DNA from: an uncultured Bacteroidales bacterium | Lineage (GTDB): Bacteria; Bacteroidota; Bacteroidia; Bacteroidales; UBA932 | Direction of reading: 5' to 3' | DNA: 38,673 nt | Assembly: GCA_947630665.1 (NCBI GenBank) | Contig: CANRID010000022.1 | Coordinates: 1-38,673 of the forward strand | Shown here: piece after piece, positions 1 to 38,673 of the stretch | Layout of the letters: each line of letters begins with the position of its first letter | How positions within the stretch are numbered: position 1 is the first letter of the stretch | Translations under genes and position numbers: made by a program | The notes under the pieces: generated by a model | Told to the model about the DNA's origin: nothing | Database searches by the model: none | Seen by the model: only the letters and a program-made list of their open reading frames with translations

Positions 1-76
1 CAACAGGGGAAACACAACATGGGCAAACGTCTCTCGACGAGTGTATACTGTTGGACGCCCTAAATTGACCACTAAC
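1..76. repeat. Left arm of 76-bp terminal inverted repeat (mobile-element end)
   Basis: These 76 bases are the exact reverse complement of 38487-38562; base n here pairs with base 38563-n, and identity stops abruptly after base 76. Inference: each window end runs into a copy of the same mobile element, in opposite orientations, and the element ends at 76/38487. The window probably stops here because an assembler could not pass the repeat. The minus-strand frame entering this arm from about base 146 is open, so a coding origin is not excluded. Confidence 0.75.
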
Positions 77-296
77 TCCATATCAGCCGGGTGTGGAGTA
101 TTATCTTTATCCCAGTCAAGGTCCTTCCACAACCTCTACAAAGATAAATGAAATAGACTCCACACTTGAACCGGATAAAACTCTATACATATTTAATTAT
201 CAGCTTTATAAAGTTACAATACCTGCGAATTGATACCATAAAGTTCCCGCAGTTTATACTCTGATAAAATTGTTACTTGGCTCTACATAATATAAA
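77..296. other. Intergenic, no gene seen
   Basis: AT-rich spacer between the left repeat and the terminator of the leftward operon. The only structure seen is a 9-bp inverted pair, GTGTGGAGT at 91-99 and ACTCCACAC at 157-165. The minus-strand frame has about 20 open codons running into the repeat arm, too little to call a gene. Confidence 0.5.
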
Positions 297-330
297 AGCA
301 GCCCAAAAAGTGTGATCTTCATGGGCTGCT
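297..330 (-). terminator. Rho-independent terminator of the leftward redox operon
   Basis: A 9-bp perfect stem, AGCAGCCCA with TGGGCTGCT (297-305 and 322-330), read on the minus strand and followed by a short T-rich stretch (TTTTATA). It lies 16 bases after the stop codon of the flavin reductase-like gene, as expected for the end of the four-gene leftward operon. Confidence 0.85.
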
Positions 331-345
331 TTATGGAAGTAGATA

Positions 346-909
346 CTATTCAATTTTTGTGCCGTCCTTAAATGCCTCACCGACTATTTTCCCCAGCATA
401 CGATAGGAATGAGAAGTTGAATCATATGAAATTGGTTGTAACTTATCCAAATTCACCTTGCCCTGCCCATCCAAAACCGTATCATCTGCCAGCACATTGA
501 CAACCTCTCCTACAACGTGCATTTCACCCAATGCTTCCTGCATTTCAACGACCTTGCATTCAAGTGTTAAAGGATATTCGTCAATGACAGGAGCATTCAC
601 AAATTCACTTTGCGAGATATGTACTTCGGCATTCTCGATTTTGTTTTCCTTGCGCTCGGACACAAGTCCGAAATAGTCTGACAATACCAATGTTTCGACA
701 GTGGCTATACTCAGGGTAAATGCTTTAGTCTGTTCCAGATTTTCTGTTGTCTTATGGTTGAGCGATAAGTTCAATGCAACATGATGATAGCCGCACTGAC
801 CGCCCCAAGCCACATTCATAGCATTGGGGATTCCGTTTTCATCATAAGTGGCAACAATCAGTACAGGCAGCGGAGTGATTACGGGAGTATTTCCTAAATT
901 CTTTTTCAT
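346..909 (-). CDS. Flavin reductase-like FMN-binding split-barrel protein
   Basis: About 187 residues with the flavin reductase-like fold: an N-terminal TPLPVLIVATYDENG strand, the family-type phrase NAMNVAWGGQCG, and the NLSLNHKTTENL segment that packs on FMN. Family knowledge: such proteins bind FMN and reduce flavins or act as FMN oxidoreductases; the substrate here is unknown. No signal peptide, so cytoplasmic. Three in-frame ATGs occur (924, 915, 909). I prefer 909 because a strong Shine-Dalgarno GGAGGGG (916-922) sits 6 bases upstream of it; the first two ATGs overlap or abut that site. It is the last gene of the leftward operon, 2 bases after the aldo/keto reductase stop, and is followed by a clear terminator. 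Confidence 0.85.
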   Translation of the reverse strand: MKKNLGNTPVITPLPVLIVATYDENGIPNAMNVAWGGQCGYHHVALNLSLNHKTTENLEQTKAFTLSIATVETLVLSDYFGLVSERKENKIENAEVHISQSEFVNAPVIDEYPLTLECKVVEMQEALGEMHVVGEVVNVLADDTVLDGQGKVNLDKLQPISYDSTSHSYRMLGKIVGEAFKDGTKIE

Positions 910-911
910 AT

Positions 912-1754
912 TCATCCCCTCCATCCCATAAACATACGAGCGGTTTCCGCATCGTGGTGGTCAAAGAACAAACTCTTGCCTGTGTCAAGTGTGGCGATAG
1001 CGGCCATATCCTCATCGGATAGTGCAAAATCGAAGATGTCCAAGTTCTGCCGCATCCGCTCAATGTGCGTCGATTTGGGGATGATAATGACGCCGCGCTG
1101 AATGAGCCAACGCAAGGCGACTTGTGCCACGCTCTTGCCATATTTATGACCGATTTCGGCCAGCATCGGATTCGTGAAGAAGTTGTTGCGACCCTCGGCG
1201 AACGGTGCCCACGACATGATGTGCGTGCCGAATTCCTCCATGATTCTCTGCGCTTCGATCTGTTGGTTGAAGACATGGGTCTCCACCTGATTGACCGCCG
1301 GAACGATTTCCATATTACTGGCGATGTCGATGAAGTGGTCGGGATAGAAATTACTTACGCCGATAGCGCGGAGCTTGCCTTCCTTGTACGCTTCTTCCAA
1401 TGCGCGGTACGCACCGTAGCGGTCGCAGAAAGGCTGGTGCAACAGCATCAGGTCGATGTAGTCGGTCTGTAATTCGCGCAGGCTTTCGTCGATGGAAGCC
1501 TTTGCTTTTTCGTAACCGTAGTTGGAAATCCATACTTTCGACACAAGGAAAATCTCCTTGCGGTCGATGCCGCTTTTGCGGACAGCATTACCTACTCCTT
1601 CTTCATTGTGGTAGGCTTGCGCCGTATCAATCATACGATATCCCACGCTGAGGGCATCACTTACATAGCGCTCGCACTCGGCGGGCGATACCTGATAGAC
1701 GCCGTAACCCATCCGGGGCATTTCGACGCCGTTGTTTAATTTCACTGTATTCAT
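912..1754 (-). CDS. Aldo/keto reductase, cytoplasmic
   Basis: 280-residue AKR of the 2,5-diketogluconate-reductase-like type (TIM barrel, NADPH-dependent carbonyl reduction). The catalytic tetrad is complete: Asp in MIDTAQAY, Tyr in the same motif, Lys in LVSKVW, and His in LLHQPF (D43, Y48, K73, H106 from this start). The NADP-binding phrase IPKSTHIERMRQN is near the C-terminus. The ATG at 1754 overlaps the upstream flavodoxin stop as ATGA, suggesting translational coupling; an ATG four codons earlier (1766) is possible. No export signal, unlike the AKR at 3356. Its operon partners (two exported flavodoxins and a flavin reductase) suggest a role in a reductive pathway; the carbonyl substrate cannot be read from sequence. 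Confidence 0.93.
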   Translation of the reverse strand: MNTVKLNNGVEMPRMGYGVYQVSPAECERYVSDALSVGYRMIDTAQAYHNEEGVGNAVRKSGIDRKEIFLVSKVWISNYGYEKAKASIDESLRELQTDYIDLMLLHQPFCDRYGAYRALEEAYKEGKLRAIGVSNFYPDHFIDIASNMEIVPAVNQVETHVFNQQIEAQRIMEEFGTHIMSWAPFAEGRNNFFTNPMLAEIGHKYGKSVAQVALRWLIQRGVIIIPKSTHIERMRQNLDIFDFALSDEDMAAIATLDTGKSLFFDHHDAETARMFMGWRG

Positions 1755-2311
1755 TGTTTTATCCATTTTTTGATTTCTTCTGATTTAGCAGGCAAACGAA
1801 GTCCTTTTCTGATTTTCAGAGAAGGGTAGCCTTTTTTCAGTGTAGCATCGGCTTCCGACATAGGGCTTTCGTAAGAAGTGCAGAAAGGAAATATGACCTT
1901 GTCTTTCAATTGTTCGCCGTAATTGTCGAGGAAAGTACGGATTACGGCCGGTTCTTCATGCCACCAAATCGGAAAACCGACAAATACCGTATCAACCATT
2001 GCAAAATCAATGTCAATCGGTTTGATTGCCGGACGAAGCGACTGATTGAGGTGTTCCTGCGTGCAACGGGACTGCTTGTTTACCCAATTGACATCTTCCG
2101 ATGAATAGGGCTGTTCCGGTAGGAGCCTTATCATTTTGGATCCTGTTACTTCTGCAACCTGCTTGGCTGCCAGTTCGGTATTGCCGGAATGTGTGAAATA
2201 GACGATTACTGATTTCATGTTATTATTGTTTTTCGCTTGAGCTTGTATCATACTGCTGCACGACATGGTTATAACCGCTGCCATTGCAAGAATGTTTTTA
2301 AGAATATGCAT
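1751..2311 (-). CDS. Exported flavodoxin-like protein
   Basis: 186-residue flavodoxin-fold protein. Residues 1-26 form a signal sequence ending around IQAQAK; a weak lipobox-like TMSC lies at 15-18. The FMN phosphate loop THSGNT is at residues 40-45, after strand SVIVYF. The flavin-contact phrase VFVGFPIWWHEEPAVIRTFLD and the FPFCTSYESPMS segment are typical of the flavodoxin_4 group seen in Bacteroidales and clostridia. Role by family: one-electron carrier or FMN-dependent reductase. The predicted location outside the inner membrane is unusual for a flavodoxin. It is second in the leftward operon, 19 bases after the flavodoxin lipoprotein gene and overlapping the AKR start. Confidence 0.88.
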   Translation of the reverse strand: MHILKNILAMAAVITMSCSSMIQAQAKNNNNMKSVIVYFTHSGNTELAAKQVAEVTGSKMIRLLPEQPYSSEDVNWVNKQSRCTQEHLNQSLRPAIKPIDIDFAMVDTVFVGFPIWWHEEPAVIRTFLDNYGEQLKDKVIFPFCTSYESPMSEADATLKKGYPSLKIRKGLRLPAKSEEIKKWIKQ

Positions 2312-2330
2312 ATCTATGTAAGATTATATG

Positions 2331-3008
2331 TTATTTAATTATTCCGATTTCTTTCAGCCATGAGGCAATGTTCTGTTCATTGATTCGTCCGCTTGTCAGT
2401 CCTTCCCCGGTCAGATGTTCGGCATCGGGAGTAAGCTCTACGATGCGTGCCAATGTTTCATCACGGTAAGTAGCAGCGTAAGTGCAGAACGGAACGACCG
2501 TTTTACCTTTGAAGTCATAGCTTTCGGTAAAGGTACAAATAATCATCGGAGTAGTCCACCACCATACGGGACAACCGATGAATACGGTGTCGTACTGTTC
2601 CCAATTTTCCACTTTGCCTGCAATAGCCGGACGTGCGTTATTGTCTTTCTCCTCACGCGCAACTTCTGTGCAGGGAGTATATTCCGTAGGATAAGGTACG
2701 ACCGGCTCGATGCGGAAAACATCCGCTCCTGTCTGCTCGACGATTTCCTGCGCCATACGTTGCGTTGTGCCGCCCCAACTGAAATAAACAACTAACATTT
2801 TGCTGTCACCGCTTGGGGTGTCAGGTGTTTCTGGTTCATCGGGATTTTCCGGATTGTCTGGGTTCTCAGGATTCTCATCTTCACCTTCATCAGGTGTTTC
2901 AGGAGTTTCAACTCCCGGAATTTCGGGTTCGTAGTCTTCATCGGGAGAACAAGCTCCAAATGTCAGGACGGCAACAGCCGCCATCAGATAAATCAAATAA
3001 TTTTTCAT
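2331..3008 (-). CDS. Flavodoxin lipoprotein with Pro/Glu-rich linker
   Basis: 225 residues. Lipoprotein signal with Cys20 in the lipobox FGAC, followed by a low-complexity tether (about residues 21-69) of repeated ENP/PDT/PET units. A flavodoxin domain follows with loop SWGGTT (77-82) after MLVVYF and the flavin-contact phrase FIGCPVWWWTTPM. The C-terminal part closely parallels the flavodoxin at 14172 (shared FKGKTVVPFCTYA, YRDETLARI and ELTPDA), so the two are paralogs. The long acidic tether implies a surface- or periplasm-facing flavodoxin held off the membrane. First gene of the leftward operon; its -7 box is at 3132-3139 and its 5' leader carries the repeat at 3059-3107. Confidence 0.9.
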   Translation of the reverse strand: MKNYLIYLMAAVAVLTFGACSPDEDYEPEIPGVETPETPDEGEDENPENPDNPENPDEPETPDTPSGDSKMLVVYFSWGGTTQRMAQEIVEQTGADVFRIEPVVPYPTEYTPCTEVAREEKDNNARPAIAGKVENWEQYDTVFIGCPVWWWTTPMIICTFTESYDFKGKTVVPFCTYAATYRDETLARIVELTPDAEHLTGEGLTSGRINEQNIASWLKEIGIIK

Positions 3009-3058
3009 ATATACATTATTTAATTATTGATTGTTCGTTTTTCAAACGCCACTTTTCT

Positions 3059-3107
3059 CGCCTCGGCATAGCTCAAACGAGTTTGGCTCTGCACTCGGCT
3101 TACCGAA
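3059..3107 (-). repeat. CGCCTCGGCATA...CTCGGCTT dispersed repeat, copy A
   Basis: About 49 bases beginning CGCCTCGGCATA and ending CTCGGCTTACCG, with an internal CAAAC-GAG-TTTG mini-hairpin. It lies in the transcribed 5' leader of the leftward operon. Two diverged copies of the same element, with the same outer blocks, are in tandem at 20123-20290. Function unknown; I recall similar sequences being common in Bacteroidales intergenic regions, but cannot verify that here. Confidence 0.7.
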
Positions 3108-3131
3108 AAGGTTTCCGTGTTAATTCGGATG

Positions 3132-3139
3132 CAAAGTTA
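3132..3139 (-). promoter_or_regulatory. -7 box of the leftward redox operon
   Basis: TAACTTTG on the minus strand matches the Bacteroidetes consensus TAnnTTTG. Transcription would start near 3125, giving a leader of about 115 bases that includes repeat copy A. No good -33 TTTG is visible at the usual spacing, so the promoter may need an activator. Confidence 0.65.
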
Positions 3140-3303
3140 GATAGGTCTGTTTATATCAGTGGAATAAAAAACACGGCATGAATTACCATTTTTTCGGAAG
3201 TTGATATTGAACTTTAACGCCTTAAATATCGGATGAATATAAAAACCGAAATAAGTGTAGTTTCCACCGAATTTCTTGTAAAGCCTGCCCGAAAGGTTCT
3301 TTC

Positions 3304-3311
3304 TACCTTTG
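3304..3311 (+). promoter_or_regulatory. -7 box of the rightward redox operon
   Basis: TACCTTTG matches TAnnTTTG and lies 44 bases upstream of the AKR start at 3356. A possible -33 element (TTG at 3276-3278) is 25 bases away, longer than ideal. Together with the box at 3132-3139 it makes this 347-bp gap the divergent control region of the whole module. Confidence 0.65.
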
Positions 3312-3355
3312 CAAAGTCGGATGAAGATAATGTAATCAATTAAACAGATAAAGAT

Positions 3356-4306
3356 ATGAGAAAGACAATCATTACCGGACTTATGGCGTTTGCCTCCATG
3401 ATATGCCACACCTCTTTTGCGCAGGATATTTATAAAACTGCCGCAGGCGTACCGATGGTACAACTCAACAATGGTATCCTGATGCCGCAATTCGGATTGG
3501 GCACCTTCCTACAGCCCTCCGATGAAGTGTGTGAACAGTCGTGCCTCACCGCTTTGAAAGCCGGATACCGTCACATCGACACCGCACACGCCTACAATGA
3601 CGAAGCCGGAGTGGAACGTGCCGTGAAGAACAGCGGTATTCCGCGCGAAGAAATATGGATTACCAGCAAACTTTGGCCCTCTGAATATGGCGAAGGTAAA
3701 ACGATGGAAGCTATAAATAAAATGCTGACTCGTATGCAGTTGGATTATATCGACCTGCTTTATGTGCATCAGCCTGTGGGTGATTTCGTTGGAGCTTGGA
3801 AAGATATGGAAAAAGCTGTTGCAATGGGTAAGGTACGTGCATTGGGAATAAGTAACTTCGATGCCAACGATGAGGTGTTCAACAAGATTATGAGCGAATC
3901 AACCGTGAAGCCTGCCGTGCTCCAAATGGAATGTCATCCATACGCACAACGTTTGGCTATGCGTGAAAAGGTAAAACCTTATGGCATACAGGTAGAATGT
4001 TGGTTCCCGTTGGGAGGTGCAATGAGTAATGGGGCTCTGCTAAAAGATCCTACGATTATGAAAATTGCAGAAGCACACGGAAAAACTCCGGCACAAGTAA
4101 TCCTACGGTGGCACATCCAAGAAGGCTTTTCTGTTATTCCGGGTGCATCGAATCCTGATTATATCAAAGAGAACATTCAGATTTTCGACTTTGAGTTGAA
4201 CGATGAGGAAATGGCACAGATGCAGTCGCTTAACAAGGAGAAACGTTTCTTCAATGTCACCTACGAACAAGTGGAGCAGATGGGCAAAATGCCCATGCGG
4301 GATTAA
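3356..4306 (+). CDS. Exported aldo/keto reductase
   Basis: 316-residue AKR with a cleavable signal peptide, MRKTIITGLMAFASMICHTSFA, cut before QD. The barrel then begins with VPMVQLNNGILMPQFGLGTF. The tetrad is intact: D75 and Y80 in HIDTAHAY, K105 in ITSKLW, H138 in YVHQPVGD. The NADPH-binding end phrase IPGASNPDYIKENIQ is retained. Family knowledge: reversible NADPH-dependent reduction of aldehydes and ketones. An exported AKR is odd because free NADPH is not expected outside the cytoplasm, so either the cofactor is delivered with a pre-folded (Tat-like) protein, although no twin-arginine motif is seen, or the electron source differs. First gene of the 13-gene operon. Confidence 0.92.
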   Translation: MRKTIITGLMAFASMICHTSFAQDIYKTAAGVPMVQLNNGILMPQFGLGTFLQPSDEVCEQSCLTALKAGYRHIDTAHAYNDEAGVERAVKNSGIPREEIWITSKLWPSEYGEGKTMEAINKMLTRMQLDYIDLLYVHQPVGDFVGAWKDMEKAVAMGKVRALGISNFDANDEVFNKIMSESTVKPAVLQMECHPYAQRLAMREKVKPYGIQVECWFPLGGAMSNGALLKDPTIMKIAEAHGKTPAQVILRWHIQEGFSVIPGASNPDYIKENIQIFDFELNDEEMAQMQSLNKEKRFFNVTYEQVEQMGKMPMRD

Positions 4307-4348
4307 AGCTGTATGCAAAATCTAAAATGTACAATTTATTCTAATAAT

Positions 4349-5503
4349 ATGAACGGTTTTATTTATCAATATCCTGTCAAACAGTATTTTGGCAATGGAT
4401 GCGCTGAAGAAGCGATTAAGACGGAACTAAAAAAAGTTGGCAACAATGTGTTGTTGGCTTATGGAGGAGGTTCGTTGAAACGTACAGGTCTTTATGATAA
4501 ACTGCGGACATGGTTGGAAGAGTTGGATAAGAATGTTACTGATTTTGGCGGAATCATGCCTAATCCGACTTATGCAAAAGTTCAGGAAGGTGCAAAACTC
4601 GTCCGTGAAAACAATATTGATTTTATTCTTGCAGTTGGAGGAGGCTCGGTTATAGATTGCTGTAAGATTGTCTCGGCACAAGCCATGCTTGATAAGGATA
4701 TTTGGGATATGTGGTATGATGAACATCGTCTTCCGACTAAGTTTATTCCGATGGGAGCTGTTGTAACCGCATCCGGCACAGGAGCGGAGCAGAACAACGG
4801 AGCTGTGATTACCCATGAGGAGAAGAAATTGAAACAACCGCTTTTCGGAGCATTTCACTCATTTGCCGTCTTGGATAGCGACCTGACGAAGACTGTGCCC
4901 ATGAAGCAGGTCATCAGCGGTGCCTTCGATACCCTTTCTCACTGTATGGAAACTTATATGGGCAAACCCCAAGCGACGAATCTTTCAGATGAAATCAACG
5001 AAGCAGTGATGCGAAACGTGATATCGAATTTGCGCTGCCTCATTCAAAACCCTGATGATGATTTCGCACGCGGCGAACTGATGTGGGCTTCGGCAATGGC
5101 TGAAAACGGAATGCTTAAACTCGGCAAACAGACCGATTTCCAATGCCACATGATTGAGCACGCCGTAGGAGCTTATACCGATTGCAACCACGGACAGGGG
5201 TTAGCGGTGATTCATCCTGCGCTTTATCGTCGGTTGTTAGATGCCGGAACAGAGAAATTGGCTCGTATGGCGGAAACCGTATGGGGAGTGAAAGGCGCGA
5301 CGTCCAAAAAGACTGCCATGCAAGGTATTGAAGCTTTGGAAGCGTTTATCCGTGAAATAGGGCTTCCGACTCGTTGGTGTGAAATGGGTATTACGGACGA
5401 AAGGCTGCTTCGTGCTGCTGCTGATACCTGTTTTATTACACCGGGATGCTGCCGTCAGCTCACCAGAGATGAGATTTTCGAGTTATTGTTGGAATGTATG
5501 TAA
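4349..5503 (+). CDS. Iron-containing alcohol dehydrogenase (YqhD/BdhA type)
   Basis: 384 residues from the preferred start MNGFIYQYPVKQYFG, the usual N-terminus of this family; an upstream ATG at 4313 would add 12 poorly conserved residues. The dinucleotide motif GGGS is at 97-100 (VGGGSVID). Metal ligands are intact: D194 and H198 in GAFDTLSH, H267 in CHMIEH, and H281 in NHGQGLA. Role: NAD(P)H-dependent reduction of aldehydes to alcohols or the reverse, in the cytoplasm. It starts 42 bases after the AKR and 11 bases ahead of a diverged paralog. The base composition reads more AT-rich than the next two genes. Confidence 0.93.
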   Translation: MNGFIYQYPVKQYFGNGCAEEAIKTELKKVGNNVLLAYGGGSLKRTGLYDKLRTWLEELDKNVTDFGGIMPNPTYAKVQEGAKLVRENNIDFILAVGGGSVIDCCKIVSAQAMLDKDIWDMWYDEHRLPTKFIPMGAVVTASGTGAEQNNGAVITHEEKKLKQPLFGAFHSFAVLDSDLTKTVPMKQVISGAFDTLSHCMETYMGKPQATNLSDEINEAVMRNVISNLRCLIQNPDDDFARGELMWASAMAENGMLKLGKQTDFQCHMIEHAVGAYTDCNHGQGLAVIHPALYRRLLDAGTEKLARMAETVWGVKGATSKKTAMQGIEALEAFIREIGLPTRWCEMGITDERLLRAAADTCFITPGCCRQLTRDEIFELLLECM

Positions 5504-5514
5504 TGTAGATATAT

Positions 5515-6612
5515 ATGAAAGACTTTATATTTAGAAACGATACCAAACTGTTCTTCCGCAACGATATTCGGGAGACAATCCTTGAAATAGTAAAAGGTCA
5601 TAAAGTGATGTTTGTCTATGGCAACGGCTCCGTCAAGCAGAACGGCTGTCATGCCGACATCGTGCAAACGCTGACCGAAGCCGGGATTTCTTTTGTGGAA
5701 TATGGCGGCTCTTCCAGAGAGTTTGCCAAGATAGAAGAGGGCATCCGCTTCGCAAAGGCAAATGGGGTGACAATGATTATCGGTGCGGGCGGTGCCAGCG
5801 TAATGGACAGTGCCAAGCTGATTGCTTTCGGCTTCTATCACGAAGCGGACCTCTGGGACTACCTGAAAGGCAAATCGCCCTATGGACAGGAAAGACTTCC
5901 GTTGGCTCTTATCCCGACTTACCCTTCCAGCGGCTCGGAGAACGGACTGGGAGCGGTATCGGTAGATTCAAGGACAGGCGACTTCGGGACGGCATACGGC
6001 ATCCCCGCCGACTATGCCCTGCTTTGCCCCAAATACTCCTTGACATTGGATAAGGAAATGACCACCTACACGGGATTGGTGACACTAGTGCAGCTCACCG
6101 CCTGTATCTTGGGCGACAAGAACAAGATGTCCTACGATGCTGGCATTTCTTACGTAAGAAACGTGCTTGAAGCGACCCGAACTCTGCGACAGCATCCCGA
6201 TGACCTCGATGCGAGGGGCACTATCCTGATGGGGGCTTCACTCTCCACCTCTTCCCGTCTGGGCATTGGCAAGGAAGAACCGTTTGCATACGAGATATAC
6301 GAACTGGAGTTCCTGCCCGAAGTGCTGTTCGGCAGTACCTATCGCCGCAGCCTCACTTCAGTCTTCCCTCGATTCCTGCAAGCGATGGGAAAGCACCATG
6401 CGGAAGAGATTCGGAACTACTACCGGGATGCTTTCGGCTTCGAGGGTTCTATGGAAGATTCTACCCAAAAGCTGATGACGTTCTTCACTGAGCTATGCAT
6501 ACCGATGTACTATGAAGGAACAGTCACCCATGAAGCGGTCGATGCCATTCCGTGCGAGACCGAACTAAGCAAGGAAGAAGTGTTCAACATCATGAAAGCA
6601 ATGATTCATTAA
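5515..6612 (+). CDS. Iron-ADH-fold paralog lacking the metal ligands
   Basis: 365 residues, clearly related to the gene before it (VYGNGSVKQNG, IIGAGGASVMDSAK, PTYPSSGSENGLGAV, HPDDLDARG match the family layout). The nucleotide-binding GG-S-D pattern at about 91-98 is kept. The Asp-x3-His ligand helix is replaced by TGLVTLVQLTAC (186-197), and the region holding the other two histidines reads FAYEIYELEFLPEVLFGST (258-276) with no His. All four metal positions therefore seem lost. It may be a metal-independent dehydrogenase, a regulatory partner of the intact ADH, or an enzyme with new chemistry. The reading frame is intact and codon use is normal, so it is not an obvious pseudogene. Confidence 0.85.
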   Translation: MKDFIFRNDTKLFFRNDIRETILEIVKGHKVMFVYGNGSVKQNGCHADIVQTLTEAGISFVEYGGSSREFAKIEEGIRFAKANGVTMIIGAGGASVMDSAKLIAFGFYHEADLWDYLKGKSPYGQERLPLALIPTYPSSGSENGLGAVSVDSRTGDFGTAYGIPADYALLCPKYSLTLDKEMTTYTGLVTLVQLTACILGDKNKMSYDAGISYVRNVLEATRTLRQHPDDLDARGTILMGASLSTSSRLGIGKEEPFAYEIYELEFLPEVLFGSTYRRSLTSVFPRFLQAMGKHHAEEIRNYYRDAFGFEGSMEDSTQKLMTFFTELCIPMYYEGTVTHEAVDAIPCETELSKEEVFNIMKAMIH

Positions 6613-6628
6613 AAAGGTAGAAGCAACT

Positions 6629-7630
<1,002 letters not shown>

Positions 7631-7633
7631 ATT

Positions 7634-8350
7634 ATGAAACCGAAAATAATATGTCATATCATGAGTTCCGTTGATGGACGACTGATAGATAGCCGTTGGA
7701 CTGCTCCCTATAAAGCGGAACATGGAGAACTTTTACAAATATATTCAGCCATCGGTCGTGAGCTAAACACTGACGCATGGATGTTCGGAAAAAATACCGT
7801 CAGAGGTATATTCCCTTATAAGTTCGCAGTGTCAGGTCATACCTTAACGCCTGATACACCGACTATATTTATCGGCGAACGCCACTCCAAACGTTTGTTT
7901 ATCATTGCAGACCCGGAAGGAGATATCTATTTCACTTCCGCTACCGTGCGAGGAGATAATATACTTGTTATTGCCGGACAAAATGCAACAGAAGAATATT
8001 TAGCCCATTTACGGGAGAAGCAGATTTCGTATGTTATCATTAGTGATGCAGCCAATCTTCGAGAAGGACTTGAAACGGTCGGTCGTGAGTTTGGAATCCG
8101 TAGTATATCAGTACAAGGTGGCGGTATTTTGAACGGAGCGTTACTTGCCGATAAGTTGATTGACGAATTGAGCCTCGTTATCTATCCCGGTATTGACGGG
8201 CTTTCGGGGGTGCCTTCCATCTTTGAGTATATAGGAGGGAAAACGGAACATCCGGCACAAGAACAACGCTTACAACTGATTTCTGCGTCTGAACGGGAAC
8301 ACGGGGTAATGTGGATGCAATATAAATTTCATAAGAATACACGCAAATGA
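7634..8350 (+). CDS. RibD C-terminal / dihydrofolate reductase-like reductase
   Basis: 238 residues with the RibD_C (DHFR-fold) pattern: MSSVDGRLIDSRWT at the N-terminus, WMFGKNTVRG, then SVQGGGILNGALLADKLIDELSL as the NADPH-binding loop and helix. There is no deaminase domain, so this is the stand-alone reductase type and not riboflavin biosynthesis RibD itself. Family knowledge: NADPH-dependent reductases of pyrimidine-like or other heterocyclic substrates; the actual substrate is unknown. Cytoplasmic. Its stop overlaps the next gene's ATG (ATGA at 8347-8350), indicating translational coupling to an exported esterase. Confidence 0.88.
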   Translation: MKPKIICHIMSSVDGRLIDSRWTAPYKAEHGELLQIYSAIGRELNTDAWMFGKNTVRGIFPYKFAVSGHTLTPDTPTIFIGERHSKRLFIIADPEGDIYFTSATVRGDNILVIAGQNATEEYLAHLREKQISYVIISDAANLREGLETVGREFGIRSISVQGGGILNGALLADKLIDELSLVIYPGIDGLSGVPSIFEYIGGKTEHPAQEQRLQLISASEREHGVMWMQYKFHKNTRK

Positions 8351-10269
8351 GAAAGATAATGTTACAAACTATATTGCTCTGTTGCTTGTGTATGGCTTCC
8401 TGCTCGGACATCGAAGATAACAAACCGATTCTACCACCGGATCAGGAACAAGAAGATCCAGACACGCCTGACCGACCGCAAGACTACACAGGGCTGATAA
8501 ACAAGACCAATCCTGTTCCCGCCGTTTACGAACAAGAGGCGGAACACCGGGGCGAGGTGGTACGTATCGACTACAATACGCGCGATTATGCCGAAGAAAC
8601 CGGAGCGGCACGCACCAACACGGCATACGTTTATCTGCCATACGGTTACGATAATACTTCCGACCAACGGTACAATGTGCTTTACTTCGTGCATGGACAT
8701 TATGGTACGGCATCAACCACATTTGAAGCAGAGAACGGACTGTTACGCAAACTTCTCGACCACATGACCGAGAACGGTGATATGGCTCCGACCATCGTAG
8801 TTTCACCGAGCTACAACTACGGAGATCCTACCCCGGACTATGCCGATGCCGACCCGTATTGCGAAGCTCTGCCGCAGGAACTTGTGAACGACCTTATACC
8901 TATTGTTGAAAGCCGTTACCATACCTACGCAGAAAGTACGGATGCTGCAGGCTTGGAAGCTTCTCGTGAACACCGTGCCATAGGAGGTTTCTCAATGGGA
9001 GCCGTCACGACATGGTACGCTTTGGAACATACGCTTTCTTGTTTCAAATACTTCATGCCGGTCAGTGCCGACTGCTGGTCATTAGGACGATTCGCAGGAA
9101 TGAACCGACCGGACGAAACGGCACGGTATCTTGCCGATATTGTCCGTCAATCCACATACGCAGGAAACGGATTTTATATTTGGGCAGCAAGCGGTACGGA
9201 TGATTCAGCATATAGGGAAACATTGGTTCAAGTGGAAGCAATGGCACGACTGACAGATATATTTCCGCTCTCTAATCTTACCTTTCATGAGAAAGACGGC
9301 GCACGTCATGAATACCGACCTATGGCAGAATACCTCTACAATGCCCTGCCGTTTTTCTTCCCGAATAATCAAGACAGGAATACTTACGGGCATCTGACCA
9401 CCGCCAATACCGTCAAAGATGTGGTGGAGCACGAAGCGTTTCGTGGATTCGGACAATTCATCCTGCCTGCCGAGCGGAAGTATGACGATGATTTGCCACT
9501 TGCGAATGTCGCGAGTATGTTGCCTTACCACAATTATATAACAGGTGAGCGTGCCGTGGAAACAATCAATACGATGATAGACTATGTACACGACGGCAAC
9601 CGTTTGTTTTATGACATCTATTCCGATGCGGAGAAGCAAGCGGATACACGCAAGAACAATACGGGTCTGTTCTTCTTTCGGGGAGAACCGAGCAAACCGT
9701 TTGCCATCGTATGTCCGGGTGGTGGCTGGTCGTATGTAGGAGCTATCCACGAAGGATTTCCATTAGCCATTGCATTGAGTGAAATGGGGTACAATGCCTT
9801 TTCCATTCAATATCGGACAGGAGGCGCACAAGTGGCGTGTGAAGACCTTGCACAAGCCATCGACTTCATTATGCGTCACGCAGAGGAGTTACAGGTATCC
9901 ACCGAAGATTATTCGTTGTGGGGTGGTTCGGCAGGGGCACGCATGGCGGCTTATCTCGGCTCTTACTCCACACAGGGATTTATCAATGTAAACAATCCAC
10001 GTCCGGCAACAGTCATTATGGGCTATACAAGCCATACGGATTATACACGTGATGACCCTCCGACCTACGTGGTTATCGGGGATAATGACGGTATCGCCAG
10101 TGCATCGGTTATGAGACAACGTGTAGAAAACCTTCAAGCATTGGGGATAGATGCAGAGTTTCACCTATTCCCGAACTTGCGTCATGGTTTTGGATTAGGT
10201 ATCGGGACGAGTGCGGAAGGTTGGGAAAAAGATGCCGTAAAGTTTTGGGAGAAGTATATAAATAAATAA
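8347..10269 (+). CDS. Lipoprotein with two fused alpha/beta-hydrolase (esterase) domains
   Basis: 640 residues. Lipoprotein signal with Cys19 in MASC, then an acidic/Pro tether. The first domain (about 60-340) resembles feruloyl or D-type esterases: [10 protein letters not shown] and nucleophile S216 in GGFSMG. The second domain (about 400-640) resembles acetyl-xylan/carboxyl esterases: oxyanion CPGGGWSY, nucleophile S528 in GGSAG, an Asp in VIGDNDG and a His in LRHGFGLG. Both active sites look complete. Inferred role: surface or periplasmic cleavage of ester-linked groups, perhaps from plant or drug-like esters, feeding carbonyls or alcohols to the reductases of the operon. Single uninterrupted frame, so a true fusion. 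Confidence 0.9.
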
Positions 10270-10283
10270 ATAAACAAGCGAGT

Positions 10284-11387
10284 ATGAAAAAGATAATAAC
10301 AACCGTATTATGTGCGGCAATGGCTGTATGCAATACCTTAAACGCACAGGAAACAATGAAAGAGAACAAAGCATTTGCCGTGGCTGACCTGTCAGGTTTC
10401 AAGAGCCACAACAGCAACCCGTGGGGACTGGTCTATGCCGATGCCCTCACTGAGAACAAGCAGGGGGCGGTGAACATCCACCCCATCACCTACGATCTGA
10501 ACGGATTGAAGATTGCCGCCAATGTCTATACCCCTGCCGGCTATGACGGGGCGAAAAGCTATCCAGCCCTTGTCGTGGCGCATCCCAACGGTGGCGTGAA
10601 GGAACAGGTAGCAGGACTCTACAGCCAACGGTTGGCGGAGGCAGGCTACATCTGTCTTGCCTTCGATGCCGCCTATCAGGGAGCCAGCGAGGGCGAGCCG
10701 CGCAATACGGACAAGCCCGCTTACCGTATCGAGGACATCCATCGTGCCGCCGACATTCTGCTGCAATATCCCGGTGTGGATGCCGGGCGTGTAGGCATTC
10801 TCGGCATCTGTGGCGGTGGCGGCTATACGTTGGCAGCGGCGCAGACCGACAAGCGTTTCAAGGCGGTCGCCACGCTGAGTATGTTCAACACAGGACTGGT
10901 GCGCCGCAATGGTTTCCTCGATTCACAGATGAATGACGTGCAGCAACGTCTTGCCGATGCCTGTGCCGCCCGCCAAAAGGAAGCAGAGGGCGGCGAGCCG
11001 GAATATGTAGGCGACATGAGCGGTGTGACACCCGAACAGGCAGCGAAACTGGCTTTCGACCTCTATCGCGACGGCTACACATATTACCTGCAGAGCCACG
11101 CGCATCCCAACTCTACCTTCCGCTACACCAAGAGCAGTCTGGTCGATTTGTTCGCCTTCGATGCCAGCGCGAACATGTACCTCATCAACCAACCGCTACT
11201 GATGATTGCAGGAAGCATCGCCGACACTTTTTATATGACTGAGCAGTGCTACAGCCGGGCGACAGGCACGCAGCAGAAGGAGCTGTTCCTTATCCCCGGA
11301 GCCACGCATATCAAGACATATTATGTGCCGGAGTATGTCAGTCAGGCGGTGCAGAAGCTGACGGAGTTCTTCGGGAAGAATCTTTAA
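10284..11387 (+). CDS. Exported alpha/beta hydrolase with Cys-type nucleophile elbow
   Basis: 367 residues with a signal peptide ending at NAQE (about residue 22). The hydrolase domain has the oxyanion phrase [12 protein letters not shown], the acid-side phrase [11 protein letters not shown] and a late His in [11 protein letters not shown]. The nucleophile elbow reads GICGGGG, so position 176 is Cys and not Ser, as in dienelactone hydrolases and YcjY-like proteins. Family knowledge: such Cys enzymes open lactones or cleave activated esters. The gene is GC-rich compared with its neighbours. It lies 14 bases after the double esterase and 12 before the FMN-reductase lipoprotein. Confidence 0.88.
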
Positions 11388-11399
11388 TCCTATAAGACA

Positions 11400-12071
11400 A
11401 TGAAAAGAACCGTTATCTACATGGTCGTAAGCCTCCTTATGGGGGCTTTGACCGCTTGCACAAGCAAACAAAGTGATAAGAGTGCGGAGCGATACCACAT
11501 CAATTTCTCGGAGACATCGCCCGTACAGAAAGAGAACAAAAGTGTACTGATAATCTCTGGCAGTCCCCGCAAGGGTGGCAATACCGACCTGTTGTGCGAT
11601 GCCTTCGCCCGTGGAGCGGAAGAGACAGGCGGACAAGTGGAGAAAATCTTCCTTGCCGACTACCGCATTGATTACTTCTCGGAAGCGGACGAGCAGCGTG
11701 TGGGCGACCGTGCCAGTGAAGCGGAAGATGATGTGCCAATGCTGGTTGATAAAATGGTGCGTGCCGATGTCATTGTATTGGCAAGTCCTGTCTATTATAT
11801 GAACATCACGGGACAACTCAAAACCTTTATAGACCGCACTTTCGGGCGTTACCGTGAGATGAAGGATAAGGAGTTCTTCTACCTTACCGCTTGCGCTGAC
11901 CCCGAAGAGAGCACGGCAGACTGGGCTATCAATGCTTTCCGTGGTTTCGTAATGTGCCTGCCCAATCCTACGGAGCGTGGTATGGTGAAGGCTATCGGTA
12001 TGGGGCGCAAAGGTGCGGTCAAAGGCAGCCAGTTTGAAGAGGAAGCGTATCAATTAGGTAAAAACATTTAA
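11400..12071 (+). CDS. NADPH-dependent FMN reductase-fold lipoprotein
   Basis: 223 residues. Lipobox LTAC with Cys20, about 28 residues of tether, then a flavodoxin-like NADPH-dependent FMN reductase domain: FMN loop SGSPRKGGNTD (53-63), the ADVIVLASPVYYMNITGQLKTF segment that covers the flavin, and a C-terminal helix. Family knowledge: these proteins bind FMN tightly and reduce quinones, azo bonds, iron or other acceptors. Here the protein is predicted to be lipid-anchored outside the cytoplasm, where NADPH is not available. That fits the neighbouring exported flavodoxins and suggests electrons arrive by another route. Two bases separate it from the next gene. Confidence 0.88.
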   Translation: MKRTVIYMVVSLLMGALTACTSKQSDKSAERYHINFSETSPVQKENKSVLIISGSPRKGGNTDLLCDAFARGAEETGGQVEKIFLADYRIDYFSEADEQRVGDRASEAEDDVPMLVDKMVRADVIVLASPVYYMNITGQLKTFIDRTFGRYREMKDKEFFYLTACADPEESTADWAINAFRGFVMCLPNPTERGMVKAIGMGRKGAVKGSQFEEEAYQLGKNI

Positions 12072-12073
12072 TT

Positions 12074-12931
12074 ATGAAACTTGGTATTTTTAAGAGTTTG
12101 GCGTTCATATTGTTCGCTGGCTTTGCAATCTCTTGTTCGGAGAACAACGAGAATGACCCCGAACCAACCTACACGGTAACGGTATCGGCAACAGAGGGCG
12201 GAACCGCCACAGTAAACAAAACCACTTATACAGAAGGTGATGAAGTGACCGTGACTGCCACGGCGAACGAAGGGTATCTTTTTAACGGATGGTATGAGGA
12301 TGAAGAGTCGGTTGCAACAGATGCCGTTTACTCATTTGTTATGCCGGAAAGAGACATTGTGTTGCAAGCCTGTTTCGAGCAAGAGGCTGTTGCACCTGTT
12401 ACAGCAGAAGCCGTTGATTTGGGGTTGAGCGTGAAATGGGCTTCATGGAATGTCGGAGCATCGGATCCGGAAGAGTTCGGTGGCCGCTATGGATGGGCTG
12501 ACCCAACGGGCGAGAAACAGACAACCGAACTTGATGATTATCCGAGTGCGACACCGCCGGAAAATATCTGCGGAACAGAGTATGACATTGCAGGCACACA
12601 ATGGGGCGACGGCTGGCGTCTGCCTTCACAAGCCGAATTTCAGGAACTAGTTGATAATTGCACATGGGAATGGACGGAAATAAATGGTGTGGCAGGACGC
12701 CGTGCGACTGCCGCTAATGGCAATTCTATCTTCTTCCCGGCTGCCGCATCACGCGATGGCGAAACCGTATCGAATCAGGTAGGACAACGTGGGTGCTATT
12801 GGAGCGGCACACTCTATCCCGGTAATGATGCCCGTTATGCCTATTACTTCTATTTCTATGAAGGTAACCAACAGCCTGCGCGTAACAATCGCCGCTACAT
12901 GGGGTATTCAGTGCGTCCTGTAAAAGAATAA
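12074..12931 (+). CDS. FISUMP-domain lipoprotein with InlB-type repeat
   Basis: 285 residues. Lipoprotein signal ending in Cys21 (FAISC). Residues about 33-105 form one bacterial/InlB B-type repeat (YTVTVSATEGGTATVN, then GYLFNGWYED and ERDIVLQACF). Residues about 110-285 match the Fibrobacter major-paralogous (FISUMP) type domain: VDLGLSVKWASWNVG, GDGWRLPSQAEFQEL, YWSGTLYPG, GYSVRPVKE. Such proteins are surface-exposed and of unknown biochemical role. Its place inside a redox/esterase operon is unexpected; it might bind substrate or tether the complex at the cell surface. No enzyme motif is seen. Confidence 0.87.
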   Translation: MKLGIFKSLAFILFAGFAISCSENNENDPEPTYTVTVSATEGGTATVNKTTYTEGDEVTVTATANEGYLFNGWYEDEESVATDAVYSFVMPERDIVLQACFEQEAVAPVTAEAVDLGLSVKWASWNVGASDPEEFGGRYGWADPTGEKQTTELDDYPSATPPENICGTEYDIAGTQWGDGWRLPSQAEFQELVDNCTWEWTEINGVAGRRATAANGNSIFFPAAASRDGETVSNQVGQRGCYWSGTLYPGNDARYAYYFYFYEGNQQPARNNRRYMGYSVRPVKE

Positions 12932-12948
12932 TTGAAGCAAATTGAATT

Positions 12949-14160
12949 ATGAAACAGCTAATCATATCATTCATTTCATCACTGTTTATTTGCACATCAG
13001 TCACAGGATGTACAAATGATGATGATGTTGCGCCTAATGTCGATATTCGCATCGAAACCAATGAAGTAACAGCCATAACTTCCGACAATGCCCTTTCCGG
13101 TGGTCGTATCATCGGCGAAACGAAGTCGGTTGCAGAGTTCGGCATCTGCTGGGCAACGAAAGATAATCCTACCCTGTCCGACAGCCACAATACCGGAGCC
13201 GGGGATGCAGGTTCTTTCGCTTGCTATGCCACCGGACTGTCGGCTAATACGACTTATTATGTCCGTGCGTATGCCGAGACCTCCGCAGGTACGGTTTACG
13301 GGCAGTCCCGTCAATTCACAACGCTTGCCGCATCAGGCGATGACACCCCTCCGACGGGTGGGGATGACAATCAAGACCCGCTGGCTTCGACCATCTATCT
13401 GTGGCAGGAAGGCAATATGGCAAAAGTCACGAACTATACGGGCAATCAAGGCTCTTATCAAGATCCGCCATCTTTCCGTCCGTATATGAACTACTTCCCT
13501 GTTGCCGAGGGAATGAAGGTGAAAGGGGCGGTTCTTGTATGTGCGGGCGGTGCGTTTCAGTTCCGCAGCGACCAAATGGAAGGAACTCCCGTCGCTCAAT
13601 GGTTTGCCCGTCACGGTTATCAGGCTTTCGTGGTGAATTATCGTGTGCAGCCCTATCGGATGGAGGAAGGAAGCCTCGACTTGGCTCGTGCCGTCCGCTT
13701 CGTCCGACAGCACGCTGCCGACTATGGAATAAGTCCTGACGACATCGCTTCGGTAGGATTCTCTGCGGGAGGTATTCTTTGCGGTGATGAGGCTCTTAAT
13801 TTCGATGAGTTGGTAAACGGTACGGCACTCGCCTCAGACTATCGCCCCGATGCGCTCGACCAAGTTTCTGCCAATGTATGCACGATTGGAATGATTTACG
13901 CCTTCTACGGTCGGTTGAGCGTGGCTTCTACCGATGTGGAGAAGTTCCGCTCCTCGAAGATTCCGCCGACATTCTTTGCTTACGGCACACGCGACCCGTT
14001 CTATCGACAGTTCCAAGCCTGTGCCGATGCCGTGCGTGAAGCGGGTGTAGAGGTGGAGGAACACGAATACGAAGGTATGCCGCACGGATTCGGATATACG
14101 CACGAGGCGTGGATGGTGAGCTTCGACAGTTGGATGACTAAAATAATGGCTAATAATTAA
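12949..14160 (+). CDS. Lipoprotein esterase with N-terminal fibronectin-like domain
   Basis: 403 residues. Lipobox VTGC, Cys21. Residues about 32-126 form a fibronectin-III-like domain common in Bacteroides surface proteins (AEFGICWAT, GLSANTTYYVRAYAET, GQSRQFTTL). After a Gly/Asp-rich linker comes an alpha/beta hydrolase: oxyanion AVLVCAGGAF, nucleophile S272 in GFSAGG, D349 in YGTRDPF, H379 in MPHGFG. The triad is complete. The domain is related to the second domain of the 8347 gene. Inferred role: surface esterase or deacetylase. It is 17 bases after the FISUMP gene and 11 bases before the flavodoxin. Confidence 0.9.
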   Translation: MKQLIISFISSLFICTSVTGCTNDDDVAPNVDIRIETNEVTAITSDNALSGGRIIGETKSVAEFGICWATKDNPTLSDSHNTGAGDAGSFACYATGLSANTTYYVRAYAETSAGTVYGQSRQFTTLAASGDDTPPTGGDDNQDPLASTIYLWQEGNMAKVTNYTGNQGSYQDPPSFRPYMNYFPVAEGMKVKGAVLVCAGGAFQFRSDQMEGTPVAQWFARHGYQAFVVNYRVQPYRMEEGSLDLARAVRFVRQHAADYGISPDDIASVGFSAGGILCGDEALNFDELVNGTALASDYRPDALDQVSANVCTIGMIYAFYGRLSVASTDVEKFRSSKIPPTFFAYGTRDPFYRQFQACADAVREAGVEVEEHEYEGMPHGFGYTHEAWMVSFDSWMTKIMANN

Positions 14161-14171
14161 CACTGAAAGAT

Positions 14172-14747
14172 ATGAAAACAAGACTGATGACCTTGCTCGC
14201 CGCCTTGCTATGCTGTATGGCAGCGAGCGCACAAACAGACTCCGTAAAGGAGTCATCTACCAAGAAAATTCTTATTGCCTACTTCAGTTGGGGTGGCAAC
14301 ACGCAGCACGTGGCAGAACATATTGCCTCACTGACAGGCGGCACGCTCTTCCGCATCGAACCCGAAAAGCCTTATCCTACCGACTACAAAACCTGCACCG
14401 AAGTGGCGAAGAAGGAGAAGGAAGCCGATGCCCACCCTGCCATCAAGAATAAGGTGGAGAACTGGGATGAGTATGACACGGTGTTCATCGGCTGCCCCGT
14501 ATGGTGGTGGACTGCTCCAATGATTATCAATACCTTCACCGAGATTTACAGTTTCAAGGGGAAGACTGTAGTACCATTCTGTACCTACGCCTCGACCTAT
14601 CGGGATGAAACGTTGGCACGCATCACAGAACTGACACCTGATGCCAACCATCTAAAAGGCTTCGGTGCAGTAAGTAAGAATACGAAAGGCATTGCGGAGT
14701 GGCTGAAAGAGATAGGAATGACAATGGATAACCGGAAAAAGGAATAG
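14172..14747 (+). CDS. Exported flavodoxin
   Basis: 191 residues with a type I signal peptide ending ASA before Gln21. Flavodoxin domain: strand ILIAYF, FMN loop SWGGNT (39-44), FRIEPEKPYPTDY, flavin-contact phrase FIGCPVWWWTAPM, then FKGKTVVPFCTYAS and YRDETLARITELTPDA. It is a close paralog of the flavodoxin at 2331-3008 and of the broken one at 15434, but with no lipobox. Role by family: FMN-bound electron carrier. It is the eleventh gene of the operon, one base before the next flavodoxin. Confidence 0.92.
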   Translation: MKTRLMTLLAALLCCMAASAQTDSVKESSTKKILIAYFSWGGNTQHVAEHIASLTGGTLFRIEPEKPYPTDYKTCTEVAKKEKEADAHPAIKNKVENWDEYDTVFIGCPVWWWTAPMIINTFTEIYSFKGKTVVPFCTYASTYRDETLARITELTPDANHLKGFGAVSKNTKGIAEWLKEIGMTMDNRKKE

Positions 14748-14748
14748 T

Positions 14749-15420
14749 ATGAAAAAGTGGTTTTATATTATGGCAACACTATTGTTTGTAAGTAGTGTTA
14801 TAGTTGCCTGTTCAGACGATGAGCCGAATAACCAAGATGGCGATACAGATATTGAGGAGGCAGTGCCGGGAACCAATCATAAAATCTTAATAGCCTATTT
14901 TTCAGAACCCCTTCCCGATGGTGTGGATGCTGTAACTTCGGCAAGTCGTGTCATTGTAGATGGAGACCTCTATGGAAGTGTTCAATATGTAGCAACTGTG
15001 ATTGGAGAAGTAACGGGTGGTGATATAGTACGCATACAGACGGCACAACCTTATCCCGGTAATTTTGATGATTTGGCGGATCAGGCGAATAATGAACGTC
15101 AGAACGATATTCATCCGGCAATCGCTACGGAGATAGACAATTTCGATAATTACGATGTAGTTTTTGTCGGTTACCCGATTTGGTGGTATCAGATGCCTAT
15201 GGCTATGTATTCTTTCTTCGATAAGTTCGACTGCAATGAAAAAACGCTTATACCTTTCTCTACACACGGAGGAAGCGGATGGTCGGGAACGTTAGAAGAT
15301 ATAAAAGGTTTAGTTCCGAATGCTACTATGGTTAATGGTTATAGTATCTCAAGGAACAATACTGCAACTTCAAGAAATGGTATATTGAATTGGTTACAAG
15401 AAATTGGTATGACAGAATAA
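14749..15420 (+). CDS. Flavodoxin lipoprotein with an enlarged FMN loop
   Basis: 223 residues. Lipobox IVAC, Cys21, acidic tether. The domain begins HKILIAYFSE. Between that strand and the following helix (SVQYVATVIGE) lies an extra segment, about residues 54-77, containing DGVDAVTSASRV, where ordinary members have only a short Ser/Thr-Gly-Asn-Thr loop. The later phrases FVGYPIWWYQMPMAMYSFFD and THGGSGWSGTLEDI are standard. I believe similar insertions occur in other anaerobe flavodoxins, so this is probably a recognised variant. It could alter the FMN phosphate site. More AT-rich than its neighbours. Confidence 0.88.
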   Translation: MKKWFYIMATLLFVSSVIVACSDDEPNNQDGDTDIEEAVPGTNHKILIAYFSEPLPDGVDAVTSASRVIVDGDLYGSVQYVATVIGEVTGGDIVRIQTAQPYPGNFDDLADQANNERQNDIHPAIATEIDNFDNYDVVFVGYPIWWYQMPMAMYSFFDKFDCNEKTLIPFSTHGGSGWSGTLEDIKGLVPNATMVNGYSISRNNTATSRNGILNWLQEIGMTE

Positions 15421-15433
15421 AAACTGATTGTAT

Positions 15434-16026
15434 ATGAAACGTATATCATTAATTCTACTTTGTCTGGCAGCAATAGTGCTGTTGCTGCCAGCTTGCTCGA
15501 AAGATTCGGACACGCCATTGTACGAACACGACACTATCAAGTATGATGCGAACTGCAAAATTCTCGTTACTTATTTCAGTTGGAGCGGCAATACCCAACA
15601 CCTTGCCCAAACTATAGCCGATGCTACCGGTGCAGACCTTTTTCGCATTGAAACGGTCAATCTTTACCCGACAGATTACAATGAGTGTACGGAGGTAGCT
15701 CGTGAAGAACTGGATAACGAGTCCGTCCCGAATTGAACGGCACTGTGGAGAATCTTGACGATTACGATGTGATTTTCGTAGGCTGTCCTGTCTGATGGCA
15801 TACCGCACCGATGGCTATATGGTCGTTTCTCGAAAGTTCTGAATATGATTTTTCAGATAAGATTATCGTACCGTTCTGCACCTATGCTTCGACTTATCGG
15901 GAGGAAACACTTGCTAAAATAGTAGAGCTGACTCCCGATTCCAAGCATCTGCAAGGATTCGGTACGACCGGAAAGAATACGGGAGGTGTGGAAAACTGGT
16001 TGCGAACGATTCATATTATACAATAA
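15434..16026 (+). pseudogene. Flavodoxin lipoprotein, broken by frameshift and nonsense codon
   Basis: The ATG at 15434 opens a lipoprotein signal (Cys21 in LLPAC) and a good flavodoxin start (ILVTYFSWSGNTQHLAQ). After EELDNE the frame breaks: one base is missing at about 15722-15723, giving a stop at 15736-15738 (TGA after VPN), while the correct continuation RPELNGTVENLDDYDVIF lies in another frame. That second frame then meets TGA at 15793-15795 where paralogs have Trp (GCPV-stop-WHTAPM). The rest, from MAIWSFLE to the stop at 16026, is intact. Two independent lesions argue for a real pseudogene and against one sequencing error. Last gene of the operon. Confidence 0.9.
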
Positions 16027-16136
16027 ATATAGATTACATAAGATTCAAATGGTTGTTATTGAAAGAGTTTGCTAATTTATGTATTGATATTGCTAAAAGG
16101 TGTGTAAAATTAAAATGCGATTCGATATTTATTCGT

Positions 16137-16144
16137 ACTTTTGC
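16137..16144 (+). promoter_or_regulatory. -7 box for the truncated AraC-type gene
   Basis: TACTTTTG matches TAnnTTTG, 18 bases upstream of the ATG at 16162. The 16027-16136 stretch before it is AT-rich with no clear hairpin terminator for the long operon. Confidence 0.55.
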
Positions 16145-16161
16145 TTAATATTAAGGTACTT

Positions 16162-16370
16162 ATGATTGAAGAGCTGAAAGATATAATTGTTACAGATACA
16201 CTTGGTATTATAAGAACAGATATTGAAATGGAATATCTGGCGCATCTGTTTTGCCTCGGCGGTATGTGCCGCTTTACCTTCAACGACAAGGAGTTTGAAT
16301 TGCGGTCAGGCGATCTCTCCATCGTCCGCCGCCGCTCGTTGATAGAAAAGATACGCCCGTCCGATGATAC
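16162..16370 (+). pseudogene. AraC-family regulator, N-terminal stub only
   Basis: The ATG at 16162 starts MIEELKDIIVTDTLGII. The following GMCRFTFNDKEFELRSGDLSIV is the cupin-type sensor start of AraC-family regulators found beside AKR/flavodoxin clusters in Bacteroidales. Similarity ends after IRPSDD (about 16368), and the frame continues into T-rich non-homologous DNA; both C-terminal HTH motifs are gone. The promoter and start look intact, so a roughly 70-residue product may still be made. It was plausibly the activator of the divergent redox operons; its loss could leave them unregulated or silent. Family assignment rests on about 50 residues. Confidence 0.65.
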
Positions 16371-16417
16371 TAAAAACAGCTTCTTGTTTTTCAAATTCTT
16401 ATCCTTTGTTTTTGTTT

Positions 16418-16436
16418 TTTTTGGCCTCATTACCCA
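16418..16436. repeat. 19-bp direct repeat, left copy
   Basis: TTTTTGGCCTCATTACCCA occurs here and again at 17153-17171, 735 bases apart, bracketing the truncated HTH gene. On the minus strand each copy contains GGGTAATGAGGCCAAAAA, which includes the ATG of the small ORF next to the right copy. Confidence 0.8.
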
Positions 16437-16973
16437 TTACCCAATTACAATCCATTCGCCATCATTATCCTTTCCCTTGCGCCTCAAAATCTCATTTTTC
16501 TGCAAAGCCGAAATATCGCGTTCTATGGTACGCTGGCTCACCGACAATATCTCCGACATCCGGCGACCGCTTATTGTCGGAGACGCTTTGATCAAATCCA
16601 ATATTCTTCGCTGACGTTCAGTGAGTTTTGTCTCCGACATATCTCCGTCATTTTGCATACCGATAGCCGCAAAAATGATTGTCTGGAATTGAGACGGAGT
16701 AGATTTGAATATGGGCTTCAACTCGTCTTTATATCCATCCAATGCTTTGGTTTCATTACAAATGCGAGTAAGGCCGCTGCCGCGTTTCTCCATATAGTCG
16801 AGTTGAGCCATAACATTTGCCAATATCGGGTTTCGTCGCTCCGAAGAGATATCGGCAATATCCAAATCCTGAATAAGCATTCCGTTATACATTCCCCCTG
16901 GAGAAGTAACCGACAAACGGTCATCGTAAATATCTAAATGCACCTCGCCGCCCATTACAGTATAGTTTATCAA
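16437..16973 (-). pseudogene. Divergent-AAA/AlbA-type HTH regulator, C-terminal part only
   Basis: 178 residues remain. The N-terminal part (GEVHLDIYDDRLSVTSPGGM, then RRNPILANVMAQLDYMEKRGSGL) is the end of the ATP-binding domain seen in AlbA_2/divergent-AAA regulators. After a linker comes a DeoR-like winged helix (LTERQRRILDLIKASPTIS, RRMSEILSVSQRTIERDISAL). The first roughly 250-300 residues of the family are missing. The homologous region begins near TVMGGEVH, and the frame continues upstream without a start (TTG at 16973 is not convincing). A decayed remnant from a larger element, with the direct repeat just after its stop. Confidence 0.75.
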
Positions 16974-17045
16974 AACGCCGATTCTTGCGGATTCTTTCGT
17001 TTGGCTGCAACGTGCAAAAGTCGAAAAATATTTGTTGTTTCTTTG

Positions 17046-17165
17046 TTACTTGCCGCCTATTGTTGTGGACATATATACAGAATACATATTACTATTATAA
17101 GGCCCTTGGCCTAAAAATCCATCTGAAAAGGGACACTCGAAAAAGTAGACTATTTTTGGCCTCAT
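17046..17165 (-). CDS. 39-residue small ORF beside the direct repeat
   Basis: ATG (17163-17165) to TAA (17046-17048): begins MRPKIVYFFECPFSDGF and ends YMSTTIGGK. No domain is recognised. The start codon lies inside the right copy of the 19-bp direct repeat. No Shine-Dalgarno or strong promoter is seen. It may be a fragment of mobile-element or passenger DNA and not a gene. Listed because the frame is complete and its end is distinctive. Confidence 0.3.
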   Translation of the reverse strand: MRPKIVYFFECPFSDGFLGQGPYNSNMYSVYMSTTIGGK

Positions 17166-17171
17166 TACCCA
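17153..17171. repeat. 19-bp direct repeat, right copy
   Basis: Exact copy of 16418-16436. The two copies bracket a 735-bp unit holding the HTH remnant and the small ORF. It could be a recombination scar or a duplicated junction from an excised element. Confidence 0.8.
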
Positions 17172-17302
17172 CGTCAGCCAAACGCCTAATCGACCGCCAA
17201 ACTATATGCTAATCAGACGCCCAAACCGGACGCCACAACGACCGCAAGCCCGCACGCTAACTAAAACCGAACGAAATTTCTTGGGCTGAATGTCAGACTG
17301 CT

Positions 17303-17390
17303 TGGCGGAAAGGCAGGGATTCGAACCCTGGGTACCCGAAGGTACAACGGTTTTCGAGACCGCCCCGATCGGCCACTCCGGCACCTTTCC
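17303..17390 (-). tRNA. tRNA-Ser(CGA)
   Basis: Type II tRNA on the minus strand. The acceptor stem pairs GGAAAGG (17384-17390) with CCTTTCC (17307-17313), discriminator G, and CCA encoded at 17303-17305. The anticodon loop reads CTCGAAA, giving CGA. A long variable arm (GTACC...GGTAC) and the T arm GGTTCGAATCC are present, as expected for serine. Confidence 0.96.
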
Positions 17391-17403
17391 GAAAAAACAT
17401 CGG

Positions 17404-17433
17404 CAAAGGTACGAAAAAAACGTGAAAAACAAA
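17404..17433 (-). promoter_or_regulatory. Promoter of tRNA-Ser
   Basis: On the minus strand, TTTG (17430-17433) and TACCTTTG (17404-17411) are separated by 18 bases, a good match to the Bacteroidetes -33/-7 pattern, 13 bases before the tRNA 5' end. Confidence 0.8.
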
Positions 17434-17799
17434 ACGCACTCCCGACAAAGACCAATCGCCGAATACATTACATGTTCCGAAAAAATATCGAGGCCAGAAA
17501 TCGCCATTACAGCAGTCTGCAGCCCCGATTATTGCATAAAATCGACCTCACAAGGTGTCAAACTCCGGAAGATAGTGAAATAAATTGGACCAGCCCAATA
17601 TGATGCAAGATACAAAATTCCCATTTTTTTCAATTGAGCATCACGTTTTGACCTTCACTGAAAAAGGTTGTCACTTTACAGAATGACTGTTTTTGTTTAC
17701 AGTAATTGCTTTTTATAAGTATTTATATATCAATCTGTTATAAAATCCCATATCTTGTTATCACAAATAGTCATTGGCGGTTATTGAAGGCGCAGAGTG
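17434..17799. other. Intergenic, no gene seen
   Basis: 366 bases of AT-rich spacer between the tRNA-Ser promoter and the stop of the CDF transporter. I see no convincing hairpin, repeat or coding region; short open frames here show no recognisable protein. Confidence 0.5.
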
Positions 17800-18762
17800 T
17801 TACATTAAGGTAGATTTGTCCTGATTGTGTACCTCTCCGTGAAAATAAGGCTCGGTATGGATAGACGACTGGGTTCCTTCTCCGAACCGGTCGGAGAGGG
17901 CATCCTCCACTCCCGAAGCGATATCGTGGGCGGCTACCACGGTTATATGGGGATCTACCTTTATGTGGACGTCTATTATATAGTTATTGCCGCTTTTGCG
18001 CGTTTTCAGATTATGGAAAGCCCGGACCCCCGACACCCGGCCTATAATGTCGCCGATCTCTTTTTCAATATTGTCGGGAAGCGCTTTTTCGAGCAATTCT
18101 TCGATAGCCGGCTTGAATAATTGAAAAGCGACTTTTAGGATAAGCAGACTTACCAGAATAGAGGCGATAGGGTCCAGAATCCTCCATCGCTCGCTCAGGA
18201 ACATGGCTCCTGAAATTCCTAAAAACGTCCCGACAGAGGAAAACGCGTCCGATCGATGATGCCATCCGTTGGCGATAACCGCATCGCTTTTGATTTTCCT
18301 GCCCACTTTGGCCGTAATCCGGTAGAGCCATTCTTTTATCCCGATAGAGATAAGCGCTGCAATCAAAGCCAGACAGGTGGGGCGGGGAAGTATCGCCCCA
18401 GAGAGAGAGGATATGGTTTTACATGCGCCTTCGTATAGCAACGCTCCTGCCGCAACCATCAGCATAAGACTGATGATCAGGGTAGCGAGCGTTTCGTATT
18501 TACCGTGTCCGTAATGATGGTTCCTGTCTTCCTTTTTGGCGGAAATGCGTATGAATATGATTACTATCAGGTCGGTGAAGAAATCCGAGAGCGAATGGAT
18601 TCCGTCCGCCAGCATGGCGGAGCTCTTTCCGAAGACGCCGGCCATGATTTTCCCTACAGAGAGAACCAGATTTGCCGAAAAGCCCGTCCAGGTAATTCTG
18701 ACAGCTTCATGTGTCCTGTCTTTGAGGTCAATCCTTTCGTTTGTGTTTAGATCGCTTTCCAT
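17800..18762 (-). CDS. Cation diffusion facilitator (metal exporter)
   Basis: 320 residues from MESDLNTNERIDL. CDF family: six membrane segments, metal-site motif MLADGIHSLSDFFTD in TM2 (D53, H56, D60 region) and GWHHRSDAFSSVGT in TM5, a His-rich loop HHYGHGKYE after TM2, and a cytoplasmic C-terminal domain (about 225-300) ending in HTEPYFHGE. Role: proton-coupled efflux of Zn, Fe or Mn across the inner membrane; the metal cannot be decided by eye. A longer ORF from 18834 exists, but the -7 box TATCTTTG (18767-18774) lies inside that extension, so the short start is preferred. Confidence 0.92.
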   Translation of the reverse strand: MESDLNTNERIDLKDRTHEAVRITWTGFSANLVLSVGKIMAGVFGKSSAMLADGIHSLSDFFTDLIVIIFIRISAKKEDRNHHYGHGKYETLATLIISLMLMVAAGALLYEGACKTISSLSGAILPRPTCLALIAALISIGIKEWLYRITAKVGRKIKSDAVIANGWHHRSDAFSSVGTFLGISGAMFLSERWRILDPIASILVSLLILKVAFQLFKPAIEELLEKALPDNIEKEIGDIIGRVSGVRAFHNLKTRKSGNNYIIDVHIKVDPHITVVAAHDIASGVEDALSDRFGEGTQSSIHTEPYFHGEVHNQDKSTLM

Positions 18763-18766
18763 TGCA

Positions 18767-18774
18767 CAAAGATA
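18767..18774 (-). promoter_or_regulatory. -7 box immediately before the CDF start codon
   Basis: TATCTTTG on the minus strand ends 4 bases before the ATG at 18762. With a usual start about 5-8 bases downstream, transcription would begin at or within the start codon, giving a leaderless mRNA. Confidence 0.45.
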
Positions 18775-18871
18775 AAAATTTAAACCCGTGGATAAAACAA
18801 AAGCTGGGATAATCTGTTTTGTTCTAAAACGCAAAAATTATAAAGGCTAATATTGTTAACAAATTTTTATT

Positions 18872-20056
18872 ATGAAGAAAATTATCTTTTTGTCAATTAT
18901 TATGTTGTTCGGTTTTACCGCCTTCGCACAGAATGAAGCCGTAATTGAACTGCAATCTCAAAAAGGGCCGTACCTTACCAACCGTTTTTTCGATAATATC
19001 TTTATCTCGGTTGCAGGTGGTGCCAATGTCTATTGGGGTGAAAACGACAACCGCGGCTCTTTTTGGAAAAGAGTGGCACCTGCGTTGGATGTATCGTTGG
19101 GTAAATGGATTACTCCGGGCTTAGGAGTCAGGCTCCAGTATTCAGGCCTGCGTGCAAAAGGATGGAGTTACGGCCAACAGCCTTATTCTACGGGTTCTTC
19201 CCAAAACGGATTTTATAAAGAGAAATTCCATACCTCCAATCTCCATGCGGATTTGTTGTGGAATGTGTCGAATGCCTGGGGTGGCTATCGGGAAGACAGG
19301 TTCTGGGATTTTGTTCCGTATGTAGGTTTCGGCTGGGCCCATTCCAGCAATGTTACCGATAACGGCTACAAAAAGAACGAGATTGCCGCTACGGCCGGTC
19401 TGCTTAACAACATGCGTATTTCTCCGGCTGTGGATATCAACCTGGAACTGAAATGTATGCTCGTAAATCAGAATTTCGATTTCGTTACCGGCGGCAGCAG
19501 AGCCGAATATATGGGTACCGTAACCTTAGGGCTGACCTATAAATTCAACCGGAGAGATTTCTCTAAAGCATCAGATATCGTGCCTGTGAGCGACAATAGT
19601 ATGTATATCAATGAAATAAACGGTCTGAAAGGGAAATTGGCGCAGGCTCAGAGAAACCGCGACGAATTGGCGAACAGACTGGCTCAGGAACAGTCTAAAG
19701 AAGCTGCTGTAGTGAAGGAAATGTATCCCGTACTGGCGGATATGGCCATTTTCTTCCGCATAAATACGGCTGTCCTGACAGAAGAGTCCCTAATCAATAT
19801 CGGTTATATCGCCGATGTGATCAAGAAAGTTCCGGATAAGAAATTCATATTGTACTCATCCGCCGATAAAGAGACAGGTACGGCTGCATATAACCAGAAG
19901 CTGAGCGAGAAGAGGGGACAGGCCGTGTTCGATGCCCTTACAAAGAAATTCGGGGTAAATCCTGCTCAACTTACCATTCAGGCGGTAGGATCATCCGAAC
20001 AACGTTTTAACGGTGCGAAACTCAACCGTGTAGTAGTAATCGAGGATAATGAATAA
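18872..20056 (+). CDS. OmpA-family outer membrane protein
   Basis: 394 residues. Signal peptide ending AFAQ. Residues about 35-235 form an outer-membrane beta-barrel with repeated aromatic strand ends (FVPYVGFGWAHSS, MGTVTLGLTYKFN). A short coiled coil (about 245-285, LKGKLAQAQRNRDELANRLAQEQ) leads to an OmpA C-terminal peptidoglycan-binding domain (ADMAIFFRINTAVLTEESL, SEKRGQAVFDALTKKFGV). Role: anchors the outer membrane to peptidoglycan. It is followed by a strong terminator and then by the fimbrial operon, which may be functionally linked (OmpA-like proteins support pilus assembly in P. gingivalis) but is not in the same transcript. Confidence 0.93.
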   Translation: MKKIIFLSIIMLFGFTAFAQNEAVIELQSQKGPYLTNRFFDNIFISVAGGANVYWGENDNRGSFWKRVAPALDVSLGKWITPGLGVRLQYSGLRAKGWSYGQQPYSTGSSQNGFYKEKFHTSNLHADLLWNVSNAWGGYREDRFWDFVPYVGFGWAHSSNVTDNGYKKNEIAATAGLLNNMRISPAVDINLELKCMLVNQNFDFVTGGSRAEYMGTVTLGLTYKFNRRDFSKASDIVPVSDNSMYINEINGLKGKLAQAQRNRDELANRLAQEQSKEAAVVKEMYPVLADMAIFFRINTAVLTEESLINIGYIADVIKKVPDKKFILYSSADKETGTAAYNQKLSEKRGQAVFDALTKKFGVNPAQLTIQAVGSSEQRFNGAKLNRVVVIEDNE

Positions 20057-20100
20057 ACCGTTCTTCCTCTTGAGAAAGCACCCGTATGAAATATGGAGAA

Positions 20101-20130
20101 AGAGTCCGGTATGGCACCGGGCTCTTTTTT
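20101..20130 (+). terminator. Terminator of the OmpA-family gene
   Basis: Stem AGAGTCCGGT / ACCGGGCTCT (20101-20110 and 20116-20125; one G-U pair) with a 5-base loop and a run of seven T, 44 bases after the stop codon. Confidence 0.92.
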
Positions 20131-20290
20131 TAATTCCATTACAAACACGCTTCGCCTCGGCATAATCCAAACTTCATTTGCCTTCTGCCCTCGGCTTGCA
20201 GTTTTTTTTAACTTCGTTACAAACACGCGGCGCCTCGGCATAATCCAAATTTCATTTGCCTTCTGCTCTCGGCTTGCAGTTTTTTTTATA
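20123..20290. repeat. 78-bp tandem repeat x2 (CGCCTCGGCATA...CTCGGCTT family, copies B and C)
   Basis: Two diverged copies with a period of 78 bases: cores start at 20153 and 20231, each CGCCTCGGCATAATCCAAA...CTCGGCTTGCAG followed by a T-run. Both share their outer blocks with copy A at 3059-3107. They lie between the OmpA terminator and the fimbrial operon. The open frame running through them from 20093 is an artefact of the repeat. Confidence 0.85.
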
Positions 20291-20381
20291 ATCGCATATT
20301 TTATCCGGAGCATGCGTAAAATTTACATTTTGGCCTTTTCCTCGTTTCCGTCTCCGCTATTTTCGCCGGAAAATCGAATGA

Positions 20382-21002
20382 ATGAAAAATATGAAAATTC
20401 TAATTGCATGCCTTTTTATAGGAGCAGCCATGGCCGGGAGCGCCTATCGCCTTTTGGCCCGACCGTCCGGACAGACGGAAAAGGGAATGCAAACTGTAAG
20501 GCCACAGACGAGCGTGTCCGCAAATATTGCGGATTATCTGCTTCTTTTTACCCTGAACGGGGAAATCGGGATTCCCCTCTCTTCAAAATGGAACCTTACG
20601 GCAGGGGTGCGTTATAATCCCTGGACATTCCGCAAGGCCGGAGACGGGATCAGGCAATTCCAGCTGCGCCAAATCGCGGTACGGGCCGGCGCGCGGTATT
20701 GGCCCTGGCATATAAATTCCGGATGGTTTGCGGGAAGCTTTCTCCGGTGGGAACGTTATAACCGGGGCGGGATATTCGGGAAAAAGACGTATGAAGGCTG
20801 CCTTTACGGTCTGGAGATGAATGCGGGATACGCATGGATGCTCGGCCGGTATCTGAATTTAGAATTCGGAGCGGGTATCGGTGCCGGATATACGGAATAT
20901 AAGATGTATGCATGTCCCAGGTGCGGAAAAGTTGTGGGGGAGGATAAGAAAATAGTCGTCTATCCCGACAATTTATTAATACAACTGACTTATCTTTTTT
21001 AA
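20382..21002 (+). CDS. DUF3575 fimbrial-operon protein
   Basis: 206 residues. N-terminal hydrophobic signal (MKNMKILIACLFIGAAMAGS). The body matches the DUF3575 type: ANIADYLLLFTLNGEIGIPLS, WNLTAGVRYNPWTF, QIAVRAGARYWPW, GGIFGKKTYEGCLYGL, and a final strand NLLIQLTYLF, which suggests an outer-membrane-associated beta structure. A CPRC pair late in the sequence (ACPRCGK) could form a disulfide or bind metal. Family context: DUF3575 genes precede DUF3868, FimA-type and Mfa2-type genes in Bacteroidales pilus operons. Its TAA overlaps the ATG of the following frame. Confidence 0.85.
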   Translation: MKNMKILIACLFIGAAMAGSAYRLLARPSGQTEKGMQTVRPQTSVSANIADYLLLFTLNGEIGIPLSSKWNLTAGVRYNPWTFRKAGDGIRQFQLRQIAVRAGARYWPWHINSGWFAGSFLRWERYNRGGIFGKKTYEGCLYGLEMNAGYAWMLGRYLNLEFGAGIGAGYTEYKMYACPRCGKVVGEDKKIVVYPDNLLIQLTYLF

Positions 21003-21040
21003 TGGCGGATAAACGAGTACGGATGAAGGGAGGGAACGAT

Positions 21041-23098
21041 ATGTCAGAGAAGGAACCTGAAAAAATAATGGGAAACCGTCCGGTTGTACTTATGATTTCC
21101 GTATGTATAGTCTTGCTTTTAAACGCATGCGGAACAGGACAGAAATTGAGGGAACTCCGCCTGAGTCCCGTTTCGGCGGATGTCGCCGTTGCGGAGGATA
21201 CGGAACGTTATTCCCGTCCGGAATATCCGGGACCGGATACGGCCCGCGTACGGATTGTGGATGAGGAAACGAATCCGCCCGGAGATCTGAAAGAAGACCG
21301 TATTATTATGGATGCCGTAAAGGACGAGGAAACAGGAGAAATGGTTCCTACCGATCGATTGCAACCCGTGGTCGTTCAGGCGAAATTCCGGAATCTTGCG
21401 GAACGGGGCGGAAAAGTGGATATAGGTTTCGATATTACGGTCCCGGAAACGATGCTGGATTCGAAATGGCAGGTACGGCTCGCTCCGGAACTTTATATTT
21501 CCCAGGATACGCTTTTTCTGGAAAAATTACATATTACGGGCGAGCAGTACCGGGCCGGACAGTTGAGAGGATACGAGCTCTTCGATAAATATCTTTCCTC
21601 CATTATTCCGGATTCCTGCGATTTCGTAAAGTCTTTTACTTACCGCCGGCTGCTGGAAATCTTCTTGGAGAGAAATTTTCCGGCTTTATGGAGGCTTGGC
21701 AGCGATACGTCTTTCGCGGATACTTCTTATGCCCGGAGTCTGTTCGGAGTTACGGAAGAGGAAGCAATCCGGCATTATACGAAGGACTGGTTGGTAAGAA
21801 GGAACGAGCGGCGGAAACTCAACAGGGATAAAATGTACGGGAAATACATTAAGTCCCCTTTGGTTACGGAAGGCATCCGGCTGGATTCGGTGGTCAGGAC
21901 GGCGGAAGGTTCGGTGCGTTATCATTATGTGCAGACGATTTTGGCCCGGAAAGATCTGCGTAAAGCGGAAATGGTTCTCCGGGGGGCGGTTTTCGAGGAA
22001 AACCGGCGGATTTATACGATGCCGCCGACAGAGCCTCTTACCTTTTATATAAGCTCCATGAGCGCATTGGCGGATAACGCTCCCCGGTATATAAAAAGGA
22101 TCATCGAGAGAAATGCGAGGGAAAATACAGCCGCTTATATCGATTTTGAAACAGGCCGGTATGATATAAACGATACTTTGTCGGACAATGAGGATGAAAT
22201 AGGGAGGATCAAAGAGAATATCCGGGCCGTTTTATGCAACGAGGATTTCTTTTTGGATTCCCTTATCATAACGGCGGCTTGTTCTCCGGAGGGGGAGTAT
22301 CGTTCCAACGCGGTATTGGCGCAGAAACGGGCGGGTACGATCAAAAGGTATTTTTCGGAATTCATCTCCGGTGTCCGCGACAGCCTCCGGACGGAGGTCC
22401 GGCAAATGTCTTTGTCGGGAAAGGAGATGTTGTTGCCTGAGGAAAAACTGTCCCGATCCTTGGAATCGGATATGAAGTCTTTGAAAACGGACGATAAACC
22501 CGATGTGGCGGATGTGATAAAAATTCGTTCCGTAGCGGAGGAATGGGAGCGTTTGGAAAAACTGATACGAATTGATACTGCGCTGAAAAACAGGACGCGT
22601 TTGTTAGAATGTTTTTCTATCCGGGATCCCGACAATAGGGAAAAAGCATTGTCCCGGACTCAGGATTATCCGTATTTGAGAAAATATATTTATCCTTTGC
22701 TGCGGAGCGTGAAGTTCGATTTTCATTTGCACCGGCGGGGCATGATAAAGGATACCATCCATACTACGGAAATCGATACGGTGTATATGTCCGGCCTGAA
22801 GGCGCTTTCCGAAAGGGATTATAAAACCGCCGTTACCAAATTGCGCGTCTATGAGGACCTCAATACGGCCGTAGCGTATATCTGCTTGGATTATAACGGA
22901 TCCGCGCTGGAGGTGCTGAAAAATCTTCCCGTTTCCGCACGCAGGGATTATATGCTGGCGGTAGTGTATGCCCGCTTGGGAGAAGAACGCAAGGCCGCGG
23001 ATTATTTCCTTAGTTCGACGGTACAGGATCCGTCCATGCGGCACCGGGGAAATCTCGATCCCGAAATTTCCGCCTTGATTAAAAAATATGAAAAATAA
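21041..23098 (+). CDS. Large fimbrial-operon lipoprotein (DUF3868/OmpA-like, TPR-like C-terminus)
   Basis: 685 residues from the ATG at 21041, which has a strong GGGAGG site 7 bases upstream; ATGs at 21002 and 21023 are also in frame. Lipobox LLNAC, Cys30. Residues about 110-350 contain strand-rich repeats (VVVQAKFRNLAERGGKVDIGF). An OmpA-like stretch follows (about 400-470, FFLDSLIITAACSPEGEYRSNAVLAQKRAGTIKRY). The end (about 585-685) looks like TPR helices (MSGLKALSERDYKTAVTKL, YMLAVVYARLGEERKAADYF). By context the DUF3868-type partner of the DUF3575 protein, probably in pilus assembly or anchoring. No enzyme motif. Confidence 0.75.
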   Translation: MSEKEPEKIMGNRPVVLMISVCIVLLLNACGTGQKLRELRLSPVSADVAVAEDTERYSRPEYPGPDTARVRIVDEETNPPGDLKEDRIIMDAVKDEETGEMVPTDRLQPVVVQAKFRNLAERGGKVDIGFDITVPETMLDSKWQVRLAPELYISQDTLFLEKLHITGEQYRAGQLRGYELFDKYLSSIIPDSCDFVKSFTYRRLLEIFLERNFPALWRLGSDTSFADTSYARSLFGVTEEEAIRHYTKDWLVRRNERRKLNRDKMYGKYIKSPLVTEGIRLDSVVRTAEGSVRYHYVQTILARKDLRKAEMVLRGAVFEENRRIYTMPPTEPLTFYISSMSALADNAPRYIKRIIERNARENTAAYIDFETGRYDINDTLSDNEDEIGRIKENIRAVLCNEDFFLDSLIITAACSPEGEYRSNAVLAQKRAGTIKRYFSEFISGVRDSLRTEVRQMSLSGKEMLLPEEKLSRSLESDMKSLKTDDKPDVADVIKIRSVAEEWERLEKLIRIDTALKNRTRLLECFSIRDPDNREKALSRTQDYPYLRKYIYPLLRSVKFDFHLHRRGMIKDTIHTTEIDTVYMSGLKALSERDYKTAVTKLRVYEDLNTAVAYICLDYNGSALEVLKNLPVSARRDYMLAVVYARLGEERKAADYFLSSTVQDPSMRHRGNLDPEISALIKKYEK

Positions 23099-23124
23099 TT
23101 TGATAAATAACCTGAATAATCGAT

Positions 23125-24198
23125 ATGAAAATTTTAAAAGACACGTTGATTTTCTTGCTTCCGGTCTGGAGCCTGTTTTCTTGTTCCAAAAACGGCGGAC
23201 TTATGGAGATACCGCCGAAACCGGAAGAGAGCATTTTATATGTTACCATCGCTCCCGAAAACGGGACGAAAGCCTCCGGAAACGGCCACGGCATTCAGGA
23301 AGATGATAACACAGTCGAATCTCTGGAAATATTCATTTTCAGAAACGAAGGGGAGGATGCCGGCAGTCTCGAATCCTATAAGAAATTCGAAGGCCGGGAG
23401 TTGTCCGGTCTGAAGGACTTGGAGGTAAAGGCTACCACCGGAGCGAAAGTAATTTATGCGATAGCCAATTCCCACCGCAACGACTGGAAAGAGATCACCA
23501 CTCTTTCCCAGTTCCGGACGGTTGAATCTTCATTGTTGTCGGAAAACCTCAAGAGTTTTGTGATGACCGGCCATACGGAAGCGACCCTTCAGGTGAGGAC
23601 TTCGCTTACTTTTTCCGTTTCGCGGTTGGTAGCCTGTGTCAGACTCGCTTCCTTGAAAACGGATTTCGCCGGTACTCCTTATGAAGGGGCGGCGCTTACC
23701 GATGTCAAAGTTTATCTTCTGAATGCCCGGGAGAACATATTGTACCATGACGGAGGTGTTCCCTCCGCTTCCCGTATGCTTAACTATAAAAAGGTCGTGG
23801 AAGGGGATGTAAACGGATGTGCCATGACGGGTATGCTTTATGACGGGGTGCCTGAGGATATTACCGATGCAGGCTATCATACGGCCCATTATTTTTATTG
23901 TTACGAAAACTGTATCGCTTCCGAGACGGAATCGGACCGGTTCACCCGTCTTGTAATCCAGGGAAACCTGAACGGCCATACCTATTATTATCCGGTGGAT
24001 ATCAATCGTGAGGGGTTCGGATACGATCCGTCCAACGGACATAAGGGCATCTTGAGGAATACGGGGTATACCGTCAATGTAACGATTCTGCGGCCCGGTT
24101 CCACGGACCCCGACTGTCCGGTGGTGCGAGGAACGATGGTAACGACCTTGAATGTATTGGATTGGGCCACTATGCCGACGGTGAATGTAGAGTTTTGA
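23125..24198 (+). CDS. FimA/Mfa1-type fimbrillin lipoprotein (pilus shaft subunit)
   Basis: 357 residues. Lipobox FSC with Cys20. N-terminal domain typical of P_gingi_FimA: DNTVESLEIFIF, KVIYAIANSHRNDW, LSENLKSFVMTG, VSRLVACVRLASLKTDF. C-terminal domain: TAHYFYCYENC, a long strand RLVIQGNLNGHTYYYPVDIN, then GILRNTGYTVNVTILRPGS and the ending ATMPTVNVEF. In this family the lipid-bearing N-terminal strand is cut by a trypsin-like protease and replaced by a donor strand from the next subunit; a Lys before ASGNGHG (about 50) is one possible cleavage point. Between the large lipoprotein and the Mfa2-like anchor. Confidence 0.85.
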   Translation: MKILKDTLIFLLPVWSLFSCSKNGGLMEIPPKPEESILYVTIAPENGTKASGNGHGIQEDDNTVESLEIFIFRNEGEDAGSLESYKKFEGRELSGLKDLEVKATTGAKVIYAIANSHRNDWKEITTLSQFRTVESSLLSENLKSFVMTGHTEATLQVRTSLTFSVSRLVACVRLASLKTDFAGTPYEGAALTDVKVYLLNARENILYHDGGVPSASRMLNYKKVVEGDVNGCAMTGMLYDGVPEDITDAGYHTAHYFYCYENCIASETESDRFTRLVIQGNLNGHTYYYPVDINREGFGYDPSNGHKGILRNTGYTVNVTILRPGSTDPDCPVVRGTMVTTLNVLDWATMPTVNVEF

Positions 24199-24208
24199 GG
24201 AGGAATAT

Positions 24209-25084
24209 ATGGGTAAAAACATAAGCTGGCCGGCACTCCGTTACCGGTTTGTTATTCCGGCCTTTTTATTCATTCATTTATCCGCGCTTTCGGGATGCGG
24301 CGGAATATTCGAGGACCGGTCCGATTGTCCGTGTTATCTGACCCTTCTTTTAGACGGATGCGATCCTTCCCGGGTAAGGAACCTGCATGTCTGGCTTTTC
24401 GACAGCTCGGGAGACATCCTTCGCAGGGATACCCTTTACGGAGGGGAATACAGGAATGGTTACAGGGTATTGGTGAAAAGGGATATGGTAGAATGCCGCG
24501 TATGGGGAAACATAACGGAAGCAACCTATATACGGGCAGGTATGAAGCCGGAGGCGATTCTGCTCAAAAAGCAGACCCTTTCGGCGGATTCCCTTTTCTT
24601 TTACGGAAGCGGTATTCGTACTGAAGGGGAAGAGGTCTCGGCTAAGGTCGTCTTGCGGAAAGAGTTCCTGACGGTAAAAGTCCTGCTGAAAAATACGGCG
24701 GAAACGGAATATCCTGTCGGGATGCAAATTCTGTCCGGCAGCGAAGGGTTGGATATAAACGGAAAACCGGTTGCGGGAATCGGGGTGACGGCCGCTTTTC
24801 CGGAGCCGGGAGAGGGGGAAGAACCGGAATATCGTTTCCGTTTGCTCCGGCAGGAAGAATGCGCGGGAATACGGTTGTTGATTACGGACGGCCCCATGGA
24901 TCAGACCGGGTCTTCCGAGGTGTTGAAAGAGTACCCTTTAGGGGAATGGTTAGTGCAGAACGGGTACGATATGAAAGCGGAAAACCTCAGCGATGTAGAA
25001 ATAGAGATAGATTTTTCTGCCTCTCTGATTACGGTATCCGCCGAAGACTGGAGAGAGACTTATCCGGCCGATGTGGAATTTTAA
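24209..25084 (+). CDS. FimB/Mfa2-family fimbrial anchor lipoprotein
   Basis: 291 residues. Lipobox LSGC, Cys30, followed by the family signature GIFEDRSDCPCYLTLLLD. Then VRNLHVWLFDSSGDIL and YRVLVKRDMVECRVWGN as in Mfa2/FimB, and a C-terminal domain ending VEIEIDFSASLITVSAEDW. Role by family: cell-surface anchor that terminates pilus growth. Ten bases after the fimbrillin gene; a GAGGAG ribosome site is just before the start. Confidence 0.88.
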   Translation: MGKNISWPALRYRFVIPAFLFIHLSALSGCGGIFEDRSDCPCYLTLLLDGCDPSRVRNLHVWLFDSSGDILRRDTLYGGEYRNGYRVLVKRDMVECRVWGNITEATYIRAGMKPEAILLKKQTLSADSLFFYGSGIRTEGEEVSAKVVLRKEFLTVKVLLKNTAETEYPVGMQILSGSEGLDINGKPVAGIGVTAAFPEPGEGEEPEYRFRLLRQEECAGIRLLITDGPMDQTGSSEVLKEYPLGEWLVQNGYDMKAENLSDVEIEIDFSASLITVSAEDWRETYPADVEF

Positions 25085-25094
25085 AAAGGAAAAA

Positions 25095-28043
25095 ATGAGT
25101 ATGAGAATTTTCAAATTTCCGGTGATTCTTTTTTTATGGATCGCATGTGCCGGCTGCGAGAAAAAGGAAATGAATGTCTCCCCGGATGAATTGATTTACG
25201 GTAGGGGAGATACTGCAACGGTATATTTTGATTATATGCTGGCCTCCGGTACATCGGCAGAAGCCGCTCCCGTCCTGCAAACGAGTCGTGCCGGAGATGC
25301 CGGTACGGATAAAGCTCCTGTGGAGGATATTAACTTATATGTTTTTAACGAAAGAGGGGATCTGGTCTCTTTCCGGTACGATACGGCCCTCCAGCCCTTG
25401 GAGCTGACCATTTACAGTAAAATGCAATATACGGTGTATGCGATAGCGAATGCCGGCAGGGAATTGCCGGTACGAACGGAGACTGAGATGGGGAAGATGA
25501 TGTATGATGCTCCGGAGAACGGCCTGGCGGAAAATGCTTCCGGGAGCGTATTGATGTCGGGAAAAACCTCTCCGCAAATTCTTTACGACGGATGTACCCT
25601 GCCGGTAAACCTGACCCGGTGCGTAGCGAAAATCACGGTCAGGGGAGACTTTACGGATTTGTATCCCGATGTGAAGCTGACGGTAAAAAGAATCGGGCTG
25701 AAAAATGTTCCCAAAACGGTTGCGGTTTTCAGGCAGAGCAAGGTCTTGTCCCCGGAACAGGCATGCGACGGACCGGCCGTGGAGAATATCGCTTTGGGGA
25801 AATTCGTGTCCGGTATTCCGTTCTATGTCTTTGAAAACCGTCAGGGCACTTTGCTTCCCGACAATCTGGAGCAGATGCAGAAAACGTTTCCTCCGGAAAG
25901 CCCTTTTTACGGGGTATGCACGTATGTGGAGATTGCCGCCGCATACGAGTCTCCGCGGAAGAAAGGGGAGATCCTTTACCGTTTTTATCCGGGTACCGAT
26001 ATGGTATCCAATTTCGATGTGATCCGGAACATGCAACAGGATATAACGGTATTCTTTAAAAGAGATGGAGCTGTGGAGGAAAATACCTGGAGGGTCGATA
26101 ACAGCCGGATCAGGGACTTGGTGACTTCCATTACGCTCGACCCGTTTTTCTGCAAATTCACTTCCTTAGGGGATTCCCGGAAGATAGGAGTGGAGATATT
26201 GCCCCCGACGGCGGATAACCGGGAATTGGTTTGGTCCAGTTCCGATTCTTCCGTAGCCCGTGTCAGTCCGGACGGGATTGTAATGTCCGTGGGCGACGGA
26301 AGCTGTACCGTTACGGCAAGAACTACGGATGGGACGGATATATCGGCCGATTGTCGGGTGGAAGTAGATAGCAAGGTATATGTGACCGATATAAAGGTCG
26401 TGCCAGCTGAATTGAGCCTTTTTGAAGGGGAAACCGGACAGTTGGAAGCCGTCGTGGAGCCGGCCGGCGCTTCGGAGCCCGGAGTGCAGTGGTCCGCATC
26501 TGAACCGGGAACGGCTTCGGTAGACCGTAACGGCAAGGTGACGGCGATTGTCGCAGGCGAATGTATAGTTACTGCCACCAGTGTGGATGACGAAACGAAA
26601 GAAGCCGTATGCCGGGTAATGGTGCATGCTAAGGAATTGACTGTGGAACCGCTTTCGAAGACATTATATGAAGGGGAAAAATTCGTTTTGAAATATTCGA
26701 CCCGTCCGCAGGCTCCGGCGGTGTTCACCAGTTCCGATACATCGGTCGCCGTTGTGTCCGATAAAGGGGAAATAACGGCCTTGAAGGCCGGAAAGGCGGA
26801 TATAAAAGTTTCTGCAAACGGCAAAGAAGCCATTTGCCGAGTCACTGTGGAGGTACCCAAGATATCTTTCCCGACAGCGGGCCGCATTATGTATGAAGGG
26901 GAAACGGTCATGGTGCCTTACTCCGTTCTGGTACCTTCCGATGTAATTCCTCAGGTAATGGCCTCAAACGAAAAGGCGGAAGTGACGGAAATTACCTCTG
27001 CCGGGATTACTGTCCGGGCGAAATCTCCGGGTAGCTGCCGGATTACGGCACAGGTAGGACGCGTACAGGCTACCTACGACCTGGATATCCGCGAACTGAA
27101 AATCGTGTTTGAGGAAGAAATTTTGGAAGTCTATCAGAATTTCAGAAAAGAGATTTCCTATACGGTTTATCCTGAGCATGCCCGAGTGCTGGCGGTCGAT
27201 TTTTCCGTGAGCGACGCCACTGACATGAAATATATCAGGATTCTTCCGGAAAGCGGTCGGGTAGAGGGTACGGAAGTTTCCGATTCGGAGCATCCCCTGC
27301 ATTCGATAACGGCTACGTTCAGGGATTTCCCGTCCAAGAAGTTTGTCGTTTTCTGTAAAGTAAAAGCGAACCGGGTTTTGAAAGATACGTTGAAGTTGGT
27401 GGCGAACAGGGCGTTGTCCCGCTATTACAACGATCCGTTATCCCTGTCGGAAGATGCATTCGTATTGGATACCGATCCGAATGCGAATCCCGTCTGGACG
27501 ATCGACCGTCGGGACGGAATTATATTCGATGAAAACGGAAGGGCCGCTTTGAAGGAGAATAAGACCGAAGCCAACGGGTTATATAATGTTACTTTATCCA
27601 TCCAGGGGGAGAACGGCACTATGATGGTCTGGGACGCTTTGAAACTGATCGTATATGAGGAACTGAATATCTATTCATTGCTTGTCCAGCAACAAACAGG
27701 GATGAGCGGCGATGAATGGGTTTACGATGAGTGGAGGGAATCGACCGTATCCCCCAATCCGCTCAGTCCGTTTTGGAAGAAAGTCGGATGGGTCTTTCCG
27801 GATAGAATTGTCATACCGCCTTGGGGAGAAATCATAAACGGGGAAACTTTAGTCGTTTCGGATGTAAGCGTCGCTTATTATCCTGTGGATGCTTCCGGGA
27901 TTTACTCGCCTGCTTCCATTGAATTGCTGGATTGGAACCGGTGGACTGAAAATGTCGGACATGGTTATTATTATTACATTACTTCTTATCCGCTTTATCA
28001 GGCTACGGAGGCTTACTGGAGGATATTCTATCCGGAAGGATAA
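25095..28043 (+). CDS. Large fimbrial tip/accessory lipoprotein with four Big_2-like Ig domains
   Basis: 982 residues from the ATG at 25095 (AAAAAGGA 6-13 bases upstream); a start at 25071 would overlap the anchor gene. Lipobox CAGC, Cys21. Residues about 35-335 resemble a fimbrillin or tip-like fold (VEDINLYVFNERGDLVSF, KMQYTVYAIANAG, RCVAKITVRGDF). Four Big_2-like domains follow: about 343-428 (VWSSSDSSVARVSPDG), 429-511 (VQWSASEPGTASVDRNG), 512-588 (FTSSDTSVAVVSDKG) and a divergent 589-668. The last 310 residues are unassigned and end in an aromatic-rich block (GHGYYYYITSYPLYQ). Likely an elongated adhesin at the pilus tip. Confidence 0.82.
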   Translation: MSMRIFKFPVILFLWIACAGCEKKEMNVSPDELIYGRGDTATVYFDYMLASGTSAEAAPVLQTSRAGDAGTDKAPVEDINLYVFNERGDLVSFRYDTALQPLELTIYSKMQYTVYAIANAGRELPVRTETEMGKMMYDAPENGLAENASGSVLMSGKTSPQILYDGCTLPVNLTRCVAKITVRGDFTDLYPDVKLTVKRIGLKNVPKTVAVFRQSKVLSPEQACDGPAVENIALGKFVSGIPFYVFENRQGTLLPDNLEQMQKTFPPESPFYGVCTYVEIAAAYESPRKKGEILYRFYPGTDMVSNFDVIRNMQQDITVFFKRDGAVEENTWRVDNSRIRDLVTSITLDPFFCKFTSLGDSRKIGVEILPPTADNRELVWSSSDSSVARVSPDGIVMSVGDGSCTVTARTTDGTDISADCRVEVDSKVYVTDIKVVPAELSLFEGETGQLEAVVEPAGASEPGVQWSASEPGTASVDRNGKVTAIVAGECIVTATSVDDETKEAVCRVMVHAKELTVEPLSKTLYEGEKFVLKYSTRPQAPAVFTSSDTSVAVVSDKGEITALKAGKADIKVSANGKEAICRVTVEVPKISFPTAGRIMYEGETVMVPYSVLVPSDVIPQVMASNEKAEVTEITSAGITVRAKSPGSCRITAQVGRVQATYDLDIRELKIVFEEEILEVYQNFRKEISYTVYPEHARVLAVDFSVSDATDMKYIRILPESGRVEGTEVSDSEHPLHSITATFRDFPSKKFVVFCKVKANRVLKDTLKLVANRALSRYYNDPLSLSEDAFVLDTDPNANPVWTIDRRDGIIFDENGRAALKENKTEANGLYNVTLSIQGENGTMMVWDALKLIVYEELNIYSLLVQQQTGMSGDEWVYDEWRESTVSPNPLSPFWKKVGWVFPDRIVIPPWGEIINGETLVVSDVSVAYYPVDASGIYSPASIELLDWNRWTENVGHGYYYYITSYPLYQATEAYWRIFYPEG

Positions 28044-28120
28044 AAACGGATTCGGGAATTCAAGCAGGAAAAGGCTTCTGAATAGGATCTTGTACGGCCC
28101 GCAGGCTAAATAAAAGAAAA

Positions 28121-28152
28121 TTTGGCGGAAACAAACAAAATTCCTACTTTTG
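28121..28152 (+). promoter_or_regulatory. Promoter of tRNA-Lys
   Basis: TTTG at 28121-28124 and TACTTTTG at 28145-28152, 20 bases apart, 18 bases before the tRNA. Good match to the Bacteroidetes -33/-7 pattern. Confidence 0.78.
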
Positions 28153-28170
28153 CCCACCCGAAACGTTTAA

Positions 28171-28246
28171 GATTCGCTAGCTCAGCAGGTAGAGCACAAC
28201 ACTTTTAATGTTGGGGTCCTGGGTTCGAGCCCCAGGCGGATCACCA
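28171..28246 (+). tRNA. tRNA-Lys(TTT)
   Basis: Cloverleaf readable by eye: acceptor GATTCGC paired with GCGGATC, D arm GCTC-AGCAGGTA-GAGC, anticodon stem CAACA/TGTTG with loop CTTTTAA (TTT), T arm CTGGG-TTCGAGC-CCCAG, discriminator A, and CCA encoded at 28244-28246. Forms the left edge of the accessory island. Confidence 0.96.
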
Positions 28247-28279
28247 GAGAGAAAAGCCAAAAGGCGGCAACAAAAAGAC

Positions 28280-28315
28280 AAGTCCTGCAAAATCAATATT
28301 TTGTGGGACTTTTTT
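28280..28315 (+). terminator. Terminator after tRNA-Lys
   Basis: Stem AAGTCCTGCAAAAT / ATTTTGTGGGACTT (28280-28293, 28298-28311) with one mismatch and a T run. It ends about 20 bases before the coding similarity of the truncated ORF6N gene begins. Confidence 0.88.
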
Positions 28316-28334
28316 ATTATCTTTTGGTTACCGT

Positions 28335-28808
28335 GTGATGCTTGACTTGCATTTAGCGGAACTTTATCAAGTGGAGACACGAGCTTTGAAGCAGGCGGTA
28401 AAACGTAACATAGACCGTTTCCCCAGTGATTTCATGTTTGAGTTGAGCAAAGACGAGTGGTCGGGACTTATCACAATTTGTGATAAGTTCCCCGACAACA
28501 TTCGTCATACGCCTACCCCGCCAATGGCTTTCACCGAACAGGGCGTAGCCATGCTTTCTTCGGTTCTCCGTTCCAAGGTAGCCATAGAGGTAAACATTTC
28601 CATCATGCGGGCATTTGTCCTTATGCGTCAGATGGTCGCAGGGTATGAAGAACTGCTAAAACGCATAGAGGAACTGGAAGTAAGCACCGATGCGCAGTTC
28701 AACGACATCTATCAGGCACTGACCCAGCTTTTGAGCCAGTCCCAAGAGCAAAAGCAACGCCGCAGAATCGGATTCGTTACCTATGACAAGCCGGAAACAG
28801 ACAGGTAA
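28335..28808 (+). pseudogene. ORF6N-domain protein, 5'-truncated
   Basis: 157 residues. The core VMLDLHLAELYQVETRALKQ and NIDRFPSDFMFELSKDE, then PPMAFTEQGVAMLSSVLRS and a C-terminal coiled coil (ELLKRIEELEVSTDAQFNDIYQAL), identifies an ORF6N/KilA-N-type DNA-binding protein, usually phage- or island-borne. Full members carry about 20-25 more residues (an IRGxxV strand) before VMLD; here the frame upstream reads FGYRV and then enters the tRNA terminator, so the start is lost. The GTG/ATG at 28335-28340 could still start a shortened product. Truncation at a tRNA terminator suggests recombination at this border. Confidence 0.75.
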
Positions 28809-28909
28809 CGGTTTTGGTAATACCTTATCCGGCAGAATTGGAACCATCACTGAAGCGGGAATTGCACGCTATTTTTTTTACCTGTTTTACTCAATATCTA
28901 CATTCTATT

Positions 28910-28972
28910 GGATAAAAAACATACTATTTTATCCAGTACAGTGAATTTATTGGACAAAAATGACTATTTTTG
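28910..28972 (+). promoter_or_regulatory. Promoter and palindromic operator-like site of the first DUF4143 ATPase
   Basis: GGATAAAA (28910-28917) and TTTTATCC (28927-28934) form a perfect 8-bp inverted repeat with a 9-base spacer. The motif ATTGGAYAAAAA...ACTATTTT is repeated just downstream (28949 on), ending in the -7 box TATTTTTG at 28965-28972, 20 bases before the ATG at 28992. Confidence 0.6.
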
Positions 28973-28991
28973 CACTCTAATACGATGCGAA

Positions 28992-30230
28992 ATGAAAAAT
29001 ATAATCCTCAATCAAAGGACTGAGCGTGATGAGTTGATGGCTCGTCCATATCAGCAACGGGATACAAGATATAATTTTGATGAATTACTTGTCAATCCGC
29101 TAATCAAATTGATTACGGGGCCTCGTCGTGTCGGTAAGTCTGTGTTTGCATTGCTTATGTTGCAAGGGAAGAACTTTGCATATCTTAATTTTGATGACAA
29201 TCTTCTGCTTGAAAACTGGGATGAGGATTTGGTAATGAAGATGCTTGATGATGTCTATCCGGACTATGAATACTTGTTGCTTGATGAAATACAGAATTTA
29301 CCTGATTGGGATTTATGGGTCAATAAGCTATATCGCCGAGGCAAGAATTTGATTATAACAGGAAGTAATGCCAAAATGTTGAGTAGTGAAATGGCAACGG
29401 TATTGACAGGTCGCTATCTCCAGATTGAGATGCTCCCTTTCAGTCTTGAGGAAACGATGCGTTGGAAAAATATCAATCCCAATCTTCAGGAGCAGTCGGC
29501 ACAGGCAATCGTGATTGCCGATGATTATATGCGTAACGGTGGCTATCCTGAAACCATCCAATCACGAAGTATCACTAAAAGCTATCTATCGACCTTATTC
29601 GATTCCATCCTATTAAAAGACGTCGCTAAACGCCACAAGGTGAGGAATACCACAGATTTGTATAATCTTGCCACTTATCTGCTCTCCAACTTCTGTAATC
29701 CTATCTCTGCTAATGACCTTGCTGCGGAATTGGGATTGTCGAGCGTAACAACTACAAAAAAGTTCTGCAACTATCTGGCAGAACCTTATCTGTTCTTCTA
29801 TCTTCCGCGTTTCAACAACAAGATGAAGCTGATGAAGAAAGCACCGAGTAAGGTATACGTTGTTGATAACGGTTTTGTGCAAAGTACGGCATTCAACCTT
29901 AGTGAAAATCTCGGCAGGCTGTTGGAGAACCAAGTGTTTGTGGAGTTGCTGCGTCGCGGATACATTCCAGGCAAAACACTGTTCTACTATCAGACACGTA
30001 ACGATAAAGAAATTGATTTCGTCACCAGAAAAGGGACCAAGGTAGAGCAACTTATCCAAGTGTGCTACGATATCTCCTCTGAGAAAACACGTAAACGTGA
30101 AATGGATGCTCTCGTTGAAGCAGCCGAAGAACTCTACTGCGATAACCTCCTTGTCATCACCAACTCGCAAAAAGAAAAAATCGAGTGGAAAAGCAAGGAA
30201 ATAACCATTCTGAAAGTATTTGATTTTTAG
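28992..30230 (+). CDS. DUF4143-family AAA ATPase (first copy)
   Basis: 412 residues from the ATG at 28992; a longer frame from 28908 would begin upstream of the -7 box. Walker A GPRRVGKS (43-50), Walker B YLLLDEIQNLPDW, sensor-like ITGSNAKML. A winged-helix segment (ANDLAAELGLSSVTTTKKFCNYL) and the DUF4143 C-terminal domain follow. The nuclease-like fold has EIDFVTRKG, but the usual E-x-K strand is LIQVCYDI, so no PD-(D/E)XK catalysis is expected. Function of the family is poorly known; often found in accessory or toxin-like loci. Own promoter, same direction as the second copy. Confidence 0.9.
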   Translation: MKNIILNQRTERDELMARPYQQRDTRYNFDELLVNPLIKLITGPRRVGKSVFALLMLQGKNFAYLNFDDNLLLENWDEDLVMKMLDDVYPDYEYLLLDEIQNLPDWDLWVNKLYRRGKNLIITGSNAKMLSSEMATVLTGRYLQIEMLPFSLEETMRWKNINPNLQEQSAQAIVIADDYMRNGGYPETIQSRSITKSYLSTLFDSILLKDVAKRHKVRNTTDLYNLATYLLSNFCNPISANDLAAELGLSSVTTTKKFCNYLAEPYLFFYLPRFNNKMKLMKKAPSKVYVVDNGFVQSTAFNLSENLGRLLENQVFVELLRRGYIPGKTLFYYQTRNDKEIDFVTRKGTKVEQLIQVCYDISSEKTRKREMDALVEAAEELYCDNLLVITNSQKEKIEWKSKEITILKVFDF

Positions 30231-30453
30231 TATAGATTCCCGATAGAAGAACAATCACCTTCTTCCTCTGTGCTTGGATCGTAGCGGGACGAAAGGGGAG
30301 GGCGGAAATTGCCAACTCAAAAGACGGCTCAAATCTTGGGGAAATGGCGGAATCCTACAAAATAAATTTCGGGGAAATGGCGGATTTTGATGTTTTGAAT
30401 TTGCGGGGGACTGAAAATACTTTATTTTTGCATCATAAACAGTAGTTGAAATT
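30231..30453. promoter_or_regulatory. Spacer with short direct repeat and promoter of the second ATPase
   Basis: Contains GGGGAAATGGCGGA twice (about 30339 and 30372). A good promoter: TTTG at 30400-30403, 19 bases, TATTTTTG at 30423-30430, then the ATG at 30454. The two ATPase genes are therefore separate transcription units. Confidence 0.7.
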
Positions 30454-31791
30454 ATGGAAAAGAGAGTCTTCAAAAGAAAAATATACGACAGAATTCTTCA
30501 ATGGAAGCAAGAATCTAATGGAGAGAGTGCCTTGATGATACAAGGCGCAAGGCGTATTGGCAAATCGACAATTGCTGAAGAATTTGCAAAAAGAGAATAC
30601 TCATCGTATTTGATTATTGATTTCAATAAGGCTTCTGCGACTATCAAATCGCTGTTCGATGATTTGATGGACTTGGACTTTATATTCCTTCAATTGCAGA
30701 CTATCTATAATGTCGTTTTGGAAGAACGTAAATCAGTAATCATCTTTGATGAAGTGCAGAAATGCCCTAATGCAAGACAGGCAATCAAATACCTTGTACA
30801 AGATGGCAGATATGACTACATAGAAACAGGCTCACTCATTAGTATCAAACAAAATACAAAGGGAATAACAATTCCAAGCGAGGAAGAACAGATTGACATG
30901 TATCCTATGGACTTTGAGGAGTTCCGTTGGGCATTAGGCGACAATGTTTCCATTCCATTAATTAAGACATTCTACGAAAAACGGATACCTTTAGGAGCGG
31001 CACATCGTACAAAACAAAGAGACTTAAGACTTTATATGCTTGTCGGAGGAATGCCACAGGCTGTAAATGAATATCTCGATACGAACAATCTCGCAAAGGT
31101 GGATGCTGTGAAGCGAAGAATCATTAAGTTGTATGCAGATGACTTTTTAAAGATTGATGCAACTGGCAGACTAAGCAAGCTGTTTATGGCGATTCCTGCC
31201 CAACTGAGTAAAAACTCATCCCGCTATTATACCAATGCGGTTGTCGGGAAATTAGAGGATAGTACAGAAGGGGAGATGCTCATCAATCTTGAAGACAGTA
31301 AAGCCGTCCTTGTATCATATCACTCGAATGATCCAAATGTGGGAATGTCATTTACGCAAGATATATCAAAATATAAACTCTTTGTTGCAGATACTGGATT
31401 GTTCGTAACAATGGTGTTTTGGGATAAGGATTTTGCTGAGAATGTCATCTATCAAAAGGTATTGGCAGATAAGCTGGAGGCTAATCTCGGTTATATATAT
31501 GAGAATCTTGTGGCCCAGATGCTTACAGCGGCAGGCAATAAGTTGTTTTACTACACATTCGAGAAGGATGAGAAACACTCCTACGAGGTGGATTTCTTGT
31601 TGTCGCGAGGTAATAAGATTTGCCCGATTGAAGTGAAATCATCGGGATACAAGACTCATGCATCGCTTGATGCTTTTAGAGCCAAATACTCTGCAAGAAT
31701 TAAGAATAGTTATCTGCTATACACCAAAGATCTTAAGATTGGAGATAATGAGTTAATGTATATACCTTTCTATATGACAGGGATGATTTAG
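30454..31791 (+). CDS. DUF4143-family AAA ATPase (second copy)
   Basis: 445 residues. Walker A GARRIGKS (31-38), Walker B SVIIFDEVQKCP, sensor segment YIETGSLIS, mid-region LRLYMLVGGMPQAVNEYL typical of DUF4143 proteins. The C-terminal nuclease-like domain keeps a full motif: YEVDFLLSRG, then CPIEVKSSG (D...ExK). It is only distantly related to the first copy and of a different subfamily. Possible roles are DNA or nucleotide-dependent ATPase in defence or plasmid-like elements; unproven. No clear terminator follows. Confidence 0.9.
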   Translation: MEKRVFKRKIYDRILQWKQESNGESALMIQGARRIGKSTIAEEFAKREYSSYLIIDFNKASATIKSLFDDLMDLDFIFLQLQTIYNVVLEERKSVIIFDEVQKCPNARQAIKYLVQDGRYDYIETGSLISIKQNTKGITIPSEEEQIDMYPMDFEEFRWALGDNVSIPLIKTFYEKRIPLGAAHRTKQRDLRLYMLVGGMPQAVNEYLDTNNLAKVDAVKRRIIKLYADDFLKIDATGRLSKLFMAIPAQLSKNSSRYYTNAVVGKLEDSTEGEMLINLEDSKAVLVSYHSNDPNVGMSFTQDISKYKLFVADTGLFVTMVFWDKDFAENVIYQKVLADKLEANLGYIYENLVAQMLTAAGNKLFYYTFEKDEKHSYEVDFLLSRGNKICPIEVKSSGYKTHASLDAFRAKYSARIKNSYLLYTKDLKIGDNELMYIPFYMTGMI

Positions 31792-31850
31792 TTGTTACAT
31801 TTGCGTCCGCTTGGCACCCTGAGCTGAGCAGTTTAATGCAACTGCACGCC

Positions 31851-32345
31851 TTATTTTATCTCATAAGATTCAACGAAATTCAGAAAACCGCAAGCCCTTG
31901 CCGTATGAAATGACAACTGGTCAAACAATTGATGAGTTTTCAGTTGTTCAATAGCCGTTGATGCATCAAGCACGCCGGTTTCATACAATGAAATCGTCGC
32001 ATACAACTTGTCATTTGCGACCGGACCCATTATAATATCATAATCGTGCGAAGTGCCTCCTTTGCGATTGCTTACTACAAAATCCAGCCATTCGACCGTC
32101 GCTCCGTTGAAATGCCTCGTGTTATATTGGGTACTATCCAGCAATTTTTCATCAAACTCAAAGACAGAAACAACGGCACGGACATTTTCATTATTGCCTT
32201 CCCTGTTCTTCTTTATCTGCGCCCATTTTTCCGCTTGTTCACGGCTGGTCGTTGTATAAAAGCCCTTGCCGAAATCTGTTTTAGGCCGACTTCGGGAAAT
32301 CGCAGGTTTGCGAACAGTCATTGTTGAACCATGATACAAACGCAT
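31851..32345 (-). CDS. DUF3990 protein, ADP-ribosyltransferase-like (toxin-like)
   Basis: 164 residues. Starts MRLYHGST, then RSRPKTDFGKGFYTTTSREQAEKWA, the DUF3990 signature that resembles the NAD-binding half of ADP-ribosyltransferases (R/H in the first strand, FGxGFYxT in the second). YDIIMGPVANDKLYATI is also typical. Family proposals place DUF3990 among ART-fold toxins or effectors; activity here is inference. It starts 3 bases after the stop of the DUF3791-like gene, so the two are co-transcribed, as in toxin-antitoxin or effector-partner pairs. Confidence 0.82.
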   Translation of the reverse strand: MRLYHGSTMTVRKPAISRSRPKTDFGKGFYTTTSREQAEKWAQIKKNREGNNENVRAVVSVFEFDEKLLDSTQYNTRHFNGATVEWLDFVVSNRKGGTSHDYDIIMGPVANDKLYATISLYETGVLDASTAIEQLKTHQLFDQLSFHTARACGFLNFVESYEIK

Positions 32346-32348
32346 AAG

Positions 32349-32777
32349 CTATCTCCGTCTCTTTATATACACATCTATTTCATGCAGAATATATTCCGTT
32401 CCCTGAGAATGCAATACTTCAAAATTGTCCCTCAAAAATTTATCAATGCCCAATCTGATGAACATGGCCAACACTCCGGCAGACGGGAGATTGTCACGCA
32501 GACGATATTGCTCAACGCAAAAAACCAAAAACTGCAATTCTGATTTATGGAATCCCTGTTTCTTGCCGTAAAGTTTCTCCTCTTCGAGCAAATCATAAAG
32601 TCGTGTACCACTGTAATACCATAGCTTCTGCTCGGGGTCAGAAAGGTCGCGATACAGTTCAGAGTTGTATAGATAGAACAAAGCATCATCCACAGAGAGC
32701 CTTTTTTTCTCTGCAATAATCTCCGCCAGTTCCAGAACTTTGAACGGAAGAATAGCTATCTCTGTCGTTTGCTTCAT
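32349..32777 (-). CDS. DUF3791-like protein, apparently a fusion of two small partners
   Basis: 142 residues from MKQTTEIAILPF; an ATG at 32798 would add 7. The C-terminal half (SELQFLVFCVEQYRLRDNL, then FLRDNFEVLHSQGTEYILHEI) is DUF3791, the usual partner of DUF3990. The N-terminal half (KVLELAEIIAEKKRLSVDDA, LFYLYNSELYRDLSDPEQKLWY) resembles a separate small protein often encoded beside such pairs. Likely partner or antitoxin-like regulator of the ART-like protein. -7 box TATTTTTG at 32811-32818 on the minus strand. Confidence 0.75.
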   Translation of the reverse strand: MKQTTEIAILPFKVLELAEIIAEKKRLSVDDALFYLYNSELYRDLSDPEQKLWYYSGTRLYDLLEEEKLYGKKQGFHKSELQFLVFCVEQYRLRDNLPSAGVLAMFIRLGIDKFLRDNFEVLHSQGTEYILHEIDVYIKRRR

Positions 32778-32810
32778 ATACCCACGCGGACAAACCATGC
32801 ACTAATAATG

Positions 32811-32818
32811 CAAAAATA
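32811..32818 (-). promoter_or_regulatory. -7 box of the DUF3791-DUF3990 operon
   Basis: TATTTTTG on the minus strand, 33 bases before the preferred ATG at 32777. This supports the shorter start, because the ATG at 32798 would leave almost no leader. Confidence 0.6.
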
Positions 32819-32909
32819 ACAATTTTTAGGTAGCATAGGAGATGTACCGGAAAAATTTAGGGCAAACATCATTAAAAATCGCAGATTTTCTGCTCGTTTT
32901 TAGGATGTG

Positions 32910-34088
32910 TTATTGTTTGCTAATTATTTCCCGATAAAGCACCAGCCCTTTGGTTGTCAGAAGATATTTCTGGCGTGAATGGCGAGGGGAATCGGGGTAC
33001 AGCAAACGTACATAACCTTTGGATATGGACGGTTTCAAGTAGAGATTAAGGAAGTTGTCGCGTCCTTTCAATCCAAGTGCTTCCATTATCTGTTTTACAG
33101 ACATTTGCTGTTCACCAAGCGTTCGCACCAATTTTTCAATATTCGGGTTGTTTGTATGCCGCTTGTCCTGCAATGTATCATCAGTCGCCTCGCACTTGTC
33201 CTGCACTTGTCCTGCGCTTGTCCTGTCTGCAAGATTCGGTTGGACTTTCCATTCCTCCGCCGGATTTATATGCAGATAACGATTGCGCAAATCCCATCTT
33301 TCTCCCAACAGCAGATTGCGGAAGAATCGCTCCAAATAAACAGGAGTATAGTCTATGCCTTTCAACGCGTTCTTGTAGTTTGCGCGCACCAATGCATTTC
33401 GAAAGTACCACGAGTGTTTTGCAAACATATCATTGGTGATGTCAAATCCAATGGAGCGGAGATACTGAATCGTGAATACCGCCGTCGTGCGGGTGTTTCC
33501 TTCCCCAAACGCATGAATCTGCCAAAGACCCGATACGAAACGGGTAATGTGGGAAATCATGGCATCGGCGGTAATGCCTTTATAGCTGAAATTGCGCTCT
33601 TGTTCAATGTCATAATCTAACGCCCTATGCAAATCCTCCCAGTTCAGATAGTTTACCGTCTCATTCTCCAGCACCCACTCTTTTTTCGTGATATTGTAGT
33701 CCCGAACTCTACCTGCATGCTTGAATATGCCGGCAAAGATTCGGCGATGTAGCGCAATGTATCCTTGGGCGCTAAAATCAAGTGTATGATTTGACAGGAT
33801 TTTGGATATATTCGCTGATACCCCGTCAGCCTCTCGTTTCTCATCATCAGGCTCCCGATAGGATTTTGACCGGTAATAAGTCTTTATGAGTTCACGAACT
33901 TCATCAATATCAATTTCTCCCTCAATATGCCTTTTGGCTGTTTTATTGAGGTAGTCGGATGTTGTAAGCCCGTCAACAGCCTGCAGACCTATGGCAGTCT
34001 GCCAGATATACGCCTTTTCTCTTTTCTCCGGCTCTCCCTGACGGATATATTCGTCAAAATCGGTTATTGTTTTTCTATCTTTATTCAT
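32910..34088 (-). CDS. Fic-domain protein with variant motif and C-terminal HTH
   Basis: 392 residues. The N-terminal helix NKTAKRHIEGEIDIDEVREL (49-68) looks like a built-in VbhA-type inhibitory segment, though the usual S/T four residues before the Glu is Lys. The Fic core has HAFGEGNTR (192-200): catalytic His kept, but Pro is Ala and the second Gly of GNGR is Thr. A linker (about 288-299) is encoded by an 11-bp tandem repeat. The C-terminal winged helix (MSVKQIMEALGLKGRDNFLN) ends the protein. Fic enzymes transfer AMP or other nucleotides to target proteins. The motif is a known relaxed variant, so activity is plausible. Confidence 0.88.
   Translation of the reverse strand: MNKDRKTITDFDEYIRQGEPEKREKAYIWQTAIGLQAVDGLTTSDYLNKTAKRHIEGEIDIDEVRELIKTYYRSKSYREPDDEKREADGVSANISKILSNHTLDFSAQGYIALHRRIFAGIFKHAGRVRDYNITKKEWVLENETVNYLNWEDLHRALDYDIEQERNFSYKGITADAMISHITRFVSGLWQIHAFGEGNTRTTAVFTIQYLRSIGFDITNDMFAKHSWYFRNALVRANYKNALKGIDYTPVYLERFFRNLLLGERWDLRNRYLHINPAEEWKVQPNLADRTSAGQVQDKCEATDDTLQDKRHTNNPNIEKLVRTLGEQQMSVKQIMEALGLKGRDNFLNLYLKPSISKGYVRLLYPDSPRHSRQKYLLTTKGLVLYREIISKQ
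33192..33224. repeat. 11-bp tandem repeat x3 inside the Fic gene
   Basis: Units GCACTTGTCCT, GCACTTGTCCT, GCGCTTGTCCT. The unit length is not a multiple of three, so gain or loss of one unit would shift the frame between the Fic domain and the C-terminal HTH. A related CTTGTCCTGC lies a little upstream, near 33162. Confidence 0.85.
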
Positions 34089-34193
34089 ACACTACTCTCT
34101 TACGGCTAATTAAACTGAGAGTCAATTATGGCATAACACATTGTACGTCATGAGTGGGTATTTCTTCAAAGAATGGGTTCATACAATGAGTAT

Positions 34194-35261
34194 TTACTGA
34201 GTTACAAAAACTCGCCAGCTCCCATCTTTCTCTCCGCGCTCCACATATTTCTTGGAAATCAATTGATCCAACAATTTCTGTATGGCGGTTATACTGATGC
34301 CGGTTTCCTCTTTCATATCTGCCAGCGTCAATACAGGTTGAGTTTGCATCGCGTGCAGTATCTTTGTGTAATTTGGCGTTCGGAATGCAATCCGCTCTCC
34401 ATCATACCACCATACATTTTCATTCTTGTCGCTTACAAACAATACGTCGTTATATATCTCTGTCGCCACCAAATCATTGAAATATTTCAAGAAAGGACGA
34501 ATATCCTTGATGTCTGCAGCCGCACCATCGCTTGGTACCGGACCTACTGTAATGTCAGTCCGATGCAAAGCCTCCAAATATGCACTTTTTTTGCGACTGC
34601 GGACAACTATCATCGGATATCCGTGGCGGGTCAGGATGTAATTCACCATCAATCGGGCAATGCGACCGTTGCCATCCTCGAAAGGATGAATGCGTATATA
34701 CCGATAATGAAACAGCGCAGCAAGCTCCACAGGAGAGAGTTTCCCCTCTTGTTCGGCGGTATTATACCAATCTACCAAATCACTCATCAACCCTGGGGTT
34801 TCCTCCGGTGAGGCATACTCGAACCGGTCTCCATATCGTGTAATAACGCTATTTGGACGCGTCTTATAGTGTCCGGCGTGTATCACATAACTTGTCTGCA
34901 TACCATCCGGCAAATCACGATACACAGTGTAATCCTCTCGCAATATGGTTTTGTGCAATGTCCGGATAAAACTTTGCGTCAAAGGCGTCCCTTTCAGTAT
35001 AGCCTCTTCGGTCATCATTCGCAAGCCGACATTGCTTGCAGTCATCTCCTGTACGTCACGCACATCGGCCTCACCAATCACTTTCCCGAAAAGTAGCAGG
35101 ATTTCTGTCTGTCCATAGGTCAATGTATTACCCTCAATGTGGTTACTGTTATAATTAAAGTCTACAGTAAATCGGCGGTTAAGCCTTTCCCGATCCTTCT
35201 CCGACAGAGGCTGCAGTTCCTGCCATGCTGTCAACGCCTTCTTTAGATTCAGATACTTCAT
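34194..35261 (-). CDS. Fic-family AMPylator with self-inhibitory motif
   Basis: 355 residues. Class II Fic protein: inhibitory helix NSNHIEGN (S39...E43-G44, the S/TxxxEG motif) at the N-terminus, Fic_N region, then the canonical HPFEDGNGR (192-200), followed by IARLMVNYIL. The C-terminal winged helix (LTLADMKEETGISITAIQKLLDQL) is typical of the long Fic/DOC class. All catalytic and inhibitory residues are present, so an autoinhibited AMP transferase is expected. Lies 105 bases upstream of the first Fic gene, same strand, with its own -7 box at 35288-35295. Confidence 0.93.
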   Translation of the reverse strand: MKYLNLKKALTAWQELQPLSEKDRERLNRRFTVDFNYNSNHIEGNTLTYGQTEILLLFGKVIGEADVRDVQEMTASNVGLRMMTEEAILKGTPLTQSFIRTLHKTILREDYTVYRDLPDGMQTSYVIHAGHYKTRPNSVITRYGDRFEYASPEETPGLMSDLVDWYNTAEQEGKLSPVELAALFHYRYIRIHPFEDGNGRIARLMVNYILTRHGYPMIVVRSRKKSAYLEALHRTDITVGPVPSDGAAADIKDIRPFLKYFNDLVATEIYNDVLFVSDKNENVWWYDGERIAFRTPNYTKILHAMQTQPVLTLADMKEETGISITAIQKLLDQLISKKYVERGEKDGSWRVFVTQ

Positions 35262-35287
35262 CCGGATTCATGTTTGCAATCAATATG

Positions 35288-35336
35288 CAAATATACAAAA
35301 GAATACTTAAAAAGGTTGTAGAGATATAACCTTTTT
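35288..35336 (-). promoter_or_regulatory. Promoter and inverted repeat upstream of the second Fic gene
   Basis: -7 box TATATTTG on the minus strand (35288-35295). Just upstream, AAAAAGGTT (35309-35317) and AACCTTTTT (35328-35336) form a perfect 9-bp inverted repeat with a 10-base loop. It could be an operator or a bidirectional terminator separating the Fic gene from the AbiEii remnant. Confidence 0.6.
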
Positions 35337-35360
35337 CGAATCATTTATCAGGAAAATGAT

Positions 35361-35877
35361 TCCAACGTCGCAGGTTTCAGTGAAGATATGGATTTTACGC
35401 TATTGAAAGAAAACCGATCTTTTGACTTTGAGCAATATTTCCAGCCCATCATAGACCAGTTCTCCGTTGTCGGACGAAATGTGGAGATTAAAAAGAAAGA
35501 CAAGAGGAATTTTGGCAAGGTTGAGTCTGCATTTCTGAAAGACAACACAGACGTTTATGACACGTTATGTTGAGCTTCCCGATTTGTTTGCCGGAAAGAT
35601 GCACGCCTTCGTATTCCGGGTATGGAAGTCACGCGTAAAAGGGCGTGATTAGTATGACTTTGAATGGTATGTAAGAAATGGCATTGAACTTGATTTCCGG
35701 CATCTTCAGGAAAGAATACGTCAGTTTAACGGCTGGGAGATGCTCTTGAACGAATTTGTGAATGAATTGAAAAAACGTCTTGCCACCACTGAGATCAATC
35801 AGGTGAAAGCTGATGTACTGCCCTTTCTCAACAATTCTCGGGAATTGGGGATATGGTCCAATGACTATTTCTTATAG
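35361..35877 (+). pseudogene. AbiEii-type nucleotidyltransferase toxin, decayed
   Basis: Remnant matching AbiEii/AbiGii toxins. The first block, GFSEDMDFTLLKENRSFDF (frame of 35388) to SAFLKDNTDVYD, ends at about 35570. A second block in another frame, TRYVELPDLFAGKMHAFVFR to VKADVLPFLNNSRELGIW, ends DYFL-stop at 35875-35877. The N-terminus with the GG-S nucleotide-binding loop is missing, about 30 codons are lost at the junction, and TAG at 35650-35652 replaces a Trp (GRD-stop-YDFEWYVRNG). No AbiEi-like antitoxin is next to it. Non-functional. Confidence 0.85.
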
Positions 35878-35889
35878 TGCGACCATGTT

Positions 35890-35916
35890 AATATTCTCCA
35901 CGGTGTGGAGAATATT
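35890..35916. repeat. 12-bp perfect palindrome
   Basis: AATATTCTCCAC, spacer GGT, GTGGAGAATATT. It lies 13 bases after the AbiEii remnant stop and about 80 bases before the truncated rfbB. No T-run follows on either strand, so it is not a typical terminator. Confidence 0.8.
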
Positions 35917-35995
35917 TCCGGAAAGGTCAGATAAAACAGACGGAACTCTGCCGTAAAACAGTTCGATGACTTCCGTGCAATCAGCGCATTGTATA

Positions 35996-36055
35996 GAGAT
36001 GCGACCCGATGAATCCGGCACCGCCAGTGATGAGAATATTACGCCTAGTACTCAT
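35996..36055 (-). pseudogene. rfbB: dTDP-glucose 4,6-dehydratase, first 20 codons only
   Basis: From the ATG at 36053-36055 the minus strand reads MSTRRNILITGGAGFIGSHL, the N-terminal Rossmann motif of RfbB, then leaves homology (YTMR-stop). The position just after rfbD fits the usual rfbA-C-D-B order. The remaining roughly 330 codons were removed at the island junction near 35996. Confidence 0.82.
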
Positions 36056-36914
36056 GTTCCTTCAAATTTTGCAGACACTTTTTGAGTGAATCGGTCCAAT
36101 AGGGGATGCGGATGCCGAACGTCGTTTTGATCTTCGTCTTGTCCAGCACCGAGTAGGCCGGACGTTTCACCTTCGAGGAAAACTCATCGGAATGACAGGG
36201 AAGAATGTCACATGACGTATGACCTGCCAGTTCGGCGATCGTTTTAGTGAAATCGTACCACGAGCATACGCCTTCGTTCGAGTAGTGGTAGATGCCTTCG
36301 TTGCCCGTGTATTTGCGGCTCTCGACCATTTCAAAAATCGTTTCAGCGAGGTCTCGTGCATAGGTTGGCGTCCCAGTCTGGTCGAAAACGACTTTAAGTT
36401 CGGGTTGTGTGGCCGTGAGGTTGAGCATCGTCTTGACAAAATTCTTTCCGAATTCGGAGTAAAGCCATGCCGTGCGGAGGATGATATGGTGGCAGCCGAT
36501 GCGGGCGATGGCTTGTTCACCATGGAGTTTCGTTTCACCGTAGACTCCCGCAGGCTCCCCCAGCCGGTCTTCCTTGCAGGGGGTATTGTACAGACCTCCT
36601 CCGAATACGTAGTCTGTTGAAACGTGAATGAGCCAGCCATCATGTCGTTTCATGACTGCGGCCAGATATGCTACTGCTGTGGCATTGATCCGTTCAGCCT
36701 GCTCGCGGTCGTCCTCGGCCTTGTCAACATTCGTATAGGCCGCACAGTTGATGATGATTCCGATGCTGTTCGTTGTGACCATCCTCTCGATGGCTGAACA
36801 TCGGTAATATCCCGTTCAGCGACATCCGTAAAGATATAGGGTCGGCACTCTGGCGACGACTAAGCGCAAAGTGCTGCCCAACTGTCCGTTGGATCCCGTA
36901 ACAAGGATATTCAT
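36045..36914 (-). pseudogene. rfbD: dTDP-4-dehydrorhamnose reductase, two frameshifts near the N-terminus
   Basis: The start at 36914 gives MNILVTGSNGQLGSTLRLVV, the correct Rossmann start, but the frame hits TGA after YGCR. The expected continuation YIFTDVAERDITDV lies in a second frame (shift between about 36838 and 36870), and a further one-base loss near 36793 moves to the frame of MVTTNSIGIIINCAAYTNVDK, which then runs intact to 36045. The intact part has the catalytic VYGETKLHGE (YxxxK) and HVSTDYVF. Family role: last step of dTDP-L-rhamnose synthesis. Two single-base changes; sequencing error is possible but the neighbouring rfbB loss favours decay. Confidence 0.85.
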
Positions 36915-36916
36915 GT

Positions 36917-37489
36917 TCAGTAGAGATTTTCGTTATAGTCGAACAACCACACATCGGCATCGTTGAGATACGGGTGGTGATTATCCTTTCCCGACAGCAC
37001 AACTTTGTCTGCCGGAATACGCCAATCAATGGCCAGCGTGGGGTCGTTCCATGCCAATGCGCCCTCGGATTGCGGGGCGTAGTAGTTGTCGCACTTGTAT
37101 TGAAATATGGCTTCCTCCGAGAGAACCGAGAATCCGTGGGCGCAACCTCGTGGCAGAAAGAATTGCCGGTGGTTCTCGCCCGTCAGTTCCACGGCGATGT
37201 GCCGACCGAATGTGGGTGAACCGCGCCGGATGTCGACGGCGATGTCGAGTACCCGTCCGGAAATCACCCGCACCAACTTGGCTTGGGCGTGCGGCGGTTT
37301 CTGGAAATGCAACCCCCGCACTACGCCGTAGGAGGATTTCGATTCGTTGTCCTGTACGAAACGGATAGGGGCGACCTCTGCCTCGAACTCCCGCTGGGAA
37401 AAGCTCTCGAAGAAATAGCCTCGCGCATCGCAGAAAAGGCGCGGTTCAATGATGACTACGCCTTCTATGTCCGTCTTGATGATCTTCAT
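36917..37489 (-). CDS. rfbC: dTDP-4-dehydrorhamnose 3,5-epimerase
   Basis: 190 residues, cupin fold. Starts MKIIKTDIEGVVIIEPRLFC; FFESFSQREF and FVQDNESKSSYGVVRGLHFQ contain substrate-binding and catalytic residues (H61), with later FFLPRGCAHGFSVLSEEA and QYKCDNYYAPQSEGALAWNDP all conserved. Third enzyme of dTDP-L-rhamnose synthesis: epimerises C3 and C5 of the 4-keto sugar. Four bases after rfbA and 2 before rfbD. Intact, although its pathway partners rfbD and rfbB are broken here. Confidence 0.96.
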   Translation of the reverse strand: MKIIKTDIEGVVIIEPRLFCDARGYFFESFSQREFEAEVAPIRFVQDNESKSSYGVVRGLHFQKPPHAQAKLVRVISGRVLDIAVDIRRGSPTFGRHIAVELTGENHRQFFLPRGCAHGFSVLSEEAIFQYKCDNYYAPQSEGALAWNDPTLAIDWRIPADKVVLSGKDNHHPYLNDADVWLFDYNENLY

Positions 37490-37493
37490 ATTG

Positions 37494-38399
37494 TCAGTCC
37501 AGATTTTCCTGCCCCGTGCAGTCTATTTCAGCAATGACTTTCAGCAGGTATTGGCCATATGGATTCTTCAGCATGGGCTGAGCCAGTTCGCGCATCTTCT
37601 CGCGGGTAATCCAACCCTTGCGGTAGGCGATGCCCTCCAAACAGGCTACTTTCAGCCCTTGCCGTTTTTCGATGACCTCGATATAGGTTGAGGCTTCCGA
37701 CAGCGAATCGTGCGTACCCGTGTCTAACCACGCGAAGCCACGGCCCAATGTACACACCTTCAATTCGCGGTCGGCGAGGAATTGCTGATTGACACTCGTG
37801 ATTTCCAACTCCCCACGCGCCGAGGGCTTGATGGATTTGGCCACCTTGACGACCTTGTTCGGGTAGAAATAGAGTCCTCCGACAGCATAATTGGATTTCG
37901 GACAGGCGGGTTTTTCCTCAATGGAGAGGCAGTTACCGACCGCATCGAACTCCGCAACGCCATAGCGCTCCGGGTCGTTGACCCAATAGCCGAAAATCGT
38001 GGCCTTGCGCTCCTCTTCGACTGTGCGAACCGCTTCGTGGAGCAAAGCGGAAAAGCCGCTGCCATGGAAAATGTTATCCCCTAAAACGAGGCACACATCG
38101 TCATTACCAATGAACTCCTCACCAATGAGAAAGGCCTGCGCCAGTCCGTCGGGCGAGAGTTGTGTAGCGTAGTGTAACTTTAATCCGAAATCGGAGCCGT
38201 CGCCGAAGATCCGTTTGAAATTAGGCAGATCCTGCGGAGTGGAGATAATGAGAATTTCGCGGATGTCCGCGAGCATCAGCACCGAGAGCGGATAGTATAT
38301 CATCGGCTTGTCGAAAACCGGCAACAATTGTTTAGACACGCCTTTCGTTATCGGGTATAGCCGCGTGCCGGAGCCGCCCGCCAAAATGATTCCTTTCAT
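37494..38399 (-). CDS. rfbA: Glucose-1-phosphate thymidylyltransferase
   Basis: 301 residues. N-terminal nucleotide-binding signature [18 protein letters not shown], then [52 protein letters not shown] and [15 protein letters not shown], all complete. Catalyses dTTP plus glucose-1-phosphate to dTDP-glucose, the first step toward dTDP-rhamnose for surface polysaccharide. First gene of the leftward rfb cluster; only 87 bases separate its start from the right-hand repeat, so the native promoter may have been replaced by the inserted element. Confidence 0.96.
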
Positions 38400-38486
38400 G
38401 AAATTTTATAAATATGCGTTGGTTGAATTAAAATAGAGTATACTTAATCTGGCCGATGGACGATAATCGATGAAATTGAAATATAT

Positions 38487-38562
38487 GTTAGTGGTCAATT
38501 TAGGGCGTCCAACAGTATACACTCGTCGAGAGACGTTTGCCCATGTTGTGTTTCCCCTGTTG
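38487..38562. repeat. Right arm of the 76-bp terminal inverted repeat
   Basis: Exact reverse complement of 1-76. The minus-strand ORF end at 38576-38578 lies 13 bases outside it, as expected if the arm is the 3' end of an insertion element. The outermost bases (GTTAGTGGTCAATTTAGGGC) would be the element tip. Confidence 0.75.
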
Positions 38563-38575
38563 TTTTTCTGATTTT

Positions 38576-38673
38576 TTATCGTGTCAAGGCCGGCAGGTAT
38601 TCCTTGTAGGTATCCGACCCCAGAACCTCGCACCGGAAGAAGTCTCCGAAGAAGTTCCAGACCGACTTGCCGC
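38576..38673 (-). CDS. C-terminal end of an unidentified ORF, probably a transposase (partial)
   Basis: The minus strand reads KSVWNFFGDFFRCEVLGSD, then TYKEYLPALTR-stop (TAA at 38576-38578); the gene continues beyond the window. I do not recognise the family from 31 residues. Its position, ending 13 bases before the repeat found at both window ends, makes a transposase the likeliest call. Confidence 0.45.
   Translation of the reverse strand, partial: GKSVWNFFGDFFRCEVLGSDTYKEYLPALTR

Follow-up and report, generated by a model that had tools for sequence, protein, structure and literature searches.

A transferable Bacteroidales gene island resembling a known aldehyde-defence operon in expanded form

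Introduction

The nearest described layout to the locus analysed here is yqhC-yqhD-dkgA of E. coli, a detoxification and not a catabolic system, which is described in sections of two reports as protecting against glyoxal, furfural and other aldehydes (PMC5297802, PMC8262776). Both loci bring together genes for an AraC-type regulator (in the window a remnant), an iron-containing alcohol dehydrogenase (Fe-ADH) and an aldo/keto reductase (AKR) at a divergent promoter, which in the island is predicted to be regulated. Unlike the E. coli system, the island is mobile and has many more genes, among them hydrolases, a second, metal-less Fe-ADH and predicted exported flavodoxins and an exported AKR. 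Its AraC protein, compared with NCBIfam models and not with YqhC itself, gave weak matches, the best to HpaA.

NapH-like proteins were proposed, in the relevant part of PMC8238504, to move electrons through the membrane to a range of reductases. The genome studied here encodes a polyferredoxin that matches NapH and NapG (NCBIfam) and lies under the island's predicted operator; in contrast to the systems of that account, its partners are flavodoxins and AKRs, and the gene lies outside the window. FMN_bind/ApbE, given there as the mark of the flavinylated systems, had no Pfam match (E 0.001) in module proteins or scanned partners. The fin genes for riboflavin breakdown in Clostridium scindens, as outlined in the abstracted portion of a preprint (PMC12934955), are similarly oxidoreductase-rich and patchily distributed in anaerobic gut bacteria and include an alcohol dehydrogenase. 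None of the families named there (RibF, class I aldolase, aldehyde dehydrogenase, glycine-reductase-like) was found among the window proteins, and a fin-type neighbourhood was rejected because the genes differ. The iron-regulated fldA-DUF2023 locus of Bacteroidetes is a flavodoxin operon from the same phylum; in the portion of PMC10434189 that describes it, one FldA stands beside DUF2023 and other genes, with no AKR, Fe-ADH or esterase partners. A full-text literature search found no description of the present island.

Gene content and layout

The window is the whole stretch of DNA that was analysed, the 38,673-nt contig CANRID010000022.1 of an uncultured Bacteroidales bacterium (GCA_947630665.1). 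It carries a divergent array of 17 genes, 16 of them intact and the fifth flavodoxin broken. ORF coordinates confirmed the positions given in the earlier note for four leftward and thirteen rightward genes, and tightened its limit on spacing from 42 to 19 bases, certain genes overlapping. The operons flank one control region of 347 bases (3009-3355), as had been claimed.

297..330, minus strand: probable transcription terminator, leftward operon; 8-bp stem with an 18-base loop and a T-rich tail (289-296)
346..924, minus strand: flavin reductase-like protein (Flavin_Reduct, profile match)
912..1766, minus strand: AKR1, DkgA-like aldo/keto reductase with the cofactor motif IPKS and without a visible signal peptide
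1751..2311, minus strand: Fld1, flavodoxin (Flavodoxin_4), signal-like N terminus by heuristic
2331..3008, minus strand: Fld2, lipoprotein-like flavodoxin
3356..4306, plus strand: AKR2, aldo/keto reductase, signal-like N terminus
4313..5503, plus strand: FeADH1, Fe-ADH of the YqhD/YugJ/butanol-dehydrogenase type, Asp/His metal-ligand motifs present
5515..6612, plus strand: FeADH2, Fe-ADH-fold protein without metal ligands
6629..7630, plus strand: AKR3, aldo/keto reductase
7634..8350, plus strand: RibD_C-type reductase
8347..10269, plus strand: double alpha/beta-hydrolase, lipoprotein-like (Esterase and BD-FAE domains)
10284..11387, plus strand: dienelactone-hydrolase-type protein, signal-like N terminus (GxCxG by eye)
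11400..12071, plus strand: FMN_red lipoprotein-like protein
12074..12931, plus strand: InlB-repeat/FISUMP lipoprotein-like protein
12949..14160, plus strand: BD-FAE-type esterase, lipoprotein-like
14172..14747, plus strand: Fld3, flavodoxin, signal-like N terminus
14749..15420, plus strand: Fld4, lipoprotein-like flavodoxin
15428..16026, plus strand: fifth flavodoxin, pseudogene
16171..16389, plus strand: AraC regulator gene remnant (residues 3-75 of 268 left)

The terminator was recognised by eye; its loop exceeds the length limit of the automated hairpin scan, which therefore did not report it. The families read earlier (Flavin_Reduct, three Aldo_ket_red, two Fe-ADH, RibD_C, FMN_red and Flavodoxin_4) were all recovered, as were four catalytic domains in three alpha/beta-hydrolase proteins, one of which has two. 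The count of five flavodoxins stood for four; in the fifth, the open frame ends at 15736 and the rest of the domain is found in a different frame, which contains an in-frame TGA. Likewise, the Fe-ADH fold holds for both proteins to which it was assigned, but metal-ligand residues are absent from the second. The InlB-repeat/FISUMP protein belongs to none of the families claimed and had no match among the best 80 of 165 relatives (E 1e-8), and the AraC remnant at the right-hand end had been overlooked. For FeADH2, the Foldseek E-values of a moderate structure model (pLDDT 70, pTM 0.62) support the Fe-ADH fold; the TM-scores of 0.29-0.46 among the 50 matches listed make the domain arrangement in the model unreliable.

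The best NCBIfam model for both Fe-ADHs was YqhD (PRK15138), under its curated cut-off (FeADH1, 239 bits against 645), and AKR1 and AKR2 scored 242 and 222 bits against the DkgA model PRK11565 (cut-off 425). By these profile scores, the two Fe-ADHs and two of the three AKRs are relatives of YqhD and DkgA, not equivalogs. Among PDB entries, B. subtilis YugJ and the Thermotoga butanol dehydrogenase TM0820 scored above YqhD for Fe-ADH, and other AKRs above DkgA for AKR2, so that the likeness holds at the subfamily level. AKR2 retains the catalytic tetrad and has IPGA...Y in place of the IPKS...R motif. PDB relatives of the dienelactone-hydrolase-type protein were YcjY (5xb6) and PA2218 (2hdw).

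Control region and operator

A predicted operator derived initially from enriched words in the upstream regions of relatives, TTACGG.ttga..TACc.TTTTTACgGaa with half-sites 21 bp apart, is common to both operons, and in both its distance to a TAnnTTTG promoter box is exactly 31 bp.

3132..3139, minus strand: promoter box TAACTTTG of the leftward operon
3171..3199, plus strand: operator 1 (28.1 bits), with the leftward box 31 bp away
3244..3272, minus strand: operator 2 (21.9 bits), with the rightward box 31 bp away
3304..3311, plus strand: promoter box TACCTTTG of the rightward operon

With a matrix built from ten sites of relatives, no other position in the 38.7-kb window scored as high as the two in the control region (27.9 and 17.1 bits; third-best 11.9). 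The better operator score, the one site so tested, was matched by 0 of 2000 control-region shuffles and 0 of 200 window shuffles. The 31-bp spacing recurred at 29 of 39 first-pass sites in relatives (background 0.0032); 13 first-pass sites were oppositely oriented. Operator and spacing together were present in 53 of 126 module upstream regions and in 9 of 152 controls (Fisher 2.7e-13, a value that is too small because the relatives are not independent), and 31 of 42 Bacteroidales module loci bore the operator, the window's own locus being excluded from both counts. Four of the 46 Bacteroidales loci (L062, L064, L067 and L071), in which neither AKR nor flavodoxin, recurrent hydrolase or RibD_C partners occur, were left out of the operator set and of the counts over 42 loci.

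The exact operator-promoter pattern was searched in seven genomes (ca. 22 Mb), five of which had supplied seed sites. It gave 26 matches (reversed control, 1), 15 of them within module loci (ca. 0.13 Mb) and 11 outside; in Odoribacter lunatus all four were within the module locus. A motif picked by eye in the control region (CCGAAA-GGTT / TCGGATG) was found in 0 of 126 module upstream regions of relatives and was dropped.

AraC genes are present in 24 of 46 Bacteroidales loci among the best 80 of 165 relatives, and an AraC protein is the probable binder of the predicted operator. The remnant in the window occupies the position of a full-length AraC gene in O. lunatus, and a full-length protein of the same subfamily is encoded on contig C19 of the same genome. 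Given the truncation, regulation here would come from elsewhere, for example from the C19 protein, or would have been lost.

Conservation in relatives

Neighbourhoods were counted in the best 80 of 165 relatives (46 Bacteroidales loci and 34 others, grouped by record title; L056, titled Roseburia on a Bacteroidales-like contig, was counted with the 34). 'Near' means a distance of at most 10 kb from the Fe-ADH; the co-occurrence counts are lower bounds because many loci are short. Scattered genes that never co-occur, the outcome that would have refuted the single system of the earlier note, were not what the relatives showed: AKR and flavodoxin lay near the Fe-ADH in at least 45 of the 80 loci and hydrolases in at least 44; the Fe-ADH stood in an operon-like run in 66, and 10 had no partner family at all beside it. 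In ten genomes, 20 of 38 Flavodoxin_4 genes fell inside module loci, which make up 0.6% of the DNA. Related clusters also occur in Clostridia.

That a mobile element gathered unrelated accessory genes which share no task seems highly improbable. Gene content is highly variable and gene order shuffled among relatives, tyrosine integrases adjoin the module in 5 of 46 Bacteroidales loci (best 80 of 165 relatives), and remnants lie at the right border, as a patchwork would have it; against it, the same operator and 31-bp spacing precede many different module genes, and two phyla share these families next to different regulators (AraC and LysR). The operator and neighbourhood statistics argue that the array is not due to chance. 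The integrated system with a single control region that was proposed earlier is well supported for the two operons, by shared operator and distance and by co-occurring neighbourhoods.

Envelope proteins and electron supply

Individual envelope proteins of the module are probably exported; signal peptides were called by an uncalibrated heuristic rule that also flags some members of presumed-cytosolic families (AKR3, the flavin reductase, 6 of 19 RibD_C proteins and 4 of 30 AKR1 proteins outside Bacteroidales). The module in the window lacks a NapH-type membrane Fe-S protein. A NapH/NapG-like membrane ferredoxin is encoded on another contig of the genome together with a Tat-exported AKR-ferredoxin (G000:C1:129819-132748), and this pair has the same predicted operator, 30 bp from the promoter box. 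Of the 46 Bacteroidales loci among the best 80 of 165 relatives, 8 have a NapGH-like gene inside the module, O. lunatus included, and 20 (20/42 plus 0/4) have at least one of four Fe-S/DUF362 partner families. A route from menaquinol through the NapGH-like protein to the envelope enzymes would fit this arrangement.

If that route were the point of the system, electrons would pass in a respiration-like manner from menaquinol via the NapGH-like protein and exported flavodoxins to exported reductases, any carbonyl or enone would serve as acceptor, and detoxification would be secondary. The shared operator of the polyferredoxin and Tat AKR-ferredoxin, their place in the module of O. lunatus, the Fe-S/DUF362 partners and the trans-membrane role proposed for NapH-like proteins (in the part cited of PMC8238504) speak for such electron disposal; the scarcity of the polyferredoxin, the missing FMN_bind/ApbE match among window proteins and scanned partners and the cytosolic appearance of several core enzymes speak against it, and we judge it quite improbable. 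A more elaborate form, which we think improbable too, is a mobile envelope-reduction regulon in which the flavodoxins of the same chain recharge exported AKRs, these carrying a tightly held non-phosphorylated or otherwise unusual nicotinamide, while NAD(P)H enzymes form a mirror set within the cell. If true, the reduction of carbonyls and conjugated compounds outside the cytosol would need no soluble NADPH. Predicted exported AKRs whose cofactor motif is altered, together with predicted exported flavodoxins, raise the question of the electron source of Bacteroidales envelope reductases.

Proposed function

The reading we prefer, with about an even chance of being right, is an expanded YqhC-YqhD-DkgA-type regulon against reactive carbonyls and electrophiles with an added envelope arm. 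Gene content, conservation and the operator and spacing common to both operons are observed; a role in detoxification and the substrate class are inferred. An AraC-type activator would bind the two-half-site operator 31 bp upstream of the Bacteroidales TAnnTTTG box and turn on the island's operons together. Cytosolic reduction of reactive carbonyls or conjugated compounds, with NAD(P)H as donor, would fall to AKR1, AKR3, FeADH1, the RibD_C-type reductase and the flavin reductase. The envelope arm, made up of exported hydrolases and flavodoxins, the FMN_red lipoprotein and the exported AKR, would act on the same or precursor compounds, with electrons supplied by menaquinol via the NapGH-like membrane ferredoxin encoded on the other contig.

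In the catabolic model of the earlier note, hydrolases would free a carbonyl or enone from dietary or host esters, lactones or conjugates (plant phenolics, steroids and drugs were its examples), and envelope and cytosolic reductases would reduce it for a gain in carbon or as an electron sink. The frequent hydrolases fit this model, as do the cupin proteins of 15 and the unassigned membrane protein of 11 of the 46 Bacteroidales loci; the 34 other loci add ArsP-type permease (12), SDR (8) and ECF (7) partners, all among the best 80 of 165 relatives. Body sites, where record titles name them, are compartments of the gut or rumen (e.g. L057-L059, L064, L065). We nevertheless hold the model to be doubtful: no SusC/D pair, ring-cleavage or CoA enzyme was found among the recurrent partners scanned, and the best NCBIfam matches of the core are to the detoxification pair. 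Its extracellular step, cleavage of esters or lactones by exported hydrolases followed by reduction of the released products, is possible.

On the preferred reading as a detoxification regulon, bacteria of which many live in guts would have a transferable set of reductases and esterases, and these could decide the handling of reactive aldehydes, quinones, drugs and plant compounds there. The precise predicted operator defines a regulon across Bacteroidales.

Mobility and decay

The island was acquired horizontally by the window genome. O. lunatus has a nearly identical gene order adjoining a tRNA-Ser gene and integrases, which lie between the tRNA-Ser and the module; 10 of the 16 intact module proteins are 72-92% identical to those of O. 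lunatus (AKR1, 92%), an FtsK-like protein 51%, and this difference indicates horizontal movement. The distribution is sporadic, with close relatives in distant hosts, and the whole looks like a transferable Bacteroidales island with many hosts from animal guts. A plasmid origin was rejected: the Fe-ADH had no plasmid relative at 60% identity or above, all 140 matching records falling below.

A tRNA-Ser gene in the window is a possible attachment point.

17303..17390, minus strand: tRNA-Ser(CGA), 3' end towards the module

No module-side integrase was noted in the window, where the contig ends at base 1. A direct repeat of the tRNA 3' end was not found in the window (words of 14-20 bases; the far border of the island is off the contig), in the genome (one 25-base stretch, at most 2 mismatches) or on the O. 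lunatus contig (words of 12-24). Comparison with relatives gave no clean empty-site junction; the window's genus is too diverged for this, flanking proteins being 53-62% identical in the nearest copies, and synteny around the anchor protein at 18872-20056 was insufficient. Genomes G003, G190 and G211 carry 2-5 fimbrial-side window genes at a cation-efflux gene, with no module gene in 19 kb and no tRNA at that site, and a tRNA search of L162-L170 found none.

The window copy is partly decayed, with one dead flavodoxin and the AraC regulator cut to about a quarter, although the MAG is incomplete and truncations could be assembly faults. Two further features lie at the right border:

16418..17171, no strand: ca. 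0.7 kb between 19-bp perfect direct repeats
16437-16973, minus strand: short HATPase_c_4/HTH gene inside these repeats

Gene content of the array

The genome of the uncultured Bacteroidales bacterium (2.24 Mb, 60 contigs, completeness 93 %) carries the array on contig C22, which makes up the entire window. Four leftward genes (346-3008) and 13 rightward genes (3356-16026) flank a control region (3009-3355), with intergenic gaps of at most 19 bases by ORF coordinates. Families were assigned to the array proteins by using Pfam and NCBIfam, as follows:

346-3008, minus strand: flavin reductase, DkgA-like aldo/keto reductase (AKR1, 912-1766) and two flavodoxins (Fld1, 1751-2311; Fld2, 2331-3008)
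3356-4306, plus strand: DkgA-like AKR with a signal-like N terminus (AKR2)
4313-5503, plus strand: YqhD-like Fe-ADH (FeADH1)
5515-6612, plus strand: second Fe-ADH-fold protein (FeADH2)
6629-7630, plus strand: another AKR (AKR3), followed by a RibD_C reductase
Rightward remainder, plus strand: two-domain esterase, dienelactone-hydrolase-type protein, FMN_red protein, FISUMP protein, BD-FAE esterase and two flavodoxins (Fld3, 14172-14747; Fld4, 14749-15420)
15428-16026, plus strand: final flavodoxin, disrupted by a shift of reading frame plus an in-frame TGA
16171-16389, just beyond the array: AraC-type regulator gene, first quarter alone
16418-17171: two perfect 19-bp direct repeats; the ∼0.7 kb that they enclose carries a short HATPase_c_4/HTH gene
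Past the repeat segment: tRNA-Ser

The AraC gene is truncated right at this repeat segment, which resembles a small scar left by a mobile element or by recombination. No relative of the InlB-repeat/FISUMP protein (12074-12931) turned up in any of the 80 module loci described below (E 1e-8), and the protein is possibly a late passenger in the operon.

Shared operator and promoter spacing

An operator was derived from words over-represented in front of the module genes of relatives; the first matrix comprised ten sites from relatives, picked by a fixed expression, and was built without use of promoter distance. When both strands of the window were scanned, the two best sites fell in the control region, and the third-best scored 11.9 bits:

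3171-3199, plus strand: operator, 27.9 bits
3272-3244, minus strand: operator, 17.1 bits

The score of the better site, the only one so tested, was equalled in none of 2000 shuffles of the control region and none of 200 of the window. A direct repeat of half-sites spaced by 21 bp is expected for AraC-type regulators, and the operator, with two CGG half-sites 21 bp apart, matches this expectation. Both window operators lie 31 bp from a TAnnTTTG box, one per operon. Among 39 first-pass sites in relatives the same spacing was found in 29 (30 bp in two, 10 bp in one, no box in seven), against a background chance of 0.0032; 13 additional sites lay in the opposite orientation, some of them being the same operators viewed from a divergent neighbour.

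A matrix rebuilt from the 39 sites, evaluated after exclusion of the own locus and at a spacing of 30-32 bp, placed the operator before 53 of 126 module upstream regions (31 of 42 Bacteroidales loci) vs nine of the 152 remaining upstream regions in these loci (Fisher 2.7e-13); among these nine, some stand before AraC genes or probable module genes. The plain operator-promoter pattern matched 20 times across the 80 loci (0 for the reversed control) and 26 times in seven genomes (∼22 Mb; 1 for the reversed control), five of which had supplied seed sites. Fifteen of the 26 fell within module loci, including four of four in Odoribacter lunatus, and 11 elsewhere. A regulon of the module is well supported.

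In the window's own genome, four exact and four one-mismatch matches were obtained (control, 1). Two of the exact matches are those of the window; the others lie on contigs C7 and C18. The C7 match is located between an AraC-type gene and a dienelactone-hydrolase-type gene, adjoined by a tyrosine-integrase relative, and this stretch (G000:C7:16985-21679; loci L204 and L212) forms a second, tiny island of the same kind. An operator at 30-bp spacing precedes a membrane polyferredoxin matching NapH and NapG, with an AKR-ferredoxin that bears a Tat signal encoded behind it (C1:129819-132748). An AraC gene of the subfamily found in the module is present at full length on contig C19, and module genes were absent from the 16 kb examined there.

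Co-occurrence in relatives

A collection of named genomes was searched with the Fe-ADH, and the best 80 of 165 relatives (59-87 % identical; 46 Bacteroidales loci and 34 others) were inspected together with flanks of up to 10 kb either way. Among these 80, the Fe-ADH lay within an operon-like run in 66 and near an AKR in 57, near a flavodoxin (EFR1 flavodoxin-ferredoxin family included) in 55, with AKR and flavodoxin together in 45; a recurrent hydrolase was found in 44 and a RibD_C protein in 28, and none of these four families in ten. Order and content of the module genes are shuffled between hosts. In ten named genomes, 20 of 38 Flavodoxin_4 genes, assigned by the contig ranges of the loci, fell inside module loci that make up 0.6 % of the DNA (binomial 1.7e-34, a value made too small by flavodoxins in tandem and by relatedness of the strains; two of the ten loci are without any).

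An AraC gene (two subfamilies) was present in 24 of 46 Bacteroidales loci and in none of the 34 others, 22 of which carry a LysR gene. In this second group (L065-L101, by title mainly Clostridia) LysR adjoins a cluster of the same families; an ArsP-type permease (12/34), DUF362 (8/34) and an ECF-transporter (7/34) also occur, the permease and ECF-transporter being possibly substrate or flavin transporters. A hydrophobic membrane protein recurs at L048:3012-3977 and in ten further Bacteroidales loci, directly preceding the Fe-ADH in L047 and L048; it had no Pfam or NCBIfam match and is a candidate transporter.

Odoribacter lunatus copy and horizontal transfer

The island occurs in near-identical gene order in O. 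lunatus (locus L063):

Left part: tRNA-Ser, tyrosine integrases, AKR1 and flavodoxins leftward, two operators at 31 bp
Next: AKR2, Fe-ADH, flavodoxin, EFR1-type flavodoxin-ferredoxin, NapGH-like polyferredoxin, Tat AKR-ferredoxin
Remainder: FeADH2, AKR3, RibD_C, esterase, hydrolase, BD-FAE, flavodoxin, AraC, cupins

Ten of 16 intact window proteins are 72-92 % identical to their counterparts, the two-domain esterase being aligned over only 302 of 640 residues and AKR3 in two pieces. Fld3 (∼60 %) and Fld4 (45 %) are less similar; Fld1 had no close partner in O. lunatus, and the flavin reductase, FMN_red and FISUMP proteins had no partner there. The AKR3 counterpart (L063 17041-18034) matches in two pieces in different frames and may be broken or misassembled.

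An FtsK-like protein, named by eye, is 51 % identical between the two genomes. Within the window's own family, an Fe-ADH of at least 60 % identity was found in two of 199 genomes, this one included (matches at E 1e-60), and the RibD_C protein was matched in seven of 199 (E 1e-10). Judged by these sequence comparisons, the module is horizontally acquired; mobility of the island is well supported. The tRNA-Ser is suggested as the integration site in both hosts; no attachment repeat of it was found in the window (words of 14-20 bases), in its genome (one 25-base stretch, up to 2 mismatches) or on the O. lunatus contig (words of 12-24 bases), and every plasmid relative of the Fe-ADH was less than 60 % identical.

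Enzyme and signal details

By the positions generally assigned to AKR catalytic and Fe-ADH metal residues, FeADH1 retains metal and cofactor motifs, whereas the metal ligands are missing from FeADH2, an Fe-ADH by sequence and predicted fold, in each of six sequences (the window's and those of five relatives). In AKR2 the catalytic Asp, Tyr, Lys and His are conserved, both in the window and in 16 of 16 aligned relatives. The IPKS...R motif of AKR1, which we take to hold the NADP 2'-phosphate, is replaced by IPG(A/S)...(Y/H) in AKR2 (17/17; 14 re-examined). The hydrolase at 10284-11387 shows a GxCxG motif by eye and has YcjY and PA2218 as PDB relatives.

Signal-like N termini, scored by an uncalibrated heuristic, were found in the 42 Bacteroidales loci and the 34 others, respectively, for 48/50 and 35/40 flavodoxins, 15/17 and 4/9 AKR2, 0/40 and 0/34 FeADH1, and 0/20 and 4/30 AKR1 proteins.

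Proposed function

The best NCBIfam models of the core pair are YqhD and DkgA. In a PDB search with the Fe-ADH, YugJ and butanol dehydrogenase outscored YqhD, so the YqhD likeness holds at subfamily level. According to PMC5297802 and PMC8262776, the AraC-type YqhC controls YqhD and DkgA of E. coli in response to glyoxal and furfural. The layout of the island is alike, whereas most of its components are novel for a system of this type. We read the island as a larger form of such a system that would protect against reactive carbonyls or other electrophiles. For its chemistry and electron route we infer two arms, a cytosolic one that would use NAD(P)H and one in the envelope, in which hydrolases, flavodoxins and AKRs would be supplied with electrons from quinol through the NapGH-like protein; outward electron transfer to varied reductases is proposed for NapH-like proteins in PMC8238504. 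In full-text literature, mostly without subscription papers and largely judged by listing, no recognisable description of the cluster or of exported Bacteroidales flavodoxins was found.

Flank to the right of the module

A cation-efflux gene and a fimbrial cluster (OmpA-like, DUF3575, FimA and Big_2/DUF4906 proteins) occupy 17800-28043; the former and several genes of the latter are syntenic in genomes G003 and G190, where the redox module is absent. Two adjacent AAA_14/DUF4143 ATPase genes (28908-31791) are followed by a Fic-domain protein (32910-34088).
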